Shown here piece after piece: positions 1 through 64,000 of a stretch of 64,000 nt of DNA. Below the pieces are notes generated by a model. It ran no database searches. It was given only the letters and a program-made list of their open reading frames with translations, and was not told the DNA's origin. Every line of letters begins with the position of its first letter. Within the stretch, counting starts at the first letter, position 1. The stretch comes from Flavonifractor sp. An112 (GTDB lineage: Bacteria > Bacillota > Clostridia > Oscillospirales > Oscillospiraceae). The stretch covers positions 1 through 64,000 of the forward strand of contig NZ_NFLU01000011.1 of assembly GCF_002161085.1 (NCBI RefSeq), written 5' to 3'. The position numbers were made by a program, and so were the translations under genes.

Positions 1-109
1 CTTTTCCCCCCTGTCCGCCCTGCCCCGGCTCAATACGGTGCTGGTGCCCCAGTCCATGACGGCGGCGGCGGAAGCTGCCTGCCCCGGCCGGGTCAGCCTG
101 CTGAACTGA
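1..109 (+). CDS. C-terminal end of an unidentified protein (truncated by window edge)
   Basis: An open frame runs from the window edge to a TGA at 107-109 and encodes about 35 residues ending VSLLN. The piece is too short and lacks motifs, so no function is assigned. It reads toward the hairpin terminator at 146-185, which fits a real gene end. Codon use is GC-rich like the neighbours. Confidence 0.5.
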   Translation, partial: FSPLSALPRLNTVLVPQSMTAAAEAACPGRVSLLN

Positions 110-119
110 GTCGTACACA

Positions 120-164
120 GTGTGCGTATATGCACACCAATCCTGCCAGGAACTATGGTATCAT
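120..164 (+). promoter_or_regulatory. Dyad GTGTGC-N6-GCACAC with promoter-like -10
   Basis: A 6-bp inverted repeat (120-125 and 132-137) is followed, 27 bp from the start of its right arm, by TATCAT at 159-164. The same dyad and spacing recur at 4317-4361 before the next surface-protein gene. A shared operator or activator site is inferred; no good -35 box is visible. The -10 candidate lies inside the terminator hairpin 146-179, which makes the promoter reading uncertain. Confidence 0.4.
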
Positions 165-185
165 CACCATAGTTCCTGGTTTTTT
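146..185 (+). terminator. Rho-independent terminator of the upstream gene
   Basis: A perfect 14-bp stem (146-159 with 166-179), a 6-nt loop and a run of six T form a classical intrinsic terminator downstream of the gene ending at 109. Confidence 0.8.
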
Positions 186-219
186 ATTCATATTTTTCTA
201 CAAAAGGAGGTACACGGAT

Positions 220-3200
220 ATGAAATTCCATTCCATTCGGGGCACGCTGCTGGCCGTGGTCCTGGCGCTGGCACTGACGGTCCCCGCTCTGGCCTACGAC
301 GACACCGCCGGTCACTGGGGCGCGGAGGCCATCGACCGCTGGAGCGAGGAGGATGTTCTCCAGGGCTATGCCGGCCAATTCCGTCCCGACGCGCCCATCA
401 CCCGGGGCGAGCTGGCGGTGATCCTGGACCGGCTGATGGACTACCAGACTCTGTCCGACACCGCCTACCCCGACGTGGAGGCGGACAGCTGGTATGAGGA
501 GGCGGTGCTGGGAGCCGCCCAGGCCAACATCCTCCAGGGGGACGGCACCTCCCTGCGGCCCCTGGACCCCATCACCCGGCAGGAGGCAGCGGTGCTGCTG
601 GGCCGGGCCCTGGGCGTGACGGAGGACGCCGCCGGGCTGGAGGGCTTTGCCGACGCCGGTGAGGCCGCCGGCTGGGCCGCCGGCTATCTGGGCGGCATGG
701 CCCAGGCCGGTATCCTCAGCGGCTATCAGGGCAGGATCATGCCCGCCGCCACCATCACCCGGGCGGAGGTGGCCCAGCTGCTGGACAACGCCGTTGCCGC
801 CCGCTGGGATGAGGGGGGCAGCTACACCGCCGACGCCGACGGCAACGTCATCGTCAGCGCCGCCGGCGTCACCCTGTCCGACATGACCATTGACGGCAAC
901 CTGATCGCCGCCGAGGGCATCGGCGACGGGGACCTGATCCTGGACAACGTCACCGTGAAAGGCGCCCTGGTGGTCCGGGGTGGCGGTGAACACTCCATCA
1001 TCATCAAGGGCAACTCCTCCGTCAGCACCATCACCGCCCAGCGGCGGGACGGCGGGGTGCGCCTGTCGGTGGAGGACGACGCCTCGGTGGAGATCATCAC
1101 CATTGACGACGGCTCCGACGCCGTCATCGTGGCGGGTACCGTGGGCACCCTGAACGTGGCCGGGACGGAAGCCCAGGTCACCGTGGCGGGCACCGTGGAC
1201 ACCCTCACCGTCTCTGAGCAGGCCGAAGGTGCCAGCATCACCGTCTCCGGCGGGGCTACGGTGAACAATCTGACCGCAGCCGCCCCCAACACCGCCGTTA
1301 CCGTGGGCAAGGGCGGTACGGTGGAGAGCGTCACCGCCAACGGCACCGGCACCACCGTGTCCGGCGCGGGCAAGGTGGAGAACGTCACCGCCAATGCCGA
1401 CAACGTGGCCGTATCCACCCCCAATACCAAGGTAGAGGCCTCTGAGGGCACCTCCGGCGTCACTGCCGGTGACAAGGACGTGGCCGGCGGCTCCTCCGCC
1501 ACCACCCCCGGCGGCTCTTCCTCCGGCGGCAGTTCCTCCGGCGGCGGCAGCTCCGTCTCCTACTATACCGTCACCTATCAGTTCCTGGATCAGGTCCTGG
1601 GCACCGAGCGGGTGGCCAGCGGCGGCCATCCCACCGCCAGCGGCATCACCGTACCCAGTAAGGTGGGCTATATGTTTGTGGGCTGGAAGGTGGAGGGCGA
1701 ATGGCCTCCGGTGGAGCTGAGCGATATTACCGTCACCGGCAATGTGACGCTCTATGCCCAGCTGGCCGCCGTGCCTGACGGCACGGTGACGGCCATTACC
1801 GAGGGCATTACCATCGGCGAAACCGACCCGGATACCTTCCTCAACCCTGTCACCGGCAACCTGGCTCCCAACGAAGAGGGCGACTATGTACTTACCCTCC
1901 AGCTCAAGGCCCCGGAGGGGGTGGAGTGTGAGCCCATGGTGGATGTGCTGCTCCTCACCACCTCGGCAGACGGCTATGAGGGCGCACAGGTCTGGTATCC
2001 TTACGATGCTTTTGACGAGAACGGCATCCTGACGCTGGACTATGTGGTGGCCCCGGCAGGCGCTACTTCCTGCAATCAGGTCCTCACTTTCTTCCTGAAG
2101 TGGCACGGCGTGAACAGCGATGCCGATATGGGCGGCTGGGCCATGGATCTGGATCTCAGCAGCCTGACTCTGGTCGGTGTCGATCCATCCGATACGGTGG
2201 CCACCGTGGGCGGCGTGGGCTATCCCACCCTGAAGGCTGCTGTGGATGCCATTCTGAAAGATCCCGGAAGTGCGGGTGAATTCTATCTGGTAAGCGACTA
2301 CACCCTGACCGAAGATGTGACCCTCCCCGACTACTGGACCCTGGGCATCCATGAGGGAGTCACCCTGACCATTCCGGAAACTGTCACCCTGGACAACCTG
2401 TACGCCATCCTGAACCACGGCACCATCAGCGGCGAGGGCACCCTGCGCAGCGGCAACACCATCTGGAACCGTGGCGTCATCGACTGTACCGTGGTCAACT
2501 ACCAGCCGGAAGGCTCGGACTGGGCCGTGGAGTACTACCAGTACGCCCAGTGGAACGGCGAGGGCTGGACTCTGGCCCCCCTGCCCAATATGGCAAATGA
2601 AACCGACTGCTCCATCTTTGCCGCCTTCAATTTCGAGGAGGACCTGAACGGCAGCGATACCGCTCTGGCTAAGGCCATCGACCGCATCAACGACATCCCT
2701 GAGAGCGCGGGCTATACCTTCCACCTGCTGGAGGCCCGCTGCCAGCTCACCGTCAACAGCGAGCTGACTCTGCCCGCCAACACCAGCCTGGCCCTGATGG
2801 GGGGCGAAGGCCGGGGCATCACCATTGAGGAGGGCGGCAGCATTCTCAACGGCAATGTAGAAATCATCACCTTTGAGGGCTATCCTGTGGCCCAGCTCAC
2901 CGTGAAAAACGGCGCCGCCCTGACCGGCGAGCTGTACATCACCGGCAATATCGAGGAATGCCTGGTGGTGGAGGACGGCGCCACTGTGGAATGCACCCTC
3001 TTCCAGCGGAACACCCAGGAGGAGGAGTACCGCCCCATCGGTGAGGCGGAGTATGACGGCCGGTTCTGGCTCACCCTGGAGGATGCCCTGAATGCCGCTC
3101 AGGCCGACGGCGGCGGCGAGGTGTTCCTGGTCCAGAATGTGACGGTGGGCGGCAATCTGACCATCCCCGCAAATGTGGTGCTGTGGACCGACCAGTACGA

Positions 3201-4230
3201 CCTTTCCGTCGCTGAAACCCTGACTGTGGACGGTGAAGTCTTTGTCCAGGGCGGCACCACCCTCTCCGCCGACTCCCTGGCGCTCTCCCTGGAGGAACAG
3301 AGCCAGGTTCATGTGGAATATGACGCTGCTCTGGACGTAGCCGGTCTCCTCACCCTCAACGGCAATCTGTTTGTGGACGGCACCGGCCGCGTCACCGCTG
3401 ACAAAATAGACATGAGCGCCGGGGCCTTCTATTACCACGGCATCAGCGCCAACGACGACGGCAGCTGGGCCATTCCCGACCATCCCCCCATTGAGGCCGA
3501 GGACCCCAGCCGGGTCAACTGCGCCCTGAACTTCCCCGATCTGGGGAACGACAACGAGGCGGTGGACGCCATGATCCGTGCCACCATCCAAGCCGTACAG
3601 AACAACAACGCCTACGGCAACTACTGTCTGGAACTGCGCAACAACTACACCCTGGCTGCCGGGGAAACCCTGATCCTGCCCGATAACGTGACCCTGCTGG
3701 TCCGGGACAGCTCGGACAACTGGGAGCTGGAGGAGCAGACCCCCTACCTCATCACCATCGAGGGTACCCTCACCGGCGGCAAGCTGGACTTTGCCAGCAG
3801 CGGCTTTGAGGGCTTTGAGGGCCACACCTCCCTGATCGTCAAGGACGGCGGCACCGTCTCCTGCAACCAGTACTGGCTGGAGGGGGACGACAAGCTGGTG
3901 GTGGAATCAGGCGGTAAGCTTATGGTCCCCGACTTTGTCGAAGCCGAAAACGACGGCGGCTGGATGTACCTGGTGGACGGCATGAACCTGGTGATTGACC
4001 AGGGCGGTACCATGACCTGTTCCGGCATCCTGCGCATCTGGCCGGGCAGCACCCTAACCATCAATGGCACCATGGAGCTGGCCGGCGACGCCCACGCGGG
4101 CTACCAGGGCGATATCAACGGCACCGGTTCTATTACCGGTACCGGCACCCTCCAGGATCGGGGCGGTAACCTTACCGTTACAACCATTGGCTCTGATATC
4201 ATCCAGGATGCCTATAATTCCGAACCCTAA
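220..4230 (+). CDS. Giant SLH-domain surface protein with beta-helix-like body
   Basis: A 1336-residue secreted cell-surface protein. The ATG at 220 follows AAAGGAGG; residues 1-25 form a signal peptide ending VPALA. Three SLH domains follow (about 26-75, 85-135 and 145-200; motifs such as GHWGAEAI and ITRGELAV), predicted to anchor the protein to secondary wall polymers. Next come Val/Thr-rich short repeats, a Gly/Ser linker (about residues 425-445) and an InlB-B/Listeria-Bacteroides-like repeat (YTVTYQF to NVTLYAQL). The long remainder is Asn/Gly-rich with recurring LTVNG/ADSL-type strands, suggesting a right-handed beta-helix adhesin. No catalytic motif was seen. It is transcribed alone, between terminators. 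The ligand is unknown. Confidence 0.85.
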   Translation: MKFHSIRGTLLAVVLALALTVPALAYDDTAGHWGAEAIDRWSEEDVLQGYAGQFRPDAPITRGELAVILDRLMDYQTLSDTAYPDVEADSWYEEAVLGAAQANILQGDGTSLRPLDPITRQEAAVLLGRALGVTEDAAGLEGFADAGEAAGWAAGYLGGMAQAGILSGYQGRIMPAATITRAEVAQLLDNAVAARWDEGGSYTADADGNVIVSAAGVTLSDMTIDGNLIAAEGIGDGDLILDNVTVKGALVVRGGGEHSIIIKGNSSVSTITAQRRDGGVRLSVEDDASVEIITIDDGSDAVIVAGTVGTLNVAGTEAQVTVAGTVDTLTVSEQAEGASITVSGGATVNNLTAAAPNTAVTVGKGGTVESVTANGTGTTVSGAGKVENVTANADNVAVSTPNTKVEASEGTSGVTAGDKDVAGGSSATTPGGSSSGGSSSGGGSSVSYYTVTYQFLDQVLGTERVASGGHPTASGITVPSKVGYMFVGWKVEGEWPPVELSDITVTGNVTLYAQLAAVPDGTVTAITEGITIGETDPDTFLNPVTGNLAPNEEGDYVLTLQLKAPEGVECEPMVDVLLLTTSADGYEGAQVWYPYDAFDENGILTLDYVVAPAGATSCNQVLTFFLKWHGVNSDADMGGWAMDLDLSSLTLVGVDPSDTVATVGGVGYPTLKAAVDAILKDPGSAGEFYLVSDYTLTEDVTLPDYWTLGIHEGVTLTIPETVTLDNLYAILNHGTISGEGTLRSGNTIWNRGVIDCTVVNYQPEGSDWAVEYYQYAQWNGEGWTLAPLPNMANETDCSIFAAFNFEEDLNGSDTALAKAIDRINDIPESAGYTFHLLEARCQLTVNSELTLPANTSLALMGGEGRGITIEEGGSILNGNVEIITFEGYPVAQLTVKNGAALTGELYITGNIEECLVVEDGATVECTLFQRNTQEEEYRPIGEAEYDGRFWLTLEDALNAAQADGGGEVFLVQNVTVGGNLTIPANVVLWTDQYDLSVAETLTVDGEVFVQGGTTLSADSLALSLEEQSQVHVEYDAALDVAGLLTLNGNLFVDGTGRVTADKIDMSAGAFYYHGISANDDGSWAIPDHPPIEAEDPSRVNCALNFPDLGNDNEAVDAMIRATIQAVQNNNAYGNYCLELRNNYTLAAGETLILPDNVTLLVRDSSDNWELEEQTPYLITIEGTLTGGKLDFASSGFEGFEGHTSLIVKDGGTVSCNQYWLEGDDKLVVESGGKLMVPDFVEAENDGGWMYLVDGMNLVIDQGGTMTCSGILRIWPGSTLTINGTMELAGDAHAGYQGDINGTGSITGTGTLQDRGGNLTVTTIGSDIIQDAYNSEP

Positions 4231-4260
4231 ATCTTTCCAAACTTCCTTCCCTTCCCAATG

Positions 4261-4299
4261 CAGCAGGGCCCGGCGTATCACGCCGGGCCCTGCTGTTTT
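4261..4299 (+). terminator. Rho-independent terminator after the SLH adhesin
   Basis: A 15-bp perfect GC-rich stem (4261-4275 with 4281-4295), loop TATCA and a TTTT tail, 30 bp after the stop codon. Confidence 0.85.
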
Positions 4300-4316
4300 C
4301 CTTCCGGTGTGTACGA

Positions 4317-4361
4317 GTGTGCTGTTATGCACACCACTTTCTTACAGTACTGTGGTATGCT
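4317..4361 (+). promoter_or_regulatory. Second copy of the GTGTGC-N6-GCACAC dyad and promoter
   Basis: The inverted repeat 4317-4322/4329-4334 is followed, 27 bp from its right arm, by TATGCT at 4356-4361. The layout matches 120-164. Similarity continues through CACCA after the dyad and GGTAT at the -10. Here no terminator overlaps, which supports a true promoter/operator for the stalk-domain gene. Confidence 0.45.
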
Positions 4362-4406
4362 GGTTTCAGCTTGCAAAACCCGCAGTTCACGAAAGGAAGT
4401 GTCTCT

Positions 4407-5438
4407 ATGAAGAAAAAGACCTGCGTGGCCGCCCTGGCTCTGACCCTGGTGCTGGGCACCGGCACCGCCGCCCTGGCCGCCGGTAATCTGGTCAACATCG
4501 CCGTCAACCCCGGCATGAAGCTGTCCATCGACGGCGAGGCCTTTGTGCCCACCGACGTCAACGGCAAGGAAGTGGATGTATTTGCCTACAACGGCACCAC
4601 CTATGTGCCCATCCGTGCCATCAGTGAGGCCTTTGGCAAGGCCGTCAGCTACGACGCCTCCACCCAGACCGCCGTCATCCAGTCGGTGCTGCCCCCCTAT
4701 GACCCCGACCAGGTGGACTATGTGCTCAGCGTAGCCCCCGAGACCTATACCGACGAAAACGGCAACCCGCAGACCTGGTACAACGGCGTGGGCTACGAGT
4801 TCCGCTGGTGGCTGCCCGAGGAGCAGCAGAACAGCTTTACCGTCAAGCAGGTGTCCGGCCAGCTGCCCGACGGCATCACCCTGGTGGGCGACCACCTGGA
4901 GGGCGGGTGCCAGGGCGTGGCAGAGGCCGACGTGACCTTTACCGTCACCCCCAGAAACGGCGAGGCCGTCACCCGCACCCTCCACTTCCAGTTCATGGAG
5001 CCTGATGAATTTGCGGTGGCTCCCGTCATCCTGTGGGGCAAGGTGGGCGATCCCGTGGACCGGGCCGGCATCAACTCCTTCTTTGACGGCATCTTCTACA
5101 CCGCCGACGACCTGACCGCCGACCGGGAGATCCCCGGCTCCTCCCCCATCGGCACCCAGGCCGCTCTGGACGCCCTGGCGGAGTACGGTCTGTCCCTGGA
5201 CTACGAGGTTATTGAGAATGAGGACGGCTACCGCTGGGCCGACAAGTACCTGACCGGCACCTTCACCCAGGCCACCGACGGCTGGGTGAAGATCTCCATC
5301 CCGGTATACGCCACCGCCGGCACCTCCAACCCCGACTTCCCCATGGAGGAGAATTTCTGGTACGCCAACGATGCCGACGGCAATCCCTATGTGGTGTCCG
5401 GCACTGTGGACGTGTATCTGAACATCATCGGCTTCTGA
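4407..5438 (+). CDS. Secreted protein with copper-amine-oxidase-N-type stalk domain
   Basis: A 343-residue exported protein. The ATG at 4407 follows GAAAGGAAG; the first ~24 residues are a signal peptide (VLGTGTAALA). Residues about 30-90 match the Cu_amine_oxidN1 stalk domain (short strands around DGEAF, TYVPIRAIS and AFGKAVSYD), common in surface proteins of Clostridia and not itself enzymatic. The rest has no recognised fold; Trp/Tyr-rich strands (GYEFRWWLPEEQ) suggest Ig-like or putative binding modules. It has its own promoter region and terminator, and shares the upstream dyad with the SLH adhesin before it, so co-regulation is plausible. Function unknown. Confidence 0.8.
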   Translation: MKKKTCVAALALTLVLGTGTAALAAGNLVNIAVNPGMKLSIDGEAFVPTDVNGKEVDVFAYNGTTYVPIRAISEAFGKAVSYDASTQTAVIQSVLPPYDPDQVDYVLSVAPETYTDENGNPQTWYNGVGYEFRWWLPEEQQNSFTVKQVSGQLPDGITLVGDHLEGGCQGVAEADVTFTVTPRNGEAVTRTLHFQFMEPDEFAVAPVILWGKVGDPVDRAGINSFFDGIFYTADDLTADREIPGSSPIGTQAALDALAEYGLSLDYEVIENEDGYRWADKYLTGTFTQATDGWVKISIPVYATAGTSNPDFPMEENFWYANDADGNPYVVSGTVDVYLNIIGF

Positions 5439-5464
5439 TCCCGATCCCATCTTTCTTTCCCTAT

Positions 5465-5510
5465 ACAGAAGAGGCCCGGCGCAATGCGCCGGGCCTCTTC
5501 TGTCTGTTTT
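5465..5510. terminator. Bidirectional terminator between converging genes
   Basis: An 18-bp near-perfect stem (5465-5482 with 5486-5503) with a 3-nt loop, T-rich on the plus side (TCTGTTTT). It lies between the converging stalk-protein gene and mfd. Confidence 0.75.
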
Positions 5511-8500
5511 ACGGTTGATCTGCCGGGCTTTGCGCCCCGGTCTTGCCGTAGTCCTCCATCACCTTCCGGCCCCACTTCAGGGGGTCCTCCCCCTTCTTGA
5601 GCCGCAGGGCCAGGTAGGGCTTCTCTCCGGCGGAGAAGAGCAGCCGGCCCCGGTAGTGCTCCAGGGCGCACAGGGCGCTCACCCGCTGGAGGTCAAAGCC
5701 GTCCAGATAAAATTGCAGGCCGCCCCCCTGCTGGCGGATCTGCACCACCCCATTCTCGGCGGCAGCGGCCCGCAGCAGAGCCACCGAGATCAGGTTGTTC
5801 ACCGTCCGGGGCGGGTCGCCGTAGCGGTCAATGAGCTCGTCGGTCACGTCGTCGGCGTCGGCTTCGGTGCGGATGGCGGCGATCCGCCGGTACAGGTCCA
5901 TCCGCTCCTCCGGGGAGGGGACGTACCGGTCGGGGATGGAGGCCGCCACACTGAGGTCGGCGGCGCACTCGGTGCGCTTGGGGATAGGCTCCCCCCGCTC
6001 CTCCAGCACCGCCTCCTCCAGCAGCCGCAGGTACATATCATAGCCCACGCTGAGCATGAAGCCGGACTGCTCCGGGCCCAGGATGTTGCCCGCGCCCCGG
6101 ATTTCCAGGTCCCGCATGGCGATCTTGAAGCCGGAGCCGAACTCGGCAAACTCCCGGATGGCCCCCAGCCGCTTGGAGGCCACCTCGGTGAGCACCTTCC
6201 CCTGCCGGTAGGTCAGGTAGGCAAAGGCCCGGCGGGTGGACCGGCCCACCCGGCCTCTGATCTGGTGGAGCTGGGCCAGGCCCATCTTGTCCGCGTCCTC
6301 AATGATGAGGGTATTGGCGTTGGCGATGTCGATGCCGGTCTCGATGATGGTGGTGCACACCAGCACATCCACCTCGCCCTCGCTCATGCGGGTCATGACC
6401 TCGTTCAATTCTTCCTGGCTCATTTTGCCGTGGGCCACCGCCACCTCCACGTCCTCCCCCAGCATCTCCTTGATGCGGGCGGCGGTGCGGGTGATGGTGT
6501 CCACCCGGTTGTGGAGGTAGTACACCTGGCCGCCGCGCTCCAGCTCCCGGCGGGCGGCGTCCATCAGCACACCCCAGTCGTGCTCCAGCACATAGGTCTG
6601 CACCGGCTGGCGGTCCATGGGGGGCTCCTCCAGGGTGGACATATCCCGGATGCCGGAGAGGGCCATATTCAACGTGCGGGGAATGGGGGTGGCGGAGAGG
6701 GTGAGCACGTCCACCTGCTTGGACAGCTCCTTGAGCCGCTCCTTGTGCTGGACGCCGAAGCGCTGCTCCTCGTCGATGACCAGCAGCCCCAGGTCCTTGA
6801 AGGTCACGTCCTTCTGGAAGAGCCGGTGGGTGCCGATCAAGAGGTCGATCTGCCCCGCCGCCAGCCGCCGCAGGGTCTCCTTCATCTGGGCGGCGGTACG
6901 GAACCGGCTCACCACGTCGATCTCCACCGGGTACTTGGCAAACCGCTGCTTGGCCGACAGGTAGTGCTGCCGGGCCAGCACGGTGGTGGGCACCAGAATG
7001 GCGGCCTGCTTGCCGTCCAGCACGCACTTCATAATGGCCCGGAAGGCCACCTCGGTCTTGCCGTAGCCCACGTCGCCGCACAGCAGCCGATCCATGGGCC
7101 GGGCGGTCTCCATGTCCCGCTTGATCTCGGCGATGCACCGCAGCTGATCGTCGGTCTCGGCGTACTCGAACTGCTCCTCAAACTCGTGCATCCACTCGGA
7201 GTCGGGGGAGAAGGCGAAGCCGGGCTGCCGCTGCCGCTGGGCGTAGAGCTGGATGAGCCCCTTGGCCAGGTCCTTCACCGCCTTCTTGGCCTTGGACTTG
7301 GCCCGCTCCCAGTCGCCCCCTCCCAGCTTGGACAGCTTGCGCTTCTCGTTGGCGTCCTCGCCGCCGCCGATATACTTGCTCACCAGGTCCAGCTGAGTGG
7401 CGGGGACATACAGAATGTCGGTGCCGGCATAGGCGATCTTTACATAGTCCTTCTCAATGCCGTCCACCACTTTCTTGGTCATCTCCACGAAGCGGCCCAC
7501 GCCGTGGTGCTCGTGGACCACCAGGTCCCCGGGGGACAGGTCGGCATAGGACTTCAGCTTCTGCCGGTTGGTGGCGGGCTTGCTCCGGCGGCGCTTGCCC
7601 AGGGCGGACTGGCCCTCGGTGAGCACCGCCAGCCGTCCCACCGGGTACTCCATACCGGCGGTGACGCCCCCCACGGCGATGACCGCCTTGCCGTAGCCGG
7701 GCAGGTCGTGAAGCTCGAAGTCCACGGCGGTGGTCATTTTCTGCTCCCGCAGCAGGGCCTGGAGGTTGAGGGCCCGCTGCTGGCTGCTCACCAGCACCAC
7801 GGTGCGGAAGCCTTCGGAGACGTAATGGGCCAGGTCGGAGACGGCGGTCTCCAGGCTGGCGCCGTAGGAGGGCAGCTGCTTGGCCAGCAGGTTGAGCACC
7901 GTCCGGGGCCGCCGGGGATAGGTGGAGGCGGCGAAGGCGTCCAGGTAGCACACCGGCCACTCCTCCAGCACCTGCCACAGCTCTTCGGGGGTGCGGGCGA
8001 AGTCGGCCAGATCCCCCGCCAGCTCTCCCCGCTCCATCAGGGACTTGGCGTCCTCCCCCAGCTGCCACAGGTAGTTCTTCCCCCGCTCAGCCACCCGGCC
8101 GCTCTCGCTGAAAATTACCACAGCGTCCTCGGGCAGGTAGTCGGCCGCCGTGGCCATCTGGGGGTAGATGAGGCTTACATACCGGTCCATGGCCGGGAAG
8201 GAGGTACCGGCGTCCAGCCGCTCCCGGTCCTCCTCCAGAGTCTGGACCAGCTTTTCCGACCCCTTGCGCTTGCGGGTACGGGCGATCAGCTTGTCCAGGC
8301 CCTCCAGCAGCCCCGCCCAGCCGCCGGGGGTGAACTGGGACAGCACCTCGGCGGCGGGCAGAATCTCCGCCTCGCTGATGTTCTGGATGCGCCGCTGGGT
8401 GTCCGGGTCGAAGAAGCCCATGGCGTCCACTTCGTCCCCGAAGAACTCCACACGCACCGGCTTCTGATGGGCGGGAGAGAAGAAGTCCAGGATGCCGCCC

Positions 8501-9027
8501 CGCAGGGCAAACTGGCCCACGCCCTCCACCTGCTGGCACCGGGCGTACCCGGCGGCGGTGAGGGTGTCGGTGAGCTCGTTCAGGTCATGGGCCTCCCCCA
8601 TCCGCACCACCTGGGCCGCCTGGGTGAGGAGGGTCTTGGGAATGGTGCGCTGGAGGAGGGACTCCACCGTACACACCAGCAGGGGGCACTCCCCCGCCGC
8701 CAGGGCCCGGAGGACAGACAGACGCCGGTGCTCATACTGCCGGGACACCACCGCCGCGTTGTGGAAGGTAAACTCCCGGGCGGACAGGGCGGCCACCTTC
8801 TCCCCGGAGAGGGCGGCCAGGTCCTTCTCCATCCGCTGGGCCTCCCCCTCGTCGGCGCACACCACCACCACCGGCCGTTCCAGCTCCTGATGGAGCCCGG
8901 CAGCAAAGTGGGCCCGGTGGACCGCCGACAGACCGGAAAAGGCCACCGGGCAGGCCCCGTTGTCAATGGCCGCCGTCAGGGCACAATATTCCGGGATATC
9001 CTTCAGCGCGGACAGCAGTTGTTTCAT
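5509..9027 (-). CDS. mfd: Transcription-repair coupling factor Mfd
   Basis: A 1172-residue ATPase that displaces RNA polymerase stalled at DNA lesions and recruits UvrA. The N-terminal UvrB-like region is followed by a CarD-like RNA-polymerase-interacting domain (about residue 490, DLVVHEHHGVGRF). The superfamily-2 translocase module has Walker A GDVGYGKTE near residue 650 and DEEQRFGV near 750, then the conserved C-terminal TRCF domain. Length and domain order are normal. GAGGTG precedes the ATG. It is last in the minus-strand run glmU-prs-pth-(vanW-adenylation-carrier)-mfd; pth-mfd adjacency is common in Firmicutes. Confidence 0.97.
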   Translation of the reverse strand: MKQLLSALKDIPEYCALTAAIDNGACPVAFSGLSAVHRAHFAAGLHQELERPVVVVCADEGEAQRMEKDLAALSGEKVAALSAREFTFHNAAVVSRQYEHRRLSVLRALAAGECPLLVCTVESLLQRTIPKTLLTQAAQVVRMGEAHDLNELTDTLTAAGYARCQQVEGVGQFALRGGILDFFSPAHQKPVRVEFFGDEVDAMGFFDPDTQRRIQNISEAEILPAAEVLSQFTPGGWAGLLEGLDKLIARTRKRKGSEKLVQTLEEDRERLDAGTSFPAMDRYVSLIYPQMATAADYLPEDAVVIFSESGRVAERGKNYLWQLGEDAKSLMERGELAGDLADFARTPEELWQVLEEWPVCYLDAFAASTYPRRPRTVLNLLAKQLPSYGASLETAVSDLAHYVSEGFRTVVLVSSQQRALNLQALLREQKMTTAVDFELHDLPGYGKAVIAVGGVTAGMEYPVGRLAVLTEGQSALGKRRRSKPATNRQKLKSYADLSPGDLVVHEHHGVGRFVEMTKKVVDGIEKDYVKIAYAGTDILYVPATQLDLVSKYIGGGEDANEKRKLSKLGGGDWERAKSKAKKAVKDLAKGLIQLYAQRQRQPGFAFSPDSEWMHEFEEQFEYAETDDQLRCIAEIKRDMETARPMDRLLCGDVGYGKTEVAFRAIMKCVLDGKQAAILVPTTVLARQHYLSAKQRFAKYPVEIDVVSRFRTAAQMKETLRRLAAGQIDLLIGTHRLFQKDVTFKDLGLLVIDEEQRFGVQHKERLKELSKQVDVLTLSATPIPRTLNMALSGIRDMSTLEEPPMDRQPVQTYVLEHDWGVLMDAARRELERGGQVYYLHNRVDTITRTAARIKEMLGEDVEVAVAHGKMSQEELNEVMTRMSEGEVDVLVCTTIIETGIDIANANTLIIEDADKMGLAQLHQIRGRVGRSTRRAFAYLTYRQGKVLTEVASKRLGAIREFAEFGSGFKIAMRDLEIRGAGNILGPEQSGFMLSVGYDMYLRLLEEAVLEERGEPIPKRTECAADLSVAASIPDRYVPSPEERMDLYRRIAAIRTEADADDVTDELIDRYGDPPRTVNNLISVALLRAAAAENGVVQIRQQGGGLQFYLDGFDLQRVSALCALEHYRGRLLFSAGEKPYLALRLKKGEDPLKWGRKVMEDYGKTGAQSPADQP

Positions 9028-9096
9028 GGTACACCTCGAAGATATAGAAAAATTTGGAAGTTATAAGCGCACCTTACCCCGGTGCAGGGGGCAGCC

Positions 9097-9342
9097 TCAG
9101 GGGGCGTCCCCCTCCGCCTGGCGGCAGAGGGCCAGAATGCCCTCCACCGTGCGGAAGGAATCCCTGGGCACCCGGGTGGGCTGGATCTGGATGCCCAGAT
9201 CCTCCAGCCCCTCCAGCAGATCGATCATGGCCAGGGAGTCCAATATACCCTCCTCCAGCAGATCGGCTCCGGGGCGGAGGGCGTCCCGGGTGCCGCAGAC
9301 CTGCACCAGCAGATCCCGGATCACATCGTCACCCATCATCAT
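9097..9342 (-). CDS. Small acyl/D-alanyl carrier protein (DltC-like)
   Basis: An 81-residue phosphopantetheine carrier protein. The helix-II motif LDSLAMIDLL places the attachment serine at about residue 36, as in DltC and acyl carrier proteins. The start ATG overlaps the stop of the preceding adenylation gene (ATGA), so the two are translationally coupled and almost certainly partners. In a Dlt system it would accept D-alanine for transfer to teichoic acid, but no DltB or DltD is in the window, so the substrate is uncertain. A GGAGG lies just upstream. Confidence 0.75.
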   Translation of the reverse strand: MMMGDDVIRDLLVQVCGTRDALRPGADLLEEGILDSLAMIDLLEGLEDLGIQIQPTRVPRDSFRTVEGILALCRQAEGDAP

Positions 9343-10682
9343 AGCATCTCCTCCAGCCGTTTCCGGTCGCATTTTCCGTTGGGGGTCAGGGGCAACCGGT
9401 CCAGCACCCGCCACTGGCTGGGAATCTGGTAGGGGGGCAGCAAATCCCCTAAAGCCTGAGTCAGCTTCTCCGGCTCCAGCCCGGCCCCCTCCACAAAGGC
9501 GGTCAGGCCCTTTACCTGTCCCGCCCCATCCCGCCGGGGGAGCACCGCCGCCCGCTCCACCTGGGGCAGGGCCTCCAGCGCCCCCTCGATGCGGGCGGGC
9601 TCCAGCCGGTACCCCTTGTACTTCAGCTGTAAATCCCGCCGTCCCGCCCAGTAGAGCAGGCCGTTTTCCACATAACCCAGGTCCCCTGTGGAATACTTCC
9701 CCCCAAACCGTGGGGAAACACTGGCTCCGGTGAGGATAATCTCCCCCTCCTCCAGGGAGATATCCACAGCCCCCTCCCCAACTGTGCCGATGGGCAGGGG
9801 CCCGGTGCACATCTCCCGGGAAATAGGGACGGCGCACACGGCGCAGGTGGCCTCGGCGGGGCCGTAGGCGTTGAGGAGGGCCACACCGGGAAAGCGGTCC
9901 AGCAGCCGCCGGGCGGCGGCGGGGGGCAAAACCTCCCCGCAGGAAAAGACCGTCCGCAGACGGGGCAGCCGGTCGGGGCCGAAGGAGGGCTCCGTCAGGC
10001 ACAGGCGCAAAAAGGAGGGGGTGGCCACCAGCAAAGACAGGTCGCTTTCCTCCAACCGGCGGAAGAGGGCCGTAAAATCCTCCTTTTCCCCTGGGGTGAG
10101 GGCCACGTGGGTGCCGCCCCCCAGCAGAGCCAGATAGAGGTCGGCCACCGACAGATCAAAGGACCAGGCCGCCTGACCCACCGCCGTCCCGCCCAGGACG
10201 GCGGCGATCTCCGGCAGGGCGGAGGCCCATCGGAGAAAGTGCTCCAGATTGCTCAGGCTCACCTCCACCAGCTTGGGCCGGCCGGTGCTGCCCGAGGTAA
10301 AGATCTGGTAGGCAATGCGGCCGGGGTTGTCCGGAATGGGGCAGGCCAGGCCGGAGGCAAAGCCATCTTCCGCCCTCCGCCGGTCCAGCAGCACCGCCCC
10401 CGCCTGCTCCAGCAGCTCCCCCTGTCCCGCCGGGGGCAACAAGGGGTCCAGGGGCAAATAGGGCCGCCCCGCCAGCAGGCAGGCCACAAAGGCCACCGGC
10501 ACCCAGACCTGACCCGGGTCCCCCATGAGGGCCACCGGGCCGGTCCCCTCCGCCCGCAGTTTGGCCGCCAGGCCCTGTGCCATGGGCCACAGCTCGCCCC
10601 AGCGGACCACTTCTTCCCCCGCCGTCAGGGCGGGCCGGTCCCTCAGAGATTCACTGTGGGCCTTGATTCGTTCCAGCAGCAT
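9339..10682 (-). CDS. AMP-forming adenylation enzyme, DltA-like (amino acid-carrier protein ligase)
   Basis: A 447-residue ANL-superfamily enzyme that should activate a carboxylate as adenylate and load it on the adjacent carrier protein. Core motifs are FTSGSTGRPK at about 128-137, NAYGPAEAT, STGDLGY, GRRDLQLKYKGYRLEP and the C-terminal catalytic lysine motif LTPNGKCDRK. Architecture resembles D-alanine ligase DltA and NRPS adenylation domains, but it is about 50 residues shorter than typical DltA. It starts 12 nt after the VanW-like gene and overlaps the carrier gene by 4 nt. DltA is the best guess; the absence of dltB/dltD leaves other cell-envelope amino acids possible. Confidence 0.75.
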   Translation of the reverse strand: MLLERIKAHSESLRDRPALTAGEEVVRWGELWPMAQGLAAKLRAEGTGPVALMGDPGQVWVPVAFVACLLAGRPYLPLDPLLPPAGQGELLEQAGAVLLDRRRAEDGFASGLACPIPDNPGRIAYQIFTSGSTGRPKLVEVSLSNLEHFLRWASALPEIAAVLGGTAVGQAAWSFDLSVADLYLALLGGGTHVALTPGEKEDFTALFRRLEESDLSLLVATPSFLRLCLTEPSFGPDRLPRLRTVFSCGEVLPPAAARRLLDRFPGVALLNAYGPAEATCAVCAVPISREMCTGPLPIGTVGEGAVDISLEEGEIILTGASVSPRFGGKYSTGDLGYVENGLLYWAGRRDLQLKYKGYRLEPARIEGALEALPQVERAAVLPRRDGAGQVKGLTAFVEGAGLEPEKLTQALGDLLPPYQIPSQWRVLDRLPLTPNGKCDRKRLEEML

Positions 10683-10694
10683 AGCGGGCTCCTT

Positions 10695-11525
10695 TCAGCG
10701 CGGTAGCATCTGATCCGCCGGAATGAGGGCGGGATCAAAGAGCACCTTGGAGTGGTTGTCCAGCAGCAGCTCCCGGCCCGCTTCCTCTCCGGTGGTCCGG
10801 TCATAGGCAATGCGGTAGACCTGGCTCACCCGGTAGTATTCTTCTCCCTCCCGGACATAACCGCTCCCCTCCTCCCGCAGCCGGTAGCGCAGGGGGAAGG
10901 GGTTCGTCCCCCGCAGCTCGCCGCACAGGTCGTCCTCCTCCAGCCACACCCGCAGCTGGATGGGCTGTTCCGTGTCGTTGCGGAAGCGGTAATCCACATG
11001 GGGGTAAAAGATGGAGGTGCCGGTGCCGAAGGGCACCCGGCGGCGGTCGTCGGGAAAGAGGGCGTCCGAATGGTGGTGCAGCTCGGTGACGGTGAGGGGG
11101 CCATGGAGCACCAGGTAGTGGATCAGGTTGGCCAGCTGGCACAGCCCGCCCCCCACCGACCGGCCCAGGTTCCCGCTGGCGATGGTGAGTCCGTCCTGGT
11201 AACCCTTCCGGGCGGAGGGCTTGCCCACCAGGCGCCAGAAGGAGAAGCTCTCCCCCGGCGCCACCACCACCCCGTCGATGCAGGCGGCGGCCAGGGCCAG
11301 ATTGGTCCGCTTGCTGCGCTGCAGGTCCATATCCACTCCGGTCAGACGCCGGAGCACCGGGGAGCGGTGCCCCTTGAGGAGCACGGGCAGCTCCTCTTCA
11401 CACCGCCAGGTGGACCAATGTACCCCACCTCGCCGGTCAGCCAGGGCCTTGCGTGCCCCCTCTTTCCACAGGGAAATCCGATAGCACACCGGACCACACT
11501 GACAAAACAGCCTGCGTCTCGCCAT
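10695..11525 (-). CDS. VanW-family protein
   Basis: A 276-residue protein with the VanW domain: GVVVAPGESFSFW, then GGGLCQLANLIHYLVL and HHHSDALFP, the hallmark segments of this family found in vancomycin-resistance clusters and many clostridial envelope proteins. The biochemical role of VanW is unknown. The ATG at 11525 has GGGAGG seven bases upstream; an in-frame GTG nine bases earlier would place the start inside the ribosome site. No signal peptide is seen. It is followed at 12 nt by the adenylation/carrier pair, suggesting a three-gene envelope-modification unit inside a housekeeping cluster. Confidence 0.85.
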   Translation of the reverse strand: MARRRLFCQCGPVCYRISLWKEGARKALADRRGGVHWSTWRCEEELPVLLKGHRSPVLRRLTGVDMDLQRSKRTNLALAAACIDGVVVAPGESFSFWRLVGKPSARKGYQDGLTIASGNLGRSVGGGLCQLANLIHYLVLHGPLTVTELHHHSDALFPDDRRRVPFGTGTSIFYPHVDYRFRNDTEQPIQLRVWLEEDDLCGELRGTNPFPLRYRLREEGSGYVREGEEYYRVSQVYRIAYDRTTGEEAGRELLLDNHSKVLFDPALIPADQMLPR

Positions 11526-11560
11526 GGAGACCACCTCCCAAATCCGGCGCGCCCCCTGTG

Positions 11561-11587
11561 AAAAAGGAGCGGGCGCGCCCGCTCCTT
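11561..11587 (-). terminator. Rho-independent terminator after pth
   Basis: On the minus strand a perfect 10-bp GC-rich palindrome (11566-11585) is followed by TTTTT. It separates pth from the VanW-like gene, which therefore probably has its own promoter or depends on read-through. Confidence 0.7.
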
Positions 11588-11639
11588 CTATCCTAGCATC
11601 CCCGGTGGGAATTGCAAGTTACGATTTGGCAACAGCCTG

Positions 11640-12236
11640 TCAGCCGTTGAACTTGTTCATGGCCTTGTCGGGCCCTTCCGCGATGAGGCACTCCACCGCC
11701 TTGCCCGCCTTCTCGATGGCGGCGGTGATGGTCTTGAGATCCTCCCCCACGAACTTGGAGAGCACCCAGTCGGCCATGTCGTAATCGGGATGGGGCTTCT
11801 CTCCCACCCCCACCTTCACCCGGGGGAACTGGTCGGTGCCCAGGTGCTGGATGATGTTTTTGAGGCCGTTGTGGCCCCCGGCGGAGCCCCCCTTGCGGAT
11901 GCGCAGCTTGCCGATGGGCAGGGACACGTCGTCGGAGATGACCAGCACGTGGTCGGCGGGGATCTTGTAGAACCGGGCGGCCTCCCCCACCGCCTCGCCG
12001 GACAGGTTCATATAGGTCACCGGCTTCATGAGCAGCACCTTGGCGCCCCCCAGCTCCACCGTGTTGGTGAGGGCGCGATACTTCAGCTTCTGCACCGGCA
12101 CCTGCTGCTCCTCGGCGATGTGGTCGATGGTGAGAAAGCCCACGTTGTGCCGGGTGTTCTCGTACTTGTCCCCGGGATTGCCCAGGCCCACCACCAGCCA
12201 CTCCACGCCGGAGGATCGATTTTTGTTGAATAACAT
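11640..12236 (-). CDS. pth: Peptidyl-tRNA hydrolase
   Basis: A 198-residue enzyme that cleaves peptidyl-tRNA released from stalled ribosomes. The signature VVGLGNPGDKYENTRHNVGF contains the conserved Asn20 and catalytic His30; the second signature GGHNGLKNI is also present. The ATG at 12236 lies 7 nt after GGAG; an in-frame upstream extension has no ribosome site and is not conserved. It follows prs by 68 nt, the usual Firmicute order. Confidence 0.96.
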   Translation of the reverse strand: MLFNKNRSSGVEWLVVGLGNPGDKYENTRHNVGFLTIDHIAEEQQVPVQKLKYRALTNTVELGGAKVLLMKPVTYMNLSGEAVGEAARFYKIPADHVLVISDDVSLPIGKLRIRKGGSAGGHNGLKNIIQHLGTDQFPRVKVGVGEKPHPDYDMADWVLSKFVGEDLKTITAAIEKAGKAVECLIAEGPDKAMNKFNG

Positions 12237-12258
12237 ACTTGCTCCTTGGACAGACAAC

Positions 12259-12278
12259 GGCGGGGGCAAGCCCCCGCC
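12259..12278 (-). other. GC-rich hairpin in the prs-pth spacer
   Basis: A perfect 9-bp stem (12259-12267/12270-12278) without a T run. It may attenuate or stabilise the prs-pth transcript; it is not a standard terminator. Confidence 0.45.
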
Positions 12279-12304
12279 GCGTCCGGTTGGTATTGTCAAT
12301 GGAT

Positions 12305-13264
<960 letters not shown>

Positions 13265-13356
13265 CTTTTAAACATCCTCTCACAAAATTAGTGTTCTCTG
13301 TCTTTTCGTGCAGATCGAACTTATTTTTTATTTTCTGTCCCATCAGCGGGACGGGT

Positions 13357-14547
13357 TCACTTTTTACGGGTCTGGCGGGCGGCCCACTGCTTCTTCACCG
13401 TCTGGCGGGGCCGGGCGATGGCCAGGGAGTCGTCGGGCACGTCGTCGGTAATGGTGGAGCCGGCGGCGGTGTAGGCGCCGTCCCCCACCCGGACGGGAGC
13501 CACCAGATTGGTATTGCAGCCGATGAAGGCGTCGTCCCCGATGGTGGTGCGGTACTTGCCCACCCCGTCATAGTTGACGGTGACGGTACCGCAGCCCAGG
13601 TCCACCCGGCAGCCCACGTCGGCATCTCCCACATAGGTCAGGTGGGAGATCTTGGTATCCTCTCCCACGGAGGCATTCTTCAGCGTCACAAAGTCGCCCA
13701 CCTTCACGTTGGCCCCCACATGGCAGTTGGGGCGGATGTAGGCGAAGGGTCCGATCCTGGCCCCGGTGTCCACGGTGCTCTCGTTGAGCTGGGAGGCATT
13801 GACCACCACATGGTCGGCCAGGGTACAGTCCCGGATCATGGTGTTGGGGCCCAGCTCACAGCCAGTCCCGATCACCGTCTCTCCCCGCAGGATGGTGCCG
13901 GGCAGGATCACCGTGCCCTTACCCACCCGGACCCGGGGTCCGGCATAACAGGTGTTGGGGTCCATAATACGCACGCCGCTTTCCAGCAGGCGGTAGGCGC
14001 CGTAGTTGCGGGCGGTAAGCTCGGCCTCCACCCGGCCCTGGGGGCCGCTCTTGAGGACGGCGGCGCCCTGATACCAGATGCTCCGGCCCCCCAGCTTGTC
14101 GGCGTTTTCCTTCAGGGCCTCGTCCAGGCCGCTGCCGTCGGCCAGAGCCTGGGCCAACAGGGCCGCGTCAATGCGGCACACGCCGGTATCTTTATTATCC
14201 AGAGGACCGGTGCTGCTGTCATCCACCAGCTGCCGGGCGCTCTGCCAGGAGAGAAGCACCGGCCGGGTCAGGATGAGCACCTTCCCCTCCAGCTTGCCCA
14301 GGAAAGCCATCAGCTGGTCCAGGGCGTCCTCGGTGCCGCCGGTGACGAATTCCGTTCCCACCGGGAAGCAGCTCTCGGCCTTTTCCCGGTCGTCACTGTG
14401 GCACACCACGAAAAACTGTTGCACGCCGGCGCTCTCCAGCGCCTCCGCCAGCCACAGGGCCGCCGGATCAAAGAGCAGGTCCTCCAGCATGGGGCACACG
14501 CCGGTCCCCTCCCGGGGCAGGAACACTACCGCTCCAGTCGCGCTCAT
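13357..14547 (-). CDS. glmU: GlmU-like protein with intact acetyltransferase and degenerate uridylyltransferase domain
   Basis: A 396-residue protein (GlmU is usually ~450). The C-terminal left-handed beta-helix is clearly GlmU: SHLTYVGDADVG with the catalytic His, GCGTVTVNYDGVGKYRT and FIGCNTNLVAPV, so glucosamine-1-phosphate acetylation is likely. The N-terminal domain is shortened and its catalytic motifs are gone: the expected AAGxGTRM loop reads FLPREGTGVCPM, GTGHA reads GTEDA, and the Mg-binding YGD reads LTRP. It probably cannot make UDP-GlcNAc, so the second step would need another enzyme. The ATG at 14547 follows GAGGTG; upstream residues come from the non-coding array. prs follows after 92 nt. 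Confidence 0.85.
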   Translation of the reverse strand: MSATGAVVFLPREGTGVCPMLEDLLFDPAALWLAEALESAGVQQFFVVCHSDDREKAESCFPVGTEFVTGGTEDALDQLMAFLGKLEGKVLILTRPVLLSWQSARQLVDDSSTGPLDNKDTGVCRIDAALLAQALADGSGLDEALKENADKLGGRSIWYQGAAVLKSGPQGRVEAELTARNYGAYRLLESGVRIMDPNTCYAGPRVRVGKGTVILPGTILRGETVIGTGCELGPNTMIRDCTLADHVVVNASQLNESTVDTGARIGPFAYIRPNCHVGANVKVGDFVTLKNASVGEDTKISHLTYVGDADVGCRVDLGCGTVTVNYDGVGKYRTTIGDDAFIGCNTNLVAPVRVGDGAYTAAGSTITDDVPDDSLAIARPRQTVKKQWAARQTRKK

Positions 14548-14982
14548 ACCTGAGATCACCTCAAAAAACAATGGATTTGCCTGTCCGCCCGGCGGGCAGG
14601 CTGCCGCAGGGCGTATTCTAGGGTCATTATAATGCGCAATGAACAAAGCTGGAAGGCTTGAAAGCCAAAGCTTTCAAGGCCAAGTAGCTTTGTTCTGGTG
14701 CAAGGTTTTTGGACGAAGTTATCCAAAAAACCTTGCACCTTCCATTGGTGCGTCTCAACGCACCAATGGAAATACGCATTATAACAATGGCTGAATTCCA
14801 TAAAATCGGCTCCCTTGAGCCATTTTATGGAATTGCGCGGCTACAGCCGCGGGAATAAACCGATTTTCGGTTTATTCAGTAGACATTATTATAACAAAGT
14901 GGGCGGAAAAATGCACCGGGATTTTGAAAAAAACCCGTCTTTTTTTCCAACTTGGGCCCCTTGCACAAGGAAAGGGCGGTCT
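14548..14982. repeat. Non-coding hairpin array (at least seven stem-loops)
   Basis: 435 bp without a gene. Stem-loops tile 14579-14877: 14579-14601; 14641-14695 (10-bp closing stem plus inner stem); 14697-14739 (17 bp, one bulge); 14740-14771 (perfect 14 bp, 4-nt loop); 14794-14834 (one bulge); 14836-14851; 14853-14877 (11 bp). Hairpins two to four are enclosed by a 10-bp stem, 14627-14636 with 14775-14784. The boundary sequence CATTATAA recurs in variant form near 14625, 14777 and 14885. On the minus strand TATAAT at 14631-14626 could be the -10 of the glmU-like gene. It is either a structured RNA or a MITE-like mobile element. Confidence 0.7.
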
Positions 14983-15495
14983 TTACCGTTTCTTTACCGC
15001 GTTTCCACCGAAGGCAGGCCGGGGCAGGCAGGCCATCCGGTACAGGGCGGTCCGCCGCCAGATGCCCAGCACCTCCGCCGTGGCGCACAGCTTGTCGGCC
15101 ACACACACCGCCGCCGCCGTCCGGCTGCGGGGGGCGCTGCGGGCCATGGGCCACATATGGGCCAGGATGCCGTTTTCCTCCTCCCGGCTCAGTTCCCCGC
15201 ACAGGGCCCGGGCGTTTCGCTCCGCCGCCAGGGGATGGGCAAAGCACTGTTTATAGGAGGGCAGGCTCTTGGGATCGTAGAGATACAGATCGTGGAGCAG
15301 CCCCGCCCGGGCCGCCGCCCGTCCGTCCCGCCCCCACCGCCGGGCCAGGCGGAAAGCCACATAGGACACAAACAGGCTGTGCTCAAAGCAGGACACACCC
15401 GGATGGTGCCGGATCTCCTTCATGGCCTGCACCGGCTGGGACACCAGCAGCTCCCCCACGCAGTCCAGATAGGCCGCCCAGTGTTCTTCCCGCAC
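14983..15495 (-). CDS. HD-domain protein (putative phosphohydrolase)
   Basis: A 170-residue soluble protein with an HD metal-site signature: His39 in FEHSLFVSYVAF and His68-Asp69 in AGLLHDLYLYD, followed by another conserved His in CFAHPLAAERNA. Such proteins hydrolyse nucleotides or phosphoesters; the substrate cannot be predicted. GTG at 15495 is the chosen start because AAGGAGG lies nine bases upstream; the longer upstream reading frame passes through the thlA promoter. It diverges from the thiolase gene and ends at the hairpin array. Confidence 0.8.
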   Translation of the reverse strand: MREEHWAAYLDCVGELLVSQPVQAMKEIRHHPGVSCFEHSLFVSYVAFRLARRWGRDGRAAARAGLLHDLYLYDPKSLPSYKQCFAHPLAAERNARALCGELSREEENGILAHMWPMARSAPRSRTAAAVCVADKLCATAEVLGIWRRTALYRMACLPRPAFGGNAVKKR

Positions 15496-15633
15496 GATAC
15501 CACGCCTCCTTCTCCGCTCTTGTTCTTCCTTATTATATCCCCCTGCAACCCGGCCCGCAACCCTATCCTGCCCCTGCGCTTCTGGTGCAAACCGGATACC
15601 ATGCGGCGCCCGCCGCTTCCACACTTTCCACAG

Positions 15634-15662
15634 TTGATTTTTACTAATATCGGATGTATAAT
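15634..15662 (+). promoter_or_regulatory. Sigma-A promoter of thiolase/CoA-transferase genes
   Basis: TTGATT (15634-15639), 17-bp spacer and TATAAT (15657-15662), about 54 bp before the thiolase ATG, which is preceded by TGGAGG. Confidence 0.75.
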
Positions 15663-15715
15663 GAAACGAAGGGTTTATTAGGGGAGAAATCGAAATCATC
15701 TGGAGGTCATTCACA

Positions 15716-16975
15716 ATGAAAGAAGTCTACGTAGTCAATTGCTGCCGTACCGCTGTCGGCTCCTTCGGGGGCAGCCTGAAGGACACCCCCGCCACCGATC
15801 TGGGCGCTGTGGTGGTCAAGGAGGCTCTGAACCGCTCCGGCCTGAAGCCCGAGCAGGTGGACGAGCTGATGTTCGGCTGCATCCTCACCGCCGCCCAGGG
15901 CCAGAACCCCGCCCGTCAGGTGGGCGTGAAGGCCGGTCTGCCCTACTCCGTGCCCGCCTACACCGTGGGTATGGTGTGCGGCTCCGGCATGAAGAGCGTC
16001 ATTGAGGGCGCCCGCGCCATCCTGGCCGGCGACGCCGACGTCATCGTGGCCGGCGGCACTGAGAATATGTCCGCTGCTCCCTACGCTCTGCCTGCTGAGC
16101 GCTGGGGCGCCCGCATGGGCGACAAGAAGGTCGTGGACACCATGATCAAGGACGGCCTGTGGGACGCTTACAACAACTATCACATGGGCACCACCGCTGA
16201 GAACATCGCCGACGTGTGGGGCATCACCCGCGAGGAGATGGACGCCTTCGCCGTGTCCTCCCAGAACAAGACCGAGGCCGCCCAGACTGCCGGCAAGTTC
16301 GTGGACGAGATCGTGCCCGTGATGGTGAAGAAGAAGAAGGAAATGGTGGAGTTCAAGGTGGACGAGTTCCCCAAGGCCGGCGTGACCATGGAGTCCGTCT
16401 CCAAGCTGCGCGGCGCCTTCCCCGCCGGTCCCGAGGGCGTGGAGGACGAGATCGTTCACACCTTTGAGGTCACCCAGGTCCACGAGGCTGACGCCAAGAA
16501 GCACGTCCAGCGCGTCACCGCTGCCAACGCCTCCGGCATCAACGACGGCGCTGCCGCCATCGTGCTGGCTTCCGGCGAGGCTGTTGAGAAGTACGGCCTG
16601 AAGCCCATGGCCAAGCTGGTCTCCTGGGGCCAGGGCGGCGTGGATCCCAAGATCATGGGCGTGGGCCCCGTGCCCGCTTCCCGTCAGGCTATGGCCAAGG
16701 CCGGCCTGAAGATCGACGACATCGACCTGGTGGAGGCCAACGAGGCCTTTGCCGCTCAGTCCATCGCCGTGGCCCGTGAGCTGGGCTTCGACATGAGCAA
16801 GGTCAACGTCAACGGCGGCGCCATCTCCATCGGTCACCCCGTGGGCGCTTCCGGCGCCCGTATCATCGTCACCCTGCTCCACGAGATGCAGAAGCGGCCC
16901 GAGGCCAAGAAGGGCCTGGCCACCCTGTGCATCGGCGGCGGCATGGGCGTCGCCACTATCTTTGAGAAGTGCTGA
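15716..16975 (+). CDS. thlA: Acetyl-CoA C-acetyltransferase (thiolase)
   Basis: A 419-residue thiolase condensing two acetyl-CoA to acetoacetyl-CoA, or working in reverse. Active-site motifs: Cys88 in VCGSGMKS, NGGAISIGHPVGASG with the catalytic His near 375, and CIGGGMG with the second Cys near 405. It is longer than usual (~393) because of an extra acidic/His segment at about residues 236-265 (between LRGAF and RVTAANASGIND). It leads a cluster with CoA-transferase subunits, which suggests acetoacetate/butyrate metabolism. Codon use is strongly biased, as for highly expressed genes. Confidence 0.95.
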   Translation: MKEVYVVNCCRTAVGSFGGSLKDTPATDLGAVVVKEALNRSGLKPEQVDELMFGCILTAAQGQNPARQVGVKAGLPYSVPAYTVGMVCGSGMKSVIEGARAILAGDADVIVAGGTENMSAAPYALPAERWGARMGDKKVVDTMIKDGLWDAYNNYHMGTTAENIADVWGITREEMDAFAVSSQNKTEAAQTAGKFVDEIVPVMVKKKKEMVEFKVDEFPKAGVTMESVSKLRGAFPAGPEGVEDEIVHTFEVTQVHEADAKKHVQRVTAANASGINDGAAAIVLASGEAVEKYGLKPMAKLVSWGQGGVDPKIMGVGPVPASRQAMAKAGLKIDDIDLVEANEAFAAQSIAVARELGFDMSKVNVNGGAISIGHPVGASGARIIVTLLHEMQKRPEAKKGLATLCIGGGMGVATIFEKC

Positions 16976-16993
16976 TCCATCCGTAACTTCAAA

Positions 16994-17020
16994 CCGGAGG
17001 GCCGTTTACCGGCCCTCCGG
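16994..17020 (+). other. Hairpin between thiolase and CoA-transferase genes
   Basis: A perfect 11-bp stem (16994-17004/17010-17020) with loop TTTAC but no T run. It is likely a partial attenuator or mRNA-stability element within the operon, not a full terminator. Confidence 0.5.
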
Positions 17021-17054
17021 CTTGAAAATAATGTGATTTAAGGAGGACACTCCA

Positions 17055-17744
17055 ATGGCCAAGTTTGTCACTGTGGAAGAGGCTGTGGCCCTCATCCCTG
17101 ACGGCGCCACCATCATGGTGGGCGGCTTCATGGGCTGCGGCAACGCCCACAAGATCATCGACGCCCTGTCCAAGTCCGGCAAGGGCAACTTTACCCTCAT
17201 CTCCAACGACGGCTCCATGCCTGGCGGCCCTCTGGGCGAGGACTACTACGGCGTGGCCAAGCTGATCCACAACCACCAGGTCAAGCATCTGATCGCTACC
17301 CATGTGGGCCTGAACCCCGAGGTTGCCCAGCAGATGAACGAAGGCACCATGAAGGTGGACCTGATTCCCCAGGGCTCCCTGGCCGAGATGATCCGCGCCA
17401 ACGGCGCCGGCCTGGGCGGCGTGCTCACCCCCACCGGCGTGGGCACCATCGTGGAGGACAACAAGGATTTCTGCCTGGGTAAGCAGACCATCGAGGGCCG
17501 CGACTACCTGCTGATGAAGACCGTCCACGCCGACGTGGCCATCATCTGCGGCAACAAGATCGACAAGGCCGGCAATGTGTGGTACAAGGGCACCACCCGC
17601 AACTTCAACCTGCCCATGGCCACCGCCGCCGATCTGGTCATCGCCGAGGCCGACCATGTGGTGGAGATCGGTGAGATCGAGCCTGAGAACGTACACACCT
17701 ACGGCGTGTTCGTGGACTACGTTGTGGATGGAGGGAAAGCGTAA
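17055..17744 (+). CDS. 3-oxoacid/butyrate-acetoacetate CoA-transferase subunit A
   Basis: A 229-residue alpha subunit of a family I CoA-transferase (AtoD/CtfA/ScoA type). The CoA-binding region IMVGGFMGCGNAHK and the IPQGSLAEMIRANGAGLGG/TPTGVGT signature are intact. It would move CoA between acetoacetate or acetate and butyryl-CoA; the exact pair cannot be read from sequence. AAGGAGG precedes the ATG. Its stop overlaps the ATG of subunit B by one base, giving translational coupling. Confidence 0.92.
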   Translation: MAKFVTVEEAVALIPDGATIMVGGFMGCGNAHKIIDALSKSGKGNFTLISNDGSMPGGPLGEDYYGVAKLIHNHQVKHLIATHVGLNPEVAQQMNEGTMKVDLIPQGSLAEMIRANGAGLGGVLTPTGVGTIVEDNKDFCLGKQTIEGRDYLLMKTVHADVAIICGNKIDKAGNVWYKGTTRNFNLPMATAADLVIAEADHVVEIGEIEPENVHTYGVFVDYVVDGGKA

Positions 17745-18400
17745 TGGAAAAGTCTGAGATCAAGGGCTTTATCGCCAAGCGTGTCGCCAAGGAGCTGAAG
17801 GACGGCGACGTGGTCAACCTGGGTATCGGCCTGCCCACCCTGGTTCCCAACTACCTGCCCGAGGGCGTGAAGGTGACCCTCCAGTCCGAGAACGGCATCG
17901 TGGGTACCGGCACCGTCACCGACGAGAATAAGGACCCCCTGTACGTCACCGACGCCGGCGGCGCTCCCGCCGCTGTGGCCCCCGGCGGCGCCTTTATCGA
18001 CTCCTGCTCCTCCTTCGGCCTGATCCGCGGCGGCCATGTGGACGCCACCATCCTGGGCGGCCTGGAGGTTGACGAGGAGGGCTCCCTGTCCAACTGGATC
18101 ATCCCCGGCAAGAAGGTGCCCGGCATGGGCGGCGCCATGGACCTGCTGGTGGGCGCCAAGAACGTCATCGTCGCCATGGAGCACACCGCCAAGGGCAACC
18201 CCAAGATCCTGAAGAAGTGCCGTCTGCCCTACACCGCCGTGCACTGCATCACCAAGATCATCACCGAGATGGCGGTGATCAACGTGACCGACAAGGGTCT
18301 GGAGCTGGTGGAGTACAACCCCGAGTTCACCGTGGAGCAGATCCAGGCTGCCACCGAGGCTACCCTGATCGTCTCCCCCGACCTGAAGCCCATGTGCTGA
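17744..18400 (+). CDS. 3-oxoacid/butyrate-acetoacetate CoA-transferase subunit B
   Basis: A 218-residue beta subunit (AtoA/CtfB/ScoB type). The catalytic glutamate lies in the QSENGIVG motif at about residue 47, and the GGHVDATILGGLEVD and NWIIPG segments are typical. It forms the active enzyme with the upstream subunit. A strong terminator follows, so thiolase and both subunits make one transcription unit. Confidence 0.93.
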   Translation: MEKSEIKGFIAKRVAKELKDGDVVNLGIGLPTLVPNYLPEGVKVTLQSENGIVGTGTVTDENKDPLYVTDAGGAPAAVAPGGAFIDSCSSFGLIRGGHVDATILGGLEVDEEGSLSNWIIPGKKVPGMGGAMDLLVGAKNVIVAMEHTAKGNPKILKKCRLPYTAVHCITKIITEMAVINVTDKGLELVEYNPEFTVEQIQAATEATLIVSPDLKPMC

Positions 18401-18419
18401 TCGGCTTTTGCCGCTATCA

Positions 18420-18452
18420 AACGTCCCGCGGAAAACCGCGGGACGTTTTTTT
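18420..18452 (+). terminator. Rho-independent terminator of the thiolase/CoA-transferase operon
   Basis: A 12-bp perfect stem with AAAA loop, followed by seven T. Confidence 0.9.
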
Positions 18453-18508
18453 ATGCTCTGCGCGTCGCCCCCGCCGAAAACCGGAAGAAAAACGTCACAC
18501 TTTTTTAA

Positions 18509-18562
18509 GGAATTCCCCCCTCTCACCCGTGTATACTAACTGTACTAAGATGTGTCATACAC
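18509..18562 (+). promoter_or_regulatory. Promoter/operator of the GntR-ABC operon
   Basis: TATACT at 18532-18537 is a good -10, with only a weak GGAATT 17 bp upstream. An inverted repeat GTGTAT (18529-18534) / ATACAC (18557-18562) overlaps it and encloses a direct repeat of TACTAA. Autoregulation by the GntR protein encoded next is likely. Confidence 0.5.
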
Positions 18563-18583
18563 TTCCGGAAAGGAGATGCCAGG

Positions 18584-18973
18584 ATGATCCAGCTGAATTA
18601 CCGGGACGCCCGGCCCATCTATGAACAGGTAAAGGATGGACTGCGGCACCTGGTTGTGACGGGGGCCCTCCAGGCCGGGGACAAACTTCCCTCGGTGCGG
18701 GCGCTGGCCACGTCGCTGGCCATCAACCCCAACACCATCCAGCGGGCCTACGAGTCCCTGGAGCGGGAGGGCTATCTGTACACCGTGGCGGGGAAGGGTT
18801 CCTTTGCCGCCCCCCAGGCGGACGTAAACGCCGACCGCCGGGAGCGGCTGCTGAAGGACTTTGATTCCTCCGCCGCAGAGCTGCTGTTTTTGGGTATGAC
18901 GGCGGGGGAACTGGCCCGCCGTTTGGACGAGGCCGCCGCCCGCCAGGCGGCCAGAGAGGAGAGGAAACCATGA
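18584..18973 (+). CDS. GntR-family (YtrA subfamily) transcriptional regulator
   Basis: A 129-residue DNA-binding repressor. The winged helix spans residues ~10-80 (RPIYEQVKDGLRHLV, LPSVRALATSLAINPNTIQRAY, EREGYLYTVAGKGSF), and the short C-terminal helix without a large effector domain identifies the YtrA type, usually coupled to ABC transporters. Its TGA overlaps the ATG of the ATPase gene (ATGA). Confidence 0.93.
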   Translation: MIQLNYRDARPIYEQVKDGLRHLVVTGALQAGDKLPSVRALATSLAINPNTIQRAYESLEREGYLYTVAGKGSFAAPQADVNADRRERLLKDFDSSAAELLFLGMTAGELARRLDEAAARQAAREERKP

Positions 18974-19872
18974 TCGAAGCCAAGAATGTGGTCAAGACCT
19001 TCGACGGCTTTAAGGCCCTGGACGGTCTGACCATGACGGTGCCCCAGGGCTCCATCTACGGTCTGGTGGGCCCCAACGGCGCGGGCAAGTCCACCCTGCT
19101 GCGCCACGTCACCGGGGTGTACCGGCAGGACTCCGGCTCGGTGCTGCTGGACGGCAACCCCATCTACGAAAACCCCGCCGCCAAGGCCCGCATCGCCGAC
19201 ATTCCCGATGAGCTGTACTACTTTCTGTCCGCCTCCACCCGGGACATGATGCGCTTTTACAAGGGCTTTTATCCCCGGTTCGACACGGCCCGGTATCAGG
19301 CTCTGAAGGATGTGTTCACCAACGTGGACGAAAACCAGCCCATCCGCCGCCTGTCCAAGGGAATGCAGAAGCAGAGCGCCTTCTGGCTGGCTCTGTGCTG
19401 CCGGCCGGAGGTGCTGGTGCTGGACGAACCGGTGGACGGCCTGGACCCGGTGATGCGCCGCCAGGTGTGGTCCCTGCTGATGGGGGACGTGGCGGAGCAC
19501 GGCACCACCGTGCTGGTGTCCTCCCACAACCTGCGGGAGCTGGAGGACGTGTGCGACCATGTGGGCATCCTCTCCCACGGCAGGGTGCTCATCGAGCGCT
19601 CCCTGTCCGATTTGCAGGAGAACGTGGTGAAAATGCAGATCGTGTTCCAGGAGCGGGAGATGCCCCAGCTGCCGGAGGACCTGGAGGTGCTCCATGTGTC
19701 CCAGGTGGGCCGCATCCATACCCTCATCATCCGGGGCAATGCCACCGACGTCACCAACCGTCTGGCGGTGTACGCCCCCATTCTGATGGAGGCTCTGCCG
19801 CTCACCCTGGAGGAAATCTTTATCTATGAGTTGGGAGGTGAGGACTATGGGGTCCGGGACATCGTACTTTAA
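18970..19872 (+). CDS. ABC transporter ATP-binding protein
   Basis: A 300-residue ATPase. Walker A is GPNGAGKST; the signature is present in degenerate form as RRLSKGMQKQSAFW, followed by VLVLDEPVDGLD (Walker B) and VSSHNLRELED (H loop). It is the YtrB/CcmA type that pairs with one permease and is controlled by a YtrA-like repressor. It overlaps both neighbours. Confidence 0.94.
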   Translation: MIEAKNVVKTFDGFKALDGLTMTVPQGSIYGLVGPNGAGKSTLLRHVTGVYRQDSGSVLLDGNPIYENPAAKARIADIPDELYYFLSASTRDMMRFYKGFYPRFDTARYQALKDVFTNVDENQPIRRLSKGMQKQSAFWLALCCRPEVLVLDEPVDGLDPVMRRQVWSLLMGDVAEHGTTVLVSSHNLRELEDVCDHVGILSHGRVLIERSLSDLQENVVKMQIVFQEREMPQLPEDLEVLHVSQVGRIHTLIIRGNATDVTNRLAVYAPILMEALPLTLEEIFIYELGGEDYGVRDIVL

Positions 19873-21748
19873 TATGACCCTCTTCCGCAAGAATCTGGCC
19901 CGGTTCTGGCCCATCTGGGGGCTGTATGCCCTGATTTGGGTGGTACTGCTGCCGGCGGGGGTACTGCTGCGCCGGGACGTGTGGGACAAGGGGAACGCCT
20001 GGGAATTCCCCCTGGTCCTGCTGGACGGCAGCCGGAACATGGCCCTGGTGCTGGCCTTCCTCTTCGGCATTCTGTGCGCCATGGCGGTGTTCTCCTACCT
20101 CTATTCCGCCCGCTCGGTGGGGATGCTCCACGCTCTGCCCATGCGGCGGGAGGGCCTGTTCCTCACCAACTACCTGTCCGGCCTGGCCTTTTTGTGGGTG
20201 CCCAACTTCGCTGTCTTTCTGCTGGCCCTGGCGGCGGAGGCCCTCAACGGCACGGTGGTGTTCAGCTCCCTGTTCACCTGGCTGGTGGTCACCTGCCTTT
20301 TGTGCCTGTTCTTCTACTCCTTTGCCGTGTTCTGCGCCATGTTTACCGGCCACATTCTGGCCCTGCCCGCCTTCTACCTGATCCTCAACTTCCTGGCCTC
20401 AGTCATTACCTATCTGGTGGAGAGCATTGCCCGGGAATTTCTCTTCGGGTTCAACGGCGCCGTGTGGGCTGAAAAGTGGGCCATGTGGTTCACCCCCGCC
20501 CTCAAGCTGCTTCGAGCCACCGGCCTGGACTACACCGGCAGCAACCCCCGCTACTTCGGCCTGGGTCTGGTGGTCCTCTACGCCCTCATCGGCCTGGTGC
20601 TGGCGGGTATCGCCCTGGCGGTCTACTGCCGCCGCCAGCTGGAGCGGGCTGGGGATGTGATCACCGTAGGCTGGGTGCGCCCGGTGTTCCGCTACGGCAT
20701 GGCCCTGTGCTGCTCCATCACCCTGGGGGCCTTCTTCTACGCCATCTTCTACCCCCTGCTGCCCCAGGGGGCCTGGACCCTGCTGGGCTGGATGCTGCTG
20801 TGGGGCGCCGCGGGCTGCTTTATCGCAGAAATGCTGCTGAAAAAGCGGCTGTGGGTATTCAAAACCAGCTGGAAGGGCTGCGTGATCTTTCTGGTGTGCC
20901 TGGTGGCCGCCATGGCCACCCTGGAGCTGGACCTGCTGGGCTTTGAGCGCCGGGTACCTGACGCCGCTCAGGTCAAGACGGTGGAGATCAGCGGCATCAG
21001 CAGCGCCCCCTATGACAGCGGCGCCTACCTGGACTTCTCCACCTCCGATCCCCAGACCATTGAGGAGATCACCAGCCTCCACTCCTCCATCACCGGCCGC
21101 AAGGACGAACTGGAGGCGGTGCAGGCCAGCGGAATCAGCACCGAGTCCTGGATCACCCAGTCCAACGGCCTGGACCTGCAGGTGGAGACCAACACCTCCG
21201 TCCGCCTGTGGTATGAGCTGACCGACGGCACCGTGCTGGAGCGGCAGTACGATCTGCCCATCCGGCAGGAGGATCTGGAGGACCCCTCCACCCCCGCCGC
21301 CCAGCTGTCCCAGCTCATCAACCAGCCTCAGGTGGTCAGCGAGATCTATTTCGGCTCCATTGGGGAGACCGCCCGGCTGGTGGACGCCGCCCTGGTGAAC
21401 CTGTACAACCCGGAGGACGACAGCTACGGCTTCGAGTACCTGCCCGCCGAGCTGCTGGAGCCCCTGCTGGAGGCGGTGCAGACCGACCTGGCCCAGGGCA
21501 ATCTGGGCCGCCGCTACCTGCTGGAGGACCAGGAGCGGATGGATAACTGCTGCTATACCGACCTGGAGCTGACCTTCCGGCTGGACCAGACCGGCGTCTC
21601 CGGCGGCACCGCCCCCGCCGCCACGGCCTCCACCTACACCGTCACCATCACCCTGCAAAAGAGCGCCGTCCACACCATGGAGGTACTCAAGGACTATCCC
21701 CACGCCTTCCTCTCCCAGGCGGAGATGGACCAGCTCAGCCGCAACTGA
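19847..21748 (+). CDS. ABC transporter permease, multi-TM
   Basis: A 633-residue membrane protein. About eight hydrophobic segments lie in the first ~370 residues (from FWPIWGLYALIWVVLLPAG to CVIFLVCLVAAMATLEL), followed by a ~260-residue extracytoplasmic domain. ATG 19847 is preferred over the in-frame ATG 19826 because GGGAGG lies eight bases before it. It partners the upstream ATPase. The substrate is unknown; homologous systems with YtrA repressors respond to cell-envelope stress or peptides. Confidence 0.88.
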   Translation: MGSGTSYFNMTLFRKNLARFWPIWGLYALIWVVLLPAGVLLRRDVWDKGNAWEFPLVLLDGSRNMALVLAFLFGILCAMAVFSYLYSARSVGMLHALPMRREGLFLTNYLSGLAFLWVPNFAVFLLALAAEALNGTVVFSSLFTWLVVTCLLCLFFYSFAVFCAMFTGHILALPAFYLILNFLASVITYLVESIAREFLFGFNGAVWAEKWAMWFTPALKLLRATGLDYTGSNPRYFGLGLVVLYALIGLVLAGIALAVYCRRQLERAGDVITVGWVRPVFRYGMALCCSITLGAFFYAIFYPLLPQGAWTLLGWMLLWGAAGCFIAEMLLKKRLWVFKTSWKGCVIFLVCLVAAMATLELDLLGFERRVPDAAQVKTVEISGISSAPYDSGAYLDFSTSDPQTIEEITSLHSSITGRKDELEAVQASGISTESWITQSNGLDLQVETNTSVRLWYELTDGTVLERQYDLPIRQEDLEDPSTPAAQLSQLINQPQVVSEIYFGSIGETARLVDAALVNLYNPEDDSYGFEYLPAELLEPLLEAVQTDLAQGNLGRRYLLEDQERMDNCCYTDLELTFRLDQTGVSGGTAPAATASTYTVTITLQKSAVHTMEVLKDYPHAFLSQAEMDQLSRN

Positions 21749-21761
21749 ACCTTTCCCTTTT

Positions 21762-21798
21762 GGGGCGCGCCGTCCACAGCGACGGCGCGCCCCTTTGT
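21762..21798 (+). terminator. Rho-independent terminator of the GntR-ABC operon
   Basis: A 13-bp perfect GC-rich stem (21762-21774/21781-21793), 6-nt loop, then TTTGTTGT. Confidence 0.75.
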
Positions 21799-21851
21799 TG
21801 TCTCTCCACAAATCCGACGGTCTTTTTCCCACCGCTGTGGGATACTTTTCC

Positions 21852-21879
21852 TTGATTTCTCAGCGTCATGTGCTATCAT
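21852..21879 (+). promoter_or_regulatory. Promoter of the PLP enzyme/hydantoinase operon
   Basis: TTGATT (21852-21857), a 16-bp spacer and TATCAT (21874-21879), 33 bp before the ATG at 21912. Confidence 0.55.
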
Positions 21880-21911
21880 GTTGGTAAGTATCTCGGTAAG
21901 GAGGCTTGTGT

Positions 21912-23378
21912 ATGATCGACCTGACCGTCCATCGCCAGGGCCTGGAGCATAACATCCGTATTGCCCGGGAAAACGGCGTGGTGATTCCTACGTTTGAAAA
22001 TATGATCCATCCGGAGACGGTACCTCAGCCTATCCGGGACCGGCTGACCCATGTGGGCCTGTGGGATGTGGACCCAGCCAACCTGTTCCGCATCACCTGG
22101 AAGAACGAGCCGGTGCCCACCGGCGGTCTGTACCGCTCCGCCCCCAACTACATCGAGCTGCCCCCCGCCCTCACCGGCGTGCCCGCCCGCATCCTGTGCC
22201 TGCCGGGCAAGTGGTTCCCCACCGGCTGCCACAAGGTGGGCGCCTCCTTCGGCTGTCTGGCTCCCCGGCTGGTCACCGGCCAGTTTGACGCCTCCTCCCA
22301 GAAGGCGGTGTGGCCCTCCACCGGCAACTACTGCCGGGGCGGCGCCTTCAACTCCAAGCTGCTGGGGGTCCACGGCGTGGCCATTCTCCCCGCCGGCATG
22401 AGCCAGGAGCGGTTTGACTGGCTGGCCTCCATCGACGCCGACGTCATCAAGACCCCCGGCTGCGAGTCCAACGTGAAGGAGATCTTCGACAAGACCAACG
22501 AGCTCAGCCGGGACCCCTCCTGCATGATCTTCAACCAGTTTGCCGAGATGGGCAACCATCTGTGGCACTACAAGGTCACCGGCGCGGCGGTGGCCGAGGC
22601 CTTTGAGGACGCCAAGCGCCCCGGCGACCGGCTGGCGGGCGCCTGCTTCACCTCCGGCTCCGCCGGCACCATCGGCTGCGGCGACTACCTGAAAGAGGTC
22701 TACCCCGCCATGAAGCTGGCGGTGGGCGAGGCCGTCCAGTGCCCCACCATTCTGAACAACGGCTTCGGCGATCACCGGGTGGAGGGCATCGGCGACAAGC
22801 ACGTGCCCTGGATCCACGACGTGAAGAACACCGACATGGTGGTGGATGTGGACGACAACGACGCCATGGCTCTGCTGCGGCTGTTCAACGAGCCGGCGGG
22901 CAAGGCCCAGCTCATGGACGCCGGGGTGGACCCCCAGCTGGTGGAGCAGCTGTCCCTCATGGGCATCTCGGGCATTGCCAACGTGCTGTGCTGCATCAAG
23001 CTGGCCAAGTACTACGAGCTCACCGGGCACGACGTGGTATGCACCGTCCTCACCGACTCGGCGGATATGTACCGCTCCCGTCTGGCGGAGCTGACCGAAC
23101 AGCTGGGTGAGTATGACGCCAAGGCAGCCGCCTACGACTTTGCCCTCCACCTGATGGGCCTGAAGACCGACTGCATGGCGGAGCTGGGCTACTACGACCG
23201 CAAGCGGGTCCACAACCTGAAGTATTACACCTGGGTGGAGCAGCAGGGCAAGACCACCGACGAACTGGACGCCCTGTGGTACGGCACCGAGTGGGCCGAC
23301 GTCCACAGCCAGGCCGACGCCCTGGATGAGCTGATCCGGGCCTTCAACGAGGAGACCGGGGTGCTGAAGGGCCTGTAA
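21912..23378 (+). CDS. PLP-dependent fold-type II enzyme, function unassigned
   Basis: A 488-residue enzyme of the tryptophan-synthase-beta/cysteine-synthase superfamily. The PLP lysine is probably Lys108 in GCHKVGASFG (compare the HK motif of TrpB), with phosphate loop STGNYCRGG at 136-144. The specific reaction is not recognisable; beta-elimination or ammonia-lyase chemistry on an amino acid is a reasonable inference. AAGGAGG precedes the ATG. It is followed at 14 nt by a second fold-II enzyme and then a hydantoinase, so it may handle an amino acid released from a cyclic ureide. Confidence 0.8.
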   Translation: MIDLTVHRQGLEHNIRIARENGVVIPTFENMIHPETVPQPIRDRLTHVGLWDVDPANLFRITWKNEPVPTGGLYRSAPNYIELPPALTGVPARILCLPGKWFPTGCHKVGASFGCLAPRLVTGQFDASSQKAVWPSTGNYCRGGAFNSKLLGVHGVAILPAGMSQERFDWLASIDADVIKTPGCESNVKEIFDKTNELSRDPSCMIFNQFAEMGNHLWHYKVTGAAVAEAFEDAKRPGDRLAGACFTSGSAGTIGCGDYLKEVYPAMKLAVGEAVQCPTILNNGFGDHRVEGIGDKHVPWIHDVKNTDMVVDVDDNDAMALLRLFNEPAGKAQLMDAGVDPQLVEQLSLMGISGIANVLCCIKLAKYYELTGHDVVCTVLTDSADMYRSRLAELTEQLGEYDAKAAAYDFALHLMGLKTDCMAELGYYDRKRVHNLKYYTWVEQQGKTTDELDALWYGTEWADVHSQADALDELIRAFNEETGVLKGL

Positions 23379-23392
23379 AAGGAGGTTCCTCC

Positions 23393-24631
23393 ATGAAATA
23401 CGTTCTGGGCGCCAAGTGCGTCAAATGCGGCAGGGAATATGCCGCCGTCCCCGACCTCACCACCTGCTTCTGCGGGGGCATCCTGGATATCCAGTACGAC
23501 TACGCCGCCCTCCGCCGGGATTTTTCCCGGGAAAAGCTGGCCCAAAACCCGGACCGGTCCATGTGGCGGTACCGGCCCCTGCTGCCCATGGAGGAGGAGT
23601 CCGTTCCCCCGCCCCTGCGGGTGGGCTGGTCCCCCCTCTATGAGGCAGACCGTCTGGGGGCGGAACTGGGGCTGAAAAAGCTGTACATCAAGGACGACGG
23701 CCAGAACCCCACTTCCTCTCTGAAGGACCGGGCCTCCGCCCTGGCGGTGGTCAAGGCAAAGGAGGCGGGGGCGGACACCATCGCCTGCTCCTCCACCGGC
23801 AACGCCGCCTCCTCCCTGGCGGGCAACGCCGCCGCGGCGGGCCTGCATACCTACATCTTCGTGCCCAGCCGGGCCCCCAAGGGCAAAGTGGCCCAGCTGC
23901 GGATCTTCGGCTCCACTGTCATCAGCGTGGATGGCTCCTATGAGGACACCTTCGAGCTGTCCAAGGCCGCCATCGACAAGTGGGGCTGGTACAACCGCAA
24001 CGCCGCCATCAACCCCTACCTGTCCGAGGGCAAAAAAACCGTGACGCTGGAGATCATGGAACAGCTGAACTGGCAGGTGCCCGACTACATCGCCCTCTCC
24101 GTGGGAGACGGCTGTACCATCGCCGGGGCCTGGAAGGGCCTGGTGGACCTCTACGAGGTGGGCCTCATTGACCGGCTGCCCAAGCTCATCGCCGTCCAGG
24201 CGGAGGGCTGCTGCCCCCTGAACCGGGCCATCCAGACCGGACAGCCCTGGTCCCCCATGGAGGAAAACACCCTGGCCGACTCCATCGCCGTTGGGGTGCC
24301 CCGCAACCCGGACAAGGCTCTGAACGCCATCCGGGCCTCCCACGGCGTGGCCGTCAATGTGTCCGATGAGGAGATTCTCGCCGCCATGCGCCTGCTGGGC
24401 CGCACCCAGGGGGTGTTCGGCGAGCCCGCGGGCGTCACCGGCACCGCCGGGGTAAAGAAGGCTCTGGAGCTGGGCCTCATCTCTCCCGACAGTACCGTGG
24501 TGAGTATTATCACCGGCAACGGTCTGAAAGACGTGCAAAACGGCATCAAAGCCGCCGGGGAACCCCTGCTGGTATCCCCGGATATGGACGCGCTGCTCTC
24601 CGCCTTTGACCGGGCGGGCATCCGTCCCTGA
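23393..24631 (+). CDS. Threonine synthase-like PLP enzyme
   Basis: A 412-residue fold-type II enzyme. An N-terminal zinc-ribbon-like motif (CVKC at 9-12, CFC at 25-27) precedes the PLP domain with Lys111 in NPTSSLKDRAS and the phosphate loop STGNAASSLAG. It resembles threonine synthase, but family members also act as ammonia-lyases (diaminopropionate or threonine types). Its place between another PLP enzyme and a hydantoinase, not near hom or thrB, favours a catabolic role. AAAAGGAGG precedes the ATG. Confidence 0.8.
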   Translation: MKYVLGAKCVKCGREYAAVPDLTTCFCGGILDIQYDYAALRRDFSREKLAQNPDRSMWRYRPLLPMEEESVPPPLRVGWSPLYEADRLGAELGLKKLYIKDDGQNPTSSLKDRASALAVVKAKEAGADTIACSSTGNAASSLAGNAAAAGLHTYIFVPSRAPKGKVAQLRIFGSTVISVDGSYEDTFELSKAAIDKWGWYNRNAAINPYLSEGKKTVTLEIMEQLNWQVPDYIALSVGDGCTIAGAWKGLVDLYEVGLIDRLPKLIAVQAEGCCPLNRAIQTGQPWSPMEENTLADSIAVGVPRNPDKALNAIRASHGVAVNVSDEEILAAMRLLGRTQGVFGEPAGVTGTAGVKKALELGLISPDSTVVSIITGNGLKDVQNGIKAAGEPLLVSPDMDALLSAFDRAGIRP

Positions 24632-24660
24632 AACCAACCAAAGAAAGGAAATCTATCACC

Positions 24661-24999
24661 ATGAATGAACGCGCCGCCAAAATGGGGGTCTGGGCCCACT
24701 TTATCCTGACCCTGGCCAGCTTTATCCTCTCCCTCTATCTTCTGCTGTTCTGGCGCCATGACGGCACCCTCACCTTCGTGCTCATCGCCGTGTGGCTGGG
24801 CTATCTGGCCTACACCCTGTTCCGGGGCATGGCCGACCTGCTGGGCCCCCAGCGCCGGATGACCAACTTCACCCGGATGCTGGACCGCTGGCAGGACGCC
24901 TTCGGCAAACGCTCCAGCGCCCTGGCCCTGCTCACCTTTATGACCCTCATCGTGGGCGCGGTGAAGATCATTGTCCCCATCCTCATCATGCAGCTGTAA
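24661..24999 (+). CDS. Small three-helix membrane protein, unknown function
   Basis: 112 residues with hydrophobic segments at about 9-31, 37-56 and 85-110, separated by a basic cytoplasmic stretch (GPQRRMTNFTRM). No family recognised. It is in the same operon, 29 nt after the threonine synthase-like gene and 15 nt before the hydantoinase, so it may assist transport or anchoring for that pathway. Confidence 0.75.
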   Translation: MNERAAKMGVWAHFILTLASFILSLYLLLFWRHDGTLTFVLIAVWLGYLAYTLFRGMADLLGPQRRMTNFTRMLDRWQDAFGKRSSALALLTFMTLIVGAVKIIVPILIMQL

Positions 25000-25014
25000 A
25001 AGGAGGTCTGTTCC

Positions 25015-26397
25015 ATGTCTATCCTCATCCAAAACGGCACCCTGATCTGCCCGGAAGGTCCGGTGCAGGCCGGCTTGCGGGTGGATGGAGGCAAGATCGT
25101 TGAGATCGGCCCCTCTCTCCCGGTGGGAGACAGCCAGGTCATCGACGCCTCCGGCAAGCTGGTGTTCCCCGGCTTTATCGACACCCACACCCACTTCGAG
25201 ATGAACAAGGGCACCATCCGGGAGACCGCCGACAACTGGGAGAGCGGCACCCGGGCCGCTCTGGCCGGCGGCACCACCTGCGTGCTGGACTTTGCCGAGC
25301 CGGAGCGGGGGGCCTCCCTCCAGTCCGCCCTGGACGAGTGGCACGCCCGGGCCGACGGCCACGCCAACTGCCACTACGGCTTCCATATGACCATCAAGGA
25401 CTGGGACCCCCGCATCATCGCTGAAATCCCCCAGATGACCGCCCAAGGCGTCACCTCCTACAAGGTGTACCTGGCCTACGCCAACATCCGCATCTCCGAC
25501 GGCGTGGCCTACGAGGTCATCAAGGCCGTGGGCAAGGAGGGCGGCGTGGTGGGCTGCCACTGTGAGAACGGCGACCTCATCGACCGGGCCATCGCCGAGC
25601 TGAAGGCCGCCGGCAAGCTGTCCCCCGCCAGCCATCCCCTGTCCCACACCGCCGTCATGGAGGCGGAGGCGGTGGACCGCTGGCTGGCTCTGGCCGAGCA
25701 GGCGGGCTACCCCGTCAATGTGGTCCACCTGTCCACCCGGCGGGGCCTGGAGGCGGCCCGCGCCGCCCGCAAGCGGGGCCAGAAGGTCTATCTGGAGTCC
25801 TGCCCCCAGTACTTCACCCTCACCGAGGACAAGTACCACCTGCCCGGCTTCGAGAGCGCCAAGTATGTGTGCGCTCCCCCCGCCCGGCCCCAGTCCGACG
25901 TGGACGCCCTGTGGGAGGCCCTGGAGAACGGTGAGATCGACACCATCGGCACCGACCACTGCTCCTTCAACTTCAACCCCACCAAGATGCTGGGCAAGGA
26001 CGACTTCTCCGCTATCCCCGGCGGCATCCCCGGCACCGAGCACCGCCCCCCCATCATGTACACCTGCGGCGTGAAATCCGGCCGCATCACCCCCCATCAG
26101 ATGATGCTGGCCCTGGCCCAGCACCCCGCCCAGCTCTTCGGTATGTTCCCCCGGAAGGGCGCTCTGGCGGTGGGCAGCGACGCCGATATCGTAATCTTTG
26201 ATCCCAATTATACCTGGCGTATTACCGCCGAGGCCCAGTACCAGCGGGTGGACTACACCCCCTACGAGGGCATGGAGATGGCGGGCCGAACCGACACGGT
26301 GCTGCTGGACGGCCAGGTGGCTGTGAAGGACGGCAAGGTGGTCCAGGAGGGTCTGGGCCGCTATGTGTCCCGCGGCCCCGCCCAGTTCTGGCGGTGA
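25015..26397 (+). CDS. Dihydropyrimidinase/D-hydantoinase-family amidohydrolase
   Basis: A 460-residue cyclic-amide hydrolase opening dihydropyrimidine or hydantoin rings. The binuclear metal site is complete: HTH (His58, His60), carboxylatable Lys150 in TSYKVYLAY, His182 in GCHCENGD, His238 in VVHLSTRRG and Asp314 in GTDHCSF. Related hydantoinases (HyuA) occur in anaerobic purine-degradation clusters. It is followed by a MocA-like molybdenum-cofactor gene that overlaps its stop (GTGA), which strengthens a link to molybdenum-hydroxylase pathways. AAAAGGAGG precedes the ATG. Confidence 0.92.
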   Translation: MSILIQNGTLICPEGPVQAGLRVDGGKIVEIGPSLPVGDSQVIDASGKLVFPGFIDTHTHFEMNKGTIRETADNWESGTRAALAGGTTCVLDFAEPERGASLQSALDEWHARADGHANCHYGFHMTIKDWDPRIIAEIPQMTAQGVTSYKVYLAYANIRISDGVAYEVIKAVGKEGGVVGCHCENGDLIDRAIAELKAAGKLSPASHPLSHTAVMEAEAVDRWLALAEQAGYPVNVVHLSTRRGLEAARAARKRGQKVYLESCPQYFTLTEDKYHLPGFESAKYVCAPPARPQSDVDALWEALENGEIDTIGTDHCSFNFNPTKMLGKDDFSAIPGGIPGTEHRPPIMYTCGVKSGRITPHQMMLALAQHPAQLFGMFPRKGALAVGSDADIVIFDPNYTWRITAEAQYQRVDYTPYEGMEMAGRTDTVLLDGQVAVKDGKVVQEGLGRYVSRGPAQFWR

Positions 26398-26960
26398 AGC
26401 GGGTGGGCGCCGTGCTGCTGGCCTCCGGTCTGGGCCGGCGGTTCGGCTCCAATAAGCTGTTGAGGTTGGTAGAGGGCGTGCCCCTCTACCGCCGCGCCAT
26501 GACCACCCTGGCGGGGGCGGGCCTGGACCGGCTGGCGGTGTGCTCCCCCTACCAGGAGGTGCTGGAGGCCGGGGAGGAGCTGGGCTTTCTCCCCCTGTAC
26601 AACCCCAATGGTGCAGAAGGGATCTCCGCCTCCATCCGCCTGGGGGGCTCCCGGATGGGGGACATGGATGGGGTGCTCTTCTCGGTGTGCGACCAGCCTT
26701 TTCTGACCACAAAAAGTATTATTCGATTGAAAGATGTCTTTGAGGAATCAAAAGACGCCATCTGTGCCCTGTCCTGGGGTGGAAAACGGGGCAATCCTGT
26801 CCTCTTCCCTGCCGACCTGCTGGGGGAGCTGGCCGCCCTCACCGGGGACACCGGCGGCGGCGCGGTGGTGAAGCGCCACCCGGACCGGCTGGTGCTGGTG
26901 GAGGCCCTCTCCCCAAAAGAACTGGCCGATGTGGACCGGCCGGAGGATCTGAGCGTATAA
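26394..26960 (+). CDS. MocA-like molybdenum cofactor nucleotidyltransferase
   Basis: A 188-residue MobA-like NTP transferase. The N-terminal motif LLASGLGRRFGSNKLL binds nucleotide and VCDQPF carries the metal-binding Asp. MocA/YgfJ enzymes attach CMP to molybdopterin for xanthine dehydrogenase-type hydroxylases. The GTG start overlaps the hydantoinase stop (GTGA) with no separate ribosome site, so translation is coupled. It ends in a strong terminator. Confidence 0.85.
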   Translation: MKRVGAVLLASGLGRRFGSNKLLRLVEGVPLYRRAMTTLAGAGLDRLAVCSPYQEVLEAGEELGFLPLYNPNGAEGISASIRLGGSRMGDMDGVLFSVCDQPFLTTKSIIRLKDVFEESKDAICALSWGGKRGNPVLFPADLLGELAALTGDTGGGAVVKRHPDRLVLVEALSPKELADVDRPEDLSV

Positions 26961-26963
26961 GCA

Positions 26964-27006
26964 GCAGGGGCGGCCCATAAGGGCCGCCCCTGCTTAAATT
27001 TTTTCC
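26964..27006 (+). terminator. Rho-independent terminator of the hydantoinase operon
   Basis: A perfect 13-bp GC stem (26964-26976/26981-26993) with ATAA loop, followed by TTAAATTTTTT. Confidence 0.88.
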
Positions 27007-27039
27007 CAAAACAGCTTATTTTTTAAGGGATATTTCAGG

Positions 27040-27103
27040 TTGCCACCATTCCCCTGATATGCTATAATCTACATTGCGAAATAAATGCGTTCCGTTTATT
27101 TCG
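27040..27103 (+). promoter_or_regulatory. Promoter and 5' leader hairpin of lipoprotein gene 1
   Basis: TTGCCA (27040-27045), 17-bp spacer and TATAAT (27063-27068) form a near-consensus promoter. The leader contains a perfect 9-bp inverted repeat (27077-27085/27095-27103) that would fold at the transcript 5' end. Confidence 0.75.
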
Positions 27104-27144
27104 ATCTCCGCCGCATTGCGGCTGAAAAAGAAAGGAAGAATGTT

Positions 27145-27522
27145 ATGAAGAAGCGCGCATTGACTCTGCTCCTGGCTCTGGCCATGATCGTCAGCCTGGC
27201 TGCCTGCGGCGGCGGCGGCGGGGGTCCTGCCGGCTCCTATAAGATGACCAAGATGAACGCTGCCGGCGTTGAGATGAACATTGAAGATCTGGCCGCCATG
27301 GCCGGTGTGGATATGACCGTCACTCTGGAGCTGAAGAGCGACGGCAACTTCACTCTGGACATGAGCGCTCTGGGCACCGGCAGCAACGTTTCCGGCACCT
27401 GGACCGCCAGCGGCAACACCGTGACTCTCTCCAGCGAGGGGGAGGATATTGCCGCTACCCTGAACGGCAATACGCTGGTCATGGAGCAGGACGGCCAGTC
27501 CCTTACCTTCGAGAAGCAGTAA
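27145..27522 (+). CDS. Small lipoprotein, paralogue of the next gene
   Basis: A 125-residue predicted lipoprotein: basic start, hydrophobic core and lipobox SLAAC at about residues 17-21, then a Gly-rich linker. The mature part has alternating strands (GSYKMTKMNAAG, TVTLELKSDGNF, VSGTWTASGNTVTL) typical of a small lipocalin-like or beta-barrel fold. The ATG at 27145 follows AAAGGAAGAA; the longer reading frame runs through the leader hairpin. Function unknown. It has its own promoter and terminator. Confidence 0.8.
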   Translation: MKKRALTLLLALAMIVSLAACGGGGGGPAGSYKMTKMNAAGVEMNIEDLAAMAGVDMTVTLELKSDGNFTLDMSALGTGSNVSGTWTASGNTVTLSSEGEDIAATLNGNTLVMEQDGQSLTFEKQ

Positions 27523-27554
27523 GTCTTGTCTCTTACTTATTGAAAACGCCTGTA

Positions 27555-27589
27555 AACCGGACTGCCCCATCTGGGGCAGTCCGGTTTTT
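27555..27589 (+). terminator. Rho-independent terminator after lipoprotein gene 1
   Basis: A 14-bp stem (27555-27568/27573-27586), ATCT loop and TTTTT tail. Confidence 0.88.
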
Positions 27590-27605
27590 CTTCCAGTCTC
27601 TGACC

Positions 27606-27635
27606 TTGCGCCCTTTCGACCCTTCGTGCTATAAT
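27606..27635 (+). promoter_or_regulatory. Promoter of lipoprotein gene 2
   Basis: TTGCGC (27606-27611), 18-bp spacer, TATAAT (27630-27635), 60 bp before the ATG. Confidence 0.65.
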
Positions 27636-27694
27636 GGATCCCTATTAAGAAAACACCGTCCCCCCTGCCATACCAGCCAGAAAGGAAGGACCTC

Positions 27695-28114
27695 ATGAAG
27701 CTGATCCGAACCCGACTCCTTTTGCCCCTGTTGGCAGCGCTGTTTCTGACCGTGGGACTGACTGCCTGCGGCAGCTCCTCCCAGCCCGCTCCCACCGACA
27801 CCAGTGCCGACGTGGTGGGCATTTACCGCCTGCAGCACATCACCGCCGCCGGGCTGGATCTGGACGCCGACGCGCTGAGCGAGACCATGGGCACCCAGAT
27901 CTCTATCCAGCTGGAGGTGAAGGCCGACGGCACCTTTGTTATGGACTCCGCCATGCCGGAGCTGAACCGGCAGGAGACCATCTCGGGCACCTGGAGCCAG
28001 AAGGACGGCGCCATTACCTTTGCCACCGACAGCGAGGAACTGCCCGTCACCTTTTCCGACGGGGTCCTGACCCTGGAGCAGAACGACCAGAGTCTGGTTT
28101 TTGAGAAGACCTGA
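27695..28114 (+). CDS. Small lipoprotein, paralogue of the previous gene
   Basis: 139 residues with signal sequence and lipobox GLTAC near residue 25. The mature domain parallels the upstream lipoprotein segment by segment: VGIYRLQHITAAGLDLDADAL, QLEVKADGTFVM, ISGTWSQKDGAITF, DGVLTLEQNDQSLVFEK. Tandem duplication with separate promoters suggests related but independently regulated roles. AGAAAGGAAGG precedes the ATG. No known family name. Confidence 0.8.
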   Translation: MKLIRTRLLLPLLAALFLTVGLTACGSSSQPAPTDTSADVVGIYRLQHITAAGLDLDADALSETMGTQISIQLEVKADGTFVMDSAMPELNRQETISGTWSQKDGAITFATDSEELPVTFSDGVLTLEQNDQSLVFEKT

Positions 28115-28121
28115 ACCTGTG

Positions 28122-28158
28122 CCGCGGCAGACGGAACCCCCGTCTGCCGCGGTTTTTT
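28122..28158 (+). terminator. Rho-independent terminator after lipoprotein gene 2
   Basis: A 13-bp stem (28122-28134/28140-28152) and six T. Confidence 0.9.
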
Positions 28159-28509
28159 GTAAAAACGGCAGAGGCCGGACGCCCGCTCCTGGCGCCCGGC
28201 CTCTGCCGAAGGAAAGAGGATACAATGAAATGAAAAGAAACTGTCTCTTGCAAGGATTATGATACCGGAGAGATGTTAACGAAAAAATCCCCAGGTGTTA
28301 CAATTCCGTTAAATCTGCCATCCATTCTGTAAAGATCCTGTGAAGAAAAGCGAAACGGGCAGCGTTGCGCTCGCTGCCCATTTCTTATGATTGGAGGATA
28401 GAATGAAAAGAAGCTTTGTCTCTTGCAAGTGATATCCTAACAGTGGGTTGTTAAAAAAAGTAGCTCTGTTTGTTACAATTTGATTAAATGTACAAAAAAG
28501 CCGTCTTCT
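28159..28509. repeat. Non-coding region with duplicated ~100-bp segment and hairpins
   Basis: About 350 bp without a convincing gene. A long GC hairpin lies at 28165-28209. Two diverged direct copies follow, about 28217-28317 and 28394-28495, sharing AGGATA, AATGAAAAGAA, TGTCTCTTGCAAG, TGTTAA and GTTACAATT in the same order. Between them is an 8-bp hairpin (28357-28364/28372-28379) followed by T-rich sequence. Copy 2 contains a nine-codon ORF (28402-28431) preceded by GGAGG. The function is unknown; tandem small RNAs, a leader peptide or a duplicated regulatory site are possible. Confidence 0.5.
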
Positions 28510-28953
28510 TTACCTCAAATTCTGGAAAAAGCTCTGGAGTAATGCGGTACATTCCGCCTCCATCAGGCCGCCGTAGATGCGGGGATGGTGGTTGAACCGC
28601 TCCTCAAACAGATTGAGCACCGACCCGCAGCACCCGGCCTTGTCGTCCTTGGCCCCGTAGTACAGGGCGGGGATGCGGGCGTTGACGATGGCCCCGGCGC
28701 ACATGGGACAGGGCTCCAGGGTGACGTACAGGGTGCAGCCCGTCAGCCGCCAGCCCCCCAGGGTGCGGCAGGCCTGATGGATGGCCTCGATCTCGGCGTG
28801 GCCCAGGGCGGTGCGGGCGGTCTCCCGCCGGTTGCGGCCCTCCCCCACCACCACGCCGTCCTTCACGACGACGCAGCCTACCGGCACCTCGCCCTCCTCC
28901 ATGGCCTGACGGCCCAGCTCCAGGGCGCGGGCCATGTAATCCCGATGCTCCAT
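28510..28953 (-). CDS. tadA: tRNA-specific adenosine deaminase TadA
   Basis: A 147-residue zinc deaminase converting A34 to inosine in tRNA-Arg(ACG). The HAEIEA motif (catalytic Glu) and PCPMCAGA zinc motif are intact, as are the surrounding GEVPVGCVVV and NARIPALYYGAKD. The start at 28953 is chosen because GGAGGAG lies upstream; the longer form adds seven residues without its own site. Monocistronic, divergent from mntP. Confidence 0.95.
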   Translation of the reverse strand: MEHRDYMARALELGRQAMEEGEVPVGCVVVKDGVVVGEGRNRRETARTALGHAEIEAIHQACRTLGGWRLTGCTLYVTLEPCPMCAGAIVNARIPALYYGAKDDKAGCCGSVLNLFEERFNHHPRIYGGLMEAECTALLQSFFQNLR

Positions 28954-29007
28954 CCGCTCTCCTCCTTCTCTCACACGGCTTTTGTGGTCATGTGTCCTTA
29001 TATTTGT

Positions 29008-29036
29008 TATAGCATAATTTCAAAGGCTATGCTATA
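29008..29036. promoter_or_regulatory. Inverted repeat in the tadA-mntP divergent promoter region
   Basis: TATAGCATA (29008-29016) and TATGCTATA (29028-29036) form a perfect 9-bp dyad overlapping a TATACT -10 candidate (29033-29038) for mntP. It could be a metal-regulator (MntR-like) operator; this is inference from position only. Confidence 0.45.
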
Positions 29037-29075
29037 CTATTTGAAGGAAACCTAACTTTTTTGCAGGTGATTGTT

Positions 29076-29639
29076 TTGCTCGAAATTTTCCTCATCGCCG
29101 TCAGTCTGGCCCTGGACGCCTTTGCCGTTTCGGTGTCCAGCGGCATCTCCATCCCCGGCTTCGGCGGCCGGCAGGCTGTGAAAATGGGGGTCTGGTTCGG
29201 CGGCTTCCAGTTTGCCATGCCGCTGATCGGCTGGCTGCTGGGCACCGGCGTCAGTCAGTACATCGAGGCGGTGGACCACTGGGTGGCCTTCGCTCTGCTG
29301 GCCATCATCGGCGGCCGGATGGTGTGGGGCGCTCTGCGCCGCGGCGCCGGCGAGGAGGAGGAAGCCCCCTCCGACCTGTCCGCCCGGCGGCTGTGCCTGC
29401 TGGCCATCGCCACCAGCATCGACGCTCTGGCCGTGGGCGTGTCCATGGCCTTTATGAATGTGCCGGTGCTCCTCTCCGCTGTGGTCATCGGTGTGGTGGC
29501 CTTTGTGCTGTCTGTGGTGGGCGGCCTGGCGGGCCGTAGGCTGGGGGCTCTGTTCCAGCGGCGGGCTGAACTGGTGGGCGGTCTGGTACTGGTGGGCATC
29601 GGCATTAAAATTCTGGTGGAGCATACGATGGGAGGCTGA
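29076..29639 (+). CDS. mntP: Manganese efflux pump MntP
   Basis: About 187 residues with six predicted helices. Conserved acidic residues lie in SLALDAFAVSVSSG and TSIDALAVGVSMAF, the two pseudo-symmetric halves of MntP. It exports Mn2+ across the membrane. TTG at 29076 is favoured because AGGTGA ends five bases before it; TTG 29061 in the same frame would add five residues. The family is often preceded by a yybP-ykoY riboswitch, but none is visible here. Confidence 0.92.
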   Translation: MLEIFLIAVSLALDAFAVSVSSGISIPGFGGRQAVKMGVWFGGFQFAMPLIGWLLGTGVSQYIEAVDHWVAFALLAIIGGRMVWGALRRGAGEEEEAPSDLSARRLCLLAIATSIDALAVGVSMAFMNVPVLLSAVVIGVVAFVLSVVGGLAGRRLGALFQRRAELVGGLVLVGIGIKILVEHTMGG

Positions 29640-29642
29640 ACC

Positions 29643-30359
29643 GTGGGCATTTGGGAACGTCTGGACCTGGACCCGGCGGTCCACCGCATGGTGGCCCTGG
29701 TGGGGAGCGGCGGCAAGTCGTCCACCATGTACGCCATGGCCAAGCAAGCAGCGGACAGCGGGCGGAAGGCGGTGGTCACCACCACCACCCACATCCTTCC
29801 CCATCCCGGCCTGCCTCTGGCGGGGGATCTGGCCCAGCTGGCCGCCCTGCTGAAGAAGCACCGGGTGGTCACCCTGGGGGCCTACGACAGCCGGGGCAAG
29901 CTGACCGGGGCGGGCGATCCCGGGGCCTGTCTGGAGCTGGCCGACGTGGTACTCATTGAGGCCGACGGGGCCAAGCTGCGGCCTCTCAAGGCTCCGGCGG
30001 ACCATGAGCCGGTGATCCCTCCCTCCTGCCACGCCGTTATCGCGTCGGCAGGCCTAGACAGCCTGGGCAAACCTGTGGAGGAGATCTGCCACCGGCCGGA
30101 GCGGGTATGCGCCCTGCTGGGGGTGGAGCCCGACCACAAAATCACCCCCGCCGACGTGGCAGCCATTCTGTCCAGCCCTCTGGGCGGACGAAAAGACGTG
30201 GGACAGGCCATGGCCTTCCGCTGTCTGCTGAACAAGGCGGACGACGATCAGCGGTGGGCCTGGGGTACGGAAATTCAGGGGCTGTTGGCCCAGCAGGGCA
30301 TCCACAGCGCCATTACTTACTACAAAGAAGAGGAGCGGGGCGGATCATGCTTATTCTAG
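29643..30359 (+). CDS. yqeC: Selenium-dependent molybdenum hydroxylase accessory protein YqeC
   Basis: A 238-residue P-loop protein (VGSGGKSSTMYAM, residues ~20-32) with the TTTTHILP motif and DVVLIEADGAKLRPLKAP, diagnostic of YqeC, which accompanies selenium-dependent molybdenum hydroxylases. GTG at 29643 follows GGGAGG. It lies three bases after mntP, and its 3' end overlaps yqeB by 13 nt. Confidence 0.88.
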   Translation: MGIWERLDLDPAVHRMVALVGSGGKSSTMYAMAKQAADSGRKAVVTTTTHILPHPGLPLAGDLAQLAALLKKHRVVTLGAYDSRGKLTGAGDPGACLELADVVLIEADGAKLRPLKAPADHEPVIPPSCHAVIASAGLDSLGKPVEEICHRPERVCALLGVEPDHKITPADVAAILSSPLGGRKDVGQAMAFRCLLNKADDDQRWAWGTEIQGLLAQQGIHSAITYYKEEERGGSCLF

Positions 30360-31150
30360 TGAAAGGCGCAGGAGATCTGGCCACCGGCACGGCGGTGCGG
30401 CTGTACCGGGCGGGCTTTCAGGTGGTCATGACGGACATTGCCCAGCCCACGGCGGTGCGGCGAACCGTGGCCTTCTCCCAGTGTATCTACGACGGTCAAA
30501 CCACCGTGGAGGGAATTACCGCCCGGAAGGCGGAAAACCGGGACCAGGCCAGGGACATTCTGGCCGCCGGGGAGATCCCGGTGCTGGTGGACCCCCAGGC
30601 CGCCATTCTGGCCCAGCTGCCCTTTATGGTGGTGGTGGACGCCATTCTGGCCAAAAAGAATTTGGGCACCACCATCAGCGACGCCCCCATCGTGCTGGCC
30701 CTGGGCCCAGGCTTCACCGCCGGCACCGACTGCCACGGCGTCATTGAGACCAAGCGGGGCCACGACCTGGGCCGGCTCATCCTGGAGGGGGCCGCCATCC
30801 CCAACACCGGCGTGCCCGGCGACGTGGGAGGCTACACCACCGAGCGCATCATCCGTGCTCCCGCCGACGGGCCCTTTGAGCCGGTGGCTCAGATCGGCCA
30901 GCAGGTCAATCTGGGGGACGTGGTGGCAAAGGTCAACGGCATCCCCGTCACCGCCCAGCTCACCGGCATCGTCCGGGGGATGCTCCCCGCCTTCATCCCG
31001 GTGACCACCGGGATGAAGTCCGGTGACATCGATCCCCGGTGCGAGGTGCGCCACTGCTTCACTGTGTCCGACAAGGCCCGGGCCATCGGCGGCGGCGTGC
31101 TGGAGGGTATTTTGTACTTTGGAAGGAGATTGCGCCTGTGGAACGACTGA
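30347..31150 (+). CDS. yqeB: YqeB/EF2563-family selenium-dependent molybdenum hydroxylase protein
   Basis: A 267-residue protein of the YqeB family. It begins MLILVKGAGDLATGTAVRLYRAG (a Rossmann-like nucleotide site), with LALGPGFTAGTDCHGVIET and GIVRGMLP later in the chain. Its role in labile selenium/molybdenum cofactor maturation is inferred from consistent co-occurrence with such hydroxylases. It overlaps yqeC upstream and the XdhC-like gene downstream, forming a tight operon. Confidence 0.88.
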   Translation: MLILVKGAGDLATGTAVRLYRAGFQVVMTDIAQPTAVRRTVAFSQCIYDGQTTVEGITARKAENRDQARDILAAGEIPVLVDPQAAILAQLPFMVVVDAILAKKNLGTTISDAPIVLALGPGFTAGTDCHGVIETKRGHDLGRLILEGAAIPNTGVPGDVGGYTTERIIRAPADGPFEPVAQIGQQVNLGDVVAKVNGIPVTAQLTGIVRGMLPAFIPVTTGMKSGDIDPRCEVRHCFTVSDKARAIGGGVLEGILYFGRRLRLWND

Positions 31151-31893
31151 TTCTGTGCGGCGGCGGCCACGTCTCCCTGGAGCTGGCCTATGTGGCCGCC
31201 CGGCTGGAGTTTGAGGTGGTCGTCATTGACGACCGGCCGGAGTTTGCCAACACTGACCGCTTCCCCATGGCCCATCAGGTGCTGTGTATGCCCTTTGACC
31301 AGGCTCTCAGCCAGTTAGGCAGCCGGGACAGCGATTATTTCGCCATTCTTACCCGGGGCCACGCCTTTGACAAGGACTGCCTGGCCCAGGTGCTGCGGGG
31401 CAAGTACGCCTATGTGGGCATGATCGGCAGCCGCACCAAGGTGGCCGCTGTGTACAAGGCCCTGCGGGAGGAGGGCTTTCCCCAGGAACTGCTGGACGGG
31501 GTACACTCCCCCATCGGCCTGTCCATCGGGGGCCAGACCCCGGCGGAGATCGCCGTGTCCATTGCCGCCCAGTTGATCCAGGTCCGGGCCCAGCGGGGCC
31601 CCGGCGCCGTCAAGCCGCCGGAGGAGCCCGGGGTGCTGTGTACCATCATCGAGAAGCACGGCTCCGCCCCCCGGGGTGTGGGCACCTGGATGCTGGTGCG
31701 CCCCGACGGCAGCTGCGCCGGTACCATCGGCGGCGGCGCTGTGGAGTATGAGGCCAAAAACCACGCCCTGGCGCTGTGGCAGTCCGGCGGATCGGAGGAG
31801 GTCGTGGAGTACGACCTGTCCCACGCCGCCGCCGAGCTGGGCATGGTGTGCGGCGGCCGGGTGAAGGTCCGCTTTACGCCGAAAAAAATCTGA
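31138..31893 (+). CDS. XdhC-family molybdenum cofactor maturation protein with swapped domain order
   Basis: A 251-residue XdhC/CoxI protein, expected to sulfurate or insert molybdenum cofactor into hydroxylases. The Rossmann domain is N-terminal (ERLILCGGGHVSLELAY, VVIDDRPEFAN, YVGMIGSRTK) and the CoxI-type domain is C-terminal (IIEKHGSAPRGVGTWMLV, GTIGGGAVEYEA). Classical XdhC has the opposite order. GTG 31138 is used because GGAAGGAG lies nine bases upstream; it overlaps yqeB by 13 nt. The hydroxylase subunits are not in the window. Confidence 0.85.
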   Translation: MERLILCGGGHVSLELAYVAARLEFEVVVIDDRPEFANTDRFPMAHQVLCMPFDQALSQLGSRDSDYFAILTRGHAFDKDCLAQVLRGKYAYVGMIGSRTKVAAVYKALREEGFPQELLDGVHSPIGLSIGGQTPAEIAVSIAAQLIQVRAQRGPGAVKPPEEPGVLCTIIEKHGSAPRGVGTWMLVRPDGSCAGTIGGGAVEYEAKNHALALWQSGGSEEVVEYDLSHAAAELGMVCGGRVKVRFTPKKI

Positions 31894-32013
31894 CCGTACA
31901 GAAGCCGCCGGTGACCCGGCCGGAGAGCGCCGGACCAATCCTTCGGCGGCTCGGCAGCCTCCCTGTGGCTCATCACCCTGCTCACTGCCGGTCCGATGGG
32001 GGTGAGCGGTAGC
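31894..32013. other. Intergenic stretch without recognised feature
   Basis: 120 bp between the XdhC-like stop and the shared terminator. Only short GC inverted repeats (for example GCTCAC/GTGAGC) are seen; no gene or promoter is supported. Confidence 0.4.
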
Positions 32014-32059
32014 AAGAGCGGCCCCGCTGCGCTGTGCAGCGGGGCCGCTCTTTGATTTT
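32014..32059. terminator. Bidirectional terminator
   Basis: A 17-bp perfect stem (32014-32030/32036-32052), 5-nt loop, T-rich flank on the plus side. It terminates the XdhC operon. It also lies directly beyond the relic 3' end of the nucleoside permease gene, so it is probably that gene's original terminator too. Confidence 0.8.
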
Positions 32060-32060
32060 G

Positions 32061-32259
32061 TTACCGCTCCTCCCGGAAATAGGGCAAACCGAGGGAGTTT
32101 GGCGGCTGCTTGACCCCCACGGGACCTGTCCCGCGGGGACCCCCCCCGATTTCTATTTGCGGCCGGGGAAAATGAATTCCCCCGGCCCGCGCGCCAAGGC
32201 GCGTCCCGCCTGCGGCGGGTCCCAAGACAAGCAGCTTTTACACTGGCAATCAATCCGGC
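32061..32259 (-). mobile_element. Gene-end-restoring hairpin insertion at the nucleoside permease 3' end
   Basis: Read on the minus strand: after the permease stop come a 24-bp spacer, a 12-bp sequence (32235-32224) perfectly complementary to permease codons at 32304-32315, several hairpins and then a second copy of the permease 3' end (32061-32112, 16 codons plus TAA). The two ends differ at three codons, all third-position synonymous (Pro, Pro, Tyr). Hairpins include GGCCGGGG/CCCCGGCC around GAATTCATTTT, and a final 11-bp stem after GGGGTCCCCG. The relic end, not the used end, adjoins the native terminator. The unit is 199 bp with no ORF. Confidence 0.7.
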
Positions 32260-33249
32260 TTACCGCTCCTCCCGGAAGTAGGGCAAACCGAGGGAGTTCG
32301 GGGGCTGCTTGTCTTTGCTGTTGCGCAGGGAGGTAAAGATCAGCACGATGACGGTGACCACATAGGGCAGGATCTTGTACAGTTCGTCGGGGATAAAGCC
32401 CAGGTGGAGCCGCTGGTACAGGATCATCAGCGCGCCGAAGAGGATGGAGCCCCAGATGGCGTTGAGGGGCCGCCACAGGCAGAAGATGACCAGGGCAACC
32501 GCCAGCCAGCCCTCGCCGGACAGGGCCTCGTGGTTCCACACGCAGCTGGCGATGGTCATGATGTACACCATGCCGCCGATGGCCGAGATGCCGCCGCCGA
32601 TGACGGTGGCCAGATATTTGTACCGGGTGACGTTGACGCCGGCGGCGTCGGCGGTGGCGGGGGACTCGCCCACCGCCCGCAGGGACAGGCCCGCCCGGCT
32701 CTTATTGAGGAACAGGTGCATCCCCACCGTCAGCACGATGCCCAGGTAGAGGAAGATGCTGTGACCGAAGAGCAGGGGTCCCACCACCGGCAGCTCCTGC
32801 AGGGCCGCCGGGAAGGGGGAATTGAGGAAAACCGCCTTCAGGTCGTTGCTCACCGCCACATAGCCGCCGGAGGTCACCCGCATATACTCGCCGATGAACT
32901 GGCCCGCGCCGGTACCGAAGATGGCCAGGGCCAGACCGGTGACGTTCTGGTTGGCCCGGAGGGTGATGGTGAGGAAGGAGTAGATGAGGGCTCCGATGGC
33001 GCCGCCCAGGAAGGCGAAGAACAAAGCCAGGATGACGGCCAGCACGCCGCTGGTGCCGCCGGCCCCCTCGAAGTAGAAGGCAGCGCCCAGGCCCATGGCT
33101 CCGCCCATGAACATCATGCCCTCCACACCCAGGTTCAGGTTGCCCGCCTTTTCCGACAGGATCTCACCCAGGGTACCGTAGAGCAGGGGCACGCCGTTGA
33201 GAACGGCGGCCATGATCAGGAGCAGGACCGCGTTGCTGTTGATATCCAT
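32260..33249 (-). CDS. Nucleoside/BMP-type ABC transporter permease (NupQ-like)
   Basis: A 329-residue membrane protein of the branched-chain-amino-acid/sugar permease family with about eight to nine helices (for example LLLIMAAVLNGVPLLYGTLGEIL and the VEGMMFMGGAMGLGAAFYF region). It works with the second permease, the double ATPase and the BmpA-like protein. The ATG overlaps the upstream permease stop (TAATG). The last 16 codons are duplicated downstream at 32061-32112. Confidence 0.92.
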   Translation of the reverse strand: MDINSNAVLLLIMAAVLNGVPLLYGTLGEILSEKAGNLNLGVEGMMFMGGAMGLGAAFYFEGAGGTSGVLAVILALFFAFLGGAIGALIYSFLTITLRANQNVTGLALAIFGTGAGQFIGEYMRVTSGGYVAVSNDLKAVFLNSPFPAALQELPVVGPLLFGHSIFLYLGIVLTVGMHLFLNKSRAGLSLRAVGESPATADAAGVNVTRYKYLATVIGGGISAIGGMVYIMTIASCVWNHEALSGEGWLAVALVIFCLWRPLNAIWGSILFGALMILYQRLHLGFIPDELYKILPYVVTVIVLIFTSLRNSKDKQPPNSLGLPYFREER

Positions 33250-34334
33250 TACTTGGCCACCTCCTTATGGCTGCCCCGGAAGATGAGGCGGTAGTTGATG
33301 AAGAACTCACAGCCCAGCATACAGAACAGGAAGATGCCGGTGATGATGTCCGAGATGGAGGCGGGCACAGCCAGCTGGGTCTGGAGGGTATCGGCGCCCT
33401 TGTCCAGCACCGCCAGCAGCACCGAGATGCCCACCATGGCGAAGGGATTGAGCTGGGCCAGCCAGGCCACGGTGATGGCGGTAAAGCCCACACCGGCGGC
33501 CACGCCGGAGTACAGGGTGTTGTCGGCGCCGGAGCAGACGATGAAGCCCACCAGACCGGCGATGGCGCCGGAGAGGAACATGGTCCGCATGATGATCTTG
33601 CCCACGTTCATACCGGCGTACCGGGCGGTGTTCTCGCTCTCGCCGATGACGGCGATCTCATAGCCCTGCTTGGTGTACTTCATGTAGAAGAACATGGCCA
33701 CCGTCAGGACCAGGACGATGATCCAGCCGCAGTGGACCCCCAGCACCTTGGGCAGCACCGCCGCCGAGTCAAACTGGGGAATGATCTGGGAGCCGGGACG
33801 GCCCTCCCAGGGGCCGCCCTGGAGCCACTTCACCACGCCGATCATGATATAGTTCATCATCAGGGTGAACAGGGTCTCGTTGGTGCCCCACTTGGCCTTG
33901 AAGAAGGCGGGCACCAGGGCCCACAGGCCGCCGCAGATGGCGCCGGCCACGGCCATGACCACCAGCAGGGCGGGACCAGGCAGCTTATCCGCCCAGAACA
34001 GTGCGAAGTAGGAGGCGCCCACGGCGCCGGCGGTGATCTGGCCCTCGGCGCCGATGTTCCAGAAGCGCATCTTGAAGCAGGGGGCGATGGCCAGTGCGGT
34101 GCCCAGCAGGGGCACGGCAATCTTTACGGTCTGGCGGATGGCGGTGGGCTTGCCCAGGGAGCCGCCCACCATGGTGCCGAAGGCCCCAAAGGGGTTGTGG
34201 CCCATGAGCAGGAAGATAAGGGCGCTGATGAGGATGGCCGCCAGGAAGGAGGCTCCCCGGATGGCCCACACCTGGCCCTTGGGCATACCGTCCCGCTTGG
34301 CTAGACGGATCAGGGGCGTATTGGATTCATGCAC
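33249..34334 (-). CDS. Nucleoside ABC transporter permease (NupP-like)
   Basis: A 361-residue permease with about nine to ten transmembrane segments (ASFLAAILISALIFLLMG, KIAVPLLGTALAIAPCFKMRFWNIGAEGQI, VGFTAITVAWLAQLNPFAMV). The FKMRFWNIGAEGQ motif is typical of the BMP/nucleoside family. The GTG start is set by GGAGG nine bases upstream and overlaps the ATPase gene by 8 nt. It pairs with the downstream permease. Confidence 0.92.
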   Translation of the reverse strand: MHESNTPLIRLAKRDGMPKGQVWAIRGASFLAAILISALIFLLMGHNPFGAFGTMVGGSLGKPTAIRQTVKIAVPLLGTALAIAPCFKMRFWNIGAEGQITAGAVGASYFALFWADKLPGPALLVVMAVAGAICGGLWALVPAFFKAKWGTNETLFTLMMNYIMIGVVKWLQGGPWEGRPGSQIIPQFDSAAVLPKVLGVHCGWIIVLVLTVAMFFYMKYTKQGYEIAVIGESENTARYAGMNVGKIIMRTMFLSGAIAGLVGFIVCSGADNTLYSGVAAGVGFTAITVAWLAQLNPFAMVGISVLLAVLDKGADTLQTQLAVPASISDIITGIFLFCMLGCEFFINYRLIFRGSHKEVAK

Positions 34335-35916
34335 GGTCCTCTCCCTCCTTTCCGCCGCCCACATGGGTCATGAGCAGGCCCACCTGCTCCTTGGTGGCGG
34401 TGGGTCCGTCCACAATGCCGGACACCTGGCCGCCGCACAGCACCAGAATCCGGTCGCACAGCTCCAGCAGCACGTCCAGATCCTCGCCCACCAGCAGCAC
34501 CGCCACTTCCTTCATCTTCTGCTCGTTGAGCAGCCGGTAAATGGTGTAGGAGGAGTTGATGTCCAGGCCCCGGACGGGATAGGCGGTCATGAGCACGGTG
34601 GGGGTGGAGGCGATCTCACGGCCCACCAGCACCTTCTGCACGTTGCCGCCGGACAGACGGCGCACCGGGGTGGCCACTCCGGGGGTGACGATCTCCAGCT
34701 CGTCAATGAGCTTTTCAGCCAGAGCCTTGGGGGTCTTTCGGTCCACCAGGGGGCCAGGGGTGTCCTTGTAGGTCTTGAGCATCATGTTGTCCACCATGCC
34801 CATGCCCCCCACCAGGCCCATGCCCAGCCGGTCCTCGGGCACGAAGGCCAGGGAGACGCCCACCTTGCGGATCTGGCCGGGGGTCTTGCCCACCAGCTCC
34901 TCCCCCGCCTTGTCCACCGGCACATGGTGGCCGGCGATGTCGCTTTCAGGGTGGGGCGGATAGTAGAAGATGTGGCCGGAGTCCGCCTTCTGCAGCCCGG
35001 CGATGGCCTCCAGCAGCTCCTTCTGGCCGGAACCGGCGATACCGGCGATGCCCAGGATCTCACCGCCGAAGGCCTGGAAGGAGATGTCCTTCAGCACCGG
35101 CAGGCCCTCGCCGTTGCGGCAGTTGAGGCCCTTTACCTCCAGCCGCAGGTCCTTGTACTTGGCCTGGGGCCGGTCGATGTTCAGGGTGACGGCGTGACCC
35201 ACCATCATCTCGGTGAGCTTCTGGGGGTTGGTGTCGCAGGTGTTGACGGTGCCGATGTACTTGCCCTTGCGGAGGACCGCCACCTTGTCGGACAGGGCCA
35301 TCACCTCGTGGAGCTTGTGGGTGATGATGACGATGGCCTTGCCGTCGGCCTTCATGGCCCGGAGGATGTTGAAGAGCCGCTCGGTCTCCTGGGGGGTGAG
35401 GACGGCGGTGGGCTCGTCCAGGATGAGGATCTCAGCCCCCCGGTAGAGCACCTTGACAATCTCCACCGTCTGCTTCTCGGACACCGACATATCATAGACC
35501 TTCTTGTTGGGGTCGATGCCGAAGCCGTACTTGTCGCTGATGGCCTGGACCTGGGCGGCCACCGCCTTGCGGTCGTGCTCCTTCCCCTTCAGGCCCAGGG
35601 CGATGTTCTCGGCGGCGGTAAACACCTCCACCAGCTTGTAGTGCTGGTGGATCATGCCGATGCCGTGGGCAAAGGCGTCCTTGGGAGAGCGGATGGTCAC
35701 CGGCTTGCCGTCGGCCAGAATCTCTCCCTCGTCGGGGAGATAGATGCCGGAGAGCATATTCATCAGCGTGGTCTTGCCGCTGCCGTTCTCTCCCAGCAGG
35801 GAGAGGATCTCCCCCCGGTTGATGGCCAGGTCAATGCCATCGTTGGCCACCACCTTGCCGAAGCGTTTGGTGATGTGCCTGAGTTCAATTGCATGGACAG
35901 GTTCCAAGGCTGTCAT
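34327..35916 (-). CDS. Nucleoside ABC transporter, tandem ATPase (NupO-like)
   Basis: A 529-residue protein with two ABC domains. The first has an intact Walker A (GENGSGKTTLM), VSEKQTVEIVKVL signature region and LILDEPTAVLTP. The second has the degenerate P-loop GIAGSGQKELLEAI and signature RRLSGGNVQKVL, as usual for sugar/nucleoside importers. It energises uptake with the two permeases. Operon order is xpt, bmpA-like, ATPase, two permeases. Confidence 0.94.
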   Translation of the reverse strand: MTALEPVHAIELRHITKRFGKVVANDGIDLAINRGEILSLLGENGSGKTTLMNMLSGIYLPDEGEILADGKPVTIRSPKDAFAHGIGMIHQHYKLVEVFTAAENIALGLKGKEHDRKAVAAQVQAISDKYGFGIDPNKKVYDMSVSEKQTVEIVKVLYRGAEILILDEPTAVLTPQETERLFNILRAMKADGKAIVIITHKLHEVMALSDKVAVLRKGKYIGTVNTCDTNPQKLTEMMVGHAVTLNIDRPQAKYKDLRLEVKGLNCRNGEGLPVLKDISFQAFGGEILGIAGIAGSGQKELLEAIAGLQKADSGHIFYYPPHPESDIAGHHVPVDKAGEELVGKTPGQIRKVGVSLAFVPEDRLGMGLVGGMGMVDNMMLKTYKDTPGPLVDRKTPKALAEKLIDELEIVTPGVATPVRRLSGGNVQKVLVGREIASTPTVLMTAYPVRGLDINSSYTIYRLLNEQKMKEVAVLLVGEDLDVLLELCDRILVLCGGQVSGIVDGPTATKEQVGLLMTHVGGGKEGEDRA

Positions 35917-35972
35917 CCTTCCTGTGATGAGACGTGGGTGGGTGCTTTACGGGATTTCCCGGGAAAGGACAG

Positions 35973-36002
35973 AAAAGAGGGCTGCGTGTGCAGCCCTCTT
36001 TT
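35973..36002 (-). terminator. Terminator-like hairpin between the binding protein and ATPase genes
   Basis: A 12-bp stem with GTGT loop and T-runs on either strand. On the minus strand it ends the binding-protein transcript, allowing higher expression of the binding protein than of the membrane components. Confidence 0.75.
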
Positions 36003-36014
36003 GGGTTAAGGTCA

Positions 36015-37280
36015 TCAATAGGCGGAGTTGAGCCACTCGATGCCGTCGATCTGCACGGTGAAGTAAGGCGCAGACTGGAAGTAGGACTCATGGAAAGCGC
36101 CGTCAAACACGGCCTCCTGGTCATCGGCCACGAAGTCGCCGTCGGTATCCAGGGCCATGCAGGTGGTGAGGGGCTGGCCCTCCACAGTGAAGGTGGAGGT
36201 GTCAAACACCTGCAGCTCGCCGGAGCGGATCTGCTCCTCCACCTCGGCCAGCTTCTCAGCGGTGCCCTCGGCGGCGATATCCTCGTTCAGGGGAGTCATG
36301 ACCACGGCGCCCTCGTCCATACCGTGGCACCAATCCTGGTCAAAGGGCTGGCCGTTGGCCACAGCCTCGATGGCGTACTCAAAGTACACAGACCAGTCGA
36401 TGCGGGTGCCAATGAGGGAGGAATCGGGAGCCACGGAGATCATGTCGTTGTTGTAGCCGGTGTGGAAAGCGCCGTTGTTCTGAGCGGCGGTGGCGGGGGT
36501 GGTGTTGTCGGAGTGCTGGGAGATCATGACGCAGCCGGCGTCGCACAGAGCCTGGGCGGCGTTGCCCTCCTCAGAGGCGTCGGACCAGGAACCCACGAAC
36601 TGGACCTTCATGGTCACGCTGGGGCACACGCTCTTGGCGCCCAGGTAGTAGGCGGTAAAGCCGGAGATCACTTCGGCGAAGGAGTAGGCGCCCACATAGC
36701 CGATGACGGCCTGGTCGGCGGTGATCTCGCCGTTGTCGATCATCTCCTGGAGCTTCATGCCGGCCACCACGCCGGCCAGGTAACGGCCCTCATAGATGTT
36801 GGCGAAGGCGTTGTGGGTGTTGTCCAGGCCGTCGTTCCAGGAAGCCTGGTTGGTGCAGGCGATGAACTCGATCTCGGGGTAGTCGGGAGCCACCTTCAGC
36901 ATGAAGGGCTCAAAGCCGTAGGAGTTGTTGATAATCAGGTCGCAGCCGGCCTCGGCCAGCTCGATGTTGGCGTCCTCACAGGAGGAGTCCTCGCCGATGT
37001 TCCACTTGACCTGCCAGTCCACGGTGATGCCCTTGGCGGCCAGCTTCTCGGTGACGGCCTCCTTGCCGCGGATGAAGTTGTAGGTGTAGCCCTGGTCGTT
37101 CTCGTCGCCGATACAGATCAGGCCCACCTTGACAGTCTTGCCCTCACCAGAGGGGGTCTCGGTGCTGCCGGAGACGGTTTCACCGCCGCCGGGGGTCTCG
37201 CTGCTGCCGCCGCCGCAGGCAGCCAGGCCCACCATCATGGCGCCGGCCAGGAGCAGTGCAAGCAGTTTTCTCTTCTTCAT
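36015..37280 (-). CDS. BMP-family nucleoside-binding lipoprotein
   Basis: A 421-residue substrate-binding lipoprotein: signal with lipobox GLAAC at about residues 18-22, Ser/Gly/Thr linker, then the BMP/Med domain (KVGLICIGDENDQGYTYNF, CDLIINNSYGFEPF, AVIGYVGAYSFAEVISGFTA). It captures purine nucleosides for the adjacent ABC transporter. AAAGGAGG precedes the ATG. It is separated from the ATPase gene by a terminator-like hairpin. Confidence 0.92.
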   Translation of the reverse strand: MKKRKLLALLLAGAMMVGLAACGGGSSETPGGGETVSGSTETPSGEGKTVKVGLICIGDENDQGYTYNFIRGKEAVTEKLAAKGITVDWQVKWNIGEDSSCEDANIELAEAGCDLIINNSYGFEPFMLKVAPDYPEIEFIACTNQASWNDGLDNTHNAFANIYEGRYLAGVVAGMKLQEMIDNGEITADQAVIGYVGAYSFAEVISGFTAYYLGAKSVCPSVTMKVQFVGSWSDASEEGNAAQALCDAGCVMISQHSDNTTPATAAQNNGAFHTGYNNDMISVAPDSSLIGTRIDWSVYFEYAIEAVANGQPFDQDWCHGMDEGAVVMTPLNEDIAAEGTAEKLAEVEEQIRSGELQVFDTSTFTVEGQPLTTCMALDTDGDFVADDQEAVFDGAFHESYFQSAPYFTVQIDGIEWLNSAY

Positions 37281-37331
37281 GTCCAAGTTTCCTCCTTTGA
37301 TCCACAAAATCTTCCATTCTTTCCTTCAAAA

Positions 37332-37353
37332 CAGCCTGCTTCCCTACAGGCTG
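37332..37353 (-). other. Hairpin in the xpt-binding protein spacer
   Basis: A 7-bp stem CAGCCTG/CAGGCTG followed on the minus strand by TTTT: a weak attenuator or partial terminator between xpt and the binding-protein gene. The 119-bp spacer holds no purine-riboswitch core. Confidence 0.45.
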
Positions 37354-37399
37354 GTCTGAACACACAAAGGGGCCACAGCGCACCCTATACGGCGGATGT

Positions 37400-37972
37400 T
37401 CAGCAGAACTCCACGCCGTCCTCTACACTCATACTCTTAATTCTCGCAAGAGATTCCACCCGCACGCCCATGCCGCGGATCAGGTCGCCGCCGGGCTGGA
37501 AGGCCTTCTCCACGGCGATACCGGCGCCCACCAGGGCAGCCCCGGCGTCCCGCACCAGCTTGATGAGGCCCTGGAGGGCAGAGCCGTTGGCCAGGAAATC
37601 GTCAATAATGAGCACCCGATCCTCGGGCAGCAGGAACTGCTTGGCCACAATGATATCGTACACCTTGCCGTGGGTGAAGGACTCCACCTTGGAGGTGTAC
37701 ACGTCGCCGGCGATGTTCTTGGTCTTGTTCTTCTTGGCAAAGATCACCGGGCAATCAAAAAACTGCGCGGCCACACACGCGATCCCGATCCCCGATGCCT
37801 CGATGGTCAAAATCTTGGTAACCCCGCAGTCCTTGTACAAACGCAAAAATTCCTTACCCATTTCCTGAAACAGCTTGACATCCATCTGATGATTGAGGAA
37901 GCTGTCCACCTTCAGCACGCCGCCTTCCCGAATGATGCCGTCGGTGCGGATGCGATCTTCCAGCAATTTCAT
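37400..37972 (-). CDS. xpt: Xanthine phosphoribosyltransferase
   Basis: A 190-residue purine salvage enzyme converting xanthine and PRPP to XMP. The PRPP-binding motif VLIIDDFLANGSAL, the N-terminal DSFLNHQMD segment and ASGIGIACV are characteristic. It is first in the run with the nucleoside importer, linking uptake and salvage. Promoter TTGCAG-17-TACAAT lies directly upstream. Confidence 0.95.
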   Translation of the reverse strand: MKLLEDRIRTDGIIREGGVLKVDSFLNHQMDVKLFQEMGKEFLRLYKDCGVTKILTIEASGIGIACVAAQFFDCPVIFAKKNKTKNIAGDVYTSKVESFTHGKVYDIIVAKQFLLPEDRVLIIDDFLANGSALQGLIKLVRDAGAALVGAGIAVEKAFQPGGDLIRGMGVRVESLARIKSMSVEDGVEFC

Positions 37973-38004
37973 ATCGCCGTCTCCTTAACAAAAAATTCAT
38001 TTTT

Positions 38005-38033
38005 ATTGTATCGAATTCTGCATCCCTCTGCAA
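38005..38033 (-). promoter_or_regulatory. Promoter of xpt
   Basis: On the minus strand TTGCAG (38033-38028), 17-bp spacer, TACAAT (38010-38005), 33 bp before the ATG. No purine riboswitch aptamer is evident between promoter and start. Confidence 0.65.
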
Positions 38034-38142
38034 CCGACCATATTCTATCAAAAAACAGCGTTCTCGTCACCCCTTTTTATTCATTTTGTCTGATATATGT
38101 AGGTTTTTTTCTGCCCCCGCCTGGGAGGCCCTCCGTTTTTCG

Positions 38143-38171
38143 TTGTACTTTGCCTGCTCCTTTGTTAAAAT
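38143..38171 (+). promoter_or_regulatory. Promoter of the SLH-GH18 gene
   Basis: TTGTAC (38143-38148), 17-bp spacer, TAAAAT (38166-38171), 57 bp before the ATG, which follows AAAGGAGG. Confidence 0.6.
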
Positions 38172-38227
38172 AATAGATGTCAGACCCAATTCCCTGTTTT
38201 ACCCATGATAAAGGAGGTCTTTTTTTC

Positions 38228-39883
38228 ATGAAGCGCCGGATCTGTGCGGCGGCTCTCACCGCCGTTTTACTGCTTTGCGCCGCACCCCTCTCCCCCGCCG
38301 CCCGGGCCTTTTCTGATACCAGCGGCCACTGGGCCCAGGCCGACATTGACAAGGCCCGGGATTACGGCCTGATGGAGGGCTACCCCGACGGCCGGTTCGG
38401 CATCGGCGACGACATCACCCGGGCGGAATTTGTCACCGTCCTGTGCCGGATGTTTGACTGGGACATGATCTCCCCGTCCTCCCCCTCCTACATAGACTGC
38501 GGCACCAGGGAGTGGTACTACTCCGCCGTGGAGACCGCCCGGGCCCACGACGTGATGGACCCCAACGGCGCCTTCCGGCCCCTGGATCTCATCAGCCGGG
38601 AGGAGATGGCGGTGATGCTGGTCCGGGCCCTGGGGTACGACACCCTGGCCCAGGACCTGTCCTCCCTGTCCCTCCCCTTTGACGATGTGAAGAGCAACGC
38701 GGGCTACATCGCCATTGCCTATGACATCGGCATGATCAAGGGCGTCACCGGCCCCAACGGACAGCTCAAGTTCCTCCCCTCCCACTCGGCCACCCGGGAG
38801 GAGGCCGCCGCCATGCTGGTGCGGGTATATGAGCGGTATATCTCCAAGGTGGACTGGCTCCACGGCTTCTACGCCTTCTCCTCCTATTCCCAGATCAACC
38901 TGACCGCCGATATGGACGCCGTCAGCGTGGGCTGGGCCCGGCTGGAGTACGGCGAAAATGGCCCCACCCTCAACTCCACCAGCACAAACGGCAACGACTG
39001 GGTGAAACCCTCCGATCCCACCCCCGCCACCGACTACTTTACCAGCCACGGGGTAGACTACAACCTGTGTGTCTTTGGCTCGGCCACCGACTCGGTGACC
39101 CTGGCCGACGGCTCCACCACCTCCACCGTGGCCGCTGTGGTCAACAACTCCAACGCCCGGGCCCAGGCCATTGACGCCCTGGTGGCCGCCGCCGGGGACT
39201 ACGCCGGCCTCACCATCGACTTCGAGGGGCTGAAGGGGGATACCATAAAGAAAAACTATGTCACCTTTATGAAGGAACTGCGGGCCGCCCTGCCTGACAA
39301 CAAGACCCTGTATGTGTGCGTCCAGCCCGACACCTGGTACACCGGCTTTGACTACCGGGGCCTGGGTGAGATGTGCGACAAGGTGATCCTCATGGCCCAC
39401 GACTACCAGTGGACCTCCATCCCGGAGTCCTACGTGGGTACCGGCAATACCGACTCCCCCGTCACCCCCATTGCCAGCGTGTACGAGGCCCTGCGGGATA
39501 TCACCGATCCGGATACCGGCGTCCGGGATGTGAGCAAGATCGCCCTGGCCATCTCCTTCGGCACCGCCGGGTTCCACATCGATGAGGAAGGAAAACTCCT
39601 GGACACCACCATCTACCACCCCGGCGCCTCCACCCTGGCCGCCCGGCTGGCCCAGCCGGACACGGTGGTGACCTACAGCGACAAGTACCGCAATCCCTGC
39701 GCCATCTACACCAATGAGGAGGGCGAGAGATACAAAGTGTGGTATGAGGACGCCCGCAGCGTGGCGGACAAGCTCCAGCTGGCCAGGATGTTCGGCATTA
39801 CCGGGGTATCCCTGTGGCGGGTGGGCACCATCCCCGCCAGCAGCGGATACGACGTGTGGAGCGCCGTCCAGGCCGCCCGATGA
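38228..39883 (+). CDS. SLH-anchored GH18-type glycosidase/spore germination YaaH-like protein
   Basis: A 551-residue secreted protein. The signal peptide ends near PAARA; three SLH domains follow (SDTSGHWAQADIDKA, DCGTREWYYSAVETA, DVKSNAGYIAIAYDIG), then a GH18 barrel at about 220-550. The catalytic strand reads GLTIDFEGLKG, with the acid Glu, and later MAHDYQW matches the active-site Tyr/Asp region. It is expected to cut chitin-like or peptidoglycan glycans at the cell surface. Upstream in-frame ATGs have no ribosome site. Confidence 0.88.
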   Translation: MKRRICAAALTAVLLLCAAPLSPAARAFSDTSGHWAQADIDKARDYGLMEGYPDGRFGIGDDITRAEFVTVLCRMFDWDMISPSSPSYIDCGTREWYYSAVETARAHDVMDPNGAFRPLDLISREEMAVMLVRALGYDTLAQDLSSLSLPFDDVKSNAGYIAIAYDIGMIKGVTGPNGQLKFLPSHSATREEAAAMLVRVYERYISKVDWLHGFYAFSSYSQINLTADMDAVSVGWARLEYGENGPTLNSTSTNGNDWVKPSDPTPATDYFTSHGVDYNLCVFGSATDSVTLADGSTTSTVAAVVNNSNARAQAIDALVAAAGDYAGLTIDFEGLKGDTIKKNYVTFMKELRAALPDNKTLYVCVQPDTWYTGFDYRGLGEMCDKVILMAHDYQWTSIPESYVGTGNTDSPVTPIASVYEALRDITDPDTGVRDVSKIALAISFGTAGFHIDEEGKLLDTTIYHPGASTLAARLAQPDTVVTYSDKYRNPCAIYTNEEGERYKVWYEDARSVADKLQLARMFGITGVSLWRVGTIPASSGYDVWSAVQAAR

Positions 39884-39917
39884 CAGGACTCCCCCTTGAC
39901 GAAAAGGAGAGATGGAC

Positions 39918-40775
39918 ATGATATCGGACAAAAAGCGATTCTGGAAGGAATTTCTCTGGATGAACGTGGCCACGGTCATGATCTCCGTGGGCGTCTACTG
40001 CTTCAAGTTCCCCAACAACTTCTCCATGGGCGGTGTGTCCGGCCTGTCCATCCTGCTGGGCAAGGTGCTGCCTGTGCTGTCGGCCTCCTCCTACAACACC
40101 ATTATTAATGTGCTCTTCCTCATTCTGGGCTTTCTCATGCTGGACAAGAGCTTCGGGTTTCGGACGGTGTACTGCTCCCTGCTGTCGGCGGGCCTGATCC
40201 AGGTGTTCTCCTGGGTATGGCCCCTCACCGCTCCCCTCACCGACCAGCTGATGCTGGAGCTCTTCTTCGCGGTGATCCTGCCCGCCCTGGGGGCCGCCAT
40301 TCTGTTCAACATTGACGCCTCCTCCGGCGGCACCGACATCGCCGCCATGATTTTGAAGAAGTACAGTGGCCTGGACGTGGGTACCGCCCTGCTTATCTCC
40401 GATGTGGCCATTGCCGCCGCCGCCCTCTTCGTCTTTGACGCCACGGCGGGCCTGTGCTCCCTTCTGGGCCTGGCCCTCAAGTCGGTGCTGGTGGACTCGG
40501 CCATCGAGTCCCTCAACCGCCGGAAGGCCTTCTTTGTCATCACCTCCGACCCGGAACACGTCTGCGACTATGTGACCCACACCCTGGTGCGGGGCGCCAC
40601 CGTCTGGACCGCTCAGGGCGCCTACACCCACGATGTCCACCATGTGGTGCTCACCGTCCTCTCCCGGGGCCAGGCGGTGGCCCTGCGCCGCCACCTGAAG
40701 CAGGTGGACCCCCACGCCTTTATGATCGTGGCCAACTCCAGCGAGATCTTCGGTAAAGGCTTTCTGAGGGCGTAG
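39918..40775 (+). CDS. YitT/DUF2179 family membrane protein
   Basis: A 285-residue protein with about five transmembrane helices (from WMNVATVMISVGVYCFKFP) and a C-terminal cytoplasmic DUF2179 domain (FFVITSDPEHVCDYV, LRRHLKQVDPHAFMIV). The conserved SMGGVSGLSILL and DASSGGTDIAAMI segments identify the family, whose function is unknown. ATG 39918 is eight bases from AGGAG; the ATG at 39912 is too close. Confidence 0.88.
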   Translation: MISDKKRFWKEFLWMNVATVMISVGVYCFKFPNNFSMGGVSGLSILLGKVLPVLSASSYNTIINVLFLILGFLMLDKSFGFRTVYCSLLSAGLIQVFSWVWPLTAPLTDQLMLELFFAVILPALGAAILFNIDASSGGTDIAAMILKKYSGLDVGTALLISDVAIAAAALFVFDATAGLCSLLGLALKSVLVDSAIESLNRRKAFFVITSDPEHVCDYVTHTLVRGATVWTAQGAYTHDVHHVVLTVLSRGQAVALRRHLKQVDPHAFMIVANSSEIFGKGFLRA

Positions 40776-40811
40776 GAGCGGGGCGCTCATCTATCATCTA
40801 TATACCCCGTA

Positions 40812-40856
40812 CCGGGGCGGCGTTTGTGAATTTTCGATGAACGCCGCCCCGGTTTT
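40812..40856 (+). terminator. Rho-independent terminator after the YitT gene
   Basis: A perfect 13-bp stem (40812-40824/40840-40852), 15-nt loop and TTTT. Confidence 0.8.
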
Positions 40857-40857
40857 C

Positions 40858-40886
40858 TTGCCTGTAGAGAAAAAAAGGTGTACACT
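40858..40886 (+). promoter_or_regulatory. Promoter of the PrsA-like gene
   Basis: TTGCCT (40858-40863), 17-bp spacer, TACACT (40881-40886), directly after the preceding terminator. Confidence 0.6.
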
Positions 40887-40934
40887 AATGCTGTTTCGCC
40901 GGAACAGTCCGGCCACAACAAGGAGGAACGAGAT

Positions 40935-42164
40935 ATGAACTGGAAGAAACTCTTGTGCGCCGGACTGAGCGGCGCGCTTCTGACCGGGGCTATGGCCGGA
41001 TGCGGCGCCGCGGAACCTCAGCCCACCCCCGCTGCCGACGACATCGCCTACCAGGCCACCGGCCTGAGCCGGGATACCGTACTCTTTACCGTGGACGGCC
41101 GGGAGGTCACCGCCGACCAGTACCTGTACTGGCTGCTGACCAGCATCTCCACCGCTAAGAGCGCCGGCTATCTGGCCGACGACGAGGCCTGGGAGGAGGA
41201 GATCGAGGGCCAGCCCACCGCCGACTATCTGAAGGAGCAGGCCCTGGAGATCAGCAAGCTGTACGCCTCCGTGGCTAACCACGCCGATGAGGCGGGCATC
41301 GTGGTCACCGAGGATCAGCGGGCCGAGGCTGAGGAGCAGCTGGACCAGATGGGCGCCATGTATGAGGCCTACTACGGCCTGACCACCCAGGAGTGGCTGG
41401 ACCAGCAGTGCATCAGCCGGGAGGGCTACCTGGGCCTGAACGACGCCTACTACCTGGTGTCCGGCCTGGAGGAGTCCCTGAAGGAGTCCGGCGAGCTGGA
41501 CCCCACCGATGAGGACCTCCGGAACATGATCGATTCCGAGGGCATTTACAGCTGCAAGCACATCCTGCTGGCCTTCCCCCAGCACGACGACGGCTCCGAT
41601 CCCACCGATGAGGAGAAGGCGGCCACCAAGGCGGAGGCCGACACCCTGTACTCTGAGATCACTGGCGCCGCCGATCCCGCCGCCGCCTTTGACGCCGCCA
41701 TGAATGAGAAGAGCGACGACGGCCGGGACGAGACCACCGGCGAACTGTATAAGCCTGAGGGCTACACCTTCCTGTCCACCGGCGCCATGGTGGACGGCAG
41801 CGGCTCCCTGGTCACCGAGTTCGTCACCGCCGGTACCGAGCTGGAGGTGGGCCAGATCAGCCAGCCCGTGGAGACCGACTACGGCTACCACATCCTGCTG
41901 CGGCAGGACGCCGACAACGAGGAGACCCGCACCGCCTACACCGACTACGCCATGAACCAGCTGCTGGACCAGTGGACGGCGGACGCCAAGGTGGAGACCA
42001 CCGAGGCCTACGACAACCTGGACCCCAAGGCCTTCTACGACTTTATGATAAACATGGTCCTGGAGTGGCAGGAGGAGCAGCAGGCTGAGGCCGCCGCCTC
42101 CCAGACTCCCGCCCCTGAGACCGAATCCCCCGCGGCGGAGCCTTCCGCCTCCCCCGCAGCCTGA
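40935..42164 (+). CDS. PrsA/SurA-like peptidyl-prolyl isomerase lipoprotein
   Basis: 409 residues. The signal peptide has lipobox GAMAGC (~residues 18-23). A helical SurA-N-like chaperone region is followed by a parvulin rotamase domain: CKHILLAF at its start and TDYGYHILLR at its end. The C-terminus is Ala/Pro/Ser/Glu-rich and probably disordered. It likely folds exported proteins such as the SLH proteins nearby. AAGGAGG precedes the ATG. Confidence 0.88.
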   Translation: MNWKKLLCAGLSGALLTGAMAGCGAAEPQPTPAADDIAYQATGLSRDTVLFTVDGREVTADQYLYWLLTSISTAKSAGYLADDEAWEEEIEGQPTADYLKEQALEISKLYASVANHADEAGIVVTEDQRAEAEEQLDQMGAMYEAYYGLTTQEWLDQQCISREGYLGLNDAYYLVSGLEESLKESGELDPTDEDLRNMIDSEGIYSCKHILLAFPQHDDGSDPTDEEKAATKAEADTLYSEITGAADPAAAFDAAMNEKSDDGRDETTGELYKPEGYTFLSTGAMVDGSGSLVTEFVTAGTELEVGQISQPVETDYGYHILLRQDADNEETRTAYTDYAMNQLLDQWTADAKVETTEAYDNLDPKAFYDFMINMVLEWQEEQQAEAAASQTPAPETESPAAEPSASPAA

Positions 42165-42184
42165 GGTCCTTTTTCGTATTCCGG

Positions 42185-42222
42185 CGCAGCAGCCCGGCTT
42201 TGTCCCGGCTGCTGCGTTTTTT
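42185..42222 (+). terminator. Rho-independent terminator after the PrsA-like gene
   Basis: A 10-bp outer stem (42185-42194/42207-42216) and six T. Confidence 0.85.
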
Positions 42223-42338
42223 ATTCATTCTTTCAACTATAATCATTTAATTTAAAACAATAATTTCTTGTAAAAATACTGAGTTGTGACACCCTATATC
42301 TATAGTTGGGATATCCTCAGATATGCGGGGTGGCTGCT

Positions 42339-42695
42339 GTGGAAAAACAAGAGAAAAAGCGGTGGCTGGGTGAAGTGGGCACACGGGTGTGGAACTCCCG
42401 CGCCCAGCTGGGCATGAGCCGGGAACAGCTGGCCGAGCGGCTTGGCATTACAGCTCAGTACGTCAGCGACATTGAGCAGGGTAAAAAGTGTATGTCTATG
42501 TCTATTTTTGTCGAAATGAGCCAGGTGCTGGGAGTAGGACTGGACTTCCTGGCCCACGGCACTCCGCCGGAGGATCCGGCGGTGGATCGGCTGGAGCGCC
42601 ATCTACGCCAGACCTCCCCGCTGGACCGGGAACTGGCCGCCCATATGCTTCTGCTGGCCCTGGAGGCGGCAGAGGCCATGGGCCCGGAGGAATAG
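42339..42695 (+). CDS. XRE-family helix-turn-helix regulator
   Basis: 118 residues with an N-terminal Cro/CI-type HTH (RVWNSRAQLGMSREQLAERLGITAQYVSDIEQGKK pattern; recognition helix ITAQYVSDIE) and a short helical tail. The GTG start is chosen for the GGGGTGG five bases upstream. Four bases before the next gene, so it is co-transcribed with the Spo0A-like regulator. Confidence 0.85.
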   Translation: MEKQEKKRWLGEVGTRVWNSRAQLGMSREQLAERLGITAQYVSDIEQGKKCMSMSIFVEMSQVLGVGLDFLAHGTPPEDPAVDRLERHLRQTSPLDRELAAHMLLLALEAAEAMGPEE

Positions 42696-42698
42696 GGC

Positions 42699-43388
42699 AT
42701 GGCTGCCCACATTCGGGTGCTGGTGGCGGAGGATGACCCCGCCGCCCGGCGGCTGCTGAGCGAAGCCCTGCCCCGGCTGCCTGGGCTCTCCCTGTGCGGT
42801 GTGGCCGCCGACGGGCTGGAGTGCCTGGCCCTCATAGACCTGCTGCAGCCCGACGCGGTGCTGCTGGACCTGGTCATGCCCAACCTGGACGGGCTGGGGG
42901 TGCTGCGGGCCATGGGCCGGCGGCGGGATGGCCCTGTGGTGGTGGTCACCTCCCAGATCTCCCACCAGGGGGTGGTGGGGTGCGCCCTCTCCCTGGGCGC
43001 CAGCTACTATCTGGTCAAGCCAGTGAATGTCCAGGCCCTGCCGGAACTGCTCCAGTTCCTCTGCGGCGCGCCTCTGGAGCGTCAGGCTCTGGAACTGCTG
43101 GCCTCCATGGGAGCCTCCGGCCTGGGCATGGAGGCGGCCGCCCGGGCCGCTGTGGTCCTCCATCAGCACCCCAACGCCCTGCTGAAGGAGGCTTACGCCC
43201 CCACCATTGCCGGTCAGCGCACCTGTTACGGCAGCGTGGAAAAGAACATCCGCTCCATGGTGGACAAGCTCCACGCCGCCGCCCGCCCGGCTTACATCGA
43301 CCTGATGGGCGGCCTGCCGCCCCAGCGGCCCAGCAATCTGATCTTTCTCCGCCACCTGGCCCGGGCTCTGGACCAGGGTGGCGGGTAA
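42699..43388 (+). CDS. Spo0A-like response regulator
   Basis: 229 residues. Receiver domain 1-~120 with acidic pocket EDD (11-13), phospho-acceptor Asp57 in LLDLVMP and Lys in YYLVKP. The C-terminal half resembles the Spo0A DNA-binding domain: a helix pair ASMGASGLGMEAAARAAVVL, then NALLKEAYAPTIA and CYGSVEKNIRSMV at the recognition-helix position. It is more divergent and shorter than true Spo0A (~260), so it may be a paralogue rather than the sporulation master regulator. It follows the XRE gene and precedes noc; a 0A-box-like TTCGACA lies just downstream. Confidence 0.82.
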   Translation: MAAHIRVLVAEDDPAARRLLSEALPRLPGLSLCGVAADGLECLALIDLLQPDAVLLDLVMPNLDGLGVLRAMGRRRDGPVVVVTSQISHQGVVGCALSLGASYYLVKPVNVQALPELLQFLCGAPLERQALELLASMGASGLGMEAAARAAVVLHQHPNALLKEAYAPTIAGQRTCYGSVEKNIRSMVDKLHAAARPAYIDLMGGLPPQRPSNLIFLRHLARALDQGGG

Positions 43389-43405
43389 ATGGAAAATATT
43401 TCCCA

Positions 43406-43456
43406 TTCGACACCCTTAGGCCTCTTTTGCGGAAAAATATGGTAATCTATAGTCAG
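43406..43456 (+). promoter_or_regulatory. Promoter region of noc with a 0A-box-like heptamer
   Basis: TTCGACA at 43406-43412 matches the reverse of the Spo0A-box core TGTCGAA. TTTTGC followed 17 bp later by TATAGT could be the promoter. A single heptamer is weak evidence. Confidence 0.35.
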
Positions 43457-43490
43457 ACCAACTACTTACCACCGCGAAGGAGGCGCTTTT

Positions 43491-44297
43491 ATGCCGCTGC
43501 TACGTCGAAAGGGCCTGTTTGAAAGCAACCGGGTCCAGTTTATGCCCATCTCCGCCATCTCCCCCAATCCGGCCCAGCCCAGAAAGGTTTTTGCCCAGGA
43601 CGGGCTGGAGGAATTGGCTGCCAGTATTAAGGAGCACGGGGTGCTTCAGCCCCTGTCGGTGCGCCGGACAAGCACCGGGCTGGAGCTGGTGTCGGGAGAA
43701 CGCCGTCTGCGGGCCTCCAAGCTGGCGGGGCTCACCGAAGTGCCCTGTATCATTGTCAGTGTAGACGGGCAGGAGTCCTCCCTGCTGGCCCTGGTGGAAA
43801 ATTTACAGCGCCGGGACCTGGACTTTGTGGAGGAGGCCGCCGCCCTGTCCTCTCTCATTCAGACCTACCGGCTCTCCCAGGAGGAGGCCGCCAAACGGGT
43901 GGGCAAGTCCCAGTCCGCCGTGGCCAATAAGCTGCGGTTGCTGCGGCTCCCCCCTGCCGCCCTGTCAACCCTTCGGGAGCACGGCTGCACCGAGCGCCAC
44001 GCCCGGGCCCTCCTGAAACTGGACGACCCCGCCGCCCAGGAGGCGGCTGCCCGCTATGTGGCGGAGGAGGGCCTGACGGTGGCCAGGACCGAGCAATATG
44101 TGGAGGAGCTGCTCCACCCCGCCCCGGACAAGCCCGCCCGAAAGAAGCCCGCCTTTATTATTAAGGATGTGCGGCTCTTCCTCAACACCGTTACCCGTGG
44201 GCTGTCCATTATGAAGAGCGCCGGGGTGAACGCCAACTGCAAACGCCAGGAGACGGCGGACTCCATCCAGCTGACCATTACCATTCCCAAATCATAG
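43491..44297 (+). CDS. noc: ParB-family protein, nucleoid occlusion factor Noc-like
   Basis: A 268-residue ParB/Noc CTPase. The N-terminal ParB domain has SGERRLRASKLAG and VENLQRRDLDFVEEAAAL (CTP-binding region); the HTH is RLSQEEAAKRVGKSQSAVANKLRLLRL. It lies directly upstream of parA-parB, where Noc resides in many Firmicutes, but it is next to sites of the parS rather than the NBS type, so Noc versus second ParB is not certain. GAAGGAGG precedes the ATG. Confidence 0.82.
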   Translation: MPLLRRKGLFESNRVQFMPISAISPNPAQPRKVFAQDGLEELAASIKEHGVLQPLSVRRTSTGLELVSGERRLRASKLAGLTEVPCIIVSVDGQESSLLALVENLQRRDLDFVEEAAALSSLIQTYRLSQEEAAKRVGKSQSAVANKLRLLRLPPAALSTLREHGCTERHARALLKLDDPAAQEAAARYVAEEGLTVARTEQYVEELLHPAPDKPARKKPAFIIKDVRLFLNTVTRGLSIMKSAGVNANCKRQETADSIQLTITIPKS

Positions 44298-44314
44298 CCT
44301 TCCCTCTCTTTTGG

Positions 44315-44348
44315 AGTGTTTCACGTGAAACAGTGAAACACTCCTTTT
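44315..44348 (+). terminator. Terminator hairpin overlapping parS site 1
   Basis: GAGTGTTTCA pairs with the downstream TGAAACACTC and is followed by CTTTTT. It terminates noc and contains parS 1 in its 5' half. Confidence 0.65.
44317..44332. promoter_or_regulatory. parS site 1
   Basis: A perfect match to TGTTTCACGTGAAACA, the 16-bp ParB/Spo0J binding site that nucleates chromosome segregation complexes. Confidence 0.97.
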
Positions 44349-44368
44349 TCTGTTTGACAATTAAGCTG

Positions 44369-44384
44369 TGTTTCACGTGAAACA
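44369..44384. promoter_or_regulatory. parS site 2
   Basis: A second perfect 16-bp parS palindrome, 52 bp from site 1 and upstream of parA. Confidence 0.97.
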
Positions 44385-44417
44385 ACTTAAGGAACAACCA
44401 TTCTTTTTCTTTTGCTG

Positions 44418-44446
44418 TTGAATTGCGTCAGGCAAGGGGATATAAT
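44418..44446 (+). promoter_or_regulatory. Promoter of parA-parB
   Basis: TTGAAT (44418-44423), 17-bp spacer, TATAAT (44441-44446), 38 bp before the parA ATG. Confidence 0.75.
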
Positions 44447-44483
44447 AGAGCCTGAACCTTTACAAGAAAAAGGCAGGTGCGCT

Positions 44484-45269
44484 ATGGCAAAAACCATCGC
44501 TATTGTAAATCAGAAGGGCGGGGTGGGCAAAACCACCACCTGCGTCAACCTGGCCGCCGCCCTGAAAAAGCTGGACCAGCGAGTGCTGGTCTGCGACTTT
44601 GACCCCCAGGCAAATACCACCTCCGGTTTCGGTGTGGACAAGACCATCTCCCCCAACATCTACGATGTGCTTCTCAACGGCGCCGACGTACACAAGGCCG
44701 TGGTGTCCACTCCCTATGTGGACGTGATCCCCGCCAACAAGTCTCTGGCAGGCGCCACGGTGGAGATGATCACCGCCGACCACCGGGAGTATCTGCTGAA
44801 AAACGCCCTGGATACCCTGGAGACAGACTATGACTATATCTTCATTGACTGTCCCCCCTCTCTGGAGCTGCTCACCCTCAACGCCCTGTGCGCCGCCGAC
44901 TCCGTGCTGGTGCCGGTGCAGTGCGAATATTACGCACTGGAAGGACTGAGCGACCTGCTCTCTACCATCCGCATCGTCAAGCGGTCCCTCAACCCCAGAA
45001 TTGGACTGGAAGGAGTCATCCTCACCATGTACGACGGGCGGACCAATCTGTCCATGCAGGTGGCGGAGGAGGTCAAGCGCCACTTCCCCGGTCAGGTGTA
45101 CGCCACGGTAATCCCCCGCAACGTCCGTCTGTCCGAGGCCCCCAGTTTTGGCAAGCCGGTGCAGGCCTATGACCCCTATTCCCGGGGGGCTGAGGCCTAT
45201 GGAGCCCTGGCGGCCGAACTGCTGGAACACAACCAATTTGCCATTACCCGGGAAGAAAGGAGCGAATGA
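44484..45269 (+). CDS. parA: Chromosome partitioning ATPase ParA/Soj
   Basis: A 261-residue ParA ATPase. The deviant Walker A is NQKGGVGKTTTCVNL; switch motifs DFDPQANTT and FIDCPPSLELLT follow. It positions ParB-parS complexes and influences DnaA. Translation starts at ATG 44484; its stop overlaps the parB region by ATGA. Confidence 0.96.
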   Translation: MAKTIAIVNQKGGVGKTTTCVNLAAALKKLDQRVLVCDFDPQANTTSGFGVDKTISPNIYDVLLNGADVHKAVVSTPYVDVIPANKSLAGATVEMITADHREYLLKNALDTLETDYDYIFIDCPPSLELLTLNALCAADSVLVPVQCEYYALEGLSDLLSTIRIVKRSLNPRIGLEGVILTMYDGRTNLSMQVAEEVKRHFPGQVYATVIPRNVRLSEAPSFGKPVQAYDPYSRGAEAYGALAAELLEHNQFAITREERSE

Positions 45270-45271
45270 CT

Positions 45272-46162
45272 ATGGCATTGGAACGCGGCCTGGGCAGAGG
45301 CCTGGGCGCGCTGCTGGGCGACGCCGCCCTCCAGTCCCAGGAGGGTGGTTCCCTCTCCCTCCCCATCTCCCAAGTGGAACCTGGCCTGAAACAGCCCCGG
45401 AAGCGGTTCGACGAGGAATCCCTCCAGGACCTGGCCGACTCCATCCGCACCCACGGGGTCATTCAGCCCCTGACTGTGCGGCGGCTGGCCTCAGGCTACT
45501 ATCAGATCATCGCCGGTGAGCGCCGGTGGCGGGCCGCCAAGATCGCGGGCCTCACCGAAATCCCCGCCGTCATCATCGAGGCCGACGACCGGAAGGTCAT
45601 GGAGCTGGGCCTCATTGAAAATCTCCAGCGGGAGGACCTGAACCCGGTGGAAGAGGCCAACGGCTACAAAGTCCTGATGGACGAGTACGGCCTCACCCAG
45701 GAGGAGGTGGCCCAGCGGGTGGGCAAATCCCGCCCGGCGGTGGCCAACGCCCTGCGTCTGCTGGCTCTCCCCGATCCCGTCCACCAGCTGCTGGAGGAGG
45801 GTAAGCTGTCCGCCGGACACGCCCGGGCCATTCTGGCCGCCCCCACCGGCGAGCTGCAAAAGAAGCTGGCCCAGAAGGTCATTGCCGAGGATCTCAGCGT
45901 CCGGCAGACCGAGGCCCTTGCCAAGCGGCTGGCCGCCGGCGAAAAGGAGCCCCCCTCTCCCCCGCCCGGCCCCGACCTGTCCATCTACCTACGGGCGGCG
46001 GAAAAATCCCTGGCCGCCCGGTTTGGCCGCAAGGTTAACATTATCAGCGGCAAGAAAAAGGGTAAAATAGAGCTGGAATACTATAATCCGGAGGATCTGA
46101 ACACGCTGCTGGACCTGCTGGAACAGCTGCCCTCCTCCAATCAGGGAGGTGCCGACCTTTGA
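45272..46162 (+). CDS. parB: Chromosome partitioning protein ParB/Spo0J
   Basis: A 296-residue ParB. The N-terminal Soj-stimulating motif is LGRGLGALLGD; the CTPase region contains GERRWRAAKIAGL and ENLQREDLNPVEEA; the HTH is LTQEEVAQRVGKSRPAVANALRLL; a C-terminal dimer domain ends in NTLLDLLEQL. ATG 45272 is preferred to 45266 because AAGGAG is nine bases before it. Three parS sites nearby are its targets. Confidence 0.96.
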   Translation: MALERGLGRGLGALLGDAALQSQEGGSLSLPISQVEPGLKQPRKRFDEESLQDLADSIRTHGVIQPLTVRRLASGYYQIIAGERRWRAAKIAGLTEIPAVIIEADDRKVMELGLIENLQREDLNPVEEANGYKVLMDEYGLTQEEVAQRVGKSRPAVANALRLLALPDPVHQLLEEGKLSAGHARAILAAPTGELQKKLAQKVIAEDLSVRQTEALAKRLAAGEKEPPSPPPGPDLSIYLRAAEKSLAARFGRKVNIISGKKKGKIELEYYNPEDLNTLLDLLEQLPSSNQGGADL

Positions 46163-46710
46163 GCAAACCCGATGCCGAGAAGCAGGAGCGCAGCCGCCTC
46201 CAGCACGAGGCCGAGCATGAAAAGCCGACCAAGCGCAACCCGGTGCTCTTCTATCTGATGATCCTGTTCGCAGCGGCCTTTTTGCTGCTGCTCATGTCCT
46301 TCCTCATGCAGCGTCGGGCCAATCAGGAGGCCATCGATAACCTGCAGGAGACCTCCAACTCCGCCACCCAGTCCCTGCAAAATACCATTGCCCAGAATGA
46401 GACCCTGACCAAGCAGGTGGAAGATCTGCAATCCGCTGTCTCCGACAACCAGCAGACCATCCGGGATCAGGAGGACCGCCTGGAGGAGCTGGAGCAGGAG
46501 AACGAGGAGCTGACCAAGAGCACCCAGGCTCTGGACTGGTTCTGGCAGATCAATGAGGCCTATGTGCGGGGCCGCTACACCCAGGCCCGCACCCTCATTG
46601 AGAATATGGGCGAAGAGCTGCCGGAGTACCTGCCCAAGGAGAGCATCACCGACAACGACCGCTTCTCCCCCTACGACCGCTATCAGGAGATCTACGAGGC
46701 CCTTTATTAA
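46159..46710 (+). CDS. Membrane-anchored coiled-coil protein, unknown function
   Basis: 183 residues: charged N-terminus, one transmembrane helix (~residues 30-52, FYLMILFAAAFLLLLMSFLM) and a long predicted coiled coil (about 58-125, Gln/Glu-rich heptads). The TTG start overlaps the parB stop (TTGA) and has GGAGG about nine bases upstream. Topology resembles small divisome or septum-associated proteins, but no family is recognised. In the par operon, so a link to segregation or division is possible. Confidence 0.75.
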   Translation: MSKPDAEKQERSRLQHEAEHEKPTKRNPVLFYLMILFAAAFLLLLMSFLMQRRANQEAIDNLQETSNSATQSLQNTIAQNETLTKQVEDLQSAVSDNQQTIRDQEDRLEELEQENEELTKSTQALDWFWQINEAYVRGRYTQARTLIENMGEELPEYLPKESITDNDRFSPYDRYQEIYEALY

Positions 46711-46717
46711 GGGGTAT

Positions 46718-46733
46718 TGTTTCACGTGAAACA
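46718..46733. promoter_or_regulatory. parS site 3
   Basis: A third perfect TGTTTCACGTGAAACA, in the spacer before serS, 2.3 kb from site 2. Confidence 0.97.
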
Positions 46734-46797
46734 GCAGGCGGCAGAAAGCCCCCTGCCCCCTCTTCCCTATCAATTATCAGAAAGGTTGTATCACACC

Positions 46798-48099
46798 ATG
46801 CTGGATATCAAGTTTGTTCGTGAGAACCCCGAGATCGTCAAGGAGAACATCAAGAAGAAGTTCCAGGACGAGAAGCTGCCCCTGGTGGATCAGGTCATTG
46901 CCCTGGACGCCGAGAACCGCAAGACCATCCAGGAGGCCCAGGACCTGCGTACCGCCCGCAACACCAAGAGCAAGCAGGTGGGCGTGCTGATGGGCCAGTC
47001 CAAGAAGGACCCCTCCAAGCTGGCGGAGGCCGAGGCCCTCAAGGCCGAGGTCAAGGCGGACGCCGACCGTCTGGCTTTCCTGGAGAACCGGGAGACCGAG
47101 CTGGCCGAGGAGATCCGTAAGATCATGCTGGTCATCCCCAACATCATCGATCCCTCCGTGCCCATCGGCCCCGATGACTCCTGCAATGTGGAGGTTCAGC
47201 GCTTTGGCGAGCCCGTCACCCCCGACTATGAGATCCCCTACCACACCCAAATCATGGAGTCCTTTGACGGCATCGACATGGACGCCGCCGGCCGCGTGTC
47301 CGGCAACGGCTTCTACTATCTGATGGGCGACATTGCTCGCCTCCACGAGGCGGTGCTGGCCTACGCCCGTGACTTTATGATTGACAAGGGCTTTACTTTC
47401 TGCGTGCCCCCCTTCATGATCCACGGCAACGTGGTGGAGGGCGTTATGTCCCAGACCGAGATGGACGCTATGATGTACAAGATCGAGGGCGAGGACCTGT
47501 ATCTGATCGGCACCTCCGAGCACTCCATGATCGGCAAGTTCATTGACCAGATCATCCCCGAGGAGAAGCTGCCCCAGACCCTCACCTCCTACTCCCCCTG
47601 CTTCCGCAAGGAGAAGGGCGCTCATGGCATTGAGGAGCGGGGCGTGTACCGCATCCACCAGTTCGAGAAGCAGGAGATGGTGGTTGTCTGTAAGCCCGAG
47701 GACTCCATGAAGTGGTACGAGCAGATGTGGCACTACTCTGTGGAGCTCTTCCGCTCCCTGGACATCCCCGTCCGTCAGCTGGAGTGCTGCTCCGGCGACC
47801 TGGCCGACCTGAAGGTCAAGTCCTGCGACATCGAGGCCTGGTCTCCCCGTCAGCAGAAGTACTTCGAGGTTTGCTCCTGCTCCAACCTGGGCGACGCCCA
47901 GGCCCGCCGCCTGAAGATGCGCGTCAAGGGCGAGAAGGGCACCTACCTGCCCCACACCCTGAACAACACCGTAGTGGCCCCGCCCCGTATGCTCATCGCC
48001 TTCCTGGAGAACAACCTCCAGGCCGACGGCAGCGTGAAGATCCCCGCCGTCCTGCGCCCCTACATGGGCGGCAAGGAAGTGCTGGTGCCCAAGCACTAA
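46798..48099 (+). CDS. serS: Seryl-tRNA synthetase
   Basis: A 433-residue class II synthetase. The N-terminal antiparallel coiled coil (about residues 30-100) binds the tRNA long arm. Catalytic motifs: IHQFEKQEMVVVC (motif 2 region) and EVCSCSNLGDAQARRL with the C-terminal Arg motif. It charges tRNA-Ser with serine. No T-box is seen upstream; AAAGG precedes the ATG and a parS site lies in the leader. Confidence 0.97.
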   Translation: MLDIKFVRENPEIVKENIKKKFQDEKLPLVDQVIALDAENRKTIQEAQDLRTARNTKSKQVGVLMGQSKKDPSKLAEAEALKAEVKADADRLAFLENRETELAEEIRKIMLVIPNIIDPSVPIGPDDSCNVEVQRFGEPVTPDYEIPYHTQIMESFDGIDMDAAGRVSGNGFYYLMGDIARLHEAVLAYARDFMIDKGFTFCVPPFMIHGNVVEGVMSQTEMDAMMYKIEGEDLYLIGTSEHSMIGKFIDQIIPEEKLPQTLTSYSPCFRKEKGAHGIEERGVYRIHQFEKQEMVVVCKPEDSMKWYEQMWHYSVELFRSLDIPVRQLECCSGDLADLKVKSCDIEAWSPRQQKYFEVCSCSNLGDAQARRLKMRVKGEKGTYLPHTLNNTVVAPPRMLIAFLENNLQADGSVKIPAVLRPYMGGKEVLVPKH

Positions 48100-48108
48100 T
48101 GAACGTAG

Positions 48109-48129
48109 GGGCGGCCCTTGTGGCCGCCC
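48109..48129 (+). repeat. GC-rich intergenic hairpin (GGGCGGCC type)
   Basis: An 8-bp stem GGGCGGCC/GGCCGCCC with loop CTTGT. Similar GGGCGGCCC/GGGCCGCCC hairpins occur in terminators at 26964 and 52937, suggesting a dispersed repeat reused as a terminator core. Confidence 0.5.
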
Positions 48130-48151
48130 GCACAGAATAAAGGAGTACCAA

Positions 48152-48571
48152 ATGTCCGCAAAAGAGAAAACCAAAGGCTTTATGGCCGAGTTCCGCAAGT
48201 TTATTGCCCGGGGCAACGTGATGGATCTGGCTGTCGGCGTTATCATCGGCGGCGCCTTCAAGACCATCGTGGATTCCCTGACCAACGACATTCTTATGCC
48301 CTTCGTGGGCCTGTTCATCGGCGAGTCCACCTTCGCCGCCCTCACCTTCCAGCTGGGAGGCGCCACCATCGCCTTCGGCAGCTTTATCCAGGCGGTGGTC
48401 AACTTCCTCATCATGGCCTTTGTCATCTTCTGCCTGGTGAAGGGCATCAACCGCTTCCACCGCAAGAAGGAGGAGGCCGCCGAGACCGCTCCGGCAGAGC
48501 CTGTGCTCACCACCCAGGAGCAGCTGCTCACGGAGATCCGTGACCTGCTGAAGGAGCAGAACCATGACTGA
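48152..48571 (+). CDS. mscL: Large-conductance mechanosensitive channel MscL
   Basis: 139 residues with two transmembrane helices. The pore-lining helix contains the conserved GNVMDLAVGVIIGGAF; the second spans SFIQAVVNFLIMAFVIFCLV; a cytoplasmic helix at the C-terminus (QEQLLTEIRDLLKEQ) completes the family pattern. It opens under hypo-osmotic stress. AAAGGAG precedes the ATG. Confidence 0.95.
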   Translation: MSAKEKTKGFMAEFRKFIARGNVMDLAVGVIIGGAFKTIVDSLTNDILMPFVGLFIGESTFAALTFQLGGATIAFGSFIQAVVNFLIMAFVIFCLVKGINRFHRKKEEAAETAPAEPVLTTQEQLLTEIRDLLKEQNHD

Positions 48572-48917
48572 CCGGCCCGACAACAACACCAACCGGGAGG
48601 AGCGGGAACCCTACGTTCCCGCCCCCCCGGTAAAGCGTATCATGGCCTGGGTGGGCATCGTGTATATGGTGGGCTTTGTGATCCTCAACGTGTATCCCTT
48701 CTTTAATCAGGGGAACTATCTCACCGGCATCGCCCCCCTCTTCGCCTGCCCCGGCATTGCCGGCATCTTTGCCATTTCCCTCTATCTGGCCCGCCATCCG
48801 GACAGCACCTATTCCCGGAAAGTGTCCATGGCCATTCTGGCGGTACTCTGCGCCGTGGGCTTTGTGGTAAGCCTGGTGCTGGGGTTCCCTCCCCTGCTGG
48901 CCAATTTCGGTATCTGA
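48564..48917 (+). CDS. Small membrane protein, unknown function
   Basis: 117 residues with an acidic/Asn-rich start and three hydrophobic segments (IMAWVGIVYMVGFVILNVYPF, IAPLFACPGIAGIFAISLYLA, VSMAILAVLCAVGFVVSLVLG). It overlaps mscL by 8 nt, so it is translationally coupled to it. No family recognised. Confidence 0.72.
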   Translation: MTDRPDNNTNREEREPYVPAPPVKRIMAWVGIVYMVGFVILNVYPFFNQGNYLTGIAPLFACPGIAGIFAISLYLARHPDSTYSRKVSMAILAVLCAVGFVVSLVLGFPPLLANFGI

Positions 48918-48969
48918 ATGGAACAAGCCCCGGGACCTTACGTCCCACCGTGAAACGGAGGTAGGCACT

Positions 48970-50674
48970 ATGAAACGACTGCTCTCCTTGCTCGTGACCG
49001 GCTCACTGCTTGTAACACCCGTTCTGGCCACCCAGACCGGCGTGGAGGACTCCTTCCCCGCTGTGCGGGAGCCCGCCTCCTTTGCAGACGTGGCCAGCGG
49101 CAGCTGGTATACCGACGCCGCCGGTCTGTGCTACGTCACCGGCCTGCTCAACGGTACCGGCAACGGAAACTTCTCCCCCAGCCGCTCCGTCACCATCGGC
49201 GAGGCTGCCACCCTGGCCGCCCGCATCCACCATATCCTGAGCGGCGGGGACGGCACCCTGCCTTAAGCACCTGAAGAGTGGGGCCAGGTGGTCCTCACCC
49301 GGGCCGATGGCACCTCCGTCGGCCTCCACGAAAACAGTGACACCGGCTTCTGGCTGGACGAAAAGAGTCTCCAGCTCTGTTTCAATCTGGATGAAAGCTG
49401 GAATGCCGCCGAAGGCCAGACCGTTACCCTCACCCTCAACGGTACCAGCTACACCGGCACCCTGACGGAGCGCGGGGACGGAAGCTTTGCCTTCCAGCTC
49501 AGCGACGCCACCCGGGACTATGAGAACTACACCGCCGATCTGTGGGACGCCCTGTGGCGGCCCGCCCCCGGCAACTGGAGCCGGAATACCGCCTATTATC
49601 TGGAGACGGTGCTCCATACCGGTCCCAACCAGATCAACGATCTGGGCACAACCGCCACCCGGCTGGACTTTGTAAAGCTGCTCTCCCTGGTGTCCGGCGA
49701 TCTGCTGGAGCCCATCAACGACATCACCGACTTCCCTGATGCCACCGAGGAGACCAAGGATGTGGTCCTCCCCTTCTATCAGGCGGGCATACTCACCGGC
49801 ACTGACGACTACGGCACCTTCCGGGCCAACGGCACCCTGAGCCGGGCGGAGATGGCCACCATGGCGGCCCGGCTCATCCGGCCGGAGCTGCGCCAGGAAT
49901 TCACCATTAAGACCGTGGACGACAGCCGCTATACCCTCACCCCCCTGGATCTGAAGGGCGGCAAGGCCGAGGGCAGCTGGTCCACCTCCTCCCTGCTCCC
50001 TGTGACCTACGACGACCACTGGGCCCTGTACCGCGCCGACGGCAGCTGGTACACCCCGGAGGAGGGCATGGTGTTCCTGGACGCCAACGAGGACGGTCTG
50101 GTGATGATGGAGGCCGCCGACGATAGCTACGCCGTGGCGGACAGCACTAAGGACTGGGCCGCCGTTCCCTTTACCCCCAACTGGTCCTGCAAGCTGCTGG
50201 GCGACGGTTTGTTTATCAGCCAGCCCTCCTATGGGGCCGATCCCATCCTCCACGACCGGACCGGCACCTCCATTGCCACCCTCACCGGCGACGGCCACTG
50301 GGACGTGCTCAGCGACGGACTGGCCCCCTGCCTGGATGAGAGCGCCCGGCTGTATGGCTTTGTGAACACCAAGGGCCAGTGGGTCATCCCGGCCCAGTAC
50401 AACAGCGTGGAGCACTTTGCCGACGGCTATGCCATGGTCCGGAAGGACAGCGGCTGGGGCGTCATCGACACCACCGGCAAGCTGGTGATCCCCTGCTCCT
50501 ATCCCCAGCTCCGCCACCGGGGCGGCCCCTACTTCTACAGTTCCGCCGTGGGGGCGTCCGACGGCATCTGGCTCACCGCCGACGGCTCCGCCGTACCTGC
50601 CGCCGCCGCCTCCTACAACGGCCTGAACATCACTCTCAATAGACGGGGCCGCCTACCGGATCACCCTGAAGTAA
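48970..50674 (+). pseudogene. Broken SLH/WG-repeat surface protein gene
   Basis: A secreted SLH protein interrupted twice. The signal peptide (LLSLLVTGSLLVTPVLA) and first SLH domain end at an in-frame TAA (49264-49266), after which the same frame continues for over 450 codons with two more SLH-like domains (TRLDFVKLLSLV, DYGTFRANGTLSRAEMATMAAR) and WG-type repeats (YGFVNTKGQWVIPAQYNS, GWGVIDTTGKLVIP). Near the end an extra A in the run at 50640-50643 shifts the frame; removing it gives NDGAAYRITLK and TAA at 50672-50674. It is paralogous to the intact SLH gene at 54951. Two independent lesions indicate decay. Confidence 0.8.
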
Positions 50675-50737
50675 GGGCCGGTTTTCCACATTCTCTCCCC
50701 TCTTGGGGGAAAAGTATCTGAAAAAGGAGTCACATCC

Positions 50738-51499
50738 ATGGCCGACGAGAAAAACACCACCCAGACTTCCACATCCTTTCGTCTGGACGCCCAGCTGCCC
50801 CGCATTCAGCAGGGGCTGGATACCCAGGGCATCCATACGCCGGGGGGCGCGGAAGCCCTGGCCCAATACGGCGCCATGCTGCTGGAGCAGAATCAGGTCA
50901 TGAATCTGACCGCCATCACCGATCCCGACCAGGTGGTGGACCTCCACTTCCTGGACTGCGCCGCCCTGCTCACCATTGGCGAGGATTTTAAAAACAAGAC
51001 CCTCATCGACGTGGGCACCGGCGCCGGGTTCCCCGGTATGCCCCTGAAAATCCTGGAGCCCACTTTGAAGGTCACTCTGCTGGACAGTCTGGGCAAACGG
51101 GTCAACTGGTTGGAAACTGTGTGTAAAGCACTTTCCCTTGACGAAATTGCCTGTCTCCACGCCCGAGGCGAGGAGCAGGCCCATCAGGAGGGCTTCCGGG
51201 ACAGCTTTGACTTCGCCGTGTCCCGGGCGGTGGCCTCTCTGGAGCTGCTCAGCGAACTGTGCCTGCCCTATGTGAAGGTGGGCGGCAAGTTCCTGGCCAT
51301 GAAGAGCGTGGACAGCGGCGACGAGGTGGACAAGGCCTCCCGGGCCATCGCCAAGCTGGGAGGCCGCCTGCTGCCCCGGGTGGATTACGAGATCCCGGGT
51401 ACCGGCGTCACCCACCGGGTGGTGGTGGTGGAGAAGGTCTCCCCCACCCCCAAGGGCTATCCCCGCCGGTGGGCCAGAATGCAGAAAACCCCGCTTTAA
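50738..51499 (+). CDS. rsmG: 16S rRNA (guanine-527-N7)-methyltransferase RsmG
   Basis: 253 residues. The SAM motif is DVGTGAGFPGMPL; the family signature FAVSRAVASL follows, and the N-terminal NLTAITDPDQVVDLHFLD is conserved. It methylates G527 of 16S rRNA. It lies near par genes as in many bacteria, although here separated from them by serS and mscL. AAAAGGAG precedes the ATG. Confidence 0.95.
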   Translation: MADEKNTTQTSTSFRLDAQLPRIQQGLDTQGIHTPGGAEALAQYGAMLLEQNQVMNLTAITDPDQVVDLHFLDCAALLTIGEDFKNKTLIDVGTGAGFPGMPLKILEPTLKVTLLDSLGKRVNWLETVCKALSLDEIACLHARGEEQAHQEGFRDSFDFAVSRAVASLELLSELCLPYVKVGGKFLAMKSVDSGDEVDKASRAIAKLGGRLLPRVDYEIPGTGVTHRVVVVEKVSPTPKGYPRRWARMQKTPL

Positions 51500-51534
51500 C
51501 CCGAGATTTTGTGCATATATGACTAAGTTAAGCA

Positions 51535-51563
51535 TTGCGTCTGACGAAATAATGTGTTATTCT
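51535..51563 (+). promoter_or_regulatory. Promoter of the minD-like/mgsA genes
   Basis: TTGCGT (51535-51540), 17-bp spacer, TATTCT (51558-51563), 26 bp before the ATG. Confidence 0.55.
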
Positions 51564-51588
51564 AATCTTGTATGTCGGGAGTGAACCT

Positions 51589-52332
51589 ATGTCCACAGCA
51601 ATCGTTATCACTTCAGGGAAAGGCGGCACAGGAAAGACCTCCCTCACCGGCGGCGTAGGCTCCTGCCTGGCCGCTCTGGGACATCAGGTCCTGTGCATCG
51701 ATATGGATATCGGCCTGAGGAACCTGGACCTGAATCTGGGCCTCAGCGACCGGGCCCTGATGGACTTTACCGACGTGCTCTGCGGACGCTGTCCGCTGGA
51801 GCGGGCGGCAGTCCCCCACCCGGTGATCCAGGGTCTGAACCTGATCACCGCACCGGTGAACCTGCCCGACGAACCCCTCAGCGAGTACGCCATGCGGGAT
51901 CTGGTCCGCCAGGCCAAGCAGAAGTACGACTATATTTTGATGGACTCCCCCGCCGGACTGGGCGAGGGCTTCCGGCTGGCCTGCTGTGCCGCGGACCGGG
52001 CCATCGTGGTCTCCACCACCGATTCCTCCGCCCTGCGGGACGCACAGCGCACCGTGTCGGTGCTGCGCAAACAGCTGCCCCAGCTCCACCTGGTGGTCAA
52101 CCGGGTGCAGCCCAAGCTGCTGCGGCGGCTCCACACCACCATTGACGACGCCATGGATACCGCCGGTCTGCCCCTGCTGGGCATCGTGCCGGAGGACCCC
52201 CAGGTCATCCTCAGCGCCAACCGGGGAGAACCCCTCATCCTGTGCGCCAGCCGAGGGGCTGCCATCGCCTACTTAAACATTGCCAAGCGGCTGACGGGAC
52301 AAAAAGTCCCCCTGATGAAGCTTCGAGCCTGA
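51589..52332 (+). CDS. MinD/ParA-family ATPase (septum-site determining MinD-like)
   Basis: 247 residues with deviant Walker A SGKGGTGKTSLTGG, MinD-type DMDIGLRNLDLNLGL and MDSPAGLGEGF motifs. It would be a membrane-cycling ATPase acting in division-site placement. The C-terminus (KRLTGQKVPLMKLRA) is short and lacks an obvious amphipathic membrane helix. No minC or minE is adjacent; in many Clostridia MinCDE precede mgsA, so this could be the remnant of that gene order. Confidence 0.82.
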   Translation: MSTAIVITSGKGGTGKTSLTGGVGSCLAALGHQVLCIDMDIGLRNLDLNLGLSDRALMDFTDVLCGRCPLERAAVPHPVIQGLNLITAPVNLPDEPLSEYAMRDLVRQAKQKYDYILMDSPAGLGEGFRLACCAADRAIVVSTTDSSALRDAQRTVSVLRKQLPQLHLVVNRVQPKLLRRLHTTIDDAMDTAGLPLLGIVPEDPQVILSANRGEPLILCASRGAAIAYLNIAKRLTGQKVPLMKLRA

Positions 52333-52359
52333 TATCTCGAAAGGAAGAGAAGGTGTAGT

Positions 52360-52776
52360 ATGAATATCGCGTTGATGAGCCACGATCGAAAAAAAGAGCT
52401 GATGGTGCAATTCTGTATTGCGTACTGCGGCATCCTGTCCAAGCACACGATCTGCGCCACCAACACAACAGGCCGTCTGGTGGCGGAGGCTACCGGTCTG
52501 CCCGTCCAGCTCTTCCTGTCCCATGAGCACGGCGGCAGCCAGCAGATCGGCGCCCGCATTGCCTACAATGAGATCGATATGGTGCTCTTCTTCTCCGATC
52601 CTCAGTCCAGCGATCTGGACGCGGACCTGAAGTATATCACCCGCCTGTGCGACCAGTACAATATCCCGGTTGCCACCAACGTGGCCACCGCTGAGATGTT
52701 GATCCACGGTCTGGAGCGGGGGGATTTGGACTGGAGAGACATCATCAATCCCAAGACCAAGCCTTTTACTGCATAA
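52360..52776 (+). CDS. mgsA: Methylglyoxal synthase
   Basis: 138 residues. It converts dihydroxyacetone phosphate to methylglyoxal, bypassing lower glycolysis under phosphate limitation. Signature segments: IALMSHDRKKELMVQF, ATNTTGRLV, GGSQQIGARIA and MVLFFSDP with the catalytic Asp, then NIPVATNVATAEML. Length is normal. The final 20 codons are duplicated 155 bp downstream beyond an inserted element, with only synonymous differences. Confidence 0.94.
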   Translation: MNIALMSHDRKKELMVQFCIAYCGILSKHTICATNTTGRLVAEATGLPVQLFLSHEHGGSQQIGARIAYNEIDMVLFFSDPQSSDLDADLKYITRLCDQYNIPVATNVATAEMLIHGLERGDLDWRDIINPKTKPFTA

Positions 52777-52931
52777 ACCGCAAAGTATCGCCCCGCTCCA
52801 GCACGCCGCCCTCGGCGGCCGCATTTGAAATCACAGGGGTCCCCGCACGATGGGTACCATCGGGTGGGGCGCGGGGCGATTTGGACTGGAGAGACATCAT
52901 CAATCCCAAAACCAAGCCTTTTACCGCGTGA
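52777..52931 (+). mobile_element. Gene-end-restoring hairpin insertion at mgsA 3' end (short form)
   Basis: After the mgsA TAA come a 14-bp spacer, CCCCGCTCCAG (52791-52801; perfect complement of mgsA 52711-52721), hairpin GCCGCC/GGCGGC (52805-52819), AAATC, GGGGTCCCC (52836-52844) and the terminal hairpin (CGATGG 52848-52853 / CCATCG 52857-52862) ending GTGGGG. Then a second mgsA end (52871-52931) follows. Copies 52716-52776 and 52871-52931 differ at GGG/GGC, AAG/AAA, ACT/ACC, GCA/GCG and TAA/TGA, all synonymous. The relic end abuts the native terminator. 155-bp unit, no ORF. Confidence 0.7.
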
Positions 52932-52936
52932 TCTGA

Positions 52937-52966
52937 AACGGGCGGCCCCTGTGGGCCGCCCGTTTT
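52937..52966 (+). terminator. Native terminator of mgsA, beyond the insertion
   Basis: A 12-bp stem (52937-52948/52953-52964) with CTGT loop and T-rich tail, six bases after the stop of the relic mgsA end. Confidence 0.88.
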
Positions 52967-52990
52967 ATTGCCGGAAAGCGTGGAAAAGGA

Positions 52991-53019
52991 TTGACTTTTC
53001 CCCCTTTTCGGGATAATAT
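52991..53019 (+). promoter_or_regulatory. Promoter of the hisS T-box leader
   Basis: TTGACT (52991-52996), 17-bp spacer, TAATAT (53014-53019). Confidence 0.75.
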
Positions 53020-53025
53020 CGTAAG

Positions 53026-53262
53026 AGCTGAAACCGCAATGACGGAGCAAGTACCGCTCACACCGCCGCACCAGAGAAGGGTCCCCTGGCTGGAAGGACC
53101 TGCGGCAGGCGGCCGGGAGACGGCTCCACCAGCGGGCCCGGAGACGGGCGCGGTCCCCTTCCCGCAACAGAAGGCCAGAGGGCGCTTTTTGAGCGCCGAA
53201 CATGGGTGGCACCACGAAAGCAGGCGCTTTCGTCCCGTGACAAGGGACGAGAGCGCCTTTTT
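53026..53262 (+). ncRNA. T-box leader for hisS
   Basis: The region between promoter and hisS start has T-box hallmarks: an AGTA bulge region near 53049-53052, CTGGAAGGACC stem-I sequences near 53090, a stem GGCGCT/AGCGCC (53181-53196), the T-box/antiterminator sequence GGGTGGCACCACG (53204-53216) and a terminator (53223-53236/53244-53257, five T). It would sense uncharged tRNA-His. A CAC triplet near 53130 may be the specifier, but I did not fold stem I. It now directly precedes a truncated hisS start, with the functional hisS after an insertion. Confidence 0.82.
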
Positions 53263-53305
53263 GCGGACATCCGCCCTCACCGAGCCAGAATCCCAAATGT
53301 TACGA

Positions 53306-53512
53306 TACAAAGGAGCATCACTATGGCCCAGATCAAACCCCGTACCCTGTCCGGCTTTATGGAGCTGCTGACCCCAGCGGGTCGGTGACCCGCCGGGGGC
53401 CCCGGATTTGATTCAAATAGGCCGAACTGAATTCGGCCTATTTCAAGGTTTTGCTGCGCAAAACGCTTGACGCCGCACTTGCGGCGTTGGCAGGCAGCAG
53501 CCTCTATTACTC
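53306..53512 (-). mobile_element. Gene-end-restoring hairpin insertion at hisS 5' end
   Basis: A 65-bp segment holding the ribosome site and first 16 hisS codons occurs at 53306-53370 and again at 53513-53577, with one difference (GGC/GGT, synonymous). Between them, read on the minus strand from the functional gene: 11-bp spacer, GCTGCTGCCTGCC (53501-53489, perfect complement of hisS 53571-53583), hairpins ACGCCGC/GCGGCGT, GTTTTGC/GCAAAAC flanked by CAAGC and CCTTG, a 12-bp stem around GAATTCAGTTC, AAATC, GGGGCCCCCG, and a 12-bp terminal stem ending CTGGGG. The relic copy adjoins the native T-box. 207-bp unit. Confidence 0.7.
53323..53388 (+). pseudogene. Relic hisS start (21-codon upstream ORF)
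   Basis: ATG plus 16 hisS codons, then five codons from the inserted element and TGA. It has a good AAAGGAG ribosome site and follows the T-box directly, so it is probably translated as a short peptide ahead of the functional hisS. Confidence 0.75.
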
Positions 53513-53529
53513 TACAAAGGAGCATCACT

Positions 53530-54879
53530 ATGGCCCAGATCAAACCCCGTACCCTGTCCGGTTTTATGGAGCTGCTGCCTGCCCGCCAGGTGCAGTTCGA
53601 CCGGATGGTGGACATCCTCCGCAAGAGCTACTCCCTCTACGGCTTCACCCCCCTGGATACCCCGGCCATCGAGGCCAGCGAGGTGCTGCTGGCCAAGGGC
53701 GGCGGCGAGACCGAGAAGCAGATCTACCGCTTCACCAAGGGTGACAGCGACCTGTCCCTCCGCTTTGACCTGACCGTGCCTCTGGCCAAGTACGTGGCCC
53801 TCCACCAGAACGAGCTCACCTTCCCCTTCCGCCGGTTCCAGATCGGCAAGGTGTACCGGGGTGAGCGGGCCCAGAAGGGCCGCTACCGGGAGTTCTATCA
53901 GGCCGACATCGACGTCATCGGCGACGGCGCCCTGGACATCACCAATGAGGCCGAGATCCCCTCCATCATCTACAAGACCTTCACCGCCCTGGGCCTGCGC
54001 CGCTTTAAGATCCGGGTGAACAACCGGAAGGTCCTCAACGGCCTCTTCGCCCTGCTGGGCCTGGAGGAGCAGGCCGGGGACGTGATGCGCACCATCGACA
54101 AGCTGGAGAAGATCGGCCCCGAGAAGGTGAAGGCCATCCTGGTGGACGACTTTGCCGTGGCCGCCGACACCGCCGACACCCTGCTGGGCCTGCTGGCGGC
54201 TGAGGACCCCATGGCCGCTCTGGAGCCTTTCAAGGGCAGGAACGAGCTCTTCGACCTGGGCGTGTCCGAGCTGGAGACCGTGGTCAAGTATATGTCCGCC
54301 TACGGCGTGCCGGAGGACCACTTCATGGTGGACCTGACCATCGCCCGCGGCCTGGACTACTACACCGGCACCGTGTATGAGACCGTCATGCTGGACCACC
54401 CCGAGGTGGGCTCCATCTGCTCCGGCGGCCGGTACGACAACCTGGCCGAGTACTACACCGACAAGCAGCTGCCCGGCGTGGGCATCTCCATCGGCCTGAC
54501 CCGGCTGTTCTCCGTGCTGGAGGCCCAGGGCTACCTGAACGAGGAGCTGCTCACCGCTCCCGCCGACGTGCTCATCCTGCCCATGACCGAGGACCTGTCC
54601 GCTGCCATCTCCTTCGCCACCACCCTGCGGGATGCCGGCGTCCGGGCCCAGCTCCACTGCGAGAAGAAGAAATTCAAGCAGAAGCTGTCCTACGCCGACA
54701 AGCTGTCCATCCCCTACGCCGCCTTCCTGGGTGAGGACGAGATTGCTCAGGGTAAGGTGACGGTGAAGGATCTGACCACCGGCGAGCAGCAGACCGTGAC
54801 TCCCGCTGAGGCGGTGGCTCTGGTCCAGGCCGGTCTCACCGCCCGGTCCGCCGGCGCTCCCATCCGGGACAAGGACTGA
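53530..54879 (+). CDS. hisS: Histidyl-tRNA synthetase
   Basis: A 449-residue class II synthetase. Motif 2 is FRRFQIGKVYRGERAQKGRYREFYQ; the His-specific motifs RGLDYYTGTVYE and SICSGGRYDNL are present, with an anticodon-binding domain from about residue 340. The ATG at 53530 follows AAAGGAGCATCACT. Its own 5' end is a duplicate of the relic start at 53323, and the T-box now lies more than 260 bp upstream across a hairpin-rich insert. Confidence 0.96.
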   Translation: MAQIKPRTLSGFMELLPARQVQFDRMVDILRKSYSLYGFTPLDTPAIEASEVLLAKGGGETEKQIYRFTKGDSDLSLRFDLTVPLAKYVALHQNELTFPFRRFQIGKVYRGERAQKGRYREFYQADIDVIGDGALDITNEAEIPSIIYKTFTALGLRRFKIRVNNRKVLNGLFALLGLEEQAGDVMRTIDKLEKIGPEKVKAILVDDFAVAADTADTLLGLLAAEDPMAALEPFKGRNELFDLGVSELETVVKYMSAYGVPEDHFMVDLTIARGLDYYTGTVYETVMLDHPEVGSICSGGRYDNLAEYYTDKQLPGVGISIGLTRLFSVLEAQGYLNEELLTAPADVLILPMTEDLSAAISFATTLRDAGVRAQLHCEKKKFKQKLSYADKLSIPYAAFLGEDEIAQGKVTVKDLTTGEQQTVTPAEAVALVQAGLTARSAGAPIRDKD

Positions 54880-54950
54880 ATGGAACTTTCCCCCTTTCAA
54901 GCCGTCTATAAAAGACAAACCTGTGCCATTTGACAAGGAGGAATCATTCC

Positions 54951-55880
54951 ATGAAAAAGCTTGCCGCTCTGATCCTGTCCGCCGCCCTGTTGGTGGGCTC
55001 CGCCGCCGCCATCTCCCCCGAGGAGGCCTTCCCCAAGGTCAACGAGTACCCCGGCTTCATTGATGTGGAGGCCGGTTCCTGGTATGAAGATCCCGCCCGC
55101 ATCTGCGCCGAGGTGGGACTGATGCAGGGCACGGGCCACGCCTTTGCCCCCTTCCAGATCCTCACCGTGGGCGAGGTGGCCGCCATCGCCGCCCGCATGA
55201 ACGAGGCCATCACCGGAGACCCTATCCCCATGGCCACTCCCAAGCCCGGCGAGACTCTGCCCTGGTATTTCTCCTATGTGAAGTACCTGGAGGACCTGGG
55301 CATTGACGTGCCCGACCCGGAAAAGCAGGCCACCCGTCAGGAGTTTGTGTCCATCCTGGCCGCTGTGGTGCCCGAGGAGATGCTCTCCCCCATCAACACC
55401 ATCACCACCCTGCCCGACACCAAGGACGAGGCCGTGCTGCGCTTCTACAACGCGGGCATCCTCACCGGCGTGGACGACTGGGGCACCTTCGCTGCCAATA
55501 ACAGCCTGACCCGTGCCGAGACCGCCGCCATGGTGGCCCGTGTGGCCCGCACCGACCTGCGCCAGACCTTCACCCCCGCCGACTACACCCCCTTCACCGC
55601 CGCCGGACTCAAGCCCTCTGACGTGCTGTTCACCAACGGCACCACCGCCGGGGCCTATCTGCCCTATGTGCAGGAGCTCATCGACGGCCTGGAGGCCGAC
55701 TGCGCCGCCGCCGGCATGGAGTTCAACTGGTTCAACACCGTGGACGGCGTCACCTTCCTGGACTACGTGAAGAACACCGCCCTCACTCACTTCGGTGTCA
55801 CCGCCAAGGAGGGCACCGAAGCGTACAAGAACTTCGACGTGCAGGTGTACTACAGCAAGGTCATCGACCTGCGGGGTTAA
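54951..55880 (+). CDS. Secreted SLH-domain protein
   Basis: 309 residues. The signal peptide ends near GSAAA; SLH-like domains follow: YPGFIDVEAGSWYEDPARI, ATRQEFVSILAAVVPEEML and DDWGTFAANNSLTRAETAAMVARVAR. The C-terminal ~90 residues (GAYLPYVQELIDGLEADC to YYSKVIDL) resemble a helical SurA-N-type segment. It is an intact paralogue of the broken gene at 48970. GGAGG precedes the ATG. Cell-surface function, specific role unknown. Confidence 0.82.
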   Translation: MKKLAALILSAALLVGSAAAISPEEAFPKVNEYPGFIDVEAGSWYEDPARICAEVGLMQGTGHAFAPFQILTVGEVAAIAARMNEAITGDPIPMATPKPGETLPWYFSYVKYLEDLGIDVPDPEKQATRQEFVSILAAVVPEEMLSPINTITTLPDTKDEAVLRFYNAGILTGVDDWGTFAANNSLTRAETAAMVARVARTDLRQTFTPADYTPFTAAGLKPSDVLFTNGTTAGAYLPYVQELIDGLEADCAAAGMEFNWFNTVDGVTFLDYVKNTALTHFGVTAKEGTEAYKNFDVQVYYSKVIDLRG

Positions 55881-55953
55881 TTGCAAACAAGGGCAAAAAC
55901 CCAGCTATTTTGTAATATAGAAAAGAAATAATACAATCTGGAGTTGATTTCAC

Positions 55954-57747
55954 ATGGCTAATGTCAAAACCGCCTACCGCACCCACACCTGTGGGGAGCT
56001 CCGCATGGAGCAGGTAGGCCAGACCGTCACCCTGGCGGGCTTCCTGGAGAACTTCCGTGAGGTGGGCGCCAGCCTGGGCTTCGCCGTCCTGCGGGACTTC
56101 TACGGCACCACCCAGGTGGTGGCCGAGACCGAGGAGATGGTCAAGACCATCAAGGCTCTGAACAAGGAGTCCACCATTGCCGTCACCGGCGTGGTGCGGG
56201 AGCGTGACTCCAAGAACCCCAAGCTGCCCACCGGCGACATTGAGGTGGTACCCGAGAAGATCGAGGTGCTGGGCCGCTGCCGCCACAACGAGCTGCCCTT
56301 CCAGATCAACCGCAGCCGTGAGGCCGACGAGACCCAGCGTCTGAAGTACCGCTACCTGGATCTCCGCAACCCCGCCGTCAAGAACAACATCATCCTCCGC
56401 TCCCAGGTGGTGGCCGCCCTGCGGCAGGCCATGACCGCCCAGGGCTTCATGGAGATCACCACCCCCATTCTGACCGCCTCTTCTCCGGAAGGCGCCCGTG
56501 ACTACCTGGTGCCCAGCCGCAAACACCCCGGCAAGTTCTACGCCCTGCCCCAGGCTCCCCAGCAGTTCAAGCAGCTGCTGATGGCCTCCGGCTTCGACAA
56601 GTACTTCCAGATCGCCCCTTGCTTCCGGGACGAGGACGCCCGCGGCGACCGCTCCCCCGGCGAGTTCTACCAGCTGGACATGGAGATGGCCTTTGCCGGT
56701 CAGGAGGACGTGTTCGCCGTTCTGGAGCAGGTGCTCCCCCCCATCTTCGCCCAGTACGGCACCTACAACGTGGCCTCTGAGGCCCCCTTTAAGCGAATCT
56801 CCTACCTGGAGGCCATGGACAAGTACGGCTCCGATAAGCCCGACCTGCGCATCGACCTGACCGTCACCGACGCCACCGAGGTGCTGGCAAACTGCGGCTT
56901 TGGTCCCTTCGAGGGCAACACCGTCAAGGCCATCGTGGTGTCCGGCTTTGAGGGCACCCGCAAGCAGATCGACGGCATCTGCAACGAGGTGGAGGTCCAG
57001 TCCGGCAATAAGGCCTACTGGTTCCGCCTGGATGAGAAGGGCGAGATCGTGGGCGGCATCGCCAAGTTCGTCCAGCCCATCAAGGACGCCGTGGTGTCCG
57101 CTCTGGGCCTGGAGCCCGGCTGCTTCGTGGGCCTCACCGCCGGCAAGCTGCTGACCGCCCAGAAGACCGCCGGCGTGCTCCGCTCCAAGCTGGGCGCCTT
57201 CTGCCCCAACCACATGGACAAGGAGCGCTATGAGTTCTGCTGGATCGTGGACTTCCCCATGTACGAGATCGGCGAGGAGTCCGGCGAGTTGGAGTTCTGC
57301 CACAACCCCTTCTCCATGCCCAACGGCGGCCTGGAGATCCTGAAGAAGGCCGCTGCCGGCGAGGTGGACCCCCTGTCCATCACCGCCTTCCAGTACGACC
57401 TGGTGTGCAACGGCGTGGAGCTGTCCTCCGGCGCCGTCCGGAACCACGACCCCGAGATCATGATTGAGGCCTTCCAGCTGGTGCGGCTGGGCGAGGAGGA
57501 CGTGAAGGCCAAGTTCCCCGCCATGTACAACGCCTTCACCTACGGCGCTCCCCCCCACGCGGGCATCGCCCCCGGCGTGGACCGTATGGTCATGCTGCTG
57601 GCCGGCGAGGACTCCATCCGTGAGATCATCCCCTTCCCCATGAACAAGAACGCCCAGGACCTGATGATGGGCGCGCCTTCCTTTGTGACCGACGCCCAGC
57701 TCAACGAGCTGAACATCGTGTGCACCAAAAAGGAAGAGGACGAGTAA
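55954..57747 (+). CDS. aspS: Aspartyl-tRNA synthetase
   Basis: A 597-residue bacterial-type AspRS: N-terminal OB fold (RTHTCGELRMEQVGQTVTLAGF), catalytic motifs RYLDLRNP, QAPQQFKQLLM, CFRDEDARGDRSPGEFYQLD and GIAPGVDRMVMLLAG, and a GAD insertion in between. Either discriminating (Asp) or Asp/Asn specific. TGGAG precedes the ATG. The last 25 codons recur 235 bp downstream after an insertion; the used end reads KKEEDE, the relic end KKEDEE. Confidence 0.96.
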   Translation: MANVKTAYRTHTCGELRMEQVGQTVTLAGFLENFREVGASLGFAVLRDFYGTTQVVAETEEMVKTIKALNKESTIAVTGVVRERDSKNPKLPTGDIEVVPEKIEVLGRCRHNELPFQINRSREADETQRLKYRYLDLRNPAVKNNIILRSQVVAALRQAMTAQGFMEITTPILTASSPEGARDYLVPSRKHPGKFYALPQAPQQFKQLLMASGFDKYFQIAPCFRDEDARGDRSPGEFYQLDMEMAFAGQEDVFAVLEQVLPPIFAQYGTYNVASEAPFKRISYLEAMDKYGSDKPDLRIDLTVTDATEVLANCGFGPFEGNTVKAIVVSGFEGTRKQIDGICNEVEVQSGNKAYWFRLDEKGEIVGGIAKFVQPIKDAVVSALGLEPGCFVGLTAGKLLTAQKTAGVLRSKLGAFCPNHMDKERYEFCWIVDFPMYEIGEESGELEFCHNPFSMPNGGLEILKKAAAGEVDPLSITAFQYDLVCNGVELSSGAVRNHDPEIMIEAFQLVRLGEEDVKAKFPAMYNAFTYGAPPHAGIAPGVDRMVMLLAGEDSIREIIPFPMNKNAQDLMMGAPSFVTDAQLNELNIVCTKKEEDE

Positions 57748-57982
57748 AGCGCCCATCATCAGGGGGCCCCGCACAGCGGGGCGCGCTTTGCGCGTACAAG
57801 CGTTTTCGCCTGTGGCGAAAACCTTGGCGCAGGCGGAATTCACTTCCGCCGAGCAAGTAAAATCATCCCTGGGTCCCCGGACAGCCCAGGCTGTCCGGGA
57901 TCTGGGCGCTCCCTCCTTCGTCACCGACGCCCAGCTCAACGAGCTGAACATCGTGTGCACCAAGAAAGAGGACGAGGAATAA
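57748..57982 (+). mobile_element. Gene-end-restoring hairpin insertion at aspS 3' end
   Basis: One base after the aspS TAA lies GCGCCCATCATCAG (57749-57762), the perfect complement of aspS 57661-57674. Hairpins follow: CCCCGC/GCGGGG, GCGCGC/GCGCGT, GTTTTCGCC/GGCGAAAAC flanked by CAAGC and CCTTG, GGCGG/CCGCC around GAATTCACTT, then AAATC, GGGTCCCCG and an 11-bp terminal stem. The relic aspS end (57904-57982) differs from 57669-57747 at ten bases, all third codon positions (eight synonymous, two Glu/Asp). The native terminator follows the relic. 235-bp unit, no ORF of its own. Confidence 0.7.
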
Positions 57983-57991
57983 AACCAAACA

Positions 57992-58030
57992 GAACGGCCC
58001 CCATCGGATATGCTCCGATGGGGGCCGTTC
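57992..58030. terminator. Bidirectional terminator between aspS and the oxidoreductase gene
   Basis: A perfect 16-bp stem (57992-58007/58015-58030), 7-nt loop, T-rich on the plus side. It lies beyond the relic aspS end, so it is the original aspS terminator. Confidence 0.88.
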
Positions 58031-58036
58031 TTTATT

Positions 58037-58945
58037 TTATTTCTTGCCCAGCAGCTCCATGCCCACCTGGCGGCCCAGCTCCTCGGCCTGGGCGGTGACG
58101 GTGTCCACGATCTCATGGACGTAATCGCAGTTGCCGCACAGGGAGGCCCAGCCCGGCAGCTTACCCCCCAGCCCCGCCAGCAGCTCCCGCTCGGGGATAA
58201 GGCCCAGGGCGGTTACGAGAGTGTCGCAGGCCACCTGCTCCTCCTTGCCGCTGTCCAGATGGCGGAGGGTGACGCCGGTAAGCCGCCCCTCGCCGTGGAG
58301 GCGGGTAACGGTGGTCCGGGTCATCAGTGGGATGCGGTGCTCCAGCAGACAGGAGCGGTAGTTGCGTACCATGCCGCCGCAGCTCCCCTTCTGCTCCACC
58401 ACCCCCAGCACCTGGCAGCCCTCCAACACGAACCGGCGGGCCATGATGAGGCCCAGATCCCCGCTGCCCAGCACCAGCACCTTTCTCCCCGGCCGCCAGT
58501 GGCGCAGGTTGATCATCCGCTGGGCCTCCCCGGCGGTAAACACCCCGGCGGGCCGGGTGCCGGTAACGGGGAGGGAACCGATGGTCTTTTCCCGGCAGCC
58601 GGTGGCCAGAATGAGCCGCCGGAAGGCCACCGGCTCATACCCGCCGGGGCCGGACAGCTCCGCCGTCCGCCGCTGGGATAGGGAGAGCACGGTGGTGTTG
58701 AGGCGCACGCTCACCGCCGCCCCCTCCATCTGGGCCACGATGCGGGCGGCGTACTCCGGCCCGGTGAGGTCCCGGTGGAAGTAGCCCAGGCCGAAGCCCT
58801 GGTGGATGCACTGGGGCAAAATGCCCCCCAGCCGCTCCTCCCGGTCCACCAGCAGCACCGAAACCGGTCCCGCGCCCGCAGCGGCCAGGGCGGCGGACAT
58901 CCCCGCCGCGCCGCCGCCCACCACCAACAGATCAACCTTCTCCAT
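58037..58945 (-). CDS. FAD/NAD(P)-dependent oxidoreductase (GlpB-like partner)
   Basis: A 302-residue flavoprotein of the pyridine-nucleotide-disulfide family. The FAD motif VVGGGAAGMSAALAAAG is at the N-terminus; a second dinucleotide motif KVLVLGSGDLGLIMARRF lies near residue 155, and TLVTALGLIPERELLAGLG near the end. It overlaps the upstream FAD/BFD gene by 14 nt. Such pairs form anaerobic glycerol-3-phosphate dehydrogenase-like complexes in Firmicutes, usually with a third small DUF1667 protein, which is absent here. The substrate is therefore not certain. Confidence 0.85.
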   Translation of the reverse strand: MEKVDLLVVGGGAAGMSAALAAAGAGPVSVLLVDREERLGGILPQCIHQGFGLGYFHRDLTGPEYAARIVAQMEGAAVSVRLNTTVLSLSQRRTAELSGPGGYEPVAFRRLILATGCREKTIGSLPVTGTRPAGVFTAGEAQRMINLRHWRPGRKVLVLGSGDLGLIMARRFVLEGCQVLGVVEQKGSCGGMVRNYRSCLLEHRIPLMTRTTVTRLHGEGRLTGVTLRHLDSGKEEQVACDTLVTALGLIPERELLAGLGGKLPGWASLCGNCDYVHEIVDTVTAQAEELGRQVGMELLGKK

Positions 58946-60383
58946 GCCGTCCTCCTGTCAGCAGCCGGGAACCCGGCCCATCCTTTTGCAGATCCTCCGG
59001 GGGCACCCCCAGCATCCGGGCCATAAGAGCCATGATCCGGTCCCCGCAGAAGGCCCCCTGGCACCGGCCCAGGCCGGCGCCCGTCCGCCGCTTCACCCCG
59101 TCCAGGGTGACCGCACCCCGGCGGATGGCGTCCCGCACCTCCCCCTCGGTGATGCCGCCGCACCGGCACAGAATGCGGCCATAGGCCGGGTCCCGGGCCG
59201 CCAGGGCCGCCCGGGCCTCCCGTGTCAGCTCGCGGGGCCGTACCGGCGCTTTTCGCTCCGGCCGGAAGGTGGAGTCCAGTTCCCCCTTCCCCAGCTGGTC
59301 CGCCACCTGGGGGGCCAGCCAGGCCCCCAGGGCCTGGGCGCAGGTAAGGCCGGGGGTCTTGATGCCGATAAGGCTCCACAGGCCTCTGGCGGGATTGGTG
59401 ACGGTGAAATCGTGGATGCTCTGGGCCCGCACCACGTTGTAGGGCTTGGGCCGCACCCCGGCAAAGGAGCGGATGGTGAGCTCCAGATCCAGCTCGGGGG
59501 CCACCTGGGCCGCCAGCTGGCGCAGCCGGTCCAGCCCCGCCTCAGTGGTGGCGGACAGAGGCCCCACCCCCGGCTGCTCCGACGGACCCAGCAGCAGCTT
59601 GCCGTCCAGGGTGGGCACCATGGTCAGGCCCTTGCCCTTCTCCTCCGGCTCATGGAAGATCACATGATTGACATAGTGGCCCGCCCCCTGGTCCAGGATC
59701 AGATAGTCCGCCTTCTCGGGGGTGATACGCACCGTAGGCGGAGCGGCCAGCTCCTGGACCTGGTCGGCGTGGAGGCCGCAGCAGTTGACCACCGCCGCCG
59801 CCCACAGCTCCCCCCGGAGGGTGACCACCCGCCAGCCCCCGTGTTCCGGCAGCAGGTCGGTGACCGGGGCGTTGAGCCAGGGGGTGACACCATTGGCCAG
59901 GGCGTTCTCCCAGGCGGCGTAGCACAGCTCCCAGGGGTCGGTCACCCCGGTGTCGGGGGCGTAGAGGGCGGAGGACACGCCGGGAGCCAGTCCCGGCTCC
60001 CACTCCAGGGCCGCCCGGCCCGACATAAGCTTGAGGCCCTCCACCCCGTTCTCCATGCCCTGGATCATCTTTCGCTGTAACGTCTGGTCGGCGTTGGGGC
60101 CGTAGCTTACCATTAAGGAGCCCCGCCGGGCGAAGGGCACCCCCAGCTCCCGGCACAGGTCCCCGAAGCCCTTGCAGGCCGCCACGCACAGCCGGGTCTT
60201 GAGGGTGCCCGGCTTGGTGTCGCAGCCGGTATATACAATGGCGGTGTTTGCCCGGGAAATGCCGGTACACACGTCCTCCCGGGCCTCCACCAGGGCCACC
60301 TTCAGGGGGTGGCGGCGCAGCTCCCGGGCCATAAAGCAGCCCAGCAGCCCGCCGCCCAGTACCGCCACGTCGTAGCGCTCCAT
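58932..60383 (-). CDS. FAD-dependent oxidoreductase with BFD-like [2Fe-2S] domain (GlpA/LhgO-like)
   Basis: A 483-residue protein. DAO-type FAD fold with VAVLGGGLLGCFMARELRR at the start, then GIKTPGLTCAQALGAWLA. A C-terminal BFD-like [2Fe-2S] domain (from about residue 410) has ILCRCGGITEGEV and LGRCQGAFCG, four cysteines in the usual spacing. It probably oxidises glycerol-3-phosphate or a hydroxy acid with the overlapping second flavoprotein. GAGGAGG precedes the ATG. Confidence 0.87.
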   Translation of the reverse strand: MERYDVAVLGGGLLGCFMARELRRHPLKVALVEAREDVCTGISRANTAIVYTGCDTKPGTLKTRLCVAACKGFGDLCRELGVPFARRGSLMVSYGPNADQTLQRKMIQGMENGVEGLKLMSGRAALEWEPGLAPGVSSALYAPDTGVTDPWELCYAAWENALANGVTPWLNAPVTDLLPEHGGWRVVTLRGELWAAAVVNCCGLHADQVQELAAPPTVRITPEKADYLILDQGAGHYVNHVIFHEPEEKGKGLTMVPTLDGKLLLGPSEQPGVGPLSATTEAGLDRLRQLAAQVAPELDLELTIRSFAGVRPKPYNVVRAQSIHDFTVTNPARGLWSLIGIKTPGLTCAQALGAWLAPQVADQLGKGELDSTFRPERKAPVRPRELTREARAALAARDPAYGRILCRCGGITEGEVRDAIRRGAVTLDGVKRRTGAGLGRCQGAFCGDRIMALMARMLGVPPEDLQKDGPGSRLLTGGRHGEG

Positions 60384-60412
60384 GGTCCATCCTCCTCTCT
60401 TGATGTGCCCCG

Positions 60413-62314
60413 TTAAAAATGCCGCCGCACCCGGCCGGGCTGGTCAATGGTGTAACCCCCCAACTGTTCCAGCCGTTCCCGGAACGCCGGGCTTTGCAGC
60501 ACCTCCAGCAGGGCTTCCACCGCCGGGGTGCCCCAGGCGTAATCGGGGATGAGCAGGTCGTACTGCTCCACGCACACCGGCAGAAAGTCCAGGTCATACA
60601 GCCGGGCGGCGGACAGAATGCCCATGCCGGCGTCGGCGGTGCCGGCGGCGATCTGGGCGGCCACCGAGGTGTGGGTCAGCTCCTCCCGGTCGTAGCCGTA
60701 CACGGCGGCGGGGTCAATGCCCTCCTTCCGGCACAGGTAGTCGGCCAAAATGCGGGTGCCCGAGCCCTTCTGTCGGTTGACATACCGCAGGTTGGCAATG
60801 TCCCCAAAGCCCTTGATACCCAGAGGATTGCCTTTGGCCACCATCAGGCCCTGGGTGCGGCCCGCGCACTCCACCTGATATACCCCTCCGTGGGGGAAAT
60901 ACTTCTCCAGATAGGAAGTGTTGTAGCTGCCGTCGGCCTCGTCCAGCAGGTGGCACCCCGCCCCGTGGGCCTCCCCCCGGCGGAGGGCCATAATACCCCC
61001 CATGGAGCCCACATGGGTGGAGCTCATGTACAGGTGGGGGTGGGTCTGGTGGAGCAGGTCGGCCACCTCGTCCAGCAGGGGGTCGTGGCTGCCCATCATC
61101 ACCAGGGTGTGCTCCAGCTCCTCCCGGGGCCGCAGGAGAGAGACGGTGACCATCTCCCCCGCCTCCAGGCCCTCCTTGCCCTGGGGGATGTCCAGGATGC
61201 CGTCGGCCTTCAGGAAGGAGGACACCACCCCGGCCCCACGGGCCAGCGGGGAGGCCACCAGCTTATCCCCCACCTGGCCCAGCCGCACCCGGACAAACTC
61301 CCGGTATTTCAGCCCCGACACCACCCGCCGGGCCAGCACCGCCTCCGCCTGCTCCCGGGCGGGGGCTTTCTTGCCGGTCCAGTGTTCGATGAGGGGGCGG
61401 AGCAGGTGCTCCAGCACCAGAATGCCGCTGACCGGGTAGCCGGGCACCCCCAGCACCGGCACCGGGCCTCTCCGGCCCAGAATGGCGGGCTTGCCCGGGC
61501 GGATGGCCAGCCCGTGGCACAGCACCTCCCCCACCGTTCCAATGACGGCGGCGGAGTAGTCCTCCCGGCCCGCCGACGACCCGGCGTTAAGCACCACCAG
61601 GTCGCACTCCTCTGCGGCCCTGGTGAGGGCGTCAGTGAGGTCAGCCTTGTTGTCCTTCACGATGGGGTAGGTCCTGGCTGTACCGCCCCACTCCACGATC
61701 ATGGCGGAGAAGATGGAGGAGTTGAACTCCAGCACGTCCCCCGGCTGGGGGTGGTCGGTGGGGGGCACCACCTCGTCCCCGGTGGGGATGATCCCCACCA
61801 CCGGGCGGGTGAACACCTCCACCGCCAGCACGCCACCGGCGATCATGGCCCCGATGGCGGCCGGGGTAATGGAGGTATGGGTGGGGAGGAGCATCTCCCC
61901 GGCGCACACGTCCTCCCCGATCTGCCGGATGTGCTGCCAGGGGGCGGCGGCCTCATGGAGGACGGCCTTCTCCCCCTCCCACAGCACGTCCTCAATCATT
62001 ACCACCGCGTCCTCCCCCTCGGGCAGGGGGTCACCGGTGTCCACCACCGTGAACTGATGGGGTTCCAGGGTCACCGGCGTGGTCTCGGTGGCTCCGAAGG
62101 TGTCCGCCGCCGCCACGGCGATGCCATCCATGGCGCAGGCGGGATAGTGGGGGGCGCACAGGGTGGCGTAGACCGCCCGGGCAGTCACCCGGCCTGCCGA
62201 TTGGGCCACCGGCACCGTCTCGGTTTTGGGCTGAAATCCCCCCTCCGCCAGCCAGGCGGGGTAGCGCTCCTCCGCCTGCTCCAGGGGGAGGTTGGTCAGA
62301 TAAGTAAAGGGCAT
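60413..62314 (-). CDS. MoeA-like molybdotransferase fused to a substrate-binding domain
   Basis: 633 residues. Residues 1-~410 are MoeA-like (APHYPACAMDGIAVAAADTF, VVGIIPTGDEVVPP, LNAGSSAGREDYSAAVIG, VLGVPGYPVSGILVLEHLL). Residues ~425-633 form a PBP-like domain of the type fused to MoeA in Clostridia (LVMMGSHDPLLDEVADLL, RYVNRQKGSGTRILADYL, DAGMGILSAARLYDLDF). The MoeA part should insert molybdate or tungstate in molybdopterin; the second domain may sense oxyanion or cofactor. GGAGG precedes the ATG. It lies 22 nt after the separate moeA gene. Confidence 0.88.
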   Translation of the reverse strand: MPFTYLTNLPLEQAEERYPAWLAEGGFQPKTETVPVAQSAGRVTARAVYATLCAPHYPACAMDGIAVAAADTFGATETTPVTLEPHQFTVVDTGDPLPEGEDAVVMIEDVLWEGEKAVLHEAAAPWQHIRQIGEDVCAGEMLLPTHTSITPAAIGAMIAGGVLAVEVFTRPVVGIIPTGDEVVPPTDHPQPGDVLEFNSSIFSAMIVEWGGTARTYPIVKDNKADLTDALTRAAEECDLVVLNAGSSAGREDYSAAVIGTVGEVLCHGLAIRPGKPAILGRRGPVPVLGVPGYPVSGILVLEHLLRPLIEHWTGKKAPAREQAEAVLARRVVSGLKYREFVRVRLGQVGDKLVASPLARGAGVVSSFLKADGILDIPQGKEGLEAGEMVTVSLLRPREELEHTLVMMGSHDPLLDEVADLLHQTHPHLYMSSTHVGSMGGIMALRRGEAHGAGCHLLDEADGSYNTSYLEKYFPHGGVYQVECAGRTQGLMVAKGNPLGIKGFGDIANLRYVNRQKGSGTRILADYLCRKEGIDPAAVYGYDREELTHTSVAAQIAAGTADAGMGILSAARLYDLDFLPVCVEQYDLLIPDYAWGTPAVEALLEVLQSPAFRERLEQLGGYTIDQPGRVRRHF

Positions 62315-62336
62315 AAAAACGCCTCCTGATATAAAA

Positions 62337-63554
62337 CTACCCGAAGAGGGACACCTCTACAGATTCCCCGGCCGGGATGCCCTCCCGGTCCCGGGGGACG
62401 CAGAAGAAGCCGTCCGCCCCGGCCAGGGTGGTAATGAGCCCCGACTTGCCCCAGATGGGCACGGCCCACAGCCCGTCGGGCTTCTCCTCCAGAGTGACGC
62501 CGGTGTACTGGGCTCTGCCGTGGTTGGCGGGGACAGTCTGGGCCAGACGTGCCGACACCGTTCGCTCCGCCCAGGTCCGCCCCTCCAGCCGGGCCAGCAG
62601 GGGGATGAGAAAAAGCTTTGCGGTGAACAGGGCGGCCACCGGGTGGCCGGGCAGGCCCAGGATGGGCTTGCCCCCCGCCTTTCCCAGCAGGGTGGGCTTG
62701 CCCGGTTTCATGGCCACCCCGTGGCACAGCATCTCTCCCAGAGAGGCCATCACCCGGCAGGCGGCGTCCTTCTCCCCCACCGAGCTGCCTCCCGACAGCA
62801 CCACACAGTGGCAGCGCTCCAGAGCCTTCTCCACCGCCTCTCTCAGCAGTTCCTCCCGGTCTGGGACAATGCCCAGGGGCACCGCTTCCGCCCCCGCCTG
62901 GGCCAGCAGAGCGGCCACCAGGGGGCCGTTCACGTCCCGCACCTGTCCGGGGCCGGGGTCCCCCTCCGGGGGCACCAGCTCGTCCCCGGTGGAGATCAGG
63001 CCCACCCGTAGTTTGGGGACCACCGGCACCTGAGTCACCCCCAGGGCCGCCAAAGCCCCGATGTCCTGGGGCTCCAGCCTGCGGCCCTTCCGCAGCACCA
63101 GGTCCCCCGGCTTCACGTCGTCCCCTTTAAAAATCAGGTTGGCCCCCGGGGGAACGCTTTTCACAATGCCAATCTCCCCGCCGCCGTAGTCCTCGGTGTG
63201 CTCCACCATTTGGACGGCGTCGGCGCCTTCCGGCAGGGCCCCACCGGTGGGGATGGCGCCGCATTGATAGGGGCCCACGGCAAAGGTGGGCTCCTTCCCC
63301 ATCTCCACCGCCCCGGTGCAGGTGAGCAGGGCGGGGATGGACTCACTGCACCCGAAGGTGTCCGCCCCCCGCAGGGCGTAGCCGTCCACGGTGGAGCGGT
63401 CAAACCCGGGCACATATTCTTCAGCCAGAATATCCTGGGCCAACACCCGGCCCAGAGCACAGTCCAGCCCCACGGTTTCCGGAGGCCGGTCCAGAGGGCC
63501 GAAAATATTTGCAATCCGTGTCAAAAGTTCCTCAGGGGTCATGACGGTGAGCAT
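62337..63554 (-). CDS. moeA: Molybdopterin molybdotransferase MoeA
   Basis: 405 residues with the full MoeA pattern: FDRSTVDGYALRGADTFG, GAIPTGGALPEGADAVQMVEH, RVGLISTGDELVPP, VLSGGSSVGEKD, GLPGHPVAALFTAKLF and a C-terminal domain IV. It transfers molybdate to adenylylated molybdopterin. ATG 63554 follows GGAGGGGG; upstream in-frame codons belong to the antecedent LysR gene. Two MoeA-type proteins in tandem may separate Mo and W, or general and hydroxylase-specific, cofactors. Confidence 0.94.
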   Translation of the reverse strand: MLTVMTPEELLTRIANIFGPLDRPPETVGLDCALGRVLAQDILAEEYVPGFDRSTVDGYALRGADTFGCSESIPALLTCTGAVEMGKEPTFAVGPYQCGAIPTGGALPEGADAVQMVEHTEDYGGGEIGIVKSVPPGANLIFKGDDVKPGDLVLRKGRRLEPQDIGALAALGVTQVPVVPKLRVGLISTGDELVPPEGDPGPGQVRDVNGPLVAALLAQAGAEAVPLGIVPDREELLREAVEKALERCHCVVLSGGSSVGEKDAACRVMASLGEMLCHGVAMKPGKPTLLGKAGGKPILGLPGHPVAALFTAKLFLIPLLARLEGRTWAERTVSARLAQTVPANHGRAQYTGVTLEEKPDGLWAVPIWGKSGLITTLAGADGFFCVPRDREGIPAGESVEVSLFG

Positions 63555-64000
63555 GGTCCCCCTCCTTTCCCACCCCGAAAAAGTCCAGGGCGAAGGCTTG
63601 AAATTCCAGCCCCACAGGGCTGAGATGTTTTTCCCGCTTGAAGCACAGCATGAGGGGCCGGGCAAACCGGCCGCTGGCCAGCCGGGCCAGGGCGATGCGG
63701 GAGTCGGCCCGGTAGGGGGCGGCGGCCCCCTCGGGCACAAAGCCCAGGGCCAGTCCGGCGGCCACCACCTGGCGGTGGCCCTCCCGGTCGTTGACCAGAC
63801 AGCGGGTGGCCGGATGGAGATTGAGCCCGGCGCACAGGTAGTAGGGCTCCTCCAGCCAGTGGCCGGGGCTGCTGAGAAAGACCATGGGCTGGCCCTCCAG
63901 GGCCTTCAAATCCACCGGCTCCCGGCGGGCCAGAGGGTGGTGGGCAGGCAGGGCCAGCAGGTAGCGCTCGCTGCCCAGAGGGTAGCCCCGGAACTTCTCA
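63532..64000 (-). CDS. LysR-family regulator, C-terminal effector domain (truncated by window edge)
   Basis: About 155 residues remain. Segments ERYLLALPAHHPLA, DLKALEGQPMVFLSS, LVNDREGHRQVVAAGLALGFVPEG are typical of the LysR substrate-binding domain; the HTH lies beyond the window. The stop overlaps the moeA start by 23 nt, so the regulator and molybdenum cofactor genes are co-transcribed, suggesting control by a molybdenum- or substrate-linked signal. Confidence 0.82.
   Translation of the reverse strand, partial: EKFRGYPLGSERYLLALPAHHPLARREPVDLKALEGQPMVFLSSPGHWLEEPYYLCAGLNLHPATRCLVNDREGHRQVVAAGLALGFVPEGAAAPYRADSRIALARLASGRFARPLMLCFKREKHLSPVGLEFQAFALDFFGVGKEGDHAHRHDP

Follow-up and report, generated by a model that had tools for sequence, protein, structure and literature searches.

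How did the borders of four genes on one contig of Flavonifractor sp. An112 come to be duplicated around a set of hairpins that is preceded, each time, by a short stretch complementary to its own point of insertion? The loci, in a permease gene, an mgsA-like gene, hisS and aspS, lie in a window of 64,000 nt (the whole stretch of DNA that was analysed). The original prediction gave them a single architecture, and re-reading all four confirmed it, with coordinates nearly as proposed: a used copy of the gene border (copy A), a spacer, the junction-complementary stretch or guide, a hairpin scaffold and a second copy (copy B). The units measure 155-235 bp and, as had been claimed, show no ORF of their own. 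Their parts are listed here, the first base of J2 being +1.

32260..32311, minus strand: permease copy A of the gene end, used and contiguous with the gene (49/52 identical to copy B)
32224..32235, minus strand: permease junction-complementary stretch, 12 nt, -4..+8
32113..32223, minus strand: permease hairpin scaffold and terminal stem (model R1 match 32113-32221, E 7.7e-8)
32061..32112, minus strand: permease copy B of the gene end, not contiguous with the gene
52716..52769, plus strand: mgsA-like gene, copy A of the gene end (52/54 identical to copy B)
52791..52801, plus strand: mgsA junction-complementary stretch, 11 nt, -5..+6
52802..52870, plus strand: mgsA short scaffold with one hairpin, GAAATC, GGGGTCCCCG and terminal stem (no R1 match)
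52871..52924, plus strand: mgsA copy B of the gene end
53513..53577, minus strand: hisS copy A of the gene start, used, with the element antisense to hisS (64/65 identical)
53489..53501, minus strand: hisS junction-complementary stretch, 13 nt, -6..+7
53371..53488, minus strand: hisS hairpin scaffold and terminal stem (R1 match, E 1.4e-18)
53306..53370, minus strand: hisS copy B of the gene start, adjoining the leader
57668..57747, plus strand: aspS copy A of the gene end, used (71/81 identical to copy B)
57749..57763, plus strand: aspS junction-complementary stretch, 15 nt, -8..+7
57764..57902, plus strand: aspS hairpin scaffold and terminal stem (R1 match 57777-57902, E 1.8e-25)
57903..57982, plus strand: aspS copy B of the gene end, followed by a terminator-like hairpin

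Two parts of the prediction need qualification. The duplication of a gene end holds for permease, mgsA and aspS, but the antisense hisS element duplicates the start of its gene, namely the ribosome site, the ATG and 16 codons. Likewise, the covariance model R1 recovers the permease, hisS and aspS inserts as one family with common motifs, but not the mgsA insert (at E<=1), which is without hairpins h3 and h4 and is a putative member only by its architecture, its GAAATC and GGGGTCCCCG motifs and its terminal stem. The host genes carry BPD_transp_2 (permease), MGS (mgsA-like, Pfam) and tRNA-synt_2 (aspS) domains, hisS was likewise identified, and no common function is evident among the four from their domain identities.

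A patchy family with a stretch complementary to its own site

Model R1, built from the insert, was searched against the source genome, genomes of the same genus and the order. It gave 29 matches in the source genome (E<=1.7e-6), 8-62 copies in each of 20/20 genomes of the genus (own included) and a patchy set of matches in 22/245 genomes of the order (E<=1e-6), so that the family extends well beyond the four loci. Flavonifractor plautii ATCC 29863 has matches to the scaffold pattern, and one copy (L174) lies in a phage terminase large-subunit gene. Places in the source genome with weak matches to h4 only, taken as possible autonomous copies, gave a single weak match (L178) when scanned. Relatives of the G030 type resemble short palindromic repeats of the REP/BIME kind. 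No Rfam family reached its gathering threshold in the window; at E<=1, five loci gave 14 weak matches, all below the family cut-offs, with no intron family and nothing relevant among them. No described counterpart appears in the titles and abstract beginnings that made up the literature searched, which agrees with the earlier view that no described class combines these features, and the family is, as far as these sources go, so far unnamed.

The prediction that further copies would carry a stretch matching their own host gene was largely borne out. We parsed 144 copies from the best-scoring R1 matches, a subset of all copies. A direct duplication was found in 131. Of these, 12 were set aside as artefacts or internal units, 11 having their border at the limit of the search and one being a run of N, which leaves 119/144 with a long direct duplication and a plausible border. 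Once 26 had been dropped that lacked a duplication, had a border outside -4..+26 or were duplicates, 118 were usable for the guide count, and 109/118 carry a stretch complementary to the junction at which they are inserted (score at least 8), with a longest perfect run of median 12 nt (range 4-20). Re-paired combinations of guide and target reach this score in about 17%, a rate inflated by the orthologous sites among them. The guide lies between copy A, the copy on the side of the gene body, and the hairpins, and its target is the junction on the far side of copy A, which stays intact. From copy A to copy B the units span about 155-350 bp (median 225), of which the scaffold takes about 110 nt; in the common architecture the hairpins end adjoining J2, and the border with copy B is variable over one to a few bases. 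Some units stand in tandem (e.g. L030, L094).

These sites look coding. The target-side flank scores as coding (>0.3) in 116/117 copies, a score reached by 0.3% of shuffles and by 33/115 of the stretches beyond copy B. Most copies (105/117) lie in the sense orientation near the 3' end of the gene, hisS and 11 others being antisense, and in 48/118 the end of the duplication falls between -3 and +8 nt relative to the stop codon.

Comparison with strains that lack the insert was made at two loci, and at both the predicted join was found: the sites are empty and joined at the predicted junction in 12/16 aspS loci and 10/13 permease loci read in relatives. The aspS gene has been hit at two different positions (G000/G006/G002 vs G017). 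Where the element is shared, guide and target change together: in 79 orthologue pairs, which share species and hence are not independent, 38/68 differences in the target have a fully compensating change in the guide, vs 0/68 when guides are swapped, and in L013/L098 vs L146 guide and target have both been replaced wholesale. Identity between orthologues is 0.877 in the hairpins, 0.824 in the terminal stem, 0.627 in the spacer and 0.582 downstream. The nearest relative of an orthologous copy is its orthologue in 53/71 cases, a pattern as compatible with vertical inheritance as with exchange among strains. Within the 118-copy set no pair from different sites exceeds 92% scaffold identity, and we thus see no recent jump.

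Main hairpins that pair almost without G-U

In an alignment fitted to the model's structure, 98.6% of hairpin cells are paired, and two-sided changes number 319 vs 101 in shuffles, with 0/500 shuffles as high. The two main hairpins are almost exclusively Watson-Crick, with 9 G-U cells in variable pairs by hand count from the table. In the terminal stem G-U pairs are not rare: the first pair of the outer helix is U-G in 45/89 rows, possibly through misplacement of the border. Mismatches in the guide are G-U in 29/151 cases vs 16% expected, and are not enriched. Since G-U pairs are nearly absent from the main hairpins and not enriched among guide mismatches, pairing as RNA is not indicated, though it may occur. 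The comparison with intron EBS-IBS pairing made in the original prediction holds for the complementarity across the junction, but on the same grounds remains an analogy only. The Watson-Crick bias is at most compatible with transposition through single-stranded DNA; it could also arise if palindromes are corrected from a template, with no function at the DNA level.

Another explanation needs no dedicated enzyme: template switching during replication would spread the hairpin-rich sequence and keep it perfect, since it writes inverted repeats locally, among them the guide and the two arms of each stem. Changes in the main hairpins do affect both arms with almost no intermediates, and the wholesale co-change of guide and target would also be expected. 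We nevertheless think this very unlikely in view of the single architecture of 109/118 copies, with hairpins ending at J2, the conserved bases of loops and linkers and the coding-like flank at nearly every junction. There is similarly little probability that the units are cis-acting RNA structures of the 3'-UTR, whose guide would stabilise or regulate the mRNA by pairing with its coding end, and that the duplication is no more than the scar of an old insertion. The sense bias, the conservation of guide and hairpins in place and the duplications ending around the stop codon speak for this; the nearly Watson-Crick-only main hairpins, the many empty sites in close relatives, the antisense copies and the lack of an evident common function among the four host genes of the window speak against it.

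Two copies of the gene border

The prediction also held that copy A, the one in use, was brought in by the insert, a claim that sequence comparison leaves unproven. The permease copy A differs at 3 of 52 positions from its own copy B and at 3 from the empty gene of G002, and at 8-11 from the other nine empty relatives compared. At aspS either copy can be closer to the gene end of another species than to its partner, and the copies are mosaics of such ends. Given these distances and mosaics, the data decide neither for a copy A that was carried in nor for a local duplication. The identity of the two copies was discarded as a clock of insertion: at one site they are identical in L021 and diverged in L120, with scaffolds 0.99 identical.

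Differences between copies A and B are rich in synonymous changes, with 278 S and 83 N in 98 copies (a codon count that skips L147) and a neutral expectation of 24% S. The dN/dS between orthologues is 0.106 for B-B vs 0.084 for A-A, and changes in the B lineage comprise 70 S and 19 N. These figures, with the prevalence of sense copies, are what would be expected of an intron-like RNA element that splices J1 to copy B, with the guide bridging the exon junction like a splint and both gene ends translated. Yet copy B is broken by a premature stop in L028 and by frameshifts in L147 and (read by eye) in the G005 permease, holds a second element in L012/L118/L055/L142, and is absent from L010, L029, L031, L049, L023 and L041; no broken copy A was found among the copies read. 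At differences between A and B close to the junction, the guide matches A in 30 cases, B in 10 and neither in 8, some of these being border artefacts. The synonymous pattern can moreover be produced by exchange with functional alleles, as the aspS mosaics indicate. Because the readable broken or lost copies were copies B, and because of these mosaics, we favour splicing less; with the antisense copies and the lack of an Rfam intron match also against it, we consider it rather improbable.

Candidate mechanism and relation to known systems

We tentatively favour a family of small, non-autonomous, site-specific hairpin elements that act as (single-stranded) DNA and are moved by a trans-acting enzyme, with RNA-guided insertion and RNA splicing as serious competitors. 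Each unit would comprise a gene-end copy, about 12 nt that perfectly repeat the insertion junction in inverted orientation, and the conserved hairpin array with its terminal stem. The enzyme would recognise the hairpins in single-stranded or extruded DNA, while the complementary stretch would pair with the junction and place the cut between J1 and J2, much like the end guides of IS200/IS605, though longer and with a sequence particular to its site. After insertion the gene would end in one copy, the other lying downstream; since J1-J2 is regenerated, the site would stay a target, which would explain tandem units and precise loss. Exchange among strains may add to their spread. In its strongest form, which is possible but doubtful, this would be a programmable mobile element with a common scaffold and a putative enzyme, its guide rewritten from each target, and its insertion would duplicate the gene end so that the gene stays complete.

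No candidate enzyme is common to all genomes with copies in our censuses of Y1 transposases, reverse transcriptases and IscB. The Y1 transposase (PF01797) occurs in 10/20 genomes of the genus and 5/9 near-complete ones, and is absent from G013 (62 copies), G014 and G018, all 99% complete. RVT_1 was detected in 7/20 genomes and in 7/9 near-complete ones; the 13/20 in which it was not found are mostly 75-89% complete, but include G005 (99%, 26 copies) and G011 (92%, 11 copies). Classification covered the two reverse transcriptases of the source genome, and both were judged unrelated: one is a DRT4/6-like defence enzyme, and the other, in a phage-like locus with a generic reverse transcriptase as best PADLOC match, was read as diversity-generating. 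The RRXRR domain of IscB (PF14239) had no match in 20 genomes, 13 of them of the genus, in a search run without a positive control.

This census bears on RNA-guided insertion. Here a transcript of the unit would pair through its 5' stretch with the coding strand at the junction, and once the DNA had been nicked there the RNA would be copied in, as in a natural prime editing or target-primed reverse transcription that yields a long duplication. Such a process would suit a compact RNA-like fold of several hairpins with the guide at its 5' end, complementarity that spans the junction, variable bases at the scaffold/copy-B border, long variable duplications, and the frequency of RVT_1 in near-complete genomes. 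Against RNA-guided insertion stand the absence of RVT_1 from G005 and G011, the nature of the source genome's own enzymes, the lack of RRXRR matches in a search without a positive control and guide mismatches without G-U enrichment, and we judge it unlikely; it also leaves unexplained how the guide comes to fit a new site.

Known systems each share part of this design. IS200/IS605 elements have hairpin ends that act in single-stranded DNA, where a short guide beside the hairpin pairs with the site of cleavage; small derivatives lacking an ORF exist, and insertion is not known to duplicate the target. Our units resemble them in hairpins, junction-complementary guide, small size and lack of an ORF, but differ in a guide of about 12 nt or longer that varies from site to site, in the duplication of the gene end and in the absence of Y1 from half of the genus genomes. 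Group I and II introns and the hydrolytic ribozymes derived from group II (HYER) also contain an internal stretch complementary across the insertion junction; here, in contrast, the target is duplicated, the scaffold is short and matches no Rfam intron, the main hairpins hold little G-U, and RVT_1 was not detected in 13/20 genomes, 2 of them near-complete. The guide RNAs of IscB/Cas9-type systems (HEARO/omega RNA) likewise place a 5' guide before a compact hairpin scaffold, but the guide here is the complement of the junction at which its own unit is inserted, no Rfam family reached its threshold in the window, and no RRXRR protein was found in the search without a positive control. Like REP/BIME and other short palindromic repeats, the units are small, palindromic and non-coding and occur in many copies per genome; they differ from these in the site-specific complementary stretch, the duplication and the placement in coding ends. 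As with integrases such as that of e14 in icd, the host gene stays intact through a copy of its end; our units, however, are too short for an integrase and encode none, the displaced copy remains nearby, and the same scaffold is used at many different genes.

The elements would confuse the annotation of gene ends, and their enzyme is a concrete search target. Even if they prove to be a passive hairpin repeat, an inverted repeat that co-changes with its target, together with gene-end duplication on this scale, is absent from the titles and abstract beginnings searched. If the complementary stretch does place the cut, they would be a natural and very small guided insertion system in gut bacteria, in which each well-preserved copy would carry a guide to its own site, giving many examples per genome from which its rules could be learned.

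Distribution of the elements and their empty sites

Searches of this and related genomes bore out the original proposal that the inserts belong to a family and are not accidents. With the aspS insert as query, 11 further genomic sites were matched at E≤1.5e-5, not counting the insert and its copy A of the gene end. R1, a covariance model built from 15 inserts, matched 29 places at E≤1.7e-6, including the permease, hisS and aspS loci; the mgsA locus was not among the R1 matches in this genome. All 20 same-genus genomes, its own included, contained R1 matches (8-62 copies each, E≤0.01), as did none of five from other genera of the family and one of 15 from other members of the order in that sample. 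In a wider draw of 245 genomes from the order, 22 had matches at E≤1e-6 under stricter filters. Among the matches listed, the scaffold (hairpin) pattern in named records was mostly from Flavonifractor and Pseudoflavonifractor, with Intestinimonas, Oscillibacter and others also present. The genome G030 holds a related hairpin family (L043, L068-L086; 86 matches, tandem arrays), also matched in G054, G073 and G117 of the same genus; these relatives have the core in common, and most of the 13 loci printed are arrays without gene-end duplication.

In relatives without the insert, aspS runs continuous across the predicted junction; of 16 loci that could be read (20 genomes surveyed, three without a match; one of 17 loci unreadable), 12 are empty. 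The site is occupied in G000, G006 and G002, and a different aspS site in G017. The permease site is occupied in G000, G005 and G019 and empty in 10 of 13 loci read, 7 of 20 being unreadable with the probes used. The family also reaches phages, since a copy lies at the end of the terminase large-subunit gene of a viral contig (L174, 1130-1486) that also encodes head, sheath and baseplate proteins. The two gene ends at this copy show 2 differences over 95 positions, and the guide, read by eye, is about 18 nt. Searches of 50,697 phage and 72,556 plasmid records gave partial matches in three of the former and, among the latter, on one large Vescimonas replicon.

Architecture and complementarity of the guide to its junction

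The four loci of the window, with the differences between copy A (contiguous with the gene body) and copy B (beyond the hairpins), are:

permease locus: branched-chain-type permease gene; 3/52 differences
mgsA locus: MGS-domain protein gene; 2/54 differences
hisS locus: histidyl-tRNA synthetase gene; 1/65 differences
aspS locus: aspartyl-tRNA synthetase gene; 10/81 differences

The single architecture proposed for them holds as to order, which is at all four gene body, J1/J2 junction, copy A, spacer (0-24 nt), junction-complementary stretch (the guide), hairpins, terminal stem and copy B, but not as to placement, the hisS unit being antisense and at the start of its gene rather than the end.

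Parsing of the fetched loci gave 144 copies, 131 of them with an apparent direct duplication; without 11 whose border fell at the limit of the search and one run of N, 119 remained, of which 118 distinct copies were used. The guide, just 5' of the hairpins, was complementary to the copy's own junction (score ≥8) in 109/118, versus about 17% when guides were re-paired with other targets; orthologous sites raise this control value. The Watson-Crick fraction is 87-95% between -3 and +6 (first base of J2 = +1) and at least 60% over -5 to +9, and declines outside; the longest perfect run has a median of 12 nt (range 4-20, n=109).

In the shortest copies the scaffold is reduced to two hairpins and the terminal stem. 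In 90 aligned copies (89 distinct), predicted pairs are kept in 98.6% of cells and both sides have changed 319 times, versus 101 in shuffles, the alignment having been fitted to the model. In the two main hairpins, nine cells of the variable pairs are G-U by hand count; the terminal stem is richer in G-U, one border pair being U-G in 45 rows. Tandem units (copy A, guide and hairpins repeated) occur at single genes in L094, L035, L144, L124 and L030. Beside apparent tRNA genes, L011 and L202 have a long terminator-like palindrome in place of the terminal stem.

By a codon-position test, 116/117 J1 flanks scored as coding (>0.3), versus 0.3% of shuffled flanks and 33/115 stretches beyond copy B. 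Orientation was sense in 105/117 and antisense in 12/117, among them hisS, at a gene start. Sense copies reach a stop codon 19-111 nt further on (median 64), within the aligned duplication in 89/105. No copy was noticed in which the order is mirrored and J1 falls outside the gene.

Divergence of the elements and the second gene end

Scaffolds at different sites were at most 92% alike in the set compared. Among 71 copies having an orthologue, the nearest scaffold was the orthologue's in 53 and not in 18, and the nearest terminal stem in 45. Orthologue identity was 0.877 for hairpins, 0.824 for the terminal stem, 0.627 for the spacer and 0.582 downstream. Guide and target change jointly. In 79 orthologue pairs, 38 of 68 target differences were paired in both members, a further five in both with G-U, 21 in one only and four in none; the guide differed opposite an unchanged target in 154 further cells. 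L013/L098 differ from L146 at five target bases and at the guide base opposite each.

Differences between copies A and B are mostly synonymous (278 versus 83 nonsynonymous, 98 copies), as are changes assigned to B (70 versus 19), and orthologue dN/dS is 0.106 for B-B and 0.084 for A-A. This synonymous excess may indicate that copy B is translated, which would require splicing of the transcript. However, the joined B frame stops together with that of A in 83/100 copies (some of the other 17 are perhaps misframed), and clear reading-frame breaks, among those readable, are all in B. Some copies A are as near to the alleles of other genomes as to their own B, or nearer: aspS copy A of G000 differs at 2/60 positions from the empty gene of G001 and at four from its own B, that of G006 at one from G015 and three from its own B, and permease copy A at 3/52 from its own B and likewise three from the empty gene of G002; in G002 itself, aspS copies A and B are identical over the compared stretch. 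The synonymous pattern can thus also come from swapping gene ends with working alleles found in other strains, and we consider splicing improbable. A second small element, beginning like TGGGAMCCCA and finishing near GACGAC/GACGAG, lies inside copy B of two different genes in several genomes (L012, about 262-387; L055, L118, L142, L035).

Candidate enzymes, mechanism and novelty

The reverse transcriptase domain RVT_1 occurs in 7/20 genus genomes (7/9 of the near-complete ones) and is absent from near-complete G005 and G011, which carry 26 and 11 copies of the element; its distribution thus neither demonstrates nor excludes a requirement for reverse transcriptase. The Y1 transposase (PF01797) is present in 10/20 (5/9 near-complete), and IscB had no match in the genomes searched, in a search that had no positive control. 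At L053, two partial coding stretches that resemble each other, apparently pieces of one gene, flank a DRT4/6-like defence reverse transcriptase; the reverse transcriptase of L054 is in a phage-like locus near a repeat resembling a diversity-generating retroelement.

G-U is nearly absent from the main hairpins and not enriched among guide mismatches (29/151), which points to DNA-DNA pairing or templated correction rather than RNA. An intact J1-J2 beside its complement, units in tandem, empty sites in relatives and targets in coding sequence are consistent with a site-specific element that would recognise its junction through its own complementary stretch.

No Rfam family matched, and searches of the open-access full-text literature, itself only part of the whole, brought up no description of an element of this sort. 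We know of no nameable class in which a complementary stretch unique to each site goes together with a shared hairpin scaffold and gene-end duplication, and on this ground regard the hairpin elements as a new kind by their combination of features, each of which separately has precedents.
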